The notes under the pieces: generated by a model
Database searches by the model: none
The model's input: the letters and a program-made list of their open reading frames with translations, nothing else
Told to the model about the DNA's origin: nothing
Assembly: GCA_963971425.1 (NCBI GenBank)
Contig: OZ020514.1
Span: 22,293,406-22,357,405, forward strand
Source of the DNA: Bryoerythrophyllum caledonicum
Lineage: Eukaryota; Streptophyta; Bryopsida; Pottiales; Pottiaceae
Length of the DNA: 64,000 nucleotides
Direction of reading: 5' to 3'
Program-made: the position numbers and the translations under genes
Shown: positions 1-64,000 of the stretch, piece by piece
Layout: the number at the start of each line of letters is the position of its first letter
How positions within the stretch are numbered: position 1 is the first letter of the stretch

Positions 1-1759
1 TACCCAAATCTAGTAATGATATATTCATAGATGAATTTTGGAACAGTATCTACATCATTATTTTTAGTAACCAGGGTCTCTACCCATTTAGTCATATATA
101 CTATAACAACCAAGATATAACGTTTTTGACCTTCACAATTAAATGGTTTAATGGGATCTACAAAGTCAATTTCCCACTTCCTAAAAGGAATTTGTACTAA
201 AATTGGTGATAATGGCATAGCCTTAGTGGCGGTTACTTTTTTGACTCGCCAACAAGGATCACATTTTTTAACAGAACAAGGAGCATTGGCAAAAAGCATG
301 GGCCATCAATATCTTACTTTTGATGCTTTTTAAACTATAGCCCGAGCCGCAAAATGCCCTCTATAAGCATCAATATGACACCCTGTTAAATCATACACAC
401 TTCACTAGGATTTGCACACTGTCGAAGTACATCATCTTTGCCACTTTTATTAAACAATCCACTAATTATAGTGTACGATAAAGATTGATGGACTAATTTA
501 GTTTTATCCTTACTAGTGTATTATATAGAAAGGTGCCCTTAGTTAAATAGTAGATGATATCGGCGTATTCTTTTGGAATAACATCAAGTACCTCTACATC
601 ATCTTTAATCCTAAAGATGTGTACATCTAGAAAGTTATTGTCAATGAGGATAAGCTAGGATTTATGAGCTGTTTCTTGCCGCTATGGACTTTGAATTTAT
701 GGTTACACTGAGATGTGACATATATTCACCATTTTGATGGATTTTTCCAGGTCTTACATTAATAGTAAAATCAAACTGTTGCAACAACATTAACCCACCT
801 TGGAATTTGACCACTTGATTGAAGCTTATCAATCATGTATTTTAAGGCATCACGACCAATATGAAAGGCAAATTTATAACATTATCCTAACAAGTAATGT
901 CTAAATTTCTTTTTCAGAGAAAATCATGCCAAGACCTTCTTTTTCATTTACAAATTACTCCTTTCTGAGGCACTCAAGTGCCGACTTTCAAAGTACATTG
1001 GCCTATCATATCCTTTAGAATTTTTCTCACTGTAGACACTTACAATTGCTACATTTGAGGCATGAACATACACTTCAAAAGGCTTTGACCAATTAAGAAG
1101 AATTAGGACAGGTTCTTTCCAAAGATGTCATTTTAACTTGTTAAACGCCTTAGTACAATCATTGGTCTAGACATCCGGTATTAATTTTTTTTTTGTCAAA
1201 GCATCCAAAGGTGCTGCTATAAAAGAAAATTTATAAATAAATGTTCTATAATAACCTATTGCACTCAAAACTCCTTTTGATCCTATTAGATGTTCATGTA
1301 TTTTTATTTTAACAATAATTTTGACTTTGTCTTAATCAAACCAATATACTCTCTATTAAAACAACATTACCTAATAGTTTACCACATACAGTGGCAAACT
1401 CAAACTCAGCAACATTTATGGATATGCCATATTCTTATCATTGATCAAAACATTTCTTTAAGCCTTTTGCACAATCTTTTTTAGAATTAAACATAGAAAA
1501 ATCATCTAGGAAAACCTCTATGAATTTTCGAAGGTATTCTGTGAAGGCTTTAGTAATAACCCTTTGGAATATTGCTGGAGCATTGCACATTTCCAAAGAT
1601 ATGACGTTACATGCAAAAGTCCCCAAATTTGTGGTGCAAGTGGTCAATGGTCTATCTTCTTAGGCTATCCAAACTTGGTTATTGCCCGAGAATCCATCAA
1701 GGAAAGAATAACACTCATAGCTAGCAACACCATCTTAGATTGATAGAGAAAATGGTAGA
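1..1759 (-). pseudogene. Ty3/gypsy pol, 3' half (RT palm to integrase core)
   Basis: Read on the minus strand, this encodes the second half of a Ty3/gypsy polymerase and runs off the window at base 1. At 1650-1760 is the RT segment ending in YECYSFLDGFSG. At 1438-1647 follows the palm with CNAPAIFQR and a catalytic FLDD variant (EVFLDDFS). RNase H remnants lie between about 400 and 1400, too broken to delimit. At 1-177 is the integrase core, with WEIDFVDP around the first catalytic Asp and then YMTKWVE. Stops and frameshifts are frequent, so it is a relic. It is interrupted at 1756-1759 by element B. Its 5' half resumes at 36120, where the RT reading frame continues if the insertion and one target-site copy are ignored. 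High confidence on family, low on exact limits. Confidence 0.9.
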
Positions 1760-1787
1760 AACACCATATTCATTATATTGGGAGATT
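1760..1787 (+). repeat. Left terminal inverted repeat of element B
   Basis: Begins AACACCATATTCATT and pairs with the right end at 36092-36119 over 28 bp with three mismatches. It is preceded by the target duplication TAGA. The first 15 bp are identical to both termini of element A. Confidence 0.88.
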
Positions 1788-2072
1788 TCTAAGGTTTTAG
1801 AAGGTACACGCTCTTGAGTAATTCAATCATGTTACCACAGTGATGAAGCAAAACATGACTAGAATGGAAGTACAACACCATTTTTGTAAGATAATATGAA
1901 GATGTATAGACAAACAGCACCCAAATTGGAGAATCAAATGAAAGAATATCTTTAATTGCAGATTTAATTCATAATATGATAGAAGTAATCCATATACAAA
2001 ACAAGCATCATCCTTTCCATGCAAGAAAAGGCTTCTCTACGATCCAAAACATATACATTAGTTCTTAGTCAA

Positions 2073-4650
2073 TGCACATTCAGGTGTAGCCAAGCTTAAT
2101 GTGCACTTGTACCACACAACAGTACCACTCAGATCTTAAATCTAATTGTTCTTCTCCACGTCATCAAAATTTATTTCCTCAGCTCATCCCTGCCCCTCTG
2201 AAGTTCATCTTTGCGGCTGTAACCAATATATGGCATTTGACTAGCACATATATCTTCTTGCTATCGTTGGCGTTGCATCACTTCATTCCAAGTAACAAGA
2301 GGCTCACGAAGCGAGTGGCGACGACAACAATGACACTTGGAGTTGAGGTTTAAACCATGCTTTGGGGAAGCACTTTGAGGCTCTATAGTCGGGTGAAGCA
2401 CCTAGCAAAAGAGAACACAAAAATCAGCTTGAACCAAGCTAAATATGCACCCACACATGTCAAAAAACACAAACACCACAACGTGGAATCCATTCAAAGA
2501 ATTATGTGCAATTTAGGTGTTGGTGAAACATGCAAAATCAAAACACTGTTGGTTAAAAGGAGAAGATACTATACATATTGAACAATGACATAAAATAGGA
2601 CTAACCTCAGTAGTAGAACGCGTATTCCCACTTAGAGATTGGAGCTTGTTCTCAATATTTTCAACCGTTGCAACAGGCCGACACGTAGTAGGAATTGAAG
2701 GCATCTTCTCTGATGGCACTGTCGTAGGTGGTTGAATTACACCAGCAAGTGTTTGAAGCGCGTGATCCTATGACGTAGGGACAAACGAAGTTAAAATGCA
2801 ACATGTGCATATTTAGCTCTATTCGAGCTGAATGTGCACATTGCCAAAAAAAGACCTACGACAAATGCAGAGAAGGAGAGGGGGGAAATACCATGCTACA
2901 AGGGGGAAGAGACGATGATTCCTCACGATCGCAAACTAGCACTTGGTCACCTTTTCCACAAAACCTATCAACACTGGGGGACCTCAAAATACAACGAGGT
3001 TGAAGAATAGAACGGGAGGCAACCTTTCGAATGCAAATTTTTGGTGGACGGTTGTTTACTTCATCTTCTTCAAGTGGAGCCATCGTAGAGTCCATCAAAT
3101 AATGAGCAATTTGGGGTGAGTACAAATCATTTTGTTTACGGGGAATTAGATATCCACAATCTTCAGACTTCAAAATGGAATCCATGGAGGCAACACAACG
3201 AGTACTTGAGAAAATGGTGAGCTGCTTTTTTTCAAACATGGAAGCAATGAGAGAACAAAAACTTACAAAACCAACAATAACAAACAAAATATTACAAATA
3301 AATATCAAAGAATTGACAAGTGCCACTTAGATTACAAGATATGTACAATATAACACATCAACACAATTTTGTTTGTTTCCACAGGACTACTAATTTGTGA
3401 GCCCATGATATATCATAATTGTATGCGTTAATTCCATGTATTCTAAGCTATATGGATCCGAGAAAATTGTCGGACGACCAAAGGGATTCTCTCGCCAAAA
3501 AGATTACAGCCCTAACTCGGCACTACCGTGGAGCTCTTGGAGCCACGGAAGCAAGACATTGAGGAGGAACGTATCGTTCCACCCATCCCCTTTGTAGGAC
3601 CAAGTATCCGCCAGAAGCACATTTTCCGGATCATTAAGGACGTGCTTGTACAGACTGCATCTATGATGATAGTATTCTCCTTTGTAAAGGATCCATTCTT
3701 TTTTGTAATAAAATCTCTTAACAACGTCTCCAGAAATACCTCCTTATCCGAGTTCTTAACCTTCAGATATTGAGGTACATTCTGGATCACGATAGTAACG
3801 ACTCTTTCACAATGCTCTTGCCCAAATATAATTTTTGGTGAAGCTCATTTAGGGAAGAGGTAATTGACGATGCTACTAGTGGTGTTCAATTTCATCAAAC
3901 TCCAGACCGATATCAATGCAAACTTTGAAACAACGTCTAAAAATGCCTTGCAGCCTGGACGAAGATACACTAGCTTTGGGCCAACCTTGGCTGGAACTTT
4001 TACCAAGTATGGCAGAGAACATGCATTGAAGGCTTACGTAGAAGACCTCAAGTGGAATTCCTCACATACACACAATATACTGTTCAAGTCAAACACAATG
4101 ATTAACCATGGTTTGACTACTCTAGGGGTTGAACAAGGAACATGGACTATGGCGCTATGAACGCCCTCCAGTGGCTTGACCACTTGGAATTCAGATGGAA
4201 AAGAGTGGAGGTACATGTAACTAAACATTAAACAATAATTAACAATAGAGCACACAATATTATATAAAGAAGAAAGCACTGCACAGACAACAAAATCTTT
4301 GCCATGAAGTGGTGAAAACTAAAGTTATACCTCTGAATTGATGGCCAAAGTTGCATCAATGCGCCTTGCACCAGTTACGGGAGGATGCTCAGAAGGACCA
4401 ACATCATCTTTAATGGAATCCCATTCCAGGCTTAGGACATCTGAAAGTCAGCAAATTTGATTATGGGTAATGAACAAACATGTCCAAAAAATGCAACCAC
4501 ATTTGATACTAAATAGGATCCACATTCGGCTCGAGTCGAGTTGATTGTGCAAGTATATGACTACTGAACAACAGGATGCACACTGGGAGAAGACAACAAA
4601 ATACACAAAAAGTAATGCATATTCAGCTCAAGTCGAGTTGAATATGCATT
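2073..4650. repeat. Dispersed family-B palindromes (4 copies) in gene 2 of element B
   Basis: Four imperfect palindromes with arm GCACATTCAG and core CTCGASTCGAG lie at 2073-2105, 2804-2840, 4521-4550 and 4614-4650. The last is nearly perfect. They fall between the recognisable coding segments of gene 2, so probably in introns or the 3' flank. The same site recurs in an array upstream of gene 1 of B (32007-32473). They may be binding sites for an element-encoded protein; this is inference. Confidence 0.85.
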
Positions 4651-5095
4651 ACCCGTAACAATGACTTTAGGAGAAAGAAAGAACATCTATATAAAACAGA
4701 GACAAATATACTACTACATATGTGCAGTAGATTAACGTCAACTCAAGTGAAGTCTCAAAAAAGTAATATTGAAAAGACCAACACATAAACAACATTTAAA
4801 GGGATGGAAGTGATGTAGGAGAATAGAAACAGAAACAACATCAAATTTACTGCGCCAAGGTTAATACGGACAATAAACATCCATGCTCATTTACAAACAA
4901 AAGTTATTGTACAAAAGTATTCGAGGAAACAAAATTCACAAGACAAGAAATCTCGATATCCTAGTCCTCATCGAGAATCCCACCTAAAGAGTGTTCTAGA
5001 GATGCTCGAGCGTTGGTCGGTGTGGTGACTTCATTTGCAACTTCAGTCTCTTCCACCACGATCACTTGATTGGGTCTACACGGAGCGGCAGAACG
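2605..5095 (-). pseudogene. Gene 2 of element B (3' part; FCP1-like HAD phosphatase domain), truncated
   Basis: Several exon-like segments are visible on the minus strand. The segment 5095-4960 carries a SUMO-interaction-like motif VIVVEETE. The segment about 4440-4330 (DVLSLEWDSIKDD...) ends at a GT donor. The segment about 4216-3440 holds the HAD domain. Segments 3260-2860 and about 2790-2605 form a C-terminal tail, the latter ending TRSTTE before gttagt. The HAD and neighbouring parts are clearly paralogous to gene 2 of element A (20010-27039), which is on the other strand because A is inverted within B. The 5' half is missing: an LTR (5096-6745) interrupts the first exon seen and nothing recognisable follows. 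Stops and frameshifts make it a pseudogene. Exon limits are approximate and the tail homology is weak. Confidence 0.75.
3440..4115 (-). pseudogene. FCP1/NLI-interacting-factor-like HAD domain of gene 2, copy B
   Basis: The order of motifs is that of plant FCP1-like HAD phosphatases: motif I IVFDLNSIL (candidate nucleophile Asp at about 4090), then GPKLVYLRPG, then SVWSLMK (motif II region), then FGQEHCERV, then NTIIID followed by the motif IV region. A frameshift near 3655 is followed by YKHVLNDPENVLLAD, then WNDTFLLNVLLPWL, and the family's typical ending NPFGRP. Known family members dephosphorylate serine, as in the RNA polymerase II C-terminal domain. Many plant relatives have DLNG in motif I as here, and their activity is less clear. 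Paralogue at 25103-25771. Confidence 0.82.
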
Positions 5096-6745
5096 TGAAG
5101 AGCCTAAATCCTAAAAAAAGATTTTCCCAAAAAATTAAGTATAAATAGGGTTGAAGATATATTAGGAATTAAATAACTAATGAATAAGTCTACACACCGA
5201 TCAGCACAAAGAAAGTGCCTATTTATATCCAAGATATAGGAAATAATGGGAAAAGGGTTGAACTCGCACCCTTTGGAAAGGGTGTGCCTTTTCATAAATA
5301 GATATGAATAGATGTGAGGATTTAATGGAATTAATCTTAGAGGTTAATAATAGAAAAAATCATTTTTCCAAGAGGTGTGCCACTTGGATTAGAGTAGAAT
5401 GAATAGCTTGATTTTTTAGCATTCTTGGCCATTACCATAGCAATTCCTTGGAGGAAGATTGGAGTGAGTCCTAGCTTTATGTGAAAAAGCTAGTTGATGA
5501 CTCTAATTGTTGTAGGAGTATTTAATTTCATTAAAATATATAATTATTATTGAATTTGCATATAAAAAGTCTTGTGTGTGACTTGAATAATATGTATAGT
5601 TGTAATAATATTAGTTCTTCATAGAATAAACTTGACATTGTGTTTTGTAGATGCAATTGTATGCATGAGGTATTAATTGTGAATAAATTCCTATGCATAA
5701 ATGAAATATTTATTTAGATCTTCATTGTAGAAATTAAGACATCATCCAAATTGTTCAGGTGGCATGAAATTGTATGAGTTAATGAATTCAATTTAATGTA
5801 TTGCACATGAGTGAAATGTGCATATTTAATATGAAATCTTTTAGAGATTATGTTAGAGAAAGACCCTAACGATGTCAAAGTACATTGAGGATGTTAGAGT
5901 ACTAATTCTAAATGTGAGTAAAGCATTTAGGAATTAATTTGGAGTGAGTAACTTAATGCAATAATGTCACGAATGCATAAGTCGTTGATGTAAGACTTAA
6001 GTTTAAGTATGGAAACTTAAGTATTAAGACATAAGACATGAGTCTTATGCATGTATAAATAAGAAAACTTAAGTCTACAATAGGTGGAAATTTAAGTATA
6101 AATGATAGAACTTAAGTCTTAGTTATAGAACTTAAGTCATATAAGTGTGAGAGTGAAGATACTCTTTTTGCATTTAAGTGTTAAGGACTAATAGATAGGT
6201 TAGACTTAAGTCAGGTTCAGAGTGGAATTATTTAGAGGCTTAACCTAACTTGTGTGTTGATTGGAGTCTAACACTTGTGATGAGTACGTGACTACGTGAA
6301 CCGTTGAACGTACGTGAGAAGTGGAGCCAATTGCATGAGGTAAATTCGTGAATTTTAATGGATTTAATTAGGAATCAACAATGAGTGCAATGGATGGATA
6401 GTATCCAAGAGCCAAAGATGGCAAAGACTAGGAAACTAACTAACACGTACTTTCATAGTTAATTAAAGAGCAAGGTTCTTTAGCGGAGCAAGGCTCTACC
6501 TAGGCACTTAAATCTTTTGGACTAATACCTTAAAAATGGAATGCTAAGAGTGAGGCATTTTAAGGCTTAATTCCCTAAAAACAAGTGCATAAACTTACGT
6601 AATTCAATAGAAGATAGCTTTTGACCTACAATTAAAGACAAACTACTTAATATTAGACGCTAGACCATCCCGAGAAGAATTTAGAATCAGAGGGTGACTT
6701 GTATGAGTCTTGGGTGTTTTGGAGAGTGTGGATTTTTTGGGCTAT
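5096..6745 (+). repeat. 5' LTR of a retroelement (same family as the solo LTR at 10265-11890)
   Basis: About 1650 bp beginning TGAAGAGCC. It matches, in reverse complement, 11890 down to 10265 along its whole length, including the shared stretches near the start (gagcctaaatcc), the repeated aacttaagtc blocks, and the segment around 6660-6745. A short gag-like reading frame follows 30 bp later, so this is the 5' LTR of a truncated element. It sits inside a coding exon of gene 2 of element B; the flanking bases gaacg have no visible partner because the rest of the insertion is lost. Confidence 0.85.
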
Positions 6746-6774
6746 AGAAAGCATAAGCTCTGATCCAACATTAG

Positions 6775-6951
6775 ATGTCTCTTGCGGCAGAGAACAAGAA
6801 GAAGACAGATTCGGATCCGATCTCAATAAAGACTGTTGGAGATACGCTCAAGGGAGGTGAGGTTGCAGAAAAGACAATCACAGAAGATGAGAAGGGAGGT
6901 GAAACCCCACCTACACAACGTGAAAACGTACAAATGATTACCTTTTTGTAA
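6775..6951 (+). pseudogene. Start of a gag-like ORF after the 5' LTR, truncated
   Basis: An ATG 30 bp beyond the LTR opens a 58-codon frame starting MSLAAENKKKTDSDP and rich in Lys, Glu and Thr, ending in TAA. Position and composition fit the N-terminus of a gag protein, but no capsid or zinc-knuckle domain follows. The remainder of the element is absent. The function is inferred from position only. Confidence 0.55.
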
Positions 6952-7039
6952 AATGTCCATTCTATGGTTTTAGGTTTTGGTTGTAAGGGTCTATGACCGT
7001 GGCCCGCTTCTCTTCTTGAAGGTGGGCCACCTTCATAAA

Positions 7040-7410
7040 GTGTTTAGCATATTAAAAAAAATTGTGCAAGAAGTGGTAATCTCGAAATTATCAATTCAAT
7101 TAAATTTTTTGGGAACTCAAATATGTTTTTGAACAATAATTGAAATGGACAAGAAGGTTTACACCACATTTTTGGTGTAGGAAAAATGAAAATAAAAACT
7201 ATAAAGACATTTAAGTATTTTGTAGCTTGCTCGGGAATGTGTGACAATGTGTAAAATCTTTAACCTGGGTTAGTATATTTTTCATCACTAAAGACAATAG
7301 GTTTTTTTAATAATATAAAGGAAAATATTATTTATTTGTTAGTGATCAATAATCTCACATTCAATATAGTGATCTAGAAAAAGTTTTTGGAGTTGCCTTT
7401 TGTGCCCACT
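7040..7410 (+). repeat. Dispersed AT-rich repeat R1, copy 1
   Basis: Shares a series of blocks with 29820-30440 and 46250-46880, and in reverse with 15440-16000. Examples are attgtgcaagaagtgg, the pair gtgtgacaatgtgtaaaa / tgtgacaatgtataaaaa, and cactaaagacaa. No coding potential is seen. Confidence 0.75.
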
Positions 7411-7434
7411 TTGTCCATCATACTACTAAAATCA

Positions 7435-7555
7435 TAATCCGTGCAGTGAATGACGCAGCGAACAATCGCGGAGTCAACCATGTAGTGAACTATAGGAACG
7501 CTGCAGTCAACCGTGCAGTTGATTGTGGAGCCAACCGCGTAGTGAATCATGTTAC
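7435..7555 (+). repeat. Short degenerate tandem repeat (gcagtgaa / gtcaaccg motif)
   Basis: Runs of about 20-25 bp alternate versions of gcagtgaa, gtcaacc and gtgcag. It lies between R1 copy 1 and the left end of element A. No coding signal. Confidence 0.55.
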
Positions 7556-7610
7556 CTTTTTTTAAATATAGTTTGTAATATGAAAACTACATTAAAATGG
7601 TTAGGCTAAT

Positions 7611-7635
7611 AACACCATATTCATTCAAATGAGAC
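7611..7635 (+). repeat. Left terminal inverted repeat of element A
   Basis: The first 15 bp are identical to the right end; a looser match continues to TGAGACA. The target duplication TAAT lies at 7607-7610. Confidence 0.88.
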
Positions 7636-7639
7636 ATTT

Positions 7640-8520
7640 TGGAGTCTCAATATATCATGGTATCTAAATTTAGTCAATTTTCAAGTTCATTAATTTGAGA
7701 CTATGAACTAAATTGAGACTCAATCTCGATTGAAAATGCTATATAATCTAGCCAAATCATGGATTATTGAATTCATTTTGTACGAAATTGAATATCATAT
7801 TTAATTGTGTGTGTGACGATAATAGGTTATTAAAAATGTACCAAGATATACAGCATATCACCTAAGAAAAACTAATACATCTAAAAAAATCATTGCAAAA
7901 ATAAAATTACTCCATGAAAATATAAGCGGCTGGAAATTAGATAATTTCTCCGAGGGGGACAAAATTGGACTAAAATACACATATACACTCATTTATATTC
8001 CACGTAAATCCAAACCTTTTCATTTGAAAGAGAAATAATTACCAATTTCAAGAGATTATACTATTTCCAAACAACAAGGTCCTTAAAATACCTAGCATTG
8101 AAAAGTTAGCATGTATTGTAGCAATCCATTCAATAATTGCTATCAATAGAAAGTAGCGATGCATCAAGGATAAATATACAATTAATGACACTCACAATGT
8201 GGACCGCCATATATACATCAGTAATGTAACAAAATTCCCGGCTCCGTTGTATAATATTAAAAGCAATACATTACATCACTATGTGGAACTACAAACACTA
8301 ATCAAGTTCTATCTACAAATATGCTATGCGCACAATCAAAGTCTACAATTCCATCATCTAGATATAAGTTCAGTACATACTTAATAGGATATCTAGTACG
8401 GAAGAACAAAAAATCAAATAAGAACATGCATCCCCCACCTATTTTATATTGGTAAAATAACTCCAGTCCCCAAAAACCACAAACTCCGTTGAAATCTATA
8501 ATTCAACTAAAGATGCCTTG
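7640..8520. other. Non-coding left flank of element A
   Basis: AT-rich sequence between the terminal repeat and the 3' end of gene 1. It probably holds the 3' untranslated region of gene 1. A 61-codon plus-strand frame at 8199-8384 has no recognisable content. Confidence 0.5.
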
Positions 8521-8521
8521 A

Positions 8522-11500
8522 TTATGTCCACTTGTGATTTAGGAATTTTAACATAGAAGAGCTTGTTTTTCCACGCAACCTAGGCTTCCAAGTTGTTAAA
8601 ATACAATTTGTATACACCCACATTGATTCAGATTCAGTTTCTTCAACCCAATTATTCCCATGACTAGAATCCCACCCTTGGTACGTTTCCAAGTCCACAT
8701 GGCGTTGGGATGCATGTTTGAAGTATTGCACTTTAATCTCATGAGGATGTTCACGATCCGGATGTGGATTAGTCAATGCCAAGGCAATCCAAAATGGTCA
8801 CAAATCCCCATTAGCAGAACGCACTGCAAGTACATAGCCCTCGTACACATCTCTACCAACCCGAAATGATGGAGGGGACAATGATGTCGTTGTCCAATGA
8901 ATGGTGGATCTTCTGCATACTCCTCAACGACCCATCAATCTCATATTCTTCCACCATGGATGGAGCATATCTAGATAGTGGCCATAATCCCTCTCGTGGG
9001 AGAGGCGATTCTTCCAAAGGCACCTCGAGGGCAGCCTTTACAACTCTCCAATAGTACATAATATGCTTGTTCTTCCTCCTATATTCACCGGAGAGATCCT
9101 CATTTGCCACAAATTCCCAAAGACATAGAAACCTAGAGTTACCCTTCAGGACCTCATCATAATTCTCATGTCGTCGCGGAATGAGAGGAAGCGGCTGTCC
9201 ACGAGGCAAAATTGGCCTATCATCTGCCGTCACTTTCCACAACTAAATTCCTCCACCCTCCTTGGGCAACCAATCCCTATCTATACACAAAAATTTGTAC
9301 TGCATCTTTGGCAATCCATCTGAGTCCTTATAGAACTTGAATTGTTGGCCCTTCGTGTCACCCGTAAGGGCCTCTTTGCCAATGCACAAATATCCTTCTA
9401 AAGAGCCCTTGAAATCGGGCACCTCTTCAATGAGGTGTGGAATAACTGGCATTTTCTCAGCATCCATGAATGATATCATCAAGAGTGGAATCATTGGATA
9501 GCTATTTGACTTGAGTTTGGAACTCCATCTTCCAAACATTGCATCAATATCCTCGTGTGTATGACCAACAAGTAAGAAGTTGACATACACTTTACAAAAA
9601 ATACCGATATGAACGAGAAAGGGAAAAAAAACAAACACAAATCTATTTTTATAATTCACAAAAAGAATACACTGGTGGACACTTTTAAGTCTCGAAGTAA
9701 CTTCGCAATGGATCCAACAGTGTGGTTTGAGTCGATGGGGAAGATGTCAAGACTATAATGGGCATAACGAACATTTCCATGTCCATACGCAATCATTCCA
9801 ATTACAGCCACAAGCAATTTCATGAAGGACTCCGTTGCTTTATTCTTGGGAAAAAAATGAGGAGATGCAGTTTTGTTGTGATCCATTCTATCATGGATGA
9901 TGCACATCAACCACGCTTCTTAGTAGAGTATTGTTCAAATTCGGAGCTCCGAATTCGACTAAGACCGGACAAAGATATTGGTTTGAGGCCAAATCTTGAA
10001 TTCACCTCATTGACTTTGGGCAACACTGCACTCCATTGAAAAGAGGCAAAAAGGTGTTTGGAGACCACCTTCTCCCTATTGCCAAGTGTAGTAGTCTTAT
10101 TAGGACTGTGATCAGCAGCATCATCAAGTATATTATGCAAAGTAGCAATTGCCTGTGGGGTATGAGTCCAAGGCTTTTTTGTACCAAAATTGCCGTGTGC
10201 CCCCGCCCGCATCCCATCTTTTGCCTCTCGTTTGTACCAGTAGAATGTGGCTCGGCTAACCCCCTGTAAACTGGAAAATTCACATTCGCAAAACACCCAA
10301 GACTCACACCAGTCTCTCCATGATTCTAAATTCTTCTTGGGATGGTCGAGCGTCAACCGTTAAGTAGTTTGTCTTTTATTGTAGGTCAATAGTTATCTTT
10401 CTATTGAATTACTTAAGTTTATGCACTCGTTTTTAGGGAATTAAGCCTTTAAACATATCACACTTAACATTTCACCCTTAAGGTATTAATCCCAAGGATT
10501 TAAGTGCGTAGGTAGAGCCTTGCTCCTCTAAAGAGCCTTGTTGTTGATTTAACTATGAATATGCACGTTAGTTATTTTCCTATACTTTTGCCATCTTCGG
10601 CTCTTGGATACTATCCATTGCACTCATGGTTGATTCCTTAATTAATTCCACTTATAATTCACAAACTTACCTCATGCAATTCGCTCCACTTCTCATGTAC
10701 GTCCACAGTTCATGTACTCACGTACTCGTCACAAGTGTTAGACGCAGACAACACGCAAATTAGATTATGCCTCTAAATAATTCTACTCTAAGTCTTGGCT
10801 TAAGTCTAACCTATCTATTAGTCCTTAACATCTAGAATGCAAAAAAAGTATCTTCACTCTTACACTTGCATGACTTAAGTTCTATCACTTAGACCTAAGT
10901 TCTCTTATTTACACATGCATGAGACTCTCGTCTTATGTCTAAATGCTTTAAGTTTCCACACTTAAACTTAAGTCTTACATCAATTACTTATGCATTCCTC
11001 ACATTAATGCATTAAATTTCTTACTCCAAATTAATTTCTAAATGCCTTACATACACTTAGAATTATTACATTAATATTCACAATGTCACTTTGACATAGT
11101 TAGGATCTTTCCTTAACTTTATCTCTTGAAGTTTTAATATTAAGTATTCACATTTCACTCATATGCAATACATTAAATTAAATTCATTAATACACACAAT
11201 TTCATGTCACATAATTAATTAGGATAATATCCTAATTTCTACAATGACGATCTAAATAATTAATGCATTTATGCATAGGAATTTATTCACAATTAATACC
11301 TCATGCATACAATTGCATTTACAAAACACAATATCAAATTTATTCAATGAAGTTCAAATATTATTGTAATTATACATATGACTCAAGTCACACACAAGAC
11401 TCTACACATGCAAATTCAATAATAATTATATATATTAACAATTTCACACATAACATAATACTCTTACAACATAAGAGATTTCTTCAATTACTAGCTTTTT

Positions 11501-12690
11501 CACCTAAGCTAGGGTTCACTCCAATCTTCCTCCAAGGAATGTCTATGGTAATGGCCAAGAATGCTAAAAATTCAAGCTATTCATTCTACTAAAATCCAAG
11601 AGGCACACCTCTTGGAAAAACGGTTTTTTCTATAAATAACCGTTAAAATTAATTCCACTTGACCTTCACATCCATTCATATCTACTCATGAAAAGGCACA
11701 CCCTTCCCAAAGGGTGGGAGTTCAACCCTTTTCCCATTATCTCTTATCTCTTGGATATGAATAGGCACTTTTTGGTTAATTAACTATTTAGTGTAAACTT
11801 TATCATTAATTATTTAATTCTCCATATATCTACAACCCTTTTTACACTTAATTTTTTGAAAAAAGGTATTTTGAGGATTTAGGCTCTACACCCCAATAAT
11901 AGTACACCATGCATTTTGGCACACATCAATTCCATCAAACGTCACCACATGGTTGCCATTGGAATCCATGTGGATATGCCTATGTACATCAAGCAAAATA
12001 TGTTTCTGAAAGAAAACACCTCTAATGTCACGGTAAACTTGGGAGCGAAATACAGAAATTGAACACCTTGTAAATCGTTGCGTACAATTTATTGAACAAC
12101 AAACGGTGTTGGCTATAGAGTTGATCAATTGTGTAGTAAGTACTTCCTTTTTTGGTGGGGAAGGACCCTCTACTGTGTGACAAGTGGTTTTGTACTGTCG
12201 AACGCCTACTCTAAGTTCGCAACGAAATACTTTCAGAGCTGCATTGTAAATTCTAGTTTTATCTTGGTTATACAAACTCACGTTACAAAGAAAGACCTGT
12301 CGAGTTGGCCACGCTCAAAGGAATAATACCGAATAAAATCCATTTCTACAAAAGTATGAAGCAGGATTTATACTTGGAGTAATAATCGGAATGTAACTAT
12401 CCAATTCAATGGAATTTCAATCTCGTTCAAGCATTTTGCAATTAGAATAGCAACATGATCATCTCCATGTGGCCAACCACCAGTTTCAGAAACAAATCCA
12501 GAATCAACACTGTGGCAAAGTCCAATTGCAATATCAGCCCCAAATGTGTTTCAAAGGATAACGCGCTTTGAGAACCACGATGCGCGAGGAATTCCCTCAC
12601 ATGCAGCAACACCTGTTGGCAAGGTAGGTGGATCTCGGACTACACCATCATATGAGCGTACTTCGATCTTCAAGATATCACAATGAGAAG
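8522..12690 (-). pseudogene. Gene 1 of element A: DUF7869-like protein, candidate transposase
   Basis: Minus-strand gene whose segments align in order with gene 1 of element B (32609-35496). The N-terminal part at about 12600 has EGIPRASW (B: EVLPRHSW). Then come INSIANTV and the block ending GIDVCQNAWCTIIGV at 11891. After a solo LTR it resumes SRATFYWYKREAKDG at 10259, followed by IHDRMDHNKTA, GHGNVRYAHYSLDI, and VNFLLVGHTHEDIDAMFG near 9563. It ends WDSSHGNNW near 8640. I recognise the GHTHxDID block and overall plan as those of DUF7869-like proteins. About 55 residues present in B between LLRDLK and YKNR, including the segment with QIDN, are missing here. Frameshifts and stops are present. 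The start at about 12690 is by analogy with B. Confidence 0.78.
10265..11890 (-). repeat. Solo LTR (1626 bp) inserted in gene 1 of element A
   Basis: Read on the minus strand it begins TGTAGAGCC and ends GTTTACA, the TG...CA form of an LTR. It is homologous to the LTR at 5096-6745. It is flanked by CCCCA (11891-11895) and CCCCC (10260-10264), a 5-bp target duplication with one change. It splits gene 1 between ...CTIIG and SRATFY, where the paralogue in element B is continuous. No internal retroelement sequence is present, which fits LTR-LTR recombination. An open frame crossing its inner edge (10356 leftward) mixes LTR and gene 1 sequence and is not a real start. Confidence 0.88.
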
Positions 12691-12772
12691 GACAGAGGAT
12701 TAGTCATTCAGTGAAACGACATGTTCGTAAAGAACAGCTCCAATGAAAGGGAAAAGAAACAGAGAAGATACG

Positions 12773-13590
12773 TTTATCCTCGACACGAAGATAATTGTAG
12801 ATATAGAAGATATTAACACTCAATTAGGGGAACATTTAATAAAACCATAGTTAGGTATAAAAATTTACTGATGATTTGAACCCGAAGAAAACTCACCAAA
12901 TATACACATCACTTCGAACGAAGACCAACATTTGGAAAATTATTCATCAATTCTGGATGTGTAAAAATATCTCCAAAAATATAAAATAGCAAGGAACCAA
13001 TTTGTTTCTATCTTAAAAAAACTAATTGCATGAAGCCTCTATGAGTTATCCTTGATCCGAGGAGAGATCTGCAAATGATATCTGAAAGATATGAGTGCAT
13101 GAATGACATACGCATTCCACAACCAAACATAAATCTGATATCTGACAGCCTACATTCAACATGCATCTCAGATGACATCAAACTCGTAGTCGGTTATCCT
13201 TGATTTGTGAATAGCCATCATAAATTAGGTTTTTGAAATATTGAATACCATACTTCTCATATCCTCGACTCGAGGATAACACCCTCGTAGGACTACCACC
13301 TATATTGGGCAAAGACTGAATTAACATCAAACCCTAATTCAGCTTATGAACTCATGCAATACATTCATTATAATTTTATCGAACTCTAACAAATTGACAT
13401 CTTTTATCCTCGACTCGAGGATAATTACTACTTCATTGTCAACCATATTCGTACAAGACTTTGCACTTTGATTTCGAATGCACTATAATTCCTTAGAATT
13501 ATCTTCGAGTCGAGGATAAGTATTTTCCTTATTTTCTTTAAAATGATTCATCTTATCAGATTATTTGAGTTTAGGTTATCCTCGACCCGT
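12773..13590. repeat. Array of family-A palindromes upstream of gene 1 (element A)
   Basis: Copies of a site with arm TTATC, core CTCGASTCGAG and the mirrored arm lie at 12773-12796, 13045-13064, 13193-13212, 13258-13280, 13404-13424 (perfect), 13498-13520 and 13575-13590. They sit just upstream of the inferred start of gene 1, in a position matching the family-B array upstream of gene 1 of element B. They may act as promoter operators or transposase binding sites; this is inference. Confidence 0.85.
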
Positions 13591-13599
13591 GCTGCAGTG

Positions 13600-16500
13600 A
13601 TTCCGTTATATGCGGAGTGTGAGAGATGGAGATTTAGTTTACGTGCGTACAAGAACCGTTGCAATGCTCAATGGTCATCAACACTTAATAATGTGCGATG
13701 GGGAAGTCCACCTATACTCTTGTACAAAAAGCAGAGGAGAAAACATTGAAATGACCGGTGCAACACAGACAAATAGAAAATGAAAATGATTTCAACCAAT
13801 GTGCAAGAAATACAACAACATAAGAAATACAACCACACTTACACTCCTTCCCCTAAAAAACTATCCAAGACATTCGTGTCCCCAAAAATGACCTTGGACA
13901 ATACAAACTAGTTCAGTATCTTACTACGTAGAGGCAAAAGCTAAAATACAGAAGTGGAAGCGGAGGCCGGGCACACAGAGCTTCAGAGAGGGATGAATTT
14001 GAAATGACTATTTCTAGGGGAAAGTCTAAATGTCGTGATGGATTTCGGTGCACAGAAACGGAGGTGGGTGGGAAAGACTTTTTCCAACGGCAATATTTTT
14101 GGGCGGGAAAACAATGTATTTTTGTCACAACTTTTAAGGTGACCTTTGTAGGTTCTCGAGTCATTTCAATGTAGGAATGCGACCAACCCAAATAAAACAA
14201 AATGAGATTCGTTTCGACAAAATTGGATTTTCTAATGAATGAAAAATTGAAAGTCAAATTTGGTTTTAAATGTAAAAAAGTAATAAAAATTGTCAAAAAT
14301 CTGCTAATTAGTTTTCAAAAAAAATATTTTATAAAAATATAAGCCTTGTAAAATCAAAATTGGTTTTAAAGAAAATAACTATTTGATTATTAAGAGTTGA
14401 AATCTACATAATTTGTTTTGGTATTGTTTTCAAATGAAAATTGAAGAAAATTTAATTTTATCTTTAAAAAATTTATATATTCATTAAAGCTTTCTTTGTT
14501 TCATTAATAAAAAATCAATATTTTATCAATTTTTTATCACTTTCAAGTAAGATGATTCATGGTTTATCTTACACACAAGAAGAAGAACTCCGGTTCAAAG
14601 GGCGAGCGTGAATAAAGAGTTTGTTCATTCCACCACTAAGTCCATGTCCACCGGACTTATGTCATTAACTTTGTTCACAATCTTTATAGATAAGTTGAAC
14701 CTTAAATTAGGTAATAAGGAAAATTCAATAAAATATTTGTTTATTTTTAAAAAAAAATCAATCTTGAATTCAACTTAAAATATTTTTTAAATGTTGGTTG
14801 AAATTGTTGTAGAATCTAAACCAAGCCTCTACAATATATCTTCACAAGAATGGTATAAAAGAACACCAAACAATTGGATAAATCAAATGATCAATTAATG
14901 AAAAAATTAAACGCAAGACAAAGAAAAATTATATGGAAGCAAAATGTCACATTCAAATTTTTAAAACAGAAATATTTATATACAAAGACGAATTTACATT
15001 GTACTCTTTTCTATACCAAGATAGAATCTAACTATAGAATGATATCAATATTACTAAATATCATATTATTTTAGACTTAATTTCAAAAACAACCAATTGT
15101 TGTTGAATCATTCCATGCTTTTAAAAATGTGTATTTCATACTACTTATATAAAAACTATAATGAAATGATTCTTTAAAATATATTATGATGAAATTAAAC
15201 TTTATAGCTTGTTTAAGCTCTTGAAGGAAATATATACCTAATCCCTAAAGGCAAAAATCTCCTTGGAGGAGATTTCTTAAGTTTGGGCTAGTAAATATGA
15301 TTCAAAAAATCTATATTTATGTTTTAAAATTTTATACTAGATTTTCCTTGGTCAAAGCGTTGTGGAGTTGTTCGTATTATGTTTCTTGGATTTGTGATTT
15401 GAAAGTTAGTACAACTGAAAATAAAAAATATAGACTCCGCGGAGCTCCAAATGTTCTTAGAAGTTTCTAATGACATTTAGAATTTTCACACGTAATAAGA
15501 ATATTTCTCTGTTTGCAGATGTACAAAAACAAAATTTGTCTACGGGTTTCAAAATAATTTTAATCCAAGTCAAACATTTTCAGACATTAATTAGCAAGGA
15601 ACACAAAAACATCTTCTTTTCCTCATAAACTTTTTAGATCCTCATAATTTTTCAGTTTTAATTATTATACTATGAGATGTGAAGTTAACCTTATTAGTGA
15701 CTGTCTGGATCAATATTCTAAGTCATATTTAGTTCAAAACAACCACAAAACGTGAATAATTAACTTTTTCTGAACTCCCAATCTTTGCATAATGTTTTTG
15801 AATATGGTACACTCCTTCTTTGCCTCTAAATATTGGTGTTCAAGGAACTAGAATCATGCTAAACATAATGGTAATGCAATTAAAATCCCATGAATAGTGC
15901 AAGTATTTAACAACAAATGAAGTCAAAGTATCCTGATCCACTCAACGCAGAGAAGAAAATTAACCATTTTCCTTCTTCAAACGCTAAAATCTTTCAATCC
16001 GTGCGGTCAATGTCAATGAAGTTTTGTAAGTTGATTATTTGGTAAGTATTTTTTAAGATCCTATGGTAAAATTTAGAAATACAAGTATTTGTTTCCTTTG
16101 TTACTCATTGCACTCGAATCAACAGTTTATAAGCAATTTTGGTGTAAAATTGACCAAGACCTTTTATTAGGGTTGAATAGTATTGAAGTATTTTGTACAC
16201 CTTAAGTGGTTCAACAAAGGTTGATTAGCTAGAAGATAGTTGACATTAACACTTACTTCGAGTAAGTGAGAGTCATCAAAGTATAGGTGCTAAATGCTAA
16301 ATCAATCTCAAACAATGCAAGCACTACAAAAACTCATCAAGTTTGAATAACTATTTTGAAGTGACTCTAAGAAAAATTATCTCCAAATTATTTAACTAAA
16401 TTTGTAATTCCTTAACTTTCCATTCATTTAAATTTTAAAACAATCAATATTCATTTCAAAGAGTCCTAAAATAGAAAAATTTAAGATACGTAAACCTTTT

Positions 16501-18930
16501 CTAAAGTATGTGACGCAAACAAACTTAACCTCGATAAAAATGATTTTACTAACTTAAATATTCATAAATTTAAAATATGTTACTTTTTTAATAATCGTAT
16601 ATTTCTAAATTATTGAATGAAAATAAGCATAACACATGATCAAGCTTGCTCAATCTATCAATAATAAAATACCTTTAGCTTTATGAATATCAGCTATTAC
16701 ATTTAAACGTGTTATTTAAGAAATTTACGAAAGTAATATTTGGCTAAAACCTTGATCTCGAGGATTCAAGGAAAACCTATGTTTAATTGAACTTATACAA
16801 TTCATCTAGTTCATTGAATTCACTGACTATCTATTTATTCATTAAATTCAATATTCATTTATAATCACTAAAGAAAATTCATATTAAAACTTGAAGTATT
16901 CAAAATAAATTGGTAAGAGAGATGTTTATTTTTTAAGAAAGAAATTATATAATCATTTATAAGATAGGATTTTTAAAAAACATAATATTCTAAAGATATA
17001 TTTTAGGAACTCAAATTATGAATTCTAATATCAAATTTAATTGGATCATAATGAGATTATCAATTTTCATGATTTCTCCAAAACATTGCCGTATTAATAG
17101 CCACTTGACTGGTAATGTATTGTAATAAATAGTAAATTTATAAACTAGTTCAAACGATGAGAATCAAATATAATAAATTATTAATCATATTCATTATATT
17201 GAGATGATTTTAGAATTTTGAGACTTTTTGACCATAATTCCAGCAGCTATTTTGAGCTAATTCATATATTTTTTTCACTTTCTAATTATAGATTATCCTT
17301 GATTCAAGTATAACTATTCCAATTATAATTAAAATTTTAATTGAAAATAGAAGATTAATCAAGAAATCTATTTCAAATATAAGATCGACATAAATTGAGA
17401 CTGTGAAAAGTCTTTATATAACAAATATGTCGTACTGAATAAATTATTGTACCAAATTTGTTAATATCTTGCACTTTATTAGAATTTGTAAACTATGATA
17501 AATGATATGAATCAATTTTCTTTACTTCTTTATGTTCATAAATCATAAGGAGTTATACATGATTCGAATTGAATTTCTATGTTTTGTTTAGTGTGATAGT
17601 CAATTGCAATGTATTGAAAACTGTAAAATAGTATAAAACTGTAATAATCTCTAAATTGTATAATAAAATATAATGTGAACTTGAAAACTATTCATGGATC
17701 ATGGTGTCTGTAGTTGTTTTTTCTATCTTACAACTTAAGTCTTATTGGGTTTCTTATGATTGCTAGTATAAAACTATAGTATATGAAATACATGTAGTTT
17801 CTTAAGAAACAACTTAAATAAAATCCATTGGTTTGGTATGTTCGTATTGTGTATCATAAGTTGTAAGAAATTATAAACTGATAGTTGCAACTTTAAATTT
17901 GAAATTCAAATTCTGGACCACTTTGAAAAATCAGGTGCAATGTCAAAGTCTGAAAAAACCTTTGTCGCCAAATATGTACGATTTTAAAAAAATTGTATAA
18001 GTTGAGTATATTATAATTCAATTGAATGAGTTATACATGATGATTTTTTGGTAAAGTCTTGCATTTTATAATTCATAATTCAAGCATTACAAAAGAGAAT
18101 AGAAATGATTCACGTCATTTGTAAGAATTAACTAATGTACACCTCAATCACAATTTCATCCATGATTAGGATAAGATAAAGCAACTTCACATTGATAGTA
18201 GTAATCGTTAGTTTTCAAATTTATATAAACAAATTATAAACCATTCTCATCATATATACACTTTACAACTTTTTTAATGTCATATAATAAATTTTGAATG
18301 AATTACAAAAAATTCACAGAATCAAGAGTCTGTAAAATTGATGAACATAATTTTGTACTTACAAGCTTACAATTTACAACATGAAATTGATACATATGAA
18401 AAACAAAAAAAAACATATTAAATCAAAGTTAATATAGATCCACTCAAAGAGTCCTAATTTGATTCACAATCTCTGTAATTGAAGATAAGAAAGTTACGAT
18501 TTAAAACTTATTAGAATAACAATTTACAATACAATCATAATGAAAAATATTATGATTCACATTGATTACAATAATTTCAAAATTCTAAATTTAATTGTAT
18601 CAAGTAAAATTTTAAGAACTATCCAAAGAAACTAGTATAGGAAACATTTTCATCATGCAAGGGTATGCCAAAGTTGGTAGTTTACAAATCATTCTTGCTA
18701 CAATCAAATGGACGGATGAAAACGTCACATATTCAATTAAATTCACAAACATTCATTCACCAAAAAGTGTAGTGAAGGAATGCGTCATATCGGTGTAGTT
18801 TCTAAAATGGAATTGATTGGACATTCATCCGTTGCGTCGCTTTAAAATTAGGTTTCTAACGCATTTGAAAGAAGGCGAAAAGTGGAAATGCCACCACTCC
18901 CTTCACTTTTTCCAAAAGTGAACATAGGTG
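13600..18930. other. AT-rich non-coding centre of element A
   Basis: No convincing coding sequence. The stretch 13900-14120 is pyrimidine-rich on the minus strand and may be the leader or promoter of gene 1. R1 copy 2 lies at 15440-16000 and a lone weak family-A palindrome at 17293-17313. The open frames at 13913-14296 and 14874-15074 are of biased composition and unlike any family I know. Confidence 0.5.
15440..16000 (-). repeat. Dispersed repeat R1, copy 2 (inverted)
   Basis: The reverse complement matches 46250-46880 and 29820-30440 through several blocks, for example gcacggattgaaagatttta, then ttctctgcgttgagtggatc, then tgtctgaaaatgtttgactt. It lies about 3 kb upstream of gene 1 of A in the same relative orientation as R1 copy 3 does upstream of gene 1 of B. 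Confidence 0.75.
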
Positions 18931-18935
18931 TGACA

Positions 18936-19160
18936 CCTCTCTCTCTCTCTCCAACTCGCTAGGGTTGCATTGTGTCTTCTCCTTCGATCTCTGTCAGTGT
19001 GTGCGCGTGTGAGAAGTGAGTGCGCGTGTGAGTGCGCGAGTGTGTGTGGTGTGTGTGCGGTGTATGTGCGTGTGAGTGCGTGTGTGTGTGCGTATCTATG
19101 TGAGTTTTTGTGTAGTTTCAGGTGTGTGTAGGTGAGTCTCAGGTGTTTGTGAGCCTTAGG
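18936..19160 (+). repeat. TC run followed by TG/GTGTGTGCG-rich low-complexity sequence
   Basis: A short (TC)n run at about 18937-18953 is followed by about 200 bp of imperfect tgtg/gcgtg. It lies 1 kb upstream of the start of gene 2 and may be part of its promoter or leader. A minus-strand open frame of His/Thr repeats over it is an artefact of the repeat. Confidence 0.75.
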
Positions 19161-19667
19161 TGTGTGTATGTGCGTGTGAGGTTGTGATTGTTTGCGCTTA
19201 GGGTTTAAAGGATTCTGAATTAGATTCACTTCAACGAGAGTTTTGATAGTGTTTTGCAAGGTATTTGAATTGTTTAGGTCTTGGAGGTTTAGATTGTCTC
19301 AGCTAGGGTTTCGGTTCTCTTGCGAGGGTTTTCTCACGCTATAGACGTGAACAAAACCCTAATTTTACAAAGCTTCTCGACACATCAACAGTGCACGGCG
19401 ACTTCGTAAACCACAACTTCTAGATGAATTTTTTTCCATACACTCGAAGTAAGTTTATGATACCTTTTTTAATTCTACGTTGCGCATTTCAAGCTTCAGG
19501 TGATCTTTTGTGTATATCATTGTATATGTGCGGGAGTGGAGAAGTACTGTAACCATTGTTTGTGAGTTTGAATTCATAATCTGTGTGTGTATGTGTGCTT
19601 GTTTGCCTGCGTTTTTGTGTGCAATGAATTGTTGCTTAACTAAAAAACAACCATATCTGGGAATCTA

Positions 19668-19963
19668 TTTATCCTCGAGCCGAGGATAAACTTCAATACG
19701 TAGTTCACTAGTCAAGTAAACAAAGTGAGATTCAATGATTTTTACAAGAATGCTAAATTGAAGTATCATTGAACAAGAGTTGAAGAAAAGTATTCTCGAG
19801 CCGAGAATAAATTGAACAGGAATTCGTTAACTGTAAGCACTTAGGTCACGTAATCTAGCTCTTTTTTAAGCGGATAATTTTTTTTCTTGTAAAAAATATA
19901 TTTGCCTACAAATCAAAGAATGGTGACTAATTGAATGAAGAGTTATTCTCGACCTGTGGATAA
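19668..19963. repeat. Family-A palindromes upstream of gene 2 (element A)
   Basis: Three copies at 19668-19690 (arm TTATC, centre CTCGAGCCGAG), 19791-19809 and 19943-19963. They lie in the putative 5' untranslated intron just before the gene 2 start codon. Further copies are intronic at 21413-21431 and 22891-22913, and one overlaps coding sequence at 24346-24365. Confidence 0.82.
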
Positions 19964-20009
19964 GCTTGATAACGTGCCACTAATTTGTGTTCACATTTTG
20001 ATATTTCAG

Positions 20010-21405
20010 ATGGCGACAACCGAAATGGATTGGGATGACAACTACGACTATTCATCCTCTGAGTATTTCATTGAGCGGTTCGAGAATCCAATGGCCCTAT
20101 CCTCCTTCATAGAAGAAGTCGTCAGAAACTATGGAACTCTTTGGGCATTCAAGAATGTCGTTAAGAGCTGGTCACTTTCAAAGTTCGGGAAGTGTATTCC
20201 AATCACGCTCAAAGTAAACGACGAAGTTCCGTACGTATACTTCAACCGAAATGTAAGAGTGATATTCATTGAGCAGCAACAACGGGAGTTCATCGTACTT
20301 GGCGTTCAGGCTGTCAATGAGGAAGGAGATGATCTTCCACACTGCCACTCTATTGTCGTCAAAGTGGATACTTCTCACGGGCATTTTGATTTCCAAGAAT
20401 TGCTTGAATGCGTGGTAAGAAACGGTCAGGGATCGCTCAAGGAGGCGTTTGAAAAGTATCTGCCCTGGAATAACAACCACGCGATGAAAGTCAATAGGCG
20501 GTTGGTTTGAGTTCACCAGTTATTTTCAGCCTTTGAAGTTTGACAAGCTCCAGTGGAAGGCACGCAACAACGTCGTCCTCGAGCAAGTATTGCGGATGCG
20601 GCAAATCCATTAGGTTCATCCATTCCAAGAACATCAAGCTGCCCACCTCCAAGGCGGCCAACAACTACGACCGCAACGCCTAGCGAACCATCGTCAAAGA
20701 AGAGGAAATCAACTGCCGAAAGAAGCTTGGCATCTACAGTAACGCGGGCTATCACTCCAAGTAAGGCACGGAGAGATCCCTAAGTTGACTTCCAGAAGAT
20801 CACCGAATCTTAACGCCTCTTTTGGGAGGAACGCAAAGGATGCTTTCCATTTGATTCTTCAACATACAGACTTGTGAAGATTGATCAATGTCTTGTCACA
20901 AAAGCGCAATAGGTGATTTGTGGAATGGAAGAGGGCATTGTTCTAAGCACGATGGACTTTCTTGTCTAGCTTGGCAAAATCGATCAGGGCCAAAAAATCT
21001 ATGTATGTCCAGTCGATGACGATGGTGAGCCGAAAAAGACCAAGCTCAACTGCTAAGACAAAATCAAGGGTGGCAAGTTCATGCTCATCAACGGAGAGCA
21101 TAGCGTGGAGGCATCCAAGTGACTTCAAGACAATGACGACTGCGGGGACAGTCAGAAAAACGGCCTTTGGAATTGGGGTGCTTATGTAGTTTGGTCATCA
21201 AATCCTCTGATGTTGTAGAGGATTCAAAATTTAACAATGACACAAACTACTTGGACCATGCACAGCCAACATGGGATAACCAAATTTTGAGTTGCAGGAG
21301 AATCTAGCTAAACTTGGGACGTCCAAGTTATCAACAAGGAGAGGCCGCATCTCGAAATAATGGTGCGGTGTTTGACTAGGAAAAGTACTTGGAAAGCTTT
21401 CTCTT
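20010..21405 (+). pseudogene. Gene 2 (A), N-terminal exon, unrecognised domain
   Basis: Opens with MATTEMDWDDNYDYSSSEYF and keeps one reading frame to about 21200 through roughly eight stop codons, the first at 20508, with no frameshift until near 21220. Recognisable stretches are SLSKFGKCIPITLKV, then a Pro/Ser/Thr-rich linker with SSKKRKST (possible nuclear localisation signal) near 20690, then GQKIYVCPVDDDGEP and GGKFMLINGEHSVEASK. The final part, in another frame, ends near EKYLESFLF before a GT donor at 21407-21412. No family assignment. Confidence 0.62.
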
Positions 21406-21542
21406 TGTAGTGTATCCTTGGGTCAAGGATAATCTTTGCACCACACTATGTTTTGTATCATTTCATACCCGCAATAATCTCTTCAGCCTTTTGATAGTAA
21501 ATAGTTATATATTTTGACTAATCTATGTTGTTTGTGTTGCAG

Positions 21543-22530
21543 TTATTTTCTAAACTTATTGTTACCCACTTTCAAAATATAGATCCAACCAAGGAAAGAA
21601 AACAAGTCAACAAGTCGTTTGACTTCACCAACGAGATCAAGGTGATCACCCTTTTTGGTGACATTTTCAAGTTGTGGGAAGACTTTCTCGAACGACATAC
21701 AAAAGGCGAGAACATCAACCCTGACACCTTGTGCCTTTACAAGGAGGCAAGAGGGTTCAAAGCTTCAACTATTCATCAGGAATTCTTCAAGAGATTGGGG
21801 CATCTCTCCGATACGGACTTGAGAGATCTGTTCCGCTACCTAGTGGACAATAAACAAGCGTATGGGTGCCTCAAAGTCACGGTCCGTAAAACGAACGTGA
21901 TTCATGAGTCCTGCTATCACTACAAGGAGTGGGCAGATCGCCGTAAGAGAAAGCGCATCGTCTTGCAGGAATTGGTTGCAATTGATCCGTCCTTGCATTT
22001 TTTGATGCCAGACGGGTCCACAAACGACTCGGTGTAGAATGCGTGGAAGCAAGATCATTGCGTATCGTTTGTCACGAACACTATGCTCCTAGTCTTTTGG
22101 ACAAGGAGTTCTTCTCCATGAGGTCGACAAATGTAGGGAAACTCAAGAGCGCGTCTCACTTAGTGGAGAAGTGTGCAAACGTTCTTCCTTTTTTTCGGAA
22201 GTTCTTGTATGTGAAGAGGCACATCGATCCTGTTGATGTGCCTTCGAAGCTTCGTAACTTCGACGGGGAAAAAATGGAGTTCTGTTTGTATTTTGAGCCA
22301 CCTGCTGAGGACAAAGAGTGGTCCCTTGGACTCCTTGACCTTTGACAGGTCCCTGGGTGGGCCTCAAAAGACGACTCTTCCGAAGAGCCCTACTTTTCAG
22401 CGTTTTCGAAAGCCCTGAAGACACAACGAAGCATTTCCAATCTCAACTCTCCTGCGTCTAGGTGTGGATCACCTCTACTAAATAGCGAGCCAAGGAAGCT
22501 GAGAAGTATGCTGAAAGAAGGATGTTGAAG
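21543..22530 (+). pseudogene. Gene 2 (A), second coding exon
   Basis: Begins after the acceptor ttgtgttgcag (phase 0). The frame holds FDFTNEIKVITLFGDIFKLW and HLSDTDLRDLFRYLVDNKQ, then a basic stretch DRRKRKRIVL, with a stop at 22035. It continues in another frame from about 22043 (FFSMRSTNVGKLKSASHLV, later DKEWSLGLLDL), then after a stop WASKDDSSEEPYFSAFSKAL. Composition is that of a normal globular protein. I recognise no domain. The 3' limit is uncertain. Confidence 0.6.
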
Positions 22531-22636
22531 TACTAAAGTCTTTCCTCAGCATACATTCCCTCCGCATATAAGCGGCTTAATTTAGGGACATCAAGGTCAA
22601 AGTGTTGTGAGTTTTACCTTCTATTTCTCATTATAG

Positions 22637-22863
22637 ACAACCTTCCTAATGTTGCGGCTCTACTTGAGAAAGTGAAGCTGAACTACTGTGTTGTGGATAC
22701 TCCATATTACACGGAAAAAAACAAGTATTTGGAGGCTTGCTTCGCAGTCCATGGCTACAAACTTAGGATGGAGTTCTACCTTGACCTCTTGACAGAATTT
22801 AGCAAGCCCATGAGCAGAGTGTTCGGAATATATTGTGGCTCAAAGTTAGTGCTCGCTAGTAAG
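22637..22863 (+). pseudogene. Gene 2 (A), third coding exon
   Basis: Acceptor ttatag before 22637 and consensus donor GTAAGA at 22864. The open frame reads NLPNVAALLEKVKLNYCVVD to GIYCGSKLVLASK without a stop. A family-A palindrome lies in the following intron (22891-22913). Phase matches the next exon. The domain is not recognised. Confidence 0.65.
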
Positions 22864-23093
22864 GTAAGAGGTCACCCTTCAATTTCTGAGTTTATTCTCG
22901 ACTCGAGGATAAACTTAGATCCATCGTTTGTTTTGTAGAAATCCGTGTCTACTATAAATCCGTGCCATTTGAAGTTCATTAAGCCCAATATTTTGCATTG
23001 TAGATTTTTTTCTCATGTCGTGTTTATTCATCGGACCATTCAACCCTTCAGCCAAACTTGACTACTAAACTGGTTTTGTTATATCTATTGCAG

Positions 23094-24642
23094 CTGTCTG
23101 GAATGTCATTTTACGGTCTGGTGGATAAAAGCTATCGGAAGTTATGCAAGTTCAACTCGAAGAAGATTCATATGTACGACATCAACGATTTTATCCACAA
23201 GGATTGTGCGTATGTTGGGCCTCTTCCAGCTCAGTCCGGAGCGCTGAAATCCGCAGCAGCAAGAGTATCAGCTGACCAAAGGCCTTCGCGAGCAGCAGTA
23301 GAGACAACCTCAACCTCACAAGCTGCGCCTTCTTGTAATCGTGCTCAGGTCAGGGCATCTGTGGACATTGATTCGACTATCCAGGGACGTAGTGATTTCA
23401 GTGGTACTTGAATCCGTATGGATTCACTTCGAGTCCCTCAAGAGTTTGCGGAGGACACCAACCATCCGTGCTTGCAACCGTCCCTTCCTCCTTCACACCC
23501 GCCGGATAATGATCAGGACAACGACTTTGAATTTAATCCATATGGGAGTAATGAAGGTGTGGACATCTCGACACTTGGACTCCATGGGGCGGACCATCTT
23601 CTACATTTGAATCACCTCAGTCAGCAACCCCTGTTGCTCGAGATGACGAAGAAGGGCTTTCAAATATGGTAAGTCTGTTGCGTTCTCTTGGTTTGCTAGA
23701 AGAATCTATAGCAATTTTGGAGACCCAAAATCTTGAGACACTGGTGGCTTCTAGAGCTTCAACGCTGGTTGACTCCACTATCTTGCTCTCTGATTCAAGT
23801 GACGATGAAGGCAAGAGACCTAGCGTTCCAAACATATGCATCAATGTTCCTGAAGAAGCGCCTCTACTTGCAGTCGTTGTGAAGTATGAACCAGGTCCAG
23901 ATTATTTCCAGCACATGGCGTACAAACGCGCTTTGGAGGAGAAGATGAATCAGGATATTCTGGACGAGTTGGAGGCGTTCAAGCCCAAGCAGGCTGAGAT
24001 GGAGGCTGCTCTCGAGAAGCAGAAGTTGGAGTTTACTCTAGACAGGGAGCGAATTGCGGCCACTACTAGGGCTGAGCTACACCTCCAGATGAAGGTAGAC
24101 CTGGCACAGATGATGTCCCCAGCCTCTCTCTCTACAGCTGCTGCTTCATCAGGTCCTTCACAATGTAAATTGCTTAGGTCCGCAATGCATCCTCGCATCG
24201 AAGATAACTCTCGTTGTGGTCTTTCGACTCCCTGCCAGCCCTTTGCAGTGAATGAACCATCCACTCCTGATCATCAGCATTTATCCCCGGGTGGCTCTCA
24301 TGTTGTTCCTAAGGGACCATCATTGTCCACAGGAACACTAGTGGATTATCCTCGACCCGAGGAGAGAACGCTTCTTTGTCCTCACAAAAGCCCAGCGAAG
24401 TACAGTGACAACATTGTCCCTCCCGAGAATCAGATGCATCGTGATCATGGTGCCTCCTCTGTTCCTAGTTCCTCACCACGTCAATTCCTTGTGCCTCTTC
24501 ACCAATCCAAGGAGTGCAATGTTGAGGCCTGCGTTGTCAACCTTCCTGTGGTTGCGGAGGATTTCTATCTAGTGGAGGAGGATCGAGTGGATTACGAGCC
24601 GTCACCGGCAAATCTCGTGCAGGGCGCGTCTTAACCTGACAA
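23094..24642 (+). pseudogene. Gene 2 (A), fourth coding exon with SUMO-interaction-like motif and coiled coil
   Basis: Starts after atctattgcag with LSGMSFYGLVDKSY and continues through a Ser/Ala-rich linker. A stop at 23409 and a frame change near 23668 lead into a 322-codon open frame. At about 23777-23812 is STILLSDSSDDEG, a hydrophobic-then-acidic pattern typical of SUMO-interacting motifs. It is followed by a charged helical stretch (about 23920-24110; KRALEEKMNQDILDELEAF and onward) that would form a coiled coil, then a Pro/Ser-rich region to the stop at 24632. A family-A palindrome (24346-24365) is part of the coding sequence here. A plausible donor is aag|gttggc at 24642. Confidence 0.65.
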
Positions 24643-24878
24643 GGTTGGCTAATACTTTTTCCTCTTTTTTTCTTTCAGCATCACGAGCAATTGCGGTGTA
24701 TTTTTTTGATTACTACTCCTTGTCTCCAGTAGGTCTTATATGGGTGTATAAGCTTGCAGGCATCGGATCCATATGATTTTTAATGTACATTAGGCGGAGT
24801 GTACATATTTGTAATACCACTTTGTTTATAATTTATGGAATTGTTTAGCAATTCAAATTTCTCCAATTGTTTTCTCAG

Positions 24879-25771
24879 ATGAGAATGGATGATATTATTC
24901 ATCGACCTCTTGCATTGAAGCCTCAGATTGGGAATGGTTTACAGAAATCGCTATGTGGGGGAGATTTGATGCAATCTGTGACACTTCCTTGGCATATTGC
25001 TCGATGTGCATTTGATCATGTAATTTCCGTTGACTTTCTTGTTTGTTCGTCTTGTCCTTGGGTTGTTTGCCGAGGAGTTTGTCCTTTGTCCTCAGCTGAC
25101 GGCCACATAGGTGGCTTAATATCATGCTGGATATCAATGGCATCATGTGCAAGATAGAACATGTCCCCAAGTTGTCGAGAGGCTCCGGGAGCCGAGCAAC
25201 GTATCCTTGCACCGTTCCTGCGTACATAGGTCCCAAAGCTGTATATACTTGCCCTGGAGTTTGTGCGTTTCTAGCGGAAATCAGAAACATTACAAACTCT
25301 ATTGTCATCTGGAGCTCGATGAAGAAGTCCAATGTAGTTGAAATGGCGTAGTATCTTTTTTTGGACATGGCTTCTCTAGCTTTCGTTCTTGGTCAGGAGA
25401 ACTGTGAGAGAATTGAAACCTTGCCGAATGAATTTTTGATGGATCAGAATAATTTCAACAAGATGATCTTTTTGAAAATCCTATCATCATCTTTCGTTAG
25501 TCACAAAGTTGAGTCGATGGTCCTAGATTCGGACAACACCCTTCTCATCGACGACAGCTCGGGTAAGAGCGTCTCTAATCATACCGGAAATGCCAAGTTT
25601 CTTCATCCGTGGAGACATGCGGCTTGTGATGACCAATTCCTTATTCAAGAACTTGTACTTTGGCTGCGACGTTTGGTTTCTGAATGCCCTGTTGGGTATT
25701 TACATGATTATGTTAATAACAATCGCATAGGGGTTCCACTGTTGGCGCATAATAGTCCTTTCATGAAGTAA
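24879..25771 (+). pseudogene. Gene 2 (A), fifth exon: FCP1-like HAD phosphatase domain
   Basis: After an acceptor (ttttctcag) the exon starts MRMDDIIHRPLALKPQ, changes frame before 25100, and from 25103 to 25771 reads as an FCP1/NLI-interacting-factor-like HAD domain with one stop (25349). Motif I is WLNIMLDINGIM (candidate nucleophile Asp at 25130). Then come YTCPGVCAFLAE, IWSSMKKSN (motif II region), GQENCERIET, the conserved Lys of NKMIFLKIL, and NTLLIDDSSGKS with the motif IV Asp pair at about 25550. It ends ELVLWLRRL...VGYLHDY, as in plant FCP1-like proteins. The known activity of the family is dephosphorylation of phosphoserine; activity of DxNG members is uncertain. Clearly paralogous to 3440-4115 (minus). 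Confidence 0.82.
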
Positions 25772-26219
25772 ATTGTAGATGGGATGGCGCTCTCAAACAA
25801 GAACGTTGGTTTTGTCTATGAAATTCCACATGGTTCTATTTCCTCGGCTTCATAGTTTCAAGGGCTTCTTTTTTGTATTATAGTAGGCATTTAGTATCGA
25901 CATTGTAAACACCCTTTTACATTATGAATATAAAAATAATTTACAACTTCAACAAATTTTTCTGTAACTTATTGGCATTGTCTTGTGCTTTTCATTTCCT
26001 ATGTACTTCTACTCATCTTTCGATTGATTCTAGTAACTTATTATTTTTAGTATTATTGTTTATCTTGTGGTTGAGCATATTGCTTACTGTAGAAACAAGC
26101 TAAGCTGTACTTCTTCGGGCATGGTTTCATATTTATCTTCGGGTCAAGCATGCGTTGGATTGCTGAGATTGTTGTTATGTCCTACTCATCGCTTCTTTTA
26201 TCACGTCTGTCTTTTGTAG

Positions 26220-27039
26220 GTTGTGAAGGCTACCATCCCTCCTCTTTGTAGAAGTGAACGTAGTTAACCGCTCTCCAATTGTGGCTTGTTTTCTGCGTAC
26301 GCTAGCTCTCTTCCTGGAGGTTTTTCCCAATCCCACCATCCAAAGTCGTTTCTTATGTGCACTGCAACCGATGTTGCCTCTGCTATTATGGACTTTTCGA
26401 CACAAAAGGTCGATGGGGGTGTCGTTGATAGCCCTCCTGAGCGGAGGGCCGGAATTCCTTGTGTCGCATCTCCTTTGCCACTCAAGCAGTTGTGTGCTTA
26501 TGTAGAGCCTGTAGGCAATTGTACTCCTAAACTGCAGCTCTATGTTAATGGTGCAATTGATGTTAACAAGGTGAAGGAATCTGAGCCTATCTCTTCCAAT
26601 TTGATAATTCCGCATTCGTTTATTCCTCACCAACCTTCTTCTACCCCTGCTAAGCGGAGGCGGCTTCCTAGTTCAAGATTTAAAGGTACTGTAGGAGTTG
26701 ATTAATCCTCCCATACGTTCAACGGGATTGCATATTGAATCTCTTAGTTTAAAGCCTAGATCTTTGAGATCTGCATCTTGAGAGTTTCGTTGGAATTCAC
26801 TATGTTTGAGTGGAGGTGATGGTTCTTGGGCTGATAGTGGTTAGTGTCATCAATCACGTCATTCACCTCTGCTAAAAACCGTGAATTATTTGGAAGTGGA
26901 TGATTACTATAAATCCTATTTTGGGAGGAAGGAAACTATGATTGGGTATGCAAAAGTGAAAGCGAAGGAGGCCTTGCTTCTGCAGACACGAGGAGGTGGT
27001 TCAACCATTCCTTCTAGTGAAGGGAGTACTGCTAAGTAG
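26220..27039 (+). pseudogene. Gene 2 (A), C-terminal tail exon or small separate gene
   Basis: Follows an acceptor (tcttttgtag). The main frame, 26286-26705, contains ASAIMDFSTQKVDGG, PKLQLYVNGAIDV and a basic PAKRRRLPSSRFKG (possible nuclear localisation signal). After a stop, coding-like sequence in another frame ends with VNYLEVDDYYKSYFGRKE, GYAKVKAKEALL and a stop near 27037. A weakly similar tail follows the HAD domain in element B (about 3260-2860 minus). Whether it is spliced to the HAD exon cannot be settled here. Confidence 0.5.
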
Positions 27040-27439
27040 GAATAGTTGTATATGCTTTAGGAGTTCTTCCATGTTTTGTTATAGAGACGACTGAATAGAT
27101 CCTAGACTACTATAAATAGAAATTTGCTTGTGATTGTCTATTGTGGTAAACAATGTCATGAAAAAAAAAATTGTAATATTATTTTTCATTGTATCCAGTC
27201 TTCTTTGACTATGGATGGAATTATATTCTCTATGACGATCTATTAATACTATATCTTGTATAATGCAATTATGGAGAGTTGCAATGATCATGTTGATTGT
27301 ATGATCATGAGTCGCGATGATTTATTGTTGGATTTGGGATGTTTTTTGTATGTTTCATGATGTATGCCTCCGTTTGCAACAACCTTTTACGATATTTATT
27401 TCCGAAGTTATAGGCTTATAGTCTCAAATCTCACATTTT

Positions 27440-27464
27440 GTCTCACTTTAATGAATATGGTGTT
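27440..27464 (-). repeat. Right terminal inverted repeat of element A
   Basis: On the minus strand reads AACACCATATTCATT and continues to TGAGACA, matching 7611-7635. The target duplication TAAT follows at 27465-27468. Confidence 0.88.
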
Positions 27465-27479
27465 TAATGCGTTGGAAAG

Positions 27480-27900
27480 CATTAGCTTGAGTATTTGAAT
27501 GTGTCAAATTTGCATTTGTGTGTTGCAATCTGTGCTTTTGACTACAAATTTGACGTTCAAAATATTTTTTGAGTTAAGCACTAAAAAATTGAATTGTAAA
27601 CTATGAGTTGTAAACTTGGAGTGAAAAAGTTGTGAAGTTGGAGTTGTGATCTTGGAGGTTGGCATACAAAGTTGGAGTTGCAAAATTGCATATTCGAGTA
27701 GTGGAGATTGAAATTACAAGTTTTGAGGTGAGATTGCAAGATTTGAGATTGTAATTGGAAGTTGAGTTTGTGGGTGTGTGAAATTTGCATTTATGTGTTG
27801 CAATTTGTGCTTATCCAAAATAAATTTGAAACTCTTGATTACAAATTTGACGTTCATGACATTTTTTAAAAACCATGTTAAAATGCAAAATACCTAGAAC
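27480..27900 (+). repeat. Direct duplication of about 100 bp with a GAG-rich spacer
   Basis: The block with aaatttgcatttgtgtgttg, then caatctgtgctt, then acaaatttgacgttca at 27505-27565 recurs at 27780-27860. Between them 27600-27770 is a low-complexity gagttg/gagattg run. It belongs to the interior of element B, to the right of element A. No coding sequence. Confidence 0.7.
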
Positions 27901-28017
27901 CTAATTTATTTTTTTCTATTCTATTCTATTACATTATTAAAATTCATACATAAGTTTCAAAGACATATTTATATTTTATGTAGATTTTTGTAACCTTTCT
28001 TTTTAATATTTTGTGAT

Positions 28018-28062
28018 ATAAAAACTACATTAAAATGGTTGAAGTAATGCGTTGCAAAAGAA
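28018..28062 (+). other. Sequence resembling the empty target site of element A
   Basis: Contains actacattaaaatggtt (as at 7588-7604, left flank of A), then TAAT, then gcgttg (as at 27469-27474, right flank of A). The two flanks of A are therefore joined here through a single TAAT, as expected of an unoccupied paralogous site. Confidence 0.75.
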
Positions 28063-29815
28063 GCGCCACTACTGTTAATAAGTAACAGTAGGATTTTCTT
28101 TCAAACATTTCATGAAATAATGTGGTACAAATACTGTGACTTTTAACCACAATTTCTCTCAAAAATTGCAGTAGTAGTAAGAAGTTGAGTCTGTGGTTAT
28201 AAATTGAGACTTTTGACCTTTTATCTAAAATAACTTGCTACTACTATTGAGAAATTTTGGCCATTGAAGGGACAATATGTATTTTTGATGTTACATTTAT
28301 ACAATAATTATTAACTTCAAAGCTCTAAGACATGTTTTAATTAGACACCCGTATACGAAAATAACACTGCAAAAAATATCAAATTTGCCATATGTTTACT
28401 CAAGTACTCATAACTTACTTCTATTCATGAAAATTTGAAATAGCGTTATTTATGAAATCACGTACATTCGTTCTTTGGTGAACATTAACTTTCATCTTTA
28501 CTACATTGACTTATACTACAAAATAATCTATATTTAATGGATGTTAGGTTATAATGATAACATGATGCCAAGTAATTTCCAACTTTGTCTGAAATGCTAT
28601 TTTATTGTTCAAAAAACTTTGGTACGCATTATGATATTAGATTTTATGACAACATATTAGAATATTAAAGCAAGTAAAATCGTATTGAATGTTATTCTGA
28701 AGGAACTTAGTTCAAGTACTAAATCATGAGTATTCACTGTTCAACCCTAAAATATGTGATACTTTAAAATATAAAACTATACAATCCAATATATTAAATA
28801 ATGACTTGAAGTTAACATTTATTATTATATTTAACAAGATAGTATCCAAAATAAATATAAGTTTGATAGATTTGTTGGTATATTGTACGACATTACAGCG
28901 TTACAAATAAATATCATAAAGCTCATTTGGTGGAATCATTATGTATCTAAATTCTATTTTATCATATGTACTATAGTGTACAACAAACAATGATGTTACA
29001 TATTATTTTGGATATTATAGAAGACTAGTATGTTATGTTGTTTATTTTGTGATAATGGTATGTACTATAATTATATCTTGCCAATTATTAAACCATGATA
29101 AAACATTCTTAGATTTTGAGAAAAATAACTCTATTTTTGCATGATATATATTAAAACACTTTATAACATCAATAATTACCATGTACCAATCAATTTATTT
29201 TTTCTAAATGTATGTCTTGGATGAAAACCATTTATTTAGATTCATTTACATCTAATACGACCTCAAATTCATCTTTAACTTTCAAATTCCATAAAACGAC
29301 TAAATATCGACCATTAACCAAGGTAGTAGTAGTTTTTCTAGAAGGATTTGAAGGTTGTTCTAGATTGTGCAAAACATGAACATATGAAGATTGAAGTATA
29401 CATAACAAATAAACCATATATCAGTTTTTGTATATAGGAAAATAATTGTATGTTGAATTTTTTTTAAATAAAAATATTTTAAACTAAACATATAAATTAC
29501 ATAAAATTTACATTCACTGGGTGTAACATGACCCAAATATAAAACAATAGGCTTTTATTTTGAGTTATTATCCGTGAAATATATGAAATTCGTAATTGTA
29601 TGTATAAAATTTAGTATTTATGACATAAATATGATATTGAATTTACGTAAATAGTAATGAATAACTACACGGTAATCCTTAAAGGCCCAAGGCATTTCGA
29701 CACCAAAAACGCTTCAAAAGTGCTCGTTCTAGTGCAATGAGGAAAGAGGGAAACAAAGTTTTTTATTTCTACACTAGCAATGTCTTCACATAATTTCATA
29801 AAAAATTTCTGCACA
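28063..29815. other. AT-rich non-coding interior of element B
   Basis: No gene, RNA or repeat structure recognised. Open frames are short and of biased composition. Confidence 0.4.
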
Positions 29816-29819
29816 AATT

Positions 29820-30440
29820 CGAAGATTATAGTGTGTGAAGTTGAGAAAATGGTTCATTTTATTCCTTGCATTGAGTGGAACAACAAACTTTGACTTCACT
29901 TGATTTGAAAATTTTGCTTTACGCAAAGTCTAGATACTTTACCATCTTGGTAAGCATGAAGTTAGTTCTTTGGACACCAATTTTTAGAGGTAGAAGAAGG
30001 GTGTAACAAATTCAAAACAATTGTGCAAGAAGTGGAGGTTCAAAAATTACGAGCTTACGTTTTTATTTTTTTTCTGAAATAAATATGTTTTGAGATAAAA
30101 ATCCAAACCGTCGATAGAAATATATGCAACCCATTTTGAAGTAGAAAAATAAAACTTACAAAATAAGAAAATCTACAAATTTTATGTGGAAAAGAAGAAA
30201 GTTTTTTAGTACCTTGCCCGATAATTTGTGACAATGTATAAAAATGTTTGACTTGGGTCAATGTGCTATTTTTCACTACAGACAAGAATTTGCTTCTTAA
30301 AATATGAAAGAAAATATTACTACTTGCCATTATTGAAAATCTTAAACTCGACTAATTAATCTAACAAAAGTTTCAGGATTCCCCAGCATGCCCGTTCTCC
30401 CCCTTAAAACTTCAAAATCCTCTTACTTTTGCATTGAATG
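29820..30440 (+). repeat. Dispersed repeat R1, copy 3
   Basis: Matches R1 copies at 46250-46880 and 15440-16000 (reverse): ccaatttttagaggtagaag, then ttcaaaacaattgtgcaaga, then gtttgacttgggtcaatg. It lies about 2 kb upstream of gene 1 of element B. Confidence 0.75.
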
Positions 30441-30853
30441 TCAGATTGAAGAAAAAGTTGTACGGACACGAAGTTTTTAGTATTGCCCATTTACAACTCA
30501 AAATTAAAAAAGAAATGTTATAAATTGACTCTATAGAAACTTCCAAAAATACTTAGAATCCTCCAATGGGACTCTTGGGCCTTTCGGGTCAAAGATGATT
30601 TGAATTGTAAAACTCATAAATTAATAATAGCAAGTGAATCAATATTGCATGAGACAGTATCATCTTGCAAAGTCAACTCAAAGGAGTAAATATTAATTCA
30701 CAATAAATATGATGTAGTAGTGACTTTGTAAATCTTATCTTTAGGTGATATGTAATGAATTTTCTTAAATCAATACCATGGCACAATTCAATTTTGATAC
30801 GATAAACAATCTTATAAAAATGACATTTTGATTCAATGGTAATCTCGATGCTA

Positions 30854-31122
30854 ATCTAAACCCTACTCCTAAATCCTATACACTAAAGTCTAAAATTCTA
30901 AACCCTAAACTTTAAATCTTTAACCCTACATACTCTATCTAAATCCAAAATCCTAAAACCTAAATCCTAAACCCTAATCCATAAACCTAATTCTAGAATT
31001 GTTTAGTCTAAAATCCTAAACCCTATACCTCACACTTGATACCATGAACCTACAATTTTATACCCTAAACCCTAAACCTCAAACCCTCAATGTCAAAATG
31101 TAGTTTGAACCCTAAACCTAAA
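30854..31122 (+). repeat. Degenerate interstitial telomere-type repeat (CCCTAAA)
   Basis: About 270 bp dense in ccctaaa, cctaaatcc and taaacccta variants, mostly in one orientation. This is the plant-type telomere unit in decayed form, inside the interior of element B. It may be a filler of a repaired break or a microsatellite-like expansion. Confidence 0.8.
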
Positions 31123-31414
31123 TCGTTATTTCTAAGTTCTAGTCATAATCAATATCCTTAATAAGGAAATAAATGACCATAATCAAATATCCATATCCCC
31201 AATTGATAACCTTAAATTGTAGACCGCACACCTTAAGATCTCGTAAATAGAAACTTCCATTACATCGAGATATGAGGAGAAACTTATTTGGTTGTTAATT
31301 TTTAGGTCAATTTTGGAAGATGCTTCATTTGATAAAGCTCCTTCCCGCCAAATGTGATGTCATTCCCGCTCTTTTCTTAACAACAACTTGTTCAACGTGG
31401 TCGATACACCCCAT

Positions 31415-31417
<3 letters not shown>

Positions 31418-31452
<35 letters not shown>
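31418..31452 (+). repeat. (CT)n microsatellite
   Basis: About 17 uninterrupted CT units. It lies 1.2 kb upstream of gene 1 of element B and, as in many plant genes, may belong to the 5' leader. Confidence 0.9.
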
Positions 31453-31456
<4 letters not shown>

Positions 31457-32006
31457 GCACCTTTCTAATACTCGGCAAGCCTTCATGAATCTATACTGTC
31501 TTGAAGTACGCCTTGACATTTGAAAGACCTATTGAATTCGAAGTCAAATTTCTTTGCAAGAAGTGGATACATTATTCTAGTTCGACTTAGTTGTGTTCGG
31601 AATAGCTAGAGATGCAGAGGTGTGTGATCGTGATAGGTGGCTGCGGCCGTGACAACCAGTAGGGTTTTTCTTTCTTCTTTCTTCAAGACGTTTTGGTGCA
31701 CGCAATCAAACCATTTCTAAGTCACTTTCTTTCTAAACTTTATGGTGATTTACTCGGCATTTGGTTCGCACATTTGATAGTGTCATTTTCAATGTAATGA
31801 AAAAGTTGTAGGAAAGAGGTGATACTTCGGCATCAACACAATTGCCTCTTTAGTACAAGTTTTGGGATTGGTTTTTTTTTGTACATATATGTTATTGCAA
31901 CTGTTAAAATGCGTAGTTTTTGTTGGTATGAGTGCTTCTAATTTTGATTCAGTACTCTTGATTGTGCGCAATATTGTTGCCGTAAATTCCATACATAGAA
32001 TATGTT

Positions 32007-32473
32007 GTGCACATCCAGCTTGACTCGAGCTAAATGTGCATAGAACATACTATGGTCATTTTCACAAAATCTATGCAGTGCACATTCAGCTCGACTCAAG
32101 CTGAATGTGCATACTTTATACTACAGACGTTCAAGAATCATGTGTAATGCACATTCAGCTCAACTCGAGCTGAATGTACACTAGTTTTTCTGCAGACGTT
32201 CATGTTGTACTTTATAAATGTGCTCATTAGTTATTGTGCACATTCAGCTCGACTCAAGCTAAATATGCATAGTTTGTGTTCTACACATTGAGCATGAGTC
32301 AAGCTGAATGTGCATTGTACGTGGTTTTGATTGTCAGGCCTAATTTATGCTGTGCACATTGAGCTCAACTCATGCTCATTGTGAATTCTATTTGTGCTTC
32401 ACGTTAAGCGCGAGGCAAACGGAATGGCGTAGTTTGTGTTCTACACATTCAACTCGAGTCGAGTTGAATGTGC
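32007..32473. repeat. Array of seven family-B palindromes upstream of gene 1 (element B)
   Basis: Copies at 32007-32040, 32078-32111, 32147-32180, 32236-32269, 32284-32312, 32352-32385 and 32442-32473. Each has arm GCACATTCAG (with variants), core CTCGASTCGAG and the mirrored arm. Spacing is 50-90 bp. The array ends 135 bp before the gene 1 start codon and lies in what is probably its promoter or 5' untranslated region. Confidence 0.9.
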
Positions 32474-32608
32474 TTTGTTTTCACCTAAGCGTGGAGTTGA
32501 ACAATGATGCTATGTTTTTGTTCATTCTGAATGATGTGGGATGAACCTCGGAGTACTATTGTACTACGTCAACTAATTACACTTTTGCCTTAGTTTTGTA
32601 GTGCCGAG

Positions 32609-35496
32609 ATGGACACTTCAACCGGTGCCTCAATCGACGATGATTTTAATTTGTCAAGTGATAGCTCGTCTTTCCACAATCCAACAGATGCCAATTTGAT
32701 GGAATTTGAAGTTCTTCCAAGGCATTCTTGGGTCGATAAGAGAGTCGAAATGAAAAACCTGTCCGGTCTTACAATTGCCACTGGAATACTTCATAACCTT
32801 CACACCATGGCTATTCCTAGGATTGATGCTCCATTAGGTGATACTCACGTTGCCATTCAGGTCTCGAGGACATTAGTTGAAGATGAAGCACCGGACGAAT
32901 GGCGTTATTGTGATAAGATTTGGCCTGTTAGACAAGTTTTCTATAATAGTGTCAGTCTCTTGCATCACCAGTAGCGTGATACTTACAATTCTGTACTGGC
33001 AATGAGAACCCGGTTGCTTGGAGAGAGGACTCGCTCTTAAGAAAGTTCATCTAGGATCTTTCTAACCATGGTTTCAACAAAATCATCATTTCTCATCTGT
33101 GACAAATCTATCAACTCTGTTGCTGGAAACCGCTATTGCTTCTGGAATTGTGTTCAACGCTTCCTACGATTGAAGATTAAAGTATTGCGGATGATGATGT
33201 ATTTTGGTACCTCTGTTCAATTTGAAAGGCATATGAAGCTAGATGTTCATGGACAGTTTCATGTGGACAATAACGGTAGATATGTAGTAACCATTAAGGG
33301 CGTTGACGTGTGCGCAGCTGCCTAGCATCACATCATGGGCATCAGTGAAACCTCGTCCTCGAATATGCCAAGGATGCCGCGGCTCGTGTAGTCGCGCAAC
33401 CCCATGGTAATACTCGGAAACGGAAACCTAGAAATCACATAGTGGTTGCTACCGCAGCATTACGTGTCATCCTTAATAGAAATGCAAACCACATGCCCCA
33501 CAAGTCCCGCACCTTGTCTTCTGGTGAGACATCCGTGGCCAAAGTTCTTCCCCCAAATTTCAAGTGGAAAGATCAAATTCTTGCAATTGATGGCCATTTA
33601 GTTAATTGTGGGCTTGCCCAAATTTCCACTTCAAGGCTAAGTAAAATTAGGCGGGTCCATTTTTTCGATTACAATGCAAAACGACCTTGGGATAACTTTG
33701 CACGTTGTTCAACGTGTGATAAGTACCATTTCCATAAGAGGTTGCAGTAGCCTAGAACAGTAGCTAAGCTACTGTGGGAGCAAAGGTTGAATCTCCATTT
33801 CGATTCAGCATGGGCTCATTGAGAGTTGTATTATTCCAACCGTTACCGCTCTCAAAAGTTGCCGAATGAATGTGTTACAATAATGCACAACAAGATGGAT
33901 CACTCGAAGATTGCATCGCATGTCCTCTCTCACAAGACGAAACATTTGGATGGTCTAATGAAGTTGCCCATCTCTGTTACTGGAAAGCTTGCACATGGTC
34001 ATGGCGATGTTCGTTATGCTCATTATGGCTTAGACATTTACCCACATGATATCAACTATACAGTGGGCTCCTTTGCTAGATTGTTGCAAGATTTAGAACA
34101 ACCTCCAAAGACATCATCCCGACAATTATTTTAGGGTTCGGAGAGAACTTTATTGTTTCAAGGTGTTTTACAAGGAGCTTCAGATACTTGTGTCCCTTTC
34201 CTCCGCACCGCGCCTGAGTCTCTAGCTACAGCAAAACCTCTGCCGCTTATATTGCATGTGCAAATCGACAATGCGGTGAGTGAAAACAAAAATAGATACG
34301 TGTTTTGCTTTTGGTCTCTTCATGTTGCAAAGGGTATCTTCCGAGAGGTTTATGTTAATTTCATGCTTGTTGGCCACACACATGATGACATTGATGCATT
34401 ATTTGGTTGATGGAGTATGGCTTTGAAGAAGGAGAGTTCCCCTACGATCCCTGAGCTTATGAGATCATTTAAGGAGAACGAAAGTGTTCCAATAAGCCCT
34501 CACTTGATTGAAAAAGTACGGGATTTCAAATCCTTTATTAGTGATAGTATTGCAGGTGGAGACAAAGCATTGCAAGGCCACACAAAGTCTCACCACTTTA
34601 GACTCTTTGTTGACTCCAATGGATGTCCCATGATGAAATATAAGATTTTTTGTAATCAAGATGATTGGCTTCCAAGAGAAGGAGGTGGAATAAAATTGTG
34701 GAAGGAGGATTCAAATCGAAGGTCTTTGGAGCCTCGTGGAGAACCACCTTCATTGCAGCCACATGCAATGCACAATCGTGGTGAAGTGATTTAAGGTCTT
34801 TCTGGATTCATATCATATTGGGAAAATAAAGCACGTGAGGATCATACAGGTGAATATCAATGTAAATATAAGCCTTTGAGCTACTACTAGTGGGCAGTTA
34901 GAGAGTCACTTAGTCAACCAATGGACTTGCCCACCTCTCTACAGGATGGTTTTTGGCCTTTAGGTCGTATTGGTCAAACTATCATGGATCAATTCACTAG
35001 TGTGGGCACTATTTGTGAGGAGCATGATGACGATGACCACTTTGTTGGGCAGAGTTGAGATAGGCCAACCCCTTCTTTTCGGATTAATTGAGACGCTTAC
35101 TCAGACTATTTTGTTGCATTAAGACCCTCTGATGGAGATAAACGCCCTATTGGGATTGCACAAGCGCTCTCGGAACCTAATTCGTAGCTAGAAAGGCCTA
35201 ATTCTATCAAAATACAGGAATTCTGCTCCACTTCGCACGATGCAAATTTCCAAAGATGCTATGGAGGATGGTCCTCTTCCAACGGCCAACAATGGACAAT
35301 TGATGACAAGCAACTTCCGCAATGGGAGGACACTGGATCTTTGTTGAGTACATGGAAGTCTAGAAGTAGGAGTGAATTTCCTGTTGTGAAGATACATAGA
35401 AATCAAGTTCAAATCATTCAAGATAGTTTGATTTGGGATGCTGAGCCGTCTTCTTCACAATGGCTTTTTAGTACAAAGATGTTGCTCTTACACTAG
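32609..35496 (+). pseudogene. Gene 1 of element B: DUF7869-like protein, candidate transposase
   Basis: About 960 codons, apparently in one exon. The ATG at 32609 follows an acceptor-like ttttgtag. The frame is continuous to about 33355, then shifts once and continues to the TAG at 35494, with about a dozen in-frame stops. Order of conserved blocks: FEVLPRHSWVDKRV; KGVDVCAAA then HHIMGISE; LSKIRRVHFFDY; IMHNKMDHSKIA (about 33880); GHGDVRYAHYGLDIYP; LHVQIDNAVSENKNRYVF (Asp at 34267); VNFMLVGHTHDDIDALFG (34351-34407); DDWLPREGGGIKLW; a divergent C-terminus. The MDHSK, QIDN and HTHDDID acidic positions resemble an RNase H-fold triad, suggesting a DDE-type transposase. That role is inference; the family itself I know only as an uncharacterised domain. 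Confidence 0.8.
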
Positions 35497-35657
35497 TATC
35501 CAAGAGTGAGCATGAGATCAAAATATGTTGGCATAATTTAAGCTCAAATTGAGCTGAAAGTGTTCACCCATTTCTTGTGGAGATTAATACATTTATGAGT
35601 TTTGATATTTTTGTTATTTGCTATGCTAAATGGTTGATTGCATAGGAATTGTTGGGG

Positions 35658-35817
35658 CAGATTCAGCTTGACTTAAGCTGAATGTGTATGGCTTTCTTCT
35701 TGGAGAGAAGTGCAATTCTCTACTTGACAATTTGCCCTTTGTTATGTGTTGTTCTGAATGTTTTATTGCATAGGAATTTTTGGGGCACATTTAGCTCGAC
35801 TCGAGCTGATAGTGTGC
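35658..35817. repeat. Family-B palindromes downstream of gene 1 (element B)
   Basis: Two clear copies at 35658-35689 and 35785-35817, and weaker ones near 35535 and 35905, between the gene 1 stop and the right terminus of B. The sites therefore occur on both sides of gene 1. Confidence 0.8.
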
Positions 35818-36091
35818 TTGGATTCGAGAAATGTTTTTTTGTGCCTTGGCATTTGATCTCTGGTTTTTGAATGATATTTGGAGTTGTAAGTGTTGCTTTC
35901 TTTCAGCTCGGGTGAAGCTAAAATTGTACTTCAATTTCCTTCTAGCCTAATTTTAAATTGAAAAAATTCCACACCTTCCATTTTATTATATACCAAACTC
36001 GAAGATAGTATTCAAAGGTTACTATGCAAATCACCAAACATTTGCATGTTTAAGTCAACTCAAGCTTCCAGTATTATTTTGGGAGGCCTTT

Positions 36092-36119
36092 AATCTCTCA
36101 ATATAACGAACATGGTGTT
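36092..36119 (-). repeat. Right terminal inverted repeat of element B
   Basis: On the minus strand it begins AACACCATGTTCGTT; it matches the left end (1760-1787) at 25 of 28 positions and is followed by the duplicated TAGA (36120-36123). Confidence 0.88.
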
Positions 36120-36123
36120 TAGA

Positions 36124-39100
36124 GAGAAGATATCTTACTTATTTGCTTTGTTCAATTGTCTAAAACCTTGACAATTGCGAATCTTACCATTCTTTTTAGG
36201 TACTATGACAATAGGCGACACCCATTCTTTAAATGGTATAAGATAAATTCAATTACACTCTAGTAATTTATCAATTTCCTCTTCAACCATTAGAGAATAC
36301 TTAGGGTTTATCTATAATGTTTTTGCCTAACTCGTTTAGCATCCGCTTCAATTACTATGCGGTGTTGACAAACATTAGAAGGTATGCTTTTCAAGTCTTT
36401 GTAAGTCTAAGCAAAGGCATCTTTCTCCTTCTTAAAGTAGTCAAACTACTCATCATATTCTTTAGGAATTAGTCCGTCATAAATTTTAATAGGCGTAGGA
36501 TCTTTCTTAGTGCCTTAATTTATTTCCATAGTATTTTTTACTAAAGGACAAAACGAGGTAATTTCTTATCATTAAGCAACTCATCAGATTTTGAAACATA
36601 GAAATGTTCCTTATCAGATTCTCTCTCAATAATAATGTTAAAAACATGAGCATTTTGCCATGCTTCAATAGTTGCATCCAACTCATCTACTTCACTAGGA
36701 GGGATTAAATACACTCTAGGGTTTAAATTTTAAATATTGGTATGTAATAGAAAACATTAGTGTCCTTCAAGTTCAGATTCAAAATTTGGATCAGTGGTCC
36801 AGTATGAATTATCATCTCAAGTCTCACCATGATAGTTTGCCAAGAACATAAAAAGAATAAATTTACTTTTATTCTTCCGAGTAGTTAACTTGGTTCCTCT
36901 ACTCCAATCGTCCTTGGCATTGGCTAATAACAACCAAGGTCTGCCAACAAGGATTGTATGCGTGGAAATGCATTCACTCACTTTAAAGACAATATAGTCA
37001 ACTTTATAATTGATTCCACATATTATTGTATTTAATTGTATTAACTTTCCTAAAGGTTTGACTCTACTTTGATCGGCCATTCGTAAAATAATAGGAATAG
37101 TTACTATGTTAGTTATGCCCAACTCTTCCATAGTCTCAACATTTATAAGGTTAATACTACTCCAATGATTAAAGTTCCATCTATAATTACATCAACTGTG
37201 GATGCTCCTGGATTTAAAGAAATATCATGAACATTTACAACTTGAGGTTGAAGTTTGCTTGTTCCCTTATTTATTTTTTGTTTAGGATTTTTAACATTGC
37301 CCTCTTCTATTGTATTTGCTCTCTTCCAAATTAAAAAAATGTTGACTCATTTTACAATAAGGCGACAATGCAAGTAATTGTCTCAACAAAATTTAACGTT
37401 GTAATTTGTCCAAATTGGTAAGGATATCATATGGATGCATGCCCACTACAAAGCTCATAATTCTATTGTATTTTCTCTTTATCAAAGACAAAGATGGCTC
37501 ATTAACAATTTTTTTGAAAGCTTATAAAAAGTAGGTTGTTTAATGGTTTCATTGAAGTACTTGGTCTTTCCACATCCTAAGTTTTAGATACAACTTTTTC
37601 TGGCAAAGTAGGTGCTATAGGTACTTGAGTAGGATTTCTTTGAGAAGCACTACTTGTCATTTCTATTATTTATGGTGATGGTTTAAGAATTTTAGATCTT
37701 TTTAGTATACTTGGTATATTCTACTAAGCACAAGATTAAGTTTTACTTTACAATAACCACTTTTTGAGCTATTCACAGGTTCTTTTTCAAGAGATTTCTT
37801 GGCTTGTGATCTAGTGATTAGGACATCATGGGATGTATCAGTAGCCATATAACTTACATTTCTCAAATTAGAAGACTCTACTTCTTGGATTTGAACTTGC
37901 TTTCTAACATAAGGGAACTCAGTGATTAAAGCTGTGCGAAAGATAGAAACATGCCATGTTTGTCCACACCTCCCATACAAAGGATTAAATCCAACATGTT
38001 GTCTATCATTAGTGCATTCTCTAAAATAGTGTTTGGATTTTCCGCACTTATAACATATTATTTCTTTATTCTTATCTTAATTAGATCCTTTCCAAACCTG
38101 CTGTTAACTATACTCGTTACTTCTTCTCAAATGGTCGTTTTTATTATTCCCTTGTTTAATAAAAGGTTGTTTGGATGTAATTCTGGAAGGTTGTTGTTGG
38201 TTATTTTGAGAAGGTTGTTCTTGCACTAAGGCCTTAACTTCCTTGATATTTCTATAGGTAGCAATATCATAGCCTTTAGCTCCACAAGAAGCACATCTAA
38301 GTTTAATACACTTCCTATGGGCTGTCTACACTCAGTTGCTAGATGTCCATGACCCTTACAATTACTACACCAAATGTTAATTCTTTGATTAATAGCTCTA
38401 GGTCGTTTATTCCTTCCTTCATTAATTTAAACTGACAAATGTTTAAATTGTTTTTACAAGGCTTGTATCTCAGTTTCCTCATTACTAGCAAGCATTATAG
38501 CTAGTTGTTTTTTTTCTATCAAAAATTGGCCTAGTAGCATCAATTGACGTTGATGAGTTATTGTTTCAGGATAATAATCTCTTCCTCTACTATCCTACCC
38601 AACTCGGTAAGGTATAGGCATGAATTGAGGATCATGTTATATATCTCTTCTATTTTAGTCAACATATATGATCTCTCCATAGCAGCTTTCCAATTTAACC
38701 TAGCCTAAAAAACTTTGGGTAAGTTTGCAAGATTAAAAAGCTTGACTTCATAAACACATAAAGGATCCTCTAATGAATGTAATTGAAATCCAAGACTCAG
38801 GCTTATTATTCTCTCCATCTATATATCAGATTTTTAAGTCAAGTGTAACAACGCACTTTGGATTCGATATGATACATTTGAAAACTTTGCAAGAGATCTT
38901 ACAAAGTATCATGATAGAAGTGAGGTCTAAACCTAGCTAAAAATGCATCTTTTAAAGCATCCCAATCTACCGATCTAAGATTTAAAGCTCCATATCACCT
39001 TTGAGCTTCTTTTAGTAGATTACTAAGAAAACTAGTAATGACATATCAACAGCTAAAGTATTATTAGTTGTTGCTACTACTTGAAATCTTTCCAACTAGG

Positions 39101-39825
39101 AATCTAGATCTTTCTTTAATTCTTTATTATAAATAGAAAAATTAGTGGTGTTTATCATTTAGAGATGATTTATAGCGAACGGACTTTCTATAGGCTCTTT
39201 AGGAGTAGGAGGAGTTGAAGGTGGGGTGGAAGGTGGTGATTCCTCAAAAGAAGATGAGGTAGAGAAAGTAATAGTATAGATCGGTACTCTAGGAGATAGA
39301 TGGATCTAATGAAGATGATTTGGTTTGTTCTTTGTCACTAGTACTTTAAATACAGGCTTTACTACCCTAAGGTATACTATCACTTTTGTCACTCTAAATT
39401 ACACCTCGTTCTTTTAAATTATTAAATTGTATTTTTTTTCCATCTAGACTTGATAGATCTATCACATCTTGTGCATAGAAATCTACTGTTGTTGGTTTAA
39501 AACAGTGTCTAAAAACATCTACTATACTTTGACAAAATTTCTTCTCCTTTCCATCTAATTGTATAGAGGTTTCAGCATTTTCAATTCTTACTTCTTGAAT
39601 GAACCTTTCAAAAAAAGCAATTTCTTCCTCGTTAGTAAAGTTGAAAATATCCTTTAATTCTTCTTTAACTCTAGAATCTAACTTTTTGTTGAAGGATTTA
39701 AAATAAGGATTCTTAAACTCAGTTTGATGGAAAGAAGTACCACCTTCTAAAACACTTTCAGTTGTGGATATGGTGGCTAATGGAGTTTTGAAAATTTGTT
39801 CTACCTCTTTTGGTTGAATTATCAA
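36124..39825 (-). pseudogene. Ty3/gypsy gag, protease and RT 5' part (other half of the element at 1-1759)
   Basis: Minus strand, from right to left: a gag-like frame 39825-39394; a broken gag body; CCHC zinc knuckles near 38380 (CSNCKGHGHLATEC), 38310 (degenerate, His and last Cys changed to Tyr) and 38040 (CYKCGKSKHYFREC). A retropepsin-like region at 37230-36817 follows, with an altered active site IIDGT, then MADQSRVKPLGKL and HTILVGRPWLLLAN. RT begins at about 36290 with EWVSPIVIVPKKNGKI and GFRQLNK, and stops at element B. The MADQSRV...GRPW segment is closely related to the protease region of the element at the right end of the window. Many stops and frameshifts. Confidence 0.85.
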
Positions 39826-39839
39826 ATTGTCCCCAAATT

Positions 39840-40890
39840 ATATGTTTCAAAAAATGAATTTAATGCACTCAATTTGAACAAAGATAAAGAACTTCTTCCA
39901 ACAACTTCAATTTGTTGCAGTTTGTAGAGTGAGTATTGCTCCGGATAATACTAAATTAGAGCTAAATGTATCTAGAGTATCCGCTCTAAATTCGTTCCTA
40001 CAAAGACCTATCATTCCTTTCTCAAATGATAAGTATAACTAACTACTACCCCCCTTATTCTCTATTGGTTAGCGTTCCTATTCATCCCTCGATCTACTCA
40101 TCCGGATCCTTTGGATTCCAGATGTTCCTTTCTTTAACTTCCGGATCCTTCCGGATTCCGGACAGTCTCAGATGGAGTTTTCTTTCGGAGTTTTTAACTG
40201 AGTGGCCAGGTACCACTGATCCTATTTTGTGTAAGTGGCCGGATTTCCCACTATCTTGTGACTTAAAGTGGCTAGACACCCATTGCTTGAGACTTATAGT
40301 GGTTGGACACCCACTCTTCCTACTTCGCTAACCGGTAGTTGGTTTGTTGCTGCCGGATTCGCACTCTCACATCATCCGGATGGCCTTCCGGATGTAGTCA
40401 CTCAGAGGTTCGTCCGGACTACAACGACATTCCGGTTGATGCTCACTGCTTCTATTGGATGAGTGTGATAGATTTGCACATAGACTTCCTTCTAGACATA
40501 CACCTCAGGCTTTTTCCTCTATCGTAAGGGGAAATTCCGGCCGCAACCGGAATCCACGTTCACACGGATTCTCCGTGCCCTGGGAGCTACCAGGCTCACC
40601 CCTGCAGTACCCTTGTCGTACCATGGATTTTCAAAAAAAAGTTTTTTAAGTAGTGTAGGGTGTTAGAGTTAAACCAAACAGTTAAGTTTGGGTATTATTC
40701 TAAACTAGGAATAACCTCTAAGTAGAATTAGGGAAGAACGAAGAAGGGATTATTTTAATAGCCTTACTAGGGATAACGGAGATCCCGGAGCTAAGCCTAA
40801 AGCCTAATCTTAAAAGCTCACTTAAGCCCAGGGAGAACCGGATCACCTCAACCGGAGGCAATCAAGCCCCCCAAGCTAGTGAATTGATGG
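39840..40890. other. CCGGA-rich non-coding sequence, possibly LTR-derived
   Basis: From 40080 to 40650 the hexamer tccgga and variants (ccggatcc, ttccgga) recur many times, as they do in the minus-strand element at 57.7-64 kb. No coding sequence is seen. It may be part of an LTR or untranslated region of that element family, but I could not align it convincingly. Confidence 0.45.
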
Positions 40891-40894
40891 CATA

Positions 40895-41114
40895 CCGAGG
40901 CGGACCTCAAGAGCGCGAGGGCGGACCTCATGACACCCTGCAGCTTCCACCGAGGCGGACCTCAGGAGCGCGAGGGCGGACCTCATGACACCTTGCAGCT
41001 TCCACCAAGGCGGACCTCAGGAGCGCGAAGGCGGACCTCATGACGCCCCGCAGCTTCCACCGAGGCGGACCTCAGGAGCGCAAGGGTGGAATCCACCAGT
41101 ACCCGTCAGTTCCC
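40895..41114 (+). repeat. 55-bp GC-rich tandem repeat, four copies
   Basis: Units start at 40895, 40950, 41005 and 41060 with (c)cgaggcggacctca and include gcgcgagggcggacctcatg and cagcttcca. The period is exactly 55 bp; the last copy diverges. Confidence 0.9.
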
Positions 41115-42060
41115 ACCAACGGCGGACATCATGGGCCCCGAGGGCGGAATCTAGAAACGTAGCCATACAAGGAAGGGCGGGCCCCGGTAATACGAGGGTG
41201 GGACCGTAACAGCAAGGCACGAGCCCGAAGGCAGACCGTAAGTGCAAAGCCCGAGCCCGAAGGCCGACCCCAACGAAACACGAGGGCGGACTGTGTGCAA
41301 GCACCCCTGCAGTAGAGGGCAGACTTTGGGAGAGCACTGTTTCAATAGGGCGGAAGCACAAGGCGAACCTCTCCGACTCCCCAAGTCCGAGAGTCGGAAC
41401 TGCTAGTCAGACCTCCCGAGAGCAAGATTGCAGGGCAAGGCGGAAGCTCAAGGCAGACCACGAGGGCGGACTGTGAGGGAGCACCGCTGCAGTAGGGTGT
41501 CGGAAGCGCGAGGAGGACCTCTCCAACACACCCAACCCAAGACGGCAGAAACGCGAGGTGAACCACGATGGCGAACTGTGTACAAGTACCGCTACAGTAG
41601 GACGGCGGAAGCACGAGGCGGACCGCTCCGACTCCCCACAGTGCAAGAAGGCGGAAGCACAGGGCGGACCTCTCCGACTCACCCCAACCCAAGACGGCAG
41701 AACCGCTAGGCAGACCTCCCGAGAGCAAGACTGCAGGGCAAGGCGGGAGCTCAAGATAGACCACGAGGGCGGACTGTGAGGGAGCACCGCTACAGTAGGG
41801 TATCGGAAGCGCGAGGAGGACCTCTCCGACACACCCAGCCCAAGACGGCAGACTCGCAAGGCGGACCACGGGGGCGGACTATGGGAGAACACCGTTGCAG
41901 TAAAGAGGCGGAAGGACGAGGCGGACCTCCCAATGAACAAAGCAGCAGGCCAGGCGGCCGAGAGCAAGGCGCCCAGGAGGGGCGGCGGAACCGCGAGACG
42001 GACCTCTCGTCCAAGAGGAAAACCCGAGCAAGGTGGAGCCAGGTACACCCCACCTCATCG
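41115..42060 (+). repeat. GC-rich higher-order repeat block (gcggacc motif)
   Basis: Degenerate gcggacc/ggcggaagc units are organised in larger repeats. The segment with gagggcggactgtgaggga at about 41462 recurs about 309 bp later near 41771 with very similar surroundings. Long open frames on both strands here (for example 42048-41407 minus and 41776-42060 plus) result from GC-rich repetition and not from genes. Confidence 0.78.
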
Positions 42061-42066
42061 CAAAAG

Positions 42067-44069
42067 ATGGCGACCGGACCCTCCTCACACATGGCCATTT
42101 GCCCGGCCATCTCCAAAGATCCCCTTGAGCTCACGGAGCTCAAGGAGGACCTCCTATGCATGGGTTGCCTCTCCCTCCTTGAGTTTTGTTGGAGTTTTTG
42201 TGTTGATTCTACCGTAGAGGAGATGCGGAGGAACCCACTACCTCAACCGGAGGGGACAACATCCGTGCTTGTCCCGATAGGTGGACCATGGGTAGGTGGC
42301 AAGAGGTATATGAGTTCCCACGACAAGGAGGACAATGGACCAGTTTGAGGAAGGAGGAGTACGCCAAGGGATGTTTCAGCACCAAGGATGCCAAAAATGG
42401 CTACTCATTGCAGGATTGCTCTGACCCGCGGGCTAAACGGGTCTTTGCCTTCCTCGTGCCCATCCTGCACCCCGAGAAGGCCTCCCGAATCACGGTCACC
42501 CTTGCCAACACCGTGTATGGTTCTTTTTTGAGAGAGAGGATGGTGAATTGGGCCGTCATCGTCAGAGAGGTAGTGTTGAGGTTGGTGAGGGGCATCAACA
42601 ACGCCAAGCGATCCCCCCTCCGTCCCTTCTTGATCCATCTCTACCACCACTTCAAGGAGACCACTCCTGAGGAGGACATTGCGTATGGGACCCAGCTCAT
42701 GTTGAAGAAGTTCGAGGGGACCAAGTCGGAGCGCGAGCCAGGATCTGAAGGAGGGAGCAATGCATTGCAGCCGGAAGAGGAGGCGCTACCACTCCCCAAG
42801 CGCAAGAGGCAGAGGCAAGGAGGAGCTCCTGCCACCAGGACCCGTGCAGCCATCCGTGCTGCAGCCACTGGACCAGCACAACTCGGAGGTAAGACTTACC
42901 CGGCCTCTGAATTGATAGAGGCCCTTCGAGTGTATGTGGATGACGTGGATAGGACTTTGGGAGACGTTAGCGGTTTGGTGGGCAACCCTCCACGTGAGGG
43001 ATTGATCGCTGCGGTCAAGGAGAGAGTTGGAAGGGCGGATGACCTCCGTATCATGGAGCAGAGGGTCCACCGGCTCACCTTGGACGTGACGAAGATGAAG
43101 AGTCGAGCATTGGAGGCAGAGGGGACTTGTAGGGAGGCTCTCCTGCAAGCCAATGCCTCGACGGGAGCTTTACAACAGGTGGAGGACGTGTTGCACTTCC
43201 TAGCGGATGCGGTTGCAAAGGCCAAGATGTTCAATGCCAAGCTGGAGAGAGATGGCTAGAGCTCCAGCAAACGGGTGATTGCTTTCATGGTGGAGCAGAC
43301 CGTTAAGTTGGAGGAGGCTTATGCTAACATGAGGGTATTGGTGGGCAACCTCACCCACATCCTCCCCAAGGTTGGGGAGGATCTTGACAGTTTGGGCAAG
43401 GATGCAGATTCAAGGTCAGATACGGACTCGGGTAGGCAAGGTTTGGGTGGCCAAGACAGGTCAAAGGAGGTGGTTGATCTTGATAGCCCAGACCTTCCAC
43501 CACGAGCTCCAGTGATGGGAGTTGCTGCATGCCCTTCCCCTTCGGAGATCACCACTCAGGCACAAAGTGGTTGGAAGGAGGACACGGGTGTCACAGGGGA
43601 GTCTTCATCCAGGGTTGGTACCCACATTCTCCCTCTTGGAGACTCCGTTCGCGACACGCCAATCGTGATGCCTTTGCAGAGTGTATCTCACCCGAGGAGG
43701 TCCACGAGTGAGAGCTCCGCTTACTTGCACCTTCCAGTATCCACGAAGGACAAGTCCAGACCCATCGCTGCGGAGAAGGTCTTCACCGCGACTCCAAGCC
43801 CGGTACCCGCCTTTTGTGACCCGACCCGAGCTTCACCCGAGCACTACTTCCGTGTTACTCACTCCGGGTGGCCCAGAAGCCTCTTGACTTCGAGGGAGAC
43901 CCTCCCTCATGCGTCCGTGTCCGGACCGCCTTCCTCGTTGTCCACAGATTTGCTATTTCCCTTGGCGACTCTTGCGAAGGCCGCGTCCAAGTCTACCTCG
44001 AGCCGGAGTGCCAAGAAGTGGAAGAGGAAGGAAGAGAAGAGAAGACTTGAGGAGCCGACCCGGCAGTAG
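42067..44069 (+). pseudogene. xORF: extra retroelement ORF (copy 1), coiled coil, unknown function
   Basis: Starts MATGPSSHMAICPAIS, shifts frame once between about 42240 and 42290, then runs in one frame to 44069 with a single stop at 43257. It is homologous to the minus-strand ORF 60012-58081. Shared pattern: MGC then LLEF near residue 35, a Trp-rich stretch, GCFSTKDAKNGYSLQD, then DPRAKRVFAFLVPILHPEK, and a TPEEDIAY segment. After a basic linker (LPKRKRQRQGG) come a coiled coil (about 43040-43250) and a Ser/Pro-rich tail ending in a basic cluster (SAKKWKRKEEKRR). The homologue lies directly downstream of an integrase, so this is probably the 3' accessory ORF of a related Ty3/gypsy element whose pol is missing here. 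Confidence 0.72.
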
Positions 44070-45900
44070 GATCAGTATCTTAGTTGGTAGGTCACTGTTC
44101 ATTCGCGGACTAGGCCCCGGTTTGACTTTGGATTTTGACTTGGTTTGCCTTGGGAGTTGTGTTTAGATGCCTTTTGACTTGGCGTGTTGAGTCGATGGGA
44201 TGACGGCTGTGCCGTCAAGGGTAGTTAATGCCACCATGTTTAGTTAGATGGCATCTCTTGCTTTGGACGTTAGTATGTGTTTGCTATAGTATAAGTGGAG
44301 AGCCTCTTGGCACCTCTCTTCAGTGCTTGTTGTGTGTATTTGCTTTCAGTTTTAATTCTAAACCTACGCTCTCAGAAAACCTTCCACGGTTGGAGAGCTT
44401 GGATTGCATACATGATTGTGAGTGCCATTTCAAGTAGTCCACTCCTCAAAGTCTGAACTAACCTTCGAAGTCATTGTTTCCTTGTTCCATCAAGTAGAGT
44501 TAGTTGTGTGGATGGGAATTACAGGCGAGATGGTTAAGGGGTTAGTTGGACATGACTCTAACTCTGACACATACAATTGTTTCCTTGTTCCATCAAGTAG
44601 AGTTAGTCCGGGTGGATGGGAATAACAGGTGAGATTGTGAGTGTTCAGGGAAGGACAAAGGGGAAGTGACTAGTGAGGGAGGAGTCTCGATGCGCCTTGT
44701 GTGACCTATCGGTGGCGGATGTAGCCGGTTGTGAGGGCGTAGTTAGATTCCTGCTACACTAACCTTTGGTCGGATGGTTGAGTCATAAGGATCATTACCT
44801 TACCTTAAAAACATTAAGTCTAGTCTCAGTCTTTTCCTTTGTGCGGATGTCTATTGGTGAGGACTGAACCAAAAACCATGTGTTAAAGACTGAATAGGAC
44901 CTGGTTAGATCCCTTGTGCGGATGTCTATGCGGATATAACTAGGACTTACTCTAACAGCTCGGGTTACCTTGAGAGAAGGAAGGAAAGCTAACTAACCTC
45001 CTTTGTGCCGATATCTATTGGAGGTGAGGAAGGAAGGATGTTGTTCTCTAAAGGAAAGGAGTAGAGTCAATGGTCCCTTGTGCGGATGTCTATGCAGACC
45101 CCCTAGATAAAGCTCGTTTAGCCATTTCGAGGTAAAGGAAGGACTACTAATTCAGATGGTAGGTAGGTAAAACTACGTGGCCGCCCCGAGAATTACACAA
45201 GTCCTAGAGGCCAAGGGCCTTACTCCCTTTACGGGGGAAATACACTGAAACCACAACCATCCCAAGTTAGAAGTAGGAGTTGACAGAGAAGGAGGAAGGA
45301 AGGATAGTCGTTACTTGTGTCAAACCCCAAAATCTCTACGAGTCCACGAAGCAATCGTCCGTGGTGATATACCCCCTCCGGATGCTTATGATCTCCGGAT
45401 GTCCATAGTGTACATAAGTGTATAGTCGTTCCTCCACAAGGACTAAGTGGGTATCCGACGTGGGTGTCCGCCGTGGGTTTCTGCCGTGGGTTTCCGCCGT
45501 GGGTATCCGCCCAAGGAGGAAAGCCCTTCCCTTACGGTAAAGGGGAAGGGTGGTTGTAGATAAGACTAAACCGTATGGTCTAACCTTTCTTTTCTTTCTT
45601 ATTATGTATCTATTGTGGTATGTTTAGCATTGAATAGTTTTAGGACTGTTGTGAGTCATTGTAGTTCTCGGTGATTCTCTGTGGGAACGAATACCTTAGG
45701 ATATCTTTGTGTTAAGATGTGAATACTTGCCAATACGTGCTACGACAATCCTCCCTCCCCTCCACGCTACTTCCAGTCCCTGTGGATCGTTAGACTCTAC
45801 CAAACCTCTCCTTCAGCTCTTCCGGGCGATCTCCGAAGGCAAGCTCCAACCGGTTGTACTAAGTGCAACCCTTGCAACACTTCACACATAAGAACTAAGT
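44070..45900. other. Non-coding region downstream of xORF copy 1, with short repeats
   Basis: Contains four or more copies of gtgcggatgtctat (44841, 44917, 45080 and a variant near 45005) with rising spacing, a duplicated tccatcaagtagagttagt (near 44487 and 44590), and a 13-bp minisatellite at 45446. It is probably the 3' untranslated or LTR portion of the element that supplied the xORF. No gene seen. Confidence 0.5.
45446..45510 (+). repeat. 13-bp minisatellite, five copies (cgtgggtnnccgc)
   Basis: Units at 45446, 45459, 45472, 45485 and 45498: agtgggtatccga, cgtgggtgtccgc, cgtgggtttctgc, cgtgggtttccgc, cgtgggtatccgc, perfectly in register. Confidence 0.92.
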
Positions 45901-46249
45901 TCACTACACATCAACCACAATGGATCATATTCCCTCTCCACAAAATGGTACTTCATCACCATAGATTAAAGAAGAGAAAGTATACTAATAGAAAATACTC
46001 TTGATGAAAGAGAAAACAAGACGATGAGCTGACTATTTAGTAACCACTAACTCCTCAACCTAAAATCCTATCCTATCTGCTGGAAATCCAGAAAATCCTA
46101 TCCTTAACCCCTAAAGAACCACGACCACTTTCGCTCTAAAACCAATCCAAAACTGCCACTGCCAAAAAGAGACATGAAAATCAGACTTTAAAGTGAATTT
46201 CGGATTTTCAACCGTAAGATCTTGAAATAGACTTCTGTATAAACATTGC

Positions 46250-46880
46250 ACTAAATTTTGGTTGCAATCCACTGCACGGATTGATAGATTTTAGTGTATA
46301 AAGTCAAAATAATGGTTCATTTTCTTCCCTGCGTTGAGTAGATCAGAAGACTTTGACTTCACTTTGTATCAAATTTTATTATTGTACAAGGTCTAAATCT
46401 CTTACCATTGTCTTAAACATGATGTTAATTCCCAACACACCAATTTTTAAAGGTAAAAAAGGGGTGTAGCATATTCAAAACAAATGTGCAAGGAGTAGAG
46501 GTTCAAAAATCGGCATTTCACGTTTTATTTTTTTGTGAACTACGTATGTATTCGAATGATAATCCAAACGACAAATAAGAAGGTTTTCACCACATATTGT
46601 TGTTGAAAAAATAAAAATTGAAAAATATGAGGATATTTAAGTTTTATGTAGAAAAGATGAATTTATTTTCCTCCGTTGTCTGACAATGTGTGAAAATGTT
46701 TGACTTGGAATAAAAAGCCTTTTGACACTAAAGACAAGAATTTTCTTTGAAAATTTCCAAAGAAGGAAATATTCTTAATATGTGTGGAAAATCTCAATGT
46801 CAATAGAAACTTTTGTCAAAAATTTTGGAGGTGCCCGGAGTCCCTACTTTTGTCTTTAAGTGGTACTAACTTTCAAACCA
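46250..46880 (+). repeat. Dispersed repeat R1, copy 4
   Basis: Best-preserved R1 copy: gcacggattgatagatttta, then ttcttccctgcgttgagtag, then caaatgtgcaaggagtagag, then tgtctgacaatgtgtgaaaa. It lies outside elements A and B, so R1 also exists independently of them, or a third relic of the family once lay here. Confidence 0.78.
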
Positions 46881-47034
46881 CAAATCCAAAAAATAAAATA
46901 AAAATATCTCCACGAATCTCTTATCAGAGGCTATCATGTATAAAATTTTCAATCAAAAAAGATTTTTTCTTTGTGAATTGTAGGTACATGCCCAAAATTT
47001 AATTTGATCCCATGGGGACAATTGGTCCTTTAGG

Positions 47035-47866
47035 GTGTCAGGTTCGGCGCGTTGGAGGGTTTGTGGAGGTTGGTTTACTCGTTGTTAACCAACTAGGAGG
47101 TTAAACGGCCCAAGGAAGACCTAGACTCTAGCTCTAGTTAGTAATTAGAGTTAGTATTAGAGTCTTTTGACTTTTAGGGCCTTGGTGGTGTCTTTTGACA
47201 CCTCATTTGGGACTTGGAGTCCAAATGACCTCCACGTGTAGTGTGGGGAGACTCATCTTTCTCAAGTTGAGTCTCCCACGTAATGGAGTGAGAGAGTGCG
47301 TGCGTGCGTGCACTTCTTAAACTTCATTGTTATTATGCGACCATTCTTTAAGAATGGCATTGGCTTGACTATGTGTAGTTTATGAGTATTTTCTACTTGT
47401 TTATTACATGAGAATGATCATCACTAAGATATGAGTGTATTCCTAGTGATTTAGTGACACTTAAAACCCTCAAAATGTGGTGCTTAGGGTGTTTTTGAGC
47501 AAGGTTTTAGTGCTGAAAGTTTAGTTGCAAAACCCTCAAGCATACTTAGAAGAGGAGGGATGAATGTTGTAGATAAGGTTAGAGGAAAGGTGGTGGAGAG
47601 TGACTTTCCACTACACCACGGATGAAGATCCGTTGACTTGTCTTCTCATCTGAGGATGAAAGAGTAGATCCACTTTCGTAGGAGCCTGTTGACGTTGGGA
47701 GTCTGCGGGAAGGTGGTCACTGACTTCGGAGAAGAGGCTCGCGCTGCGTGGAAGCGGCTGCGAGGGGCGACGTTGGCGGTGAGTGCGTGCATGGGAGCGT
47801 GGAAGTGTTCGCGTCCAAGTCGAGGAAGTCCTGTTTTGCCTGTGGGCAGGAACGTCGTCGTTGGGC
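47035..47866. other. Intergenic sequence, no feature recognised
   Basis: Mixed-composition DNA with a tgcgtgcgtgcgtgcac run at 47297-47313. The interval 47600-47866 has an elevated GC level and open frames leading into the eEF2 relic, but I could not match it to a protein. Confidence 0.4.
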
Positions 47867-48216
47867 ATCGCAGCGTCCGGGTCGGGTCTTGCAGGAGAGT
47901 TCATTTCGGAGAACATGTGCGGTATCGCGTTCGAGGTGTGCGACGTGGTGCTACACACAATCGCCATCCATCGCGGAGGAGGGCAGGTGATCCCGACGGC
48001 CGGGCGTGTGAGGTACGTGGCGTAGCTGACGGCGAAGCCCTGGCTGCGGGAGCCGGTGTACCTCGTGGAGATCCAGGCCCCGAGGATGCGCTGGGCGGCA
48101 TCTACGGAGTGCTGAACCAGAAGCGTGGGCACGTGTTCGAGGAGGTGCAGAGGCCCGGAACGCCGCTGTACAACATCAAGGCGTACCTGCCCGTCATCGA
48201 GTCATTAAGTGGGTGT
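47867..48216 (+). pseudogene. Fragment of translation elongation factor 2 (eEF2), domains IV-V
   Basis: Two adjacent frames encode a well-known stretch of eEF2. In the first, from about 47867, are [19 protein letters not shown] and [16 protein letters not shown], a stop near 48024, then [12 protein letters not shown]. After a frameshift near 48075 comes [20 protein letters not shown] followed by [16 protein letters not shown], and similarity ends at about 48216. eEF2 is the ribosomal translocase GTPase; only about 115 of its roughly 840 residues remain, with no start, G domain or end. No intron is visible in the match, so a processed copy or captured transcript fragment is plausible. Confidence 0.9.
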
Positions 48217-48219
48217 CGC

Positions 48220-49360
48220 AGTTAGTGCTCTAGTCTTTTGGATGTTGCTCGTGCAGGAGATGAGAACGCAGTTGTACACGTTGCGTAGTGGTTTGGAGTT
48301 GGTGGGTGTTCCACGGCTGTGCGATGGAGAGTGTAGATGAGGAGAGGTCGAGGTAGAATACATGGGGCCTGTTTTGGGTGATGAGCGAGGGCGTTGGAGT
48401 TAGAGGTGTGCAATCGCCGGGGTTGGCGGTTCTGTGAGTTGGAGCACGTTTGAGTCGGGGTCCAGGTGTTTCAATTTCGGGTCACAATTAGATTTGCAAC
48501 GTCTGGACTTGCAGAGATTACTCGCGAGCAGACTCCTGCTTGTTGTGCTTCGGGGTGACTTGGAGCTCGTGCGGCGTTTCGTGGAGAAGACGCGTGTTAT
48601 GGTGCGGCGCCGTTTGTGTCTACGCGCGCAGATAGGGTTCACTTCAACTGTATGCTACCCGGTCGCTGCTAATTCTACCCGGCACTTATTCCTTATACCA
48701 TGTTTACTACTGTTTGGTAATTACCAGTGAAAGGTACCCGGACAGTGAGAGCCGGAACCCTGCTGTGGTATTGATACATTGCTATAGTGCCGATACGCGG
48801 TTGATTTATGTTACCCTGTCCGCCGGTAATACCCGCATTGGGAGTGTTTGTACCCTGGTTTGGTTCTAATGATACCCGGTTGAGTGTGCTTATAACCGGG
48901 TTAGGGAAGATATTTGGTGCTTGGTTTATACCGGGCCCCTTGGTTGTTGACCGGCTGTGGGATTGATGACCTACAGTTCGCTTGATAACCGGCAATCGGG
49001 TTGATGACCAACTGTGGGGGCTGATTTACGCACATTACCCAGTTCCGCTAGTGATACGCGGCTGCTATATCTCGTCACCCGTAGCTCTCGTAAACGGAAA
49101 GTCTGGTATTACATCATACGGAATTTGGTTTGCACGTTACCCACACTCGGGCCGTATTTGTAGTTGCCATACTCGTATGAGGTCAGGAAGAGCTTGCATG
49201 TAAGGTCATGTGAGGATCAAGGTTGATTATGAGGAGGTTGAGAGGTGATTGCATACTCATAGCACCTGGTGGAGGGTAAAGTGGAAGCTTAAAAGCTTGC
49301 AAGCACACTATATCATGGTTTAAGGGGTTTGAAGGATATTCGGCACTCTAATTATGGACC
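48220..49360. other. Leader region of the methyltransferase retroelement; possible LTR and ACCGG-rich repeats
   Basis: From 48650 to 49160 the motifs taccc(g)g, aaccgg and ttgatgacc recur every 30-60 bp in a degenerate series. The region precedes the gag start at 49361 and should hold the 5' LTR and primer-binding site, but no matching sequence was found downstream of 57264, so neither LTR can be delimited. Confidence 0.45.
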
Positions 49361-49987
49361 ATGGAGGAAAGAGGTAAGTCTAAGAAACCCGAGAAGGCTA
49401 GTGGGCCTAAAGTGGAAATTGATGGAAAGGTGTTGGACACCTTGATCACCTGTTTGCAGAGCTTGCAAGTAAAAGGCTCCCCCTCCACAGCAAGTGGCAG
49501 TCACGGGGACTTTGAGCTCTCTCCCATAGCTAGATCTCGCACGCGGCCCCAGAATTTACGAAAACCAGACACGAAGGTGTTGAGCACGGAATCAGTGAAG
49601 TATTGGACTTCACTCGGTGGGGTGCAGAAAATCCGCTCACTTCGAGTGAAAGAGGGAATTCCAGCACCTTTGTGCCGTGCTCGTGGGCAAGTGAGGGTCG
49701 AAGACTTGGTGATTGGAGGAAAGGCCATAATCCTTCAAAATTCTGGATCCAGATATGGTGTAGAGGTAGAGGACTTCTCTTCAGGCATCCAATTACCCAG
49801 CTTCTCCCTCATTTTCACCGAGTTTGAGAGCAAAGGGTTCTTATTCCACACTACTTGGCAGTGGGAGGTTAATACGTGGCAAGAGCGTGCCTCGAGTGTG
49901 TGGGATATTCTTACCTTAGAGTTGCTGGACTGGGAAGTGACACCTACGATTTATGCTCGAGAGATGAGAGGAACCCATGTGGCCTGA
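49361..49987 (+). pseudogene. gag: gag N-terminal region
   Basis: ATG at 49361 in a good context (gaccatgg). The 208-residue frame starts MEERGKSKKPEKASG, basic and Lys-rich, then a Ser-rich segment, a globular part around GGKAIILQNSGSRYGVEVED, and ends TREMRG-like sequence before the TGA at 49985. No named domain is recognised. Between 49988 and 50200 coding-like sequence continues in another frame (QPEEGEESALPLVEEEEF), so gag was frameshifted here. Assigned to gag by position upstream of the capsid and knuckles. Confidence 0.65.
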
Positions 49988-50200
49988 CAATTGATTGAGT
50001 AGAGCACCCAAGTAGCAATCTCGATAACTGGAAGGGTCCCGGTTTTACATGTTGAAACACCCCTTTCTCAATAGATGCTAGTGAAAGGGTGTTGACAGAA
50101 ATTCGTGGTCAACCAGAAGAGGGAGAGGAGAGTGCTTTGCCACTAGTAGAAGAGGAGGAATTTCTTGAAAGCCCACTAGTAAAAACCTCCAGTATGAGGT

Positions 50201-50905
50201 GTGGAAGTAGTGACTGTTCAGGTACCAGTTTTACCCACAAAGCCTTACCAATCATACTTTGATTGGGAGGAGATGGCTTCACCATATGGAGGTGGAGAAA
50301 GAGGGATACGGAGATTTTCGGGTGCCACGAGCACCATCGAAGTTGATGACTTCAAGAGGGAGTTCACCATGTGGTGTGAACTCCAGAAGTCCCGTAACCC
50401 CAACTTCAATCTGTACATGGTGTGGAGAGCATTGTTTGGGTGTCTAGAGGGAGCACCACTAGCGGACTACGGAGAGTTCGAGGCGGCTTATTTCACGGAA
50501 ATTATGGCCTGGAGGGACTTCTACCCACCGAACTACGTGGACGTGTTTGGTGGAGCACCGAGGATGACAACCCCACTCTTGTCCAAGGGGAAGATGGAGG
50601 AAGGCACGAGCACAACGGAGGATGTGGAGCAGCCAGAGGAACTGGTAAATCATCCACCTCCATTCAATCTCACCGTGGGATTCTTCGTGCAACTCCATAG
50701 AGACTACCAAGGACAGAAGGCGGATAAGATGAAGGCCCTTCGTTCCTTCACACGTGGAGGTGACGAGTCTTTGAGAGAGGCTCATGCAAGATTAAGGAGA
50801 CTAATCTCAGCCACTCACGGAGTTACAGAATAACAGGCAGAGCAACATTGGTACAGTATCCTCGACAAGGAGTTGAAGACCTTGGTTCGCAATGAGGCGT
50901 TGTAA
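50201..50905 (+). pseudogene. gag: gag capsid-like region
   Basis: A 210-codon frame, stop at 50831, continuing in the same frame to a second stop at 50903. Features of a retrotransposon gag domain are ASPYGGGERGIRRFSGATST, then VDDFKREFTMWCEL, then PPPFNLTVGFFVQLHRDYQG, then MKALRSFTRGGDESLREAH with a conserved helical ending SILDKELKTLVRNEAL. It directly precedes the nucleocapsid knuckles in the same frame. Confidence 0.78.
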
Positions 50906-51526
50906 TTGGAAGTACCCACGACACTACGGTTTGTTTTTGAGACTTTGGAGCGGATTGAGATCAACTTACTGGAAGAGAAGGCAACCATGGGATTTTTCAA
51001 ACGTGAAGAGAAGGTCCCAGAGAAGGTTAAGGTGGCCAAGGTGGCTATCCCTTCATATACTGCAGAGTCTGGTGCCTTGTGCTTCAAATGTGCGAAGCCA
51101 AGACATCAGAGGAAGGATTGCAAGGAAGGTAAGACTTCCATACCTCAGACTGGAGATTTTTGCTCGGGTTGTGGTGCCAAGGGGCATCTAGAGGCCAGCT
51201 GCTGGAAACTTCATCTAGAACTGAAGCCCACCGGGAGCAAGGGAGCTAAAGGAGGCAAGGACAAGGAGTCTAAGACCACTGGAGGGGAAAAGAAAAGCTG
51301 GAAGGCCAAATTCGCAGAATTGGAGGCCAAAATGGAAGCAATGAGTGCCAATACTACTGTGGTAGGTTGCAACCCTCAGGTTACTCCCAGTTTTCATGCT
51401 GGGGGCGGTTTTAGCTCCGTGGATGATGAATTTGGAGACTTTACGTTGAGTGGTATGGCACTTGCCAATCAAGGATGGCACACAGGAGGCCTATGCCCTC
51501 ACACGGAGTCATATTCCAAGTTCTAA
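50906..51526 (+). pseudogene. gag: gag nucleocapsid region with two CCHC zinc knuckles
   Basis: Same frame as the capsid. Two intact knuckles of form CX2CX4HX4C, CFKCAKPRHQRKDC and CSGCGAKGHLEASC, lie at about 51076-51212. They are followed by a Lys/Gly-rich segment and a coiled stretch (AKFAELEAKMEAM). Zinc knuckles bind the element RNA in packaging. The frame ends at 51524 and overlaps the next (protease) frame by 77 bp, shifted by one base, so a programmed frameshift may separate gag from pol; a mutation is equally possible. Confidence 0.88.
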
Positions 51527-52424
51527 GGATATTCCACGTGGAGCTACTCCAACTCTGGATCCTCACGATGGAAAGGATAACCGACAAGCCAGGTTGCCAC
51601 AATCCTTCACGTTAGAAGAGATGGTGCCCACGTCGTCCATGGTGCCTCCACCACGACCAGTGGCGACATCCACACGAGCCTCACTACGACATGCAGGATT
51701 CACAGGAGGTTCTGGAGCACTTATGGAGGCAACTGCTTCCGTATGGGAAGCCTTGTTATTTTCTGCTAAGATGTTGTCACATGATGGCTTCAGTGTGGCA
51801 GAGGTTTTCAAGAGTGTAGCCTCAATGTGTGAGTTGGATAACTCCACAGGGATTAATGTTTTGAAGACAGAGATAATCAATGCAGAGGGGAGTCAAAGTG
51901 ACAACGTGGAGGGGCTGCTTTCAGCAGCCATGCGTGTGAAGACAATGGCCGCTAGACCTGCAATTGAGAGATCATCCATTACCCCTGGTGTGGTAGTGGT
52001 TGATAATTCCCAAGGTATTTTCCAACTCGTTGGGCCTAAGGGGAAGGTTTATGTACCTCGACGTGTGCTTCTGGATTCGGGAGCTTAACCTTTGATGTTG
52101 GGAGCGTCTGCTATTGAAGGGTTGGGTTTGACTGGGGATACTTTGGAGAAGTGTCCCTGGACCATTAGCACATCCATGGGGGGTACAAAGCACGCTACAG
52201 GGATCACGAGGGCTGAGTTGGTGTTACAACTCAATCAAAGTGAGCTGGCAGATGCTAGTTCTATGAAGGTGAAGGCAATAGTCACGGAGGCCAAGTCATA
52301 TGACGTCTTGGTGGGCTCGGCGGTGCTATACCCAATGGGATTCACCTTGGATTTTTGAGAGGAGTCAGCAAGCTATAGACCTGACTGGCAAGTAAGAGAT
52401 GGGCGGAAGGCTCAGCTGCCAGCT
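51450..52424 (+). pseudogene. Retroviral-type aspartic protease region
   Basis: The frame opens after gag and carries a 150-residue linker, then the retropepsin: GIFQLVGPKGKVYVPRR, active site LLDSGA at about 52070-52087, a TAA stop directly after it (52086), PLMLGASAIEGLGL, TSMGGTKHATGITR, and SYDVLVGSAVLYPMGF as the second conserved half. A TGA at 52356 sits where the family usually has Trp, and a second TGA at 52425 ends the unit. The enzyme would cleave the polyprotein; this copy is truncated at its own active site. Confidence 0.88.
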
Positions 52425-52460
52425 TGATTTGTTCGAGTTCTTACTGGTAATTTTGTTGAC

Positions 52461-53948
52461 GTGTTTGCCTTCTCTAGATGTAGGAACATGAAACCTTCAC
52501 AGTTTGAGGCAGGTTTTGAGGATCCTTCCATTGCACACCACACTTCAGACAAGGTGGATGGCTATAGGGGCAACAAGAGTGGTGGAAAGGAAGGGGGATA
52601 CCATCCTGGGATTGAGGTAGCGTGGAGCAACACCACCCAATTGAGGGAGGCGGCGGATTTAGCAGTGAAAGAAGCATGGCAACATTCTATGCTATCACAA
52701 ATGCAACATGAGCCTGGAGTTGATCAAGACCTAGGGCCTCCAATAGACATTGCCACCATCCATTGGAAAGCACCAACAGATGGCATCGTGTTGTTGGAGC
52801 TATTTGGAGGAATTGGCACAGGCTTGGCAGCTGTTTTACAAGTTGGGATCAAAGTTAAGCGCTACATTTACGTGGATGTGGATGAAGCAGCAAGGCATGT
52901 GGCCAAACGTCACTCAAGGAGGCTGAGGACTCAATTTCCAGAGTTATTGGCCATTAGTGCCATCAAAACTTCTTTCTCTACACTTGTAGGTGATATTTCC
53001 TTGTTGTCAGACCATGATATTCATCGAGTGGGTCATGTGGACCTTGTCATTGCAGGATGGCCTTGCCAAGGCATGTCTATGGCAGGCAATCAGAATGGGT
53101 TAAAGGATTCCCGTTCTTCCAGATTCTTTGACATGATTCGAGTGCTTCGATTGCTTCAGACTTCTCAGAGGCAACCACTTGGTTATATTGTAGAGAACGT
53201 GCCCGTGGTGAGCAGTTCAAGGTCTAGGACATTCGAGAGTATGCATAGAATCCATCAAACTCTGGGTTTCTCAGTGTTAATTGATGCGGTTGTAGTAAGA
53301 TCCAGAGCACATAGACCACGCTTGTGGTGGACAAACCTGGCACTAGCAGAGTTGCTACAGTCCGCGGTGGGTCTCATTAAACGCCCAGATGTGTATGTGA
53401 GTGATATTTTGGATCCTCATAGGACACTACGGCGCATGTATCACGATGACTAGGCACCATTAGCGGTAGTTTATTGCAAGGGGGAACCACGTAGGGCCTT
53501 GCCCACGTTGGTTAGTTTTACACGGTCTTATGCTTTCAAGGATAATGGACCTGGGCTTGTTTGGGATTCGTTGTCTTTGGAGATGGTAATGCCCAATGTA
53601 GATGAGAGGGAGAGAGCCATGGGCTATCCCACTGGCACCACCGATGTGCATGGGATTTCAAAACCACAGAGACGGTTTCCACTTGGTCAGGCAATGGATT
53701 TAAATTGTCTGACTTGGATTGTTTCATTAGTGGTTGCTGAACAGAAGCGTTTAGCTTCTAGTTTGACGAGATACATGGGTTATTATGAGTTGCGGGCAGC
53801 AGGAGAACCACTTGCCTCTGTCAGGGTGACAAACAAGGTGGTTGGGGGCGAGAGGGCCTTTGCACCTCATCCATGGAACATGTGGGATATCGCAAATAAT
53901 TTTGCGACCACCACAGTAACAAATCTTCACTACGGAGCAGAGAACTAG
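52461..53948 (+). pseudogene. Dnmt3-like cytosine-5 DNA methyltransferase domain within pol
   Basis: All core C5-methyltransferase motifs occur in canonical order. Motif I LELFGGIGTGLAA (about 52795) binds S-adenosylmethionine. The acidic motif II is YIYVDVD. Motif IV is AGWPCQGMS (about 53053-53079) with the catalytic Cys. Motif VI is ENVP (53193), motif VIII RSRAHRPRLWW (about 53300), and motifs IX-X are RERAMGYPTGT and RRFPLGQAMDLN (to about 53697). Wording around motifs I, IV and VIII is closer to Dnmt3 than to Dnmt1 or chromomethylase, and the order is not circularly permuted as in plant DRM. It is in frame with the upstream protease. One TAG (53451) splits motifs I-VIII from IX-X; another (53946) ends the domain. 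All catalytic residues seen are intact. Confidence 0.93.
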
Positions 53949-55914
53949 AGTGAAGGGAGTAGATTGACTCACCCGAGGTTAGATTTGGAGGAGGTTGTGG
54001 AGAAGATCTTCTTGGAAGAACACACAGCTCTTCACATGGAAGAAATTGACAAACTTGGTCAATTGGAAGGACTTGGGAGCGTTATTGGGGAGGAAGGAGA
54101 GGAGTCTCCTTCACAGGGGATTCAATAGCAAGCAAAGGTGGGAAATCCTATTCCAAAGGAACCGAAGGAGGTGGTGACTAAGGACACTTGGAAACCAGGA
54201 GTAGGCGTGGCGGATGGAGCAGTGGAGGTGGAGGAACATGAGTTCCTGAAGGAGTATTTAGATTGTTTTGCTTTCAGTTTACATGATTTGGGAGTGTTGA
54301 AGGGGCAAGAAATGCGTATTAACTTAACCGACGAAGCACCAATTTATCGAAAGCCATACAAGTATAGCGACATAGAGCGAAAGATGATTCGCTTGCACAA
54401 AAGAATTGATGGCTGCAGGGTTGGTGGAGTTGGCTCCTCCTGATTGTGAGTATGCATCAGCAACGGTTATGCCATCCAAGAAGGACATTTATGGTAATTG
54501 GACCGAGAAATGGATGTGTGGTGACTATAGGAGAATTAATAAATTCACTAAGTCAGACCGTTATGCTATGCCAACTCCGGAGGAGAACTTTGAGGCCATT
54601 GGCCATGCCAAGGTATTTAGTACGTTGGATTTACGCTCTGGGTACCACCAGATTGGATTGAGAGAGGAAGACAAGGAGAAAACCGCGTTCTGGAGCATTG
54701 ACAGAGATGGAAAGGACCGGTTGTTTCAATGGAAGTTTCTACCGTTTGGATTGAAGAATGCTCCAGCAGAATTTCAGAGGGTTATGGACAGAGTATTCTC
54801 GTGGTTGGATTTCGTGAGATGCTATATCGATGACATCATTGTCTTTAGCAGGAATCGATAGCAACATAGACTTCACTTGATGGAGGTTTTTGTTAGATTG
54901 AGGCTCCATGGATTAAAGTTCCACCCTGATAAGTGCAAATTCTACTTTGATCGCATTGAGTATTTAGGCCACATGATTTATCCAAGTGGATTAGGTGTGG
55001 TTGCTAGCAAGGTGGAAGTAGTGATGTCTGTTCCTAGACCACGAGATGTTGGTAGGTTGAGAGCATTTCTCGGGTTGTGTAACTATTATAGAAAGTTTGT
55101 GAAGATTTTCAGTGCTATTGCCAAGCCATTAACCATGTTGACAAGGAATGATCAACCTTGGATCTGGGGAGATGAGCAAGAGGCGGCCTTTTAACAATTG
55201 AAAGACTGATTGGCATCAGGACCAATACTTTGGAGGCCTATAGCAGGAAGGACGTACCAGCTACACACAGATTGGAGCTTGTTGGGGATTGGTGCAGTAT
55301 TGACGCAAATGGATGATGATGGCAAGGAATTTATGATTGCCAATGCCAGCCGGTCCAACAACAATGCTGAGGCTCACTATAGCTCGTACGAAGGGGAATA
55401 TTTGGCTGCCATATGGGCAATTGCTCATTTTTGGTGTTATCCTTATGGTAACGAATTTTTGTTAGTTACTGATCACCAGCCTTTGAAATGGTTGATGGAG
55501 TCTGATAAATTGACAGGAAAATTAGTACGGTGGGCCTTGATGTTGGTGGAGTATGACTTCAAGGTGGTTCATAGGGCAGGTTTGGTAAATTTGGATGTTG
55601 ATGGCCTTAGCCGCAATCCAATTCCAAACCAAGAGGATGATACAAGTGCTAGGTGGCATACTGAGGGTGAAACCGACCCTTTGCCAGGATGGCATTGTTC
55701 GGGTTTTCTGGGGATATTGGCAATGAATGGATACACCACCGGGGAAGCTACTGTGGCCACGGTAGATGAGGATGGAGGTGAAGAGTCTGGGGGCGCTAGA
55801 GATATTCATGAAGACACGAATGTGATGCAGTTCTTGCAGGATGGGGAGGCAGTGGCTTCATGGTCTAACAAGGAGAGAGATCGGGTTCTACAACGAGCTA
55901 AGAGGTTTGTATAG
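53949..55914 (+). pseudogene. Reverse transcriptase and RNase H of the methyltransferase retroelement
   Basis: An acidic linker (stop at 54126) leads to LHDLGVLKGQEMRINL. RT shifts frame near 54400 and continues with ASATVMPSKKDIYGNW, STLDLRSGYHQIGLREED, FGLKNAPAEFQRVMD and the catalytic box RCYIDDIIVFS (YxDD intact, about 54820). The thumb follows with FHPDKCKFYF and YLGHMI. RNase H begins at 55210 with LHTDWSLLGIGAVL (first Asp), YEGEYLAAIW (Glu), VTDHQPLKWL (Asp) and DVDGLSRNP (last Asp). Stops at 54859, 55192, 55207 and 55912. Together they would copy the element RNA into DNA. Confidence 0.92.
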
Positions 55915-57063
55915 GAGAGGATTCACCTTATGAGAGTGTGGCCAGATGGTACTAAGAAGGTAGTACCAGCTCCAATAGAAAGAGTGAAACTGATTAAGGA
56001 CACACATGAGGACCTTGGACACTTTGGAGTACGGAAGACTTATAGTCTACTTCAGATTCACTATTGGTGGCGTGGAATGCAATCCCAAGTGCAAGCTTTA
56101 GTGGCCCGGTGTATGGTGTGTGATCGAGTACGAACGTCATTTAACGCTCCAATGCCTCAGTTACAGCCTTTGCCAATTATGGGCTTAGGATATAGATGGA
56201 GCTTGGATTTTGCAGGTCCATTGCCAATTACACCTCGACACAACAAGTATGTGTTGGTAATCATCGAGTATTTCTCGAAATGGATAGAATTAGTGGCATT
56301 GCCTAATAAGTTTAGTGAGGGGGCCGCTTATTCGTTTCTTGATTGTGTTCTGAGTTGCTTTGGAGCTCCAGTAGAGGTACTCACAGACCAAGGTAGAGAG
56401 TTCTTGGGTGAGTTTCAAACGTTGTGTGAGCAAGCGATGATTGATCATCGCACTACTTTGAGGGATCACCCCGAAGCAGATAGGTTGGCGGAGTGCATGG
56501 TGCAAATCGTCAAGAGGGGGCTCTGAAAGTACAGCTTGAAGAAAGGACATCATCAGGATTGGGATTTGCAACTACCGTAGATAGCAATGGGCTATCGGTT
56601 TAGCAAACAAGCGTCCTTGGCGTCTTTTTCACCTTATTATCTATTGTTTGGAAGGCATCCAATTTTATCAAAGGCCATTCAAGTAGATGCTAACACCGTG
56701 TTGGCTAACATGGACAATCGAGACACGTGGGCTCAAGTATGTGAGCAACGTGCAGAGTTGTTCAAAAGGGTGATGTCTATGGCATTGGATAACCTCTCCA
56801 TTGCTCAACATCGGGATATGTTGCGCTATGCTACAATACGGGGAGGTGGTTAGCGACTGCAGGTGTGGCGTTTCACACCTGGAGACTATGTGTATTTGCA
56901 GCAAGCAGCGCCCACCACCTTGGATGTGACAGCAGGAAGGGTAATCTTGAGAGTTCGTGAGGTGAAGGACTGAGGAGTGTTAGTGTTGGAGGGTCGTGAT
57001 GGCAAGATGTGGAAGGATCATACACGTAATTGTGCGCCTTGCCACTTGCCACACATTGATGGG
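55915..57063 (+). pseudogene. Integrase of the methyltransferase retroelement
   Basis: Same frame as RNase H. The HHCC zinc finger is intact: HEDLGHFG (two His) and CMVC. The catalytic core has SLDFAGPLP (first Asp), LTDQGREFLGEF (second Asp, about 56390) and RLAECMVQIVKRG (Glu, about 56490). The C-terminal part includes FTPGDYVYLQQAAPTTLD and VLVLEGRDGKMWKDH, an SH3-like DNA-binding segment. Stops at 56524, 56578, 56851 and 56971. There is no chromodomain; a PHD finger follows instead. Confidence 0.92.
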
Positions 57064-57264
57064 ACAATACACCCTGGTCTCTCTCACATCTCTGTTGGAT
57101 TACGTTGTCGGTTGTGTGGTAGTGCCAAACGGGCAGCCACTATGGTTATTTGTGACTTATGTTCTACGGGGTGGCATTTAGAATGTTTAACTCCACCTCT
57201 TTTGGAGGTACCAGTGGGTCAATGGTCTTGTCCTGAGTGTTTAGCACGTTTAGGGTCTGAGTAG
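57064..57264 (+). pseudogene. PHD finger at the C-terminus of integrase
   Basis: In frame with the end of integrase, with no stop until 57262. The Cys4-His-Cys3 order is complete: CRLC, CDLC, HLEC, CPEC, with the Trp-containing GWHLECLTPP and VPVGQWSCPEC typical of PHD fingers. PHD fingers read histone H3 tails, often lysine-4 state. At this position it may guide integration to particular chromatin, as chromodomains do in chromoviruses; that role is inference. Confidence 0.92.
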
Positions 57265-58080
57265 ACAAAGTCTAGCATTAAAAATATGTTAGAGGCGATT
57301 AACGATGGGGCTCTACTTGCACCCGACCTGCCCTTTGTTTGTTCAGTCTTCTAGCGTCTTTTCATGTGGATCACATTGGTTCTATGGTTCTGAGAGGTTT
57401 TCATTCCCGGTTATCATTCAGTTTATATAAACTGTATGGTTCGCCGGTGAGAAAGAGGCTTCAGCACGGGCGAAAGGGGCGAGTAAAGGGGTACTTGGAG
57501 ACCTCTTACTACTTCTTGGTGTACGAGGTTATGGGCCATTTATTTCTTTTCCCTAAGTCTGGATTGCTGAAAGTGTGTAAGTGTCTATTGTATTGTTGTT
57601 TGATAGAGGTAACGGTGGTGGTTATGTCACCGTTACTCTCGAGTTGTCTCTGACTATGCGCTCTCACCTGATTAGCACAATGTTATCTTGGCACGATGCG
57701 GTTGTGCACGACAAGGGGTTAAAGTAGAAAGGATCTTATCCCTAGAAATCTAGAATTCAAAACTCAGATCCGGAATTTTTGGATCAGAGATTCGATTTTC
57801 TCGGATTTAATAAAAAACCTAGTTTAGGGTTTTCTCTAGCCTATGGTGTGATAGCCGGTTGCAACCCTGAGCCCCATCGTTAGTCGCTATCAAACTAAAA
57901 GGACTAATAGACCTATCTATGGCGTAACCTGATTCTTCTTCCTAGTGCTTCGGCGCGTAGGGGTTACCTCTGCTGGTGCTGCGCTATTTTCCGGACGTGC
58001 CGGAATGGTGGCTGGCGGCTCTGGGACGGAGGTTGGCACCTACTCCTTTGGTCCAGAAGGCGTTTCCGGATTTTCTGCTC
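57265..58080. other. 3' flank of the methyltransferase element and 3' flank of xORF copy 2
   Basis: No gene recognised. The sequence gcgattaacgatggggctc at 57295-57313 resembles gactaacgatggggctcagg on the minus strand around 57870-57889, a possible shared element-end motif. The block 57735-57840 read on the minus strand is the tail of the right-hand element (gagaaaaccctaaactaggt and following). Confidence 0.4.
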
Positions 58081-60012
58081 TTACTGTTCCGGCTCGTGGA
58101 GCAGTTGTCCAGACTTGAAGATTCGAAAGGTCCCGGAAGCTTCCGCTGGGGCTGACGTCCATGGGCATTGCTGCAGAGCTCCTAGGTAAAGAGGCCGTCT
58201 TCGGTTGAACCGGAGAGGGGACTCTGACGGAATCCGGAAAGGCAATGGTGATATCTGCAAGGGATCTCCTGGCATCTCCTGCCACTTCTGGATACTCTTG
58301 GTGCTCGGAAAGGATACTCCATTCCAACTCATTGGAGAGTTGAAATCCGAAGTTCCTACGAGGTCGTTGAAGCTTCTGGTACGGGTCTGAGGTGTGCCGG
58401 CCGTAGGTCTAGGTGAAGAGCCCGCCGTCGGTGCGGATGGAGATCCGGCTGCCGGTCCGGATGGAGATCCGGATGGCCCTGCAGTGGTTCCGGATGGACC
58501 TGCTGTGTCTGAAGCCTTTGGTGCTGCTTCCGGAATCGGAACCTCTGGTGCCGGTGGGGCTGCGGCAGTCAAATTCTTGACAAGCTCCTACATCTTGCTC
58601 CACGCGGCCTCCATCTTCTAGCTCTGGTCCAGGAGGAACCGGATGATCTGCCCCCTGTTGAGCTTCTCATTCTTCTCTAAACTCTCAGTGTAGAGAAGAG
58701 CCCTGTTGACGGTGTCCACTGGGAAACCTAGAGCTGCACGAATCTCCGTGAAGGTTTGAGTAGTTGCTCGGACCTTTACTTACACCGCAACTCTCGCTTG
58801 CTGGGTTGCATCTCTAGCGGCCTCCACTTGCTGCACCAGCTTCCAGAGCCGGATGTTGGTCTCGGTGAAGTTGGCGTTTTCCTGCTCCAGCTTCTTGATC
58901 GAGCTCTCCATGGCCTTCATCCCGGTGAGTCGCAGAATGAGGTCGTCAGAATTCTCCGTATCTACCTCTTCCATGATGGCCAGAATCATGGCCTGCGGTG
59001 CCCGTATTTATCCTTCCCGGATCCGTGTGCGCCAGACAATATGCTTGCAGAGCTCGGAAACATCCACCAAAATATCGCCAATGATATTTGGGGCCCAATT
59101 TGGCCCTGGTTCTGACCCGGTCATGAATCGTTTGTATTCAGCTTCTTCGGGTGATGGTGCCTCGGTCGGGCTCTGAGTACCTACGGCTGCCGGAGGCTGG
59201 CTGGGTCAAGCGACATCCGGAGTCTTCTGAATCGAACGACTCCGCTTTCGGGATCTCCTATGGATAAGAGGGGATGACGACTTCTTTGTCTCAGAGTCCT
59301 CCAAAACTTCCTGCTCCTTCTCCGTCTCCATCCCTCCGTATGATTGGATGCTGAGCAGGTTGTCGTATTCTTCCTGCTCTTCCGGACTCAGCATCTTTTG
59401 CTTTGCATACATGTGGCTTACGTAGGTAGAGAGGGTTGTTGAGGTTTTCCGGGCTTTCGACAAGTTCTTGACCATGCGGTCTATCTGCTCATCCATTATG
59501 GCTCCCCAATCCACGGACAGCTTCCCTCTCATCGATGCAAATATTAAGCTAGCTAGCTTTGCCACTATCCGTTTAGATTTCTCGGGGTGGAAGATGGGGT
59601 TAGAGAACACTATTACTAACCTCGCATCCGGATCGACAAGATCGTTGAGTATGTATCCGTCTTTAGAGTTTTCCTTCGAATGGAACTCCCCCTTCAAGAT
59701 GTTGTCGTCGCGCTCCGCCACCTTGACTGTCTCGGGCCGGAGACCATAGGTGTCGCTCCAGATCGACGTGGTCCAGACCTCCATATATGCGCGAATGCGC
59801 CTTTTGTACTAGCTCGGTGGCTTTCCCAGGAGCTCGGCCACCATGGCCTTGCTCTGGAAAGCCCAGGGTACCCCAAGGAGACCTTCGCATCCCATCATCT
59901 CGAGGTAGCTCTCCAAAACCCTGTAGTTCTTGTCCGGGGTTGGCTACTCCGGCGTCACCTTCTGTAGCAGCAGGGTTCCACCTGATGGAGCCTTGCTCTT
60001 CTTTCCCGCCAT
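58081..60012 (-). pseudogene. xORF: extra retroelement ORF (copy 2) downstream of integrase
   Basis: One minus-strand frame of about 644 codons, starting MAGKKSKAPSGGTLLLQKV at 60012 and ending at 58081. It is interrupted by about seven stops but no frameshift. Homologous to 42067-44069: LEMMGCEGLLGVPWAFQSK, then GEFHSKENSKDGYILNDL, then NPIFHPEKSKRI, and SPEEQEEYDNL. A basic cluster (HRRSRKRSRS) is followed by a coiled coil (about 58990-58780) and a Pro/Ser/Gly-rich tail. It lies 470 bp downstream of the integrase of the right-hand Ty3/gypsy element, in the same orientation, where envelope-like or accessory ORFs occur in some plant elements. No membrane segment is seen, so it is not envelope-like. 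Function unknown. Confidence 0.78.
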
Positions 60013-60482
60013 CCGAGCCCACCTCTCCTGGAACTTGCGCCTGGCAATGGTGACCGGTAACCCTGCACGCATTGACCTCGCCAAGTCCCTCGTGTCTACG
60101 CTAACTCCGCACTACAGAATCACAAGAGAACATAGCACGGAAGAGAAAGAAATAGTGAGCACAGAAAACCCCAAAAGATTGGCGCCCAGGGTTTGTAGTC
60201 GCGTTATATATCTGACCCGCCGTACGGATATCGTTACGTGTCATAATGGCGGTCCGTATCCGGTTGATGCCGTACTCCGGTTTCCGGGCTTCCGGGAAAA
60301 TGCTGTAACTACTTCTTTTAAAGATTCCGGCTCATCATTAAAACCTTATTTCTTCTAGGAATCTATTTACACTACTATAGCTGAACTAACTACCTAATTT
60401 TTTAAATTTTTCTTGGTTTTCTTCCGGATTTAGTGTTAAGATCCGGAAGCTAGTGGGATCGCCTTCCCACATTACCCCTTTT
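60013..60482. other. Spacer between integrase and xORF of the right-hand element
   Basis: CCGGA-rich non-coding DNA. It may contain a promoter or internal splice signals for the xORF, but none is clear. Confidence 0.4.
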
Positions 60483-61892
60483 TCACCCGTGAGCGTCCTC
60501 GCGAATGCTTTCCGGTTTGTACAATTTAATTCTCGGCCCATTAGTTCTTGTGTCTAGAGGTCTCCCCTCCAAATCTTCTAGTTGTAATGATCCGTTGGGG
60601 TAAATTTGACAAACTTGAAAGGGTCCCATCCAACAGGTATGTAGTTTACGTAGAAAATCCTTATGACGGTTGTCGAAGACCAACACTAAGCTGTCTTCCT
60701 CCAGTCCGTTCGTCGTGGATAGCTTCCGGTCGTACTCTTCCTTTTGTCTTCCCTGAATTTCCTTGGTCCTTTTGAGGGCATCCATCTGGCTCTCTTCAAG
60801 ATTGTCAATGTCCCCCAGCCGTTGATGTATGTCTGGTATCCGGACCCCATGCCGGAATGATAAGATCCGGAAGGTCTTCACTTCCGTCTCGACGGCTTGT
60901 AACACCTCCTGCCCATATACTAGAAATAAAGGACTCTTACCGGTAGTGCTTTTGTACGCCGTATTGTAAGCATAGACGACTGATGTGAGCTTCTTGTCCC
61001 AGTTCGTCTTGTGGGAGGTGACCACCTTGGTTAATATTTTGCAGATAATGCCATTCGCGCGCTCCGTCAAACCGTTAGCCTTCGGATTGTATGGAGTCGT
61101 CTTCCGGTGCCGGATATCGTATCTTCCGGTTAGGTCAGCCACTACCTCATTCAAGAAGTGGGTCCCTCGATCACTCACCAACTCCAATTGGTGTCCAAAC
61201 CTCATTATGATTCCCTCGAACAGGAATCTCGATGAAGTCTCTGTGTCATTCTTCTGGTTTGCTCTGGCCTCCACCCACTTCGTGGCATAGTCCGTCGCCA
61301 GGATGATGTACCGGTGCTTCTGACTTCCAAGGGGTTGGAATGGCCCAATGAAGTCAACTCCCCATTTTTCGAAAGGTGCTAATGGTACAATTGGGGTCAT
61401 CGGCCAATGGTTCCGGAAAGTTGGATTTCCGGTGCGTTGGCTTGGGTCATAGCTCCGGATGAAGCTACAAACATCTCGATTTAGGTGTTGCCACCAATAT
61501 CCAGCGCTGTGAATCCTTTCAATAGTCGTAACTGCGGCAAAATGACCTCCAGCTGGTCCGTCGTGTAAACTCCGGATAAGTACGATCCGGTACTTGGGCT
61601 CCACACACCGCCTTAGCACATCGTCCGGTCCCATTCGGAAGAGTATGTCTCTAATCAGCAAATAAGGGGCTCCCCGATGTTGAAAGACACTCTTCTCTTC
61701 CCGGGTCAAGCCATCCGGATATCCGTGAGTATGAAAGTACTCCCGTATGCGTAACACTTCTGGTTCTTCTTCCTCTTCCATCTGGTAAACCGAACTTTCA
61801 CCGGACACGGTAAGCTTTTTCGGATCGGGGGTGTTTTCCGGAGTTGCGATGTCCGGAAACTCATCCGGAAAGTCTGTCTGGAGCTCATTCAA
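60483..61892 (-). CDS. Integrase of the right-hand Ty3/gypsy element
   Basis: A 469-codon open frame without stops. The catalytic triad is present: WGVDFIGPF, LVSDRGTHFLNE and NGLTERANGIICKIL. The N-terminal zinc finger keeps its His pair (HDGPAGGHF) but both Cys of the usual CxxC are replaced (SYDPSQRTGN). The C-terminus carries KLHTCWMGPFQVCQIYPNGS, the GPF/Y-type module of Ty3/gypsy integrases. It is not an independent gene: upstream RT and RNase H are in the frame 3' of the single pol frameshift and would be joined to it. Stops just upstream (near 61970-61990) mean no polyprotein could reach it in this copy. Confidence 0.9.
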   Translation of the reverse strand: MNELQTDFPDEFPDIATPENTPDPKKLTVSGESSVYQMEEEEEPEVLRIREYFHTHGYPDGLTREEKSVFQHRGAPYLLIRDILFRMGPDDVLRRCVEPKYRIVLIRSLHDGPAGGHFAAVTTIERIHSAGYWWQHLNRDVCSFIRSYDPSQRTGNPTFRNHWPMTPIVPLAPFEKWGVDFIGPFQPLGSQKHRYIILATDYATKWVEARANQKNDTETSSRFLFEGIIMRFGHQLELVSDRGTHFLNEVVADLTGRYDIRHRKTTPYNPKANGLTERANGIICKILTKVVTSHKTNWDKKLTSVVYAYNTAYKSTTGKSPLFLVYGQEVLQAVETEVKTFRILSFRHGVRIPDIHQRLGDIDNLEESQMDALKRTKEIQGRQKEEYDRKLSTTNGLEEDSLVLVFDNRHKDFLRKLHTCWMGPFQVCQIYPNGSLQLEDLEGRPLDTRTNGPRIKLYKPESIREDAHG

Positions 61893-61959
61893 ACTTTCCG
61901 GACCCCTTTGACGCGATAAGTAATCCGCATTGGAAATGGACTTGCTTGATTTGACCTGT

Positions 61960-63256
61960 ACCTCATAATTAAACTCTTAGAGAAGAAGGATCTACCTGGC
62001 CAATCGTCCGAACAAATCCGGTTTATTCACTAGGTACTTTAAGGAGTCATGATCCGTATGGAAAATCACCTTATACCCTAGTAAATAGTGGCGGAAATTC
62101 TTGCATGCGTAGATAACCGCTAGAGCTTCCCTCTCAGTGGTTGTGTAGTTCCTCTCCGCCGGGTTCATTTGACGGCTAGCATAGTAGATCGGTCTCTCCC
62201 GTCGCTCCTCATCCGGCTGCCATAGGATGGCGCCTAGGCACCATCCGGATGCGTCCTAGGTAACATGGAATTCCTTCGTCCAATCCGGTGGGGCCAGAAT
62301 TGGTGATGTCACCAATCGTGTCTTCATGTCCTCGAAAGCTGCCTGTCTTACTTCAGTCCAGGCGTATTCGATCTCCTTCTTCAGTAGCTCTGTCAGTGGC
62401 ATGGCCATCCGGGCGAAACTCTCGATGAACCTCGGTAGTATCCGACGCAACCGAGAAATCCACATAGTTCCCGTAGGTTCTGGGGAGGAAGAAGGGCTAG
62501 CATTACCATGATCTTTCCCAGGTCGACAACAATTCCTTGCTGACTTACTATATGACCTAGGAGTAATCCAGATATCATTCCGAAGAAGCACTTACTCGAA
62601 TGTAATTTGAGGTTCGTCTCTCGGCACCTCCGGAACGTTTTCCGGAGGCAGGACAAGTGCTCCTTTAGTTTGCTAGAGACCGCAAAGTCATCGATAAACA
62701 CTTCCAGGAAGTGTTTTAGGAAATCTTAAAAGATGTCCATCATGAGGTGCTGAAATGTTCTGGGGGCGTTGCACAGCCCAAACGGCATCCAATTGAATGC
62801 GTAAGTGCCCCAATCCGTCGTAAACGTAGTCTTCAGCTGGTCCTCCTCTCTGATAGATACTTGATTGTATCCGGAGAAACTGTCAAGAAAGCTGAAGCAT
62901 TCCTGCCCGGCCACGTGGTCTAAAACCATGTCGATGAAAGGTAAAGGAAAGTAGTCCTTCTTGGTTGCCGCGTTGAGTTTTTGGAAGTCCTGACACACTC
63001 GGATCTTCACTTTTCCGTCCGGACTGGTCTTCTTGGGAACAATCACAATGGGCGAAACCCATTCTGAATTATTGACCGGATAGATAAAATCTTCCTCCAG
63101 GAGTTTATCCAGTTCATTCTTCACCATCAAGGAGTACTTGGGATTTAGCCGATATTGGCGTTGCCGGCTGGGAATGGCTCTGTCAATTAAGTCAATGTGA
63201 TGCTCGCCTAACTCCGGTGGTATTCTGACTAGGTCGGAATGTGGCCGTGCGAACAC
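61960..63256 (-). pseudogene. Reverse transcriptase and RNase H of the right-hand Ty3/gypsy element
   Basis: From 63256: ARPHSDLVRIPPELGEH, EWVSPIVIVPKKTSPDGKV, FSFLDSFSGYNQVSIREED, MPFGLCNAPRTFQHLM, a TAA at about 62726, and the catalytic box EVFIDDFAV (YxDD variant FIDD). A frameshift near 62440 falls in the conserved GYYRRFI segment. RNase H (62300-61970) has DASGWCLGAILWQPDEE, YTTTEREALAVIYACKNF and FHTDHDSLKYLV. A few stops only, so the element is fairly young. Confidence 0.9.
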
Positions 63257-63319
63257 ATCATCATACTCTACGAGTAATTTGATGTATTCTTCCTGCTCTT
63301 CTTGAGTCAGTTGCTTCCC

Positions 63320-64000
63320 TTAAAAGAAGGTCTTGCTCTCCGTTACCTTGATCGCCTCGTAATCTTCCGGAGATACGACTATCTTGATCGGATATGGATC
63401 ACCGGCTTCCGGTCCAATCCGGAATTCAGCCCAGGCTCTAGGGTTTGTGCAATTTCCGGAAGGGACCGTAGGGAGGGCTCTTTCTGTGATCCGCCTACAA
63501 ATCCACTCGGCCGAAAACTCCACACTAGATTCTCCTAGAGATCGATCATCTTTCTTGGTTTCAGGTTGTCCCTCACCTTCTTTTGTACTTCGTGAGGTAC
63601 CTTGTTCCGGAATGAGTTCCGGAAACCCGAGATCTTCCTCAGTTATCTCTCGGAACACCTGAACTTCATATAACTGCACCAAATCCGATGATTCCGAATC
63701 TGTCCGGTCGGTCAAGTATCCGTCTGTGACACTCGTCTCGCCTTGATGCTGTTCCTGTCGCCAGGATAGAATCACTACCGGATCTCCAAAGCAAAAGGCC
63801 TTCTGAGCCCAGTTCACTTTTACTCCGGCTAAGTACAACCACGGTCTTCCCAAGAGCATTGGGAAGGGCCGTCCTTCCTCCACCCAGATGACCAAATAGT
63901 TCTGTCGGTAGGTTATGCCGAAAATCTTGGTTGGGATTCCGGACAGTTTTCCAAACGGTATTACCCTAGACTGGTCTGCCATCCGTAAGGTCTGATTGGT
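63320..64000 (-). pseudogene. Protease C-terminal region and linker of the right-hand Ty3/gypsy element (partial)
   Basis: Open from the window edge to 63320: MADQSRVIPFGKLSGIP, NYLVIWVEEGRPFPMLLGRPW (split here as NYLVIW and LLGRPW), then a long acidic linker. The protease active site and gag lie beyond 64000. Same frame as RT below, separated by one stop at 63320. The MADQSRV...GRPW arrangement matches 36817-37131. Confidence 0.82.

Follow-up and report, generated by a model that had tools for sequence, protein, structure and literature searches.

Two nested, decayed copies of a giant moss DNA transposon carrying a DUF7869 gene and a partner gene with an FCP1-like domain

What kind of mobile element brings together a DUF7869 gene and an FCP1-like domain, and to which transposon group does it belong? 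The question arises from 64,000 nt of Bryoerythrophyllum caledonicum DNA (OZ020514.1, 22,293,406–22,357,405; the window), in which a very large plant DNA transposon is present as two decayed copies, one nested in the other: element A spans positions 1760–36119, and element B (7611–27464) lies inside it. Little is known about the giant DNA transposons of algae and mosses, and an open question is how a transposase can act on ends that lie 20–35 kb apart.

Both copies end in a common 15-mer, located at 1760 (plus), 7611 (plus), 27450 (minus), and, with two mismatches, 36105 (minus). At up to two mismatches, the window contains these four matches versus a mean of 0.33 after shuffling. The similarity between the ends of A extends beyond the 15-mer (ATATTGGGAGATT / ATATTGAGAGATT), and each copy is flanked on both sides by the same 4 bp, TAGA for A and TAAT for B:

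1756–1759, no strand: target-site duplication TAGA, left of A (flank comparison)
1760–1774, plus strand: left terminal inverted repeat of A; the resemblance to the right end goes beyond the 15-mer (ATATTGGGAGATT)
36105–36119, minus strand: right terminal inverted repeat of A (two mismatches to the 15-mer)
36120–36123, no strand: target-site duplication TAGA, right of A (flank comparison)
7607–7610, no strand: target-site duplication TAAT, left of B (flank comparison)
7611–7625, plus strand: left terminal inverted repeat of B (15-mer match)
27450–27464, minus strand: right terminal inverted repeat of B (15-mer match)
27465–27468, no strand: target-site duplication TAAT, right of B (flank comparison and empty site)

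Gene 2 of A is encoded on the minus strand close to the left end, and the DUF7869 gene (gene 1) of A on the plus strand close to the right end; B has the same layout, inverted. The 15-mer counts, the TAGA and TAAT flanks, and the domain matches given below confirm the preliminary description of two copies with a common gene pair, a divergent layout, a 15-bp terminus, and 4-bp duplications. The empty site envisaged there exists for B in paralogous form: when the flanks of B are fused at a single TAAT, their alignment to another copy of the family, E5, runs through the junction (84%, 643 columns); E5 has one CTCAT where the fused flanks read CTAAT. This paralogous site supports the insertion point of B.

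The 15-mer has 1,474 exact copies in the genome, compared with one for a control. We took 100 of these end sites, comprising 20 short pairs and 60 others. Six inward-facing pairs 18–36 kb apart were chosen as intervals (E1–E5 and E9), leaving out other pairings at, for example, 7.5, 11.9, and 75 kb; both genes are present in all six. Terminal inverted repeats are found at both ends of A, B, E1–E5, E9, and all 20 short pairs, which are MITEs of 163 or 237 bp. A 4-bp target duplication accompanies A, B, five of the six intervals, and, in perfect form, 19 of the 20 MITEs. Eight isolated ends were examined among 48 others listed: five have an element gene at the expected place, two are MITEs, and one has palindromes only. 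A look for intact copies had also been proposed, and at least one copy outside the window keeps its genes open. These data support the view that the elements form a family of TIR DNA transposons that duplicates 4 bp of target, has non-autonomous derivatives, and conserves its two genes as a pair. That the two window ends belong to unrelated repeats is ruled out by E1–E5, E9, and the MITEs.

Gene 1 is identified by the DUF7869 profile (PF25273), which matches B at 9246–9746 (E = 1.6e-24) and A at 34135–34407 (E = 1.5e-23):

8525–12550, minus strand: DUF7869 gene of B, decayed (PF25273 and match to A's gene)
32594–35493, plus strand: DUF7869 gene of A (PF25273; for the most part a single long reading frame)

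Neither window copy is intact. The gene in A has 12 in-frame stops in its aligned part, several of which could, in our reading, be explained by single C-to-T changes, and at least one frameshift; the gene in B has three stops in its aligned part and is interrupted by a 1.6-kb repeat at about 10289–11891. Gene 1 encodes ~950 aa, and we strongly infer that the DUF7869 protein is a transposase. It most likely serves this family as such, with a predicted RNase-H-like core whose Asp triad would be catalytic, joined to a putative SH3/BAH-like C-terminal domain; the homologue P0004 has Asp at D428 or D431, D554, and D594 or D596. A PDB sequence search with gene 1 gave one chance match only (E = 0.029), and a literature search for DUF7869 found no paper.

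DUF7869 is very abundant in this genome, with 3,605 first-look candidates, 150 of which were scored and reported. Five other loci chosen from the 150 were inspected over 3.5 kb each, and within that distance none has the palindrome core described below or the family's ends at up to three mismatches; chance-like end matches appear in three of them at four mismatches. Three of the five share ends of their own, beginning AACAC, and represent a second DUF7869 lineage. The earlier proposal that the partner is tied to DUF7869 in general is unsupported by these loci, and the refuting condition set with it is partly borne out: at up to three mismatches all five lack the present termini within the 3.5 kb, though three of them share the AACAC end. 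A DUF7869 lineage of ~1,070 aa has AACACGCAATTAAGC ends.

Gene 2, too, is decayed in the window:

3500–4460, minus strand: FCP1/NIF-like HAD exons of A, probably the C-terminal part of gene 2, decayed (PF03031; outer limits by eye)
4964–5092, minus strand: remnant of exon c of gene 2 in A, 44 codons (tblastn)
19935–24631, plus strand: upstream exons of gene 2 in B, decayed (tblastn with E3 gene 2 supports about 20691–22866)
25100–25768, plus strand: FCP1/NIF-like HAD exon of gene 2 in B, decayed (motif I DINGIMC, later motif IDDS)

The NIF/FCP1 profile (PF03031) matches A at 3848–4033 (E = 3.5e-5) and E3 (E = 5.2e-19); the HAD exons of A share 82% amino acid identity with E3, and their motif I reads DLNSILC. 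The HAD counterpart in B gave no PF03031 match in the profile search and aligns to ORFs of A by BLASTP (46% over 41 aa, 9.8e-7; 33% over 64 aa, 2.9e-6). Among 17 homologues, PF03031 is precomputed in 10 and reaches E ≤ 10 in 15. The upstream exons of B hold a ParB-like region followed by a segment resembling a degenerate methyltransferase, the ORFs 19935–20507 and 23555–24631 being assigned by position and by eye. In A, tblastn found no gene 2 exons upstream of the exon c remnant. The upstream exons in B had been overlooked in the preliminary description, and A has lost all but about 44 codons of them.

The HAD part probably forms the C-terminal end of a protein of ~1,576 aa, which would run, through predicted splicing, from a ParB-like INGQHS region to a decayed-methyltransferase-like segment, a linker, and the FCP1-like HAD domain. 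Ceratodon homologues are annotated as one protein comprising the HAD and upstream parts; these fusions and the exon phases argue against the HAD as a separate gene, which we rejected as less probable. The ParB and methyltransferase assignments are made by motif, with no significant profile match; the methyltransferase-like region is unrecognised by Pfam and, by eye, lacks a DPPY-like motif. DxD is the phosphatase motif. Here it is replaced by DLNG, DING, or DLNS in E3, E1, A, B, and the Ceratodon homologues that retain motif I; IDDSP is kept. Since the second Asp of DxD is Asn, classical phosphatase chemistry is doubtful, and an FCP1-like phosphatase gene, as the partner had been described, finds no support in a domain that is probably the tail of a far larger protein. 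The HAD part and the probable transposase are under purifying selection of similar magnitude (dN/dS in pairs sharing 80 or more codons, with dS from 0.02 to 1.2).

Searches further afield returned little for gene 2. PDB sequences yielded nothing for the HAD domain or gene 2, the AF2 model of a gene-2 homologue was unusable (mean pLDDT 34), and a literature search on transposons together with FCP1 gave nothing relevant among the papers listed. A five-sequence profile, used as a bridge to annotated ParB-methyltransferases, returned 67 sequences at E ≤ 0.01; none of them has a Pfam domain precomputed, most are unnamed, and two are cyanobacterial (uncultured) by record name alone. Plasmids and phages gave no tblastn match beyond one of 25% at E = 9. 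In viral contigs, pattern matches to the gene 1 and gene 2 profiles were not confirmed by tblastn, and there is therefore no sign of viral origin there.

The elements also contain palindromes with a common CTCGASTCGAG core and arms specific to each subfamily:

4528–4650, no strand: two A-type palindromes (arms about TGCACATTCAG), upstream of A's gene 2 exons
13264–13520, no strand: three B-type palindromes (about TTATCCTCGACTCGAGGATAA), upstream of B's DUF7869 gene
19674–19810, no strand: two B-type palindromes, upstream of B's gene 2
22897–24370, no strand: two further B-type palindromes, at 22897 and 24351 (palindrome search)
32006–32492, no strand: array of A-type palindromes, directly upstream of A's DUF7869 gene
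35657–35815, no strand: palindromes downstream of A's DUF7869 gene

They lie upstream of both genes, in predicted introns of gene 2, and in MITEs. The 10 forward and 13 reverse matches in E3 correspond to 15 sites; a near-palindromic site is matched on both strands at one mismatch, so genome totals are matches, not sites.

We consider it quite probable that A and B are two subfamilies of one giant cut-and-paste family in which gene 1 is the transposase, gene 2 is accessory, and the palindromes are cis sites. Each full element has inverted ends of 15 bp that continue imperfectly beyond that length, makes 4-bp duplications, and bears two divergent genes pointing outwards. Gene 1 would catalyse transposition. 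Gene 2 would supply an accessory DNA-binding protein; its presumed ancestors are the ParB-methyltransferase proteins found in giant Sola-1-type elements, to which the FCP1-like module would have been added later, possibly to engage the transcription machinery. The palindromes would be bound by the gene 2 protein or the transposase and be required in cis for mobility. A more elaborate reading, which we consider less likely than not, is that a ParB/parS-like nucleoprotein module survives in a eukaryotic transposon: the gene 2 protein, from ParB-methyltransferase fusions, would recognise the subfamily-specific palindromes spread over the 20–35-kb element, coat or join its ends for transposition, and recruit host transcription machinery via its catalytically altered FCP1-like domain. 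Palindrome arms and protein would then co-evolve, so that subfamilies would not cross-mobilise.

The palindromes could instead be nothing more than host features, such as transcription-factor sites or RNA hairpins, or else a minute independent repeat that inserts into the elements. Their single strands could form hairpins, and those of E3 lie in non-coding parts only; however, 22 of 22 MITEs examined retain the palindrome, subfamily-specific arms surround one common core, and the 29.6 kb of window sequence beyond the elements has none; in our judgement this account is unlikely. Less probable still is that the HAD and upstream exons are Pack-type passengers, fragments of host genes captured by chance that play no part in transposition. 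A host origin of the FCP1-like domain is conceivable, and accessory genes are described as frequent in giant transposons (PMC12477816), but both subfamilies and the further ends have these exons at the same place, several pairs show purifying selection, and the fusion is conserved in the Ceratodon homologues. A superfamily of its own, as first proposed, would in amended form be defined by DUF7869 and unrelated to Sola, with gene 2 as lineage-specific cargo. In its favour, the proposed link of the family to Sola follows the element plan rather than any Sola sequence, DUF7869 is very abundant here, and the second lineage raises the possibility of a broad group of DUF7869 elements that share AACAC termini. 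On the other side, the size, the 4-bp duplications, the occurrence in a moss, and the large gene on the opposite strand fit giant Sola-1 elements as described in the cited parts of the literature (PMC12477816, PMC10741241, PMC9033089), and a separate superfamily is thus unsupported and rather improbable.

What is new here is an FCP1-like domain with Asn for the second catalytic Asp, built into a mobile element, and CTCGASTCGAG palindromes with subfamily-specific arms. The family offers a concrete system, with a probable transposase, a large accessory protein under selection, and a defined palindromic site that 163-bp derivatives keep along with the ends. It further points to a function for the DUF7869 family, which is large and has none assigned in Pfam.

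Among known systems, KDZ elements duplicate 8 bp and EnSpm elements 3 bp of target, and filing under either was rejected in view of the 4 bp found here. ParB–parS systems combine a ParB protein with many short fixed-core palindromes on the same element. The present family likewise appears to pair ParB-like sequence in one protein with many fixed-core palindromes; it differs in being a eukaryotic transposon, and the likeness seen here is one of sequence rather than of partition, CTP use, or binding. FCP1/NIF-like HAD phosphatases (PF03031) are resembled in the E3 profile match (E = 5.2e-19) and the kept IDDSP, but not in motif I, DLNG, with its Asn. As portrayed in the cited parts of the literature, Sola elements have short, variable TIRs and a DDD-type transposase (PMC10741241, PMC3627910), make 4-bp duplications, occur in Physcomitrella, and can exceed 15 kb (PMC10741241, PMC9033089); the moss family agrees in duplication length, short and variable TIRs, moss host, size, and, putatively, transposase type. 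The AT-rich AWWT duplications of Sola2 (PMC10741241, PMC3627910) are not matched, the 26 duplications here having no strict consensus and A or T as second base in 21. Sola1-1_Ec32 of the brown alga Ectocarpus is described, in the cited part of its account, as a giant Sola-1 DNA transposon of about 21.5 kb with a ParB-like/DNA-methyltransferase gene opposite the transposase, encoding 1,104 aa with a recognised methyltransferase domain; such proteins are proposed to bind their own transposon (PMC12477816). Having such a gene characterises Sola1-1_Ec32 and is not known to be a defining trait of the Sola-1 group. Relative to it, the moss family has an unrecognised methyltransferase region without a DPPY-like motif, an added FCP1-like HAD domain, and palindrome arrays, which that part of the account does not mention. 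The two resemble each other in size (22.8 kb for E3), in a transposase accompanied by one very large opposite-strand gene, and in a ParB-like domain there and motif here. Because Sola1-1_Ec32 has this ParB/methyltransferase gene opposite its transposase, a giant Sola-1-like element, judged by described plan rather than transposase sequence, appears likelier than a superfamily of its own.

The 15-mer AACACCATATTCATT occurs in the window at 1760 (+), 7611 (+) and 27450 (-) and, with two mismatches, at 36105 (-), against a shuffle mean of 0.33 matches. These ends and their matching flanks delimit two elements, so that B is nested in A:

1760-36119, element A, flanked TAGA/TAGA
7611-27464, element B, flanked TAAT/TAAT

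DUF7869 (PF25273), marking gene 1, the probable transposase, is detected in both. The NIF/FCP1 domain (PF03031), the HAD part that ends the divergent gene 2, has a Pfam match in A, and B's ORFs are matched by A's in BLASTP. The paired ends, 4-bp duplications and shared gene pair of the preliminary description are thereby borne out. E5, an element elsewhere in the genome, holds an empty counterpart of B's insertion site (84% over 643 columns spanning the junction).

The window has further features:

5095-6721 and 10289-11891, two inversely oriented copies of a 1.6-kb repeat (~82% identity), the first in A and the second interrupting B's DUF7869 gene
49361-56523 (+), Ty3/gypsy-type retroelement with RVT_1 (E 3.2e-21), RNase H and integrase
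52461-53450, C5 cytosine DNA methylase ORF (PF00145, E 7.9e-15) within that retroelement, between gag-like ORFs (so called by position, without Pfam match) and the RT
60486-63256 (-), second retroelement with integrase and RT domains

DNA methyltransferases are reported in charophyte and dinoflagellate retrotransposons (PMC5890265).

The transposon family is real, large and recently mobile. The assembly containing the window (437 Mb, 894 contigs) has 735 + 739 exact 15-mer matches (reversed control, 0 + 1). Among the matches listed, 40 of 100 end sites form 20 inward short pairs with a start-to-start spacing of 148 or 222; all 20, when fetched, proved to be MITEs 163 or 237 bp long; a 4-bp duplication is perfect in 19, and duplications of 5-8 bp occur in none. 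Six inward pairs 18-36 kb apart (E1-E5 and E9) were also fetched, and in every interval DUF7869 and the HAD part lie near opposite ends, in divergent orientation. Five are flanked by duplications (AGGG, CTGT, ATTT, GGGA, GTAG); E9 has an imperfect one (ATAA/CTAA) and a rearranged DUF7869 gene, and in E4 ~15 kb splits that gene. Eight isolated ends were examined out of 48 others: DUF7869 follows at two and gene 2 at three, two belong to MITEs whose second end is slightly diverged and whose duplications are perfect, and one has palindromes only. E2 (L013-L016) and E3 are 99% identical except for a 10.9-kb insert in E2, which we read as recent movement; the insert sits within gene 2.

Two main subfamilies are observed, and each of eight elements carries 7-24 palindromes built around the core CTCGA(C/G)TCGAG.

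Subfamilies and palindrome types
A-type: window A, E2, E3, E5, E9; ends continue ATATTGGGAGATT; palindrome consensus GTGCAnATTCAGCTCGACTCGAGCTGAATATGCA (77 sites pooled, five elements)
B-type: window B, E1, E4; ends continue AAAATGAGAC or close to it; palindrome consensus TTATCCTCGACTCGAGGATAA (26 sites, three elements)
Third palindrome type: CACTTTAGCTCGASTCGAGCTAAAGTG, at the fetched end L053

With up to one mismatch allowed, A-type sites occur only in A-type elements and B-type sites only in B-type ones (8/8); genome-wide, they have 1,138 + 1,169 and 943 + 1,009 matches, respectively, many sites counting on both strands (controls, 0). E3 has 22 sites, all outside coding sequence: they lie upstream of each gene, within introns of gene 2 or in the end regions. 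Each of the 20 exact-ended MITEs, and each of two more, has at least one palindrome (up to 3 mismatches in 15), invariably 55 bp from the same end in those of 163 bp. This is the pattern that would be expected of a cis-acting protein-binding site.

Gene 2 of E3 can be assembled from five exons whose inner borders are GT/AG and whose phases agree; joined, they span 1,576 codons and contain no internal stop (E3 coordinates):

15562-16980
17135-18493
18697-19744
20319-20428
20579-21373

The preliminary description had only the last exons of the gene. In-frame continuation from the upstream exons a-c reaches a stop at 19767, so a separate shorter product may exist. Among 17 homologues found, 16 are from Ceratodon and one from Physcomitrium (P0124, without HAD match); PF03031 is precomputed in 10 and found in 15 at E <= 10 (best 2.3e-12). 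Judging by the closest named homologues, the plant is probably a moss or a near ally of one. Ceratodon P0125 (1,397 aa) is homologous to E3 gene 2 over most of its length, with 33% identity in the upstream part and 43% in the HAD part.

By Nei-Gojobori (pairs with at least 80 codons, dS 0.02-1.2), dN/dS is 0.235-0.73 for the transposase (13 pairs; lowest E3-E5, 0.235), 0.227-0.44 for the gene-2 core (seven pairs; lowest E3-E5, 0.227) and 0.23-0.92 for the HAD part (19 pairs; lowest E1-E4, 0.23). High HAD values belong to pairs involving E5 (0.47-0.60), whose HAD part seems frameshifted, and to L051-L056 (0.92), two close copies; such values are expected of copies decaying after insertion. E3 and E5 retain an open transposase frame; that of E2 contains one stop.

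A Pfam search of the same genome for DUF7869 gave 3,605 first-look candidates and at least 150 loci above the cut-off, many of the 150 reported with open frames of 1,066-1,087 aa; 14 control genomes gave none. In five other DUF7869 loci, at 3.5 kb each, the palindrome core is absent, as are 15-mer-type ends at up to 3 mismatches. Three of these (L059, L060, L061; open frame 1,066-1,077 aa) have a different terminus in common: its complement starts with AACACGCAATTAAGC, it reads AACACGCAATTAAGCAATTATGCACTTGGCC from outside, and the flanks diverge right after it; at the other two, element ends were not found in 3.5 kb each. DUF7869 therefore marks a wide group, and the pairing with gene 2 is demonstrated only for the lineage of A, B, E1-E5 and E9.

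The distinct superfamily of the preliminary description is not proven, and we place the novelty in the second protein and the palindrome system. In the HAD part, motif I reads DLNG, replaced by DING or DLNS in other copies, so that DxD lacks its second Asp; IDDSP is retained in E3 and Ceratodon. Read by eye, the upstream part carries INGQH(S/R)V, which we take to resemble ParB proteins, has D(F/L)RxxP where DPPY would be expected, and near its end shows E(L/F)xMEFY...G.K, presumably akin to the last motif of beta-class DNA methyltransferases.
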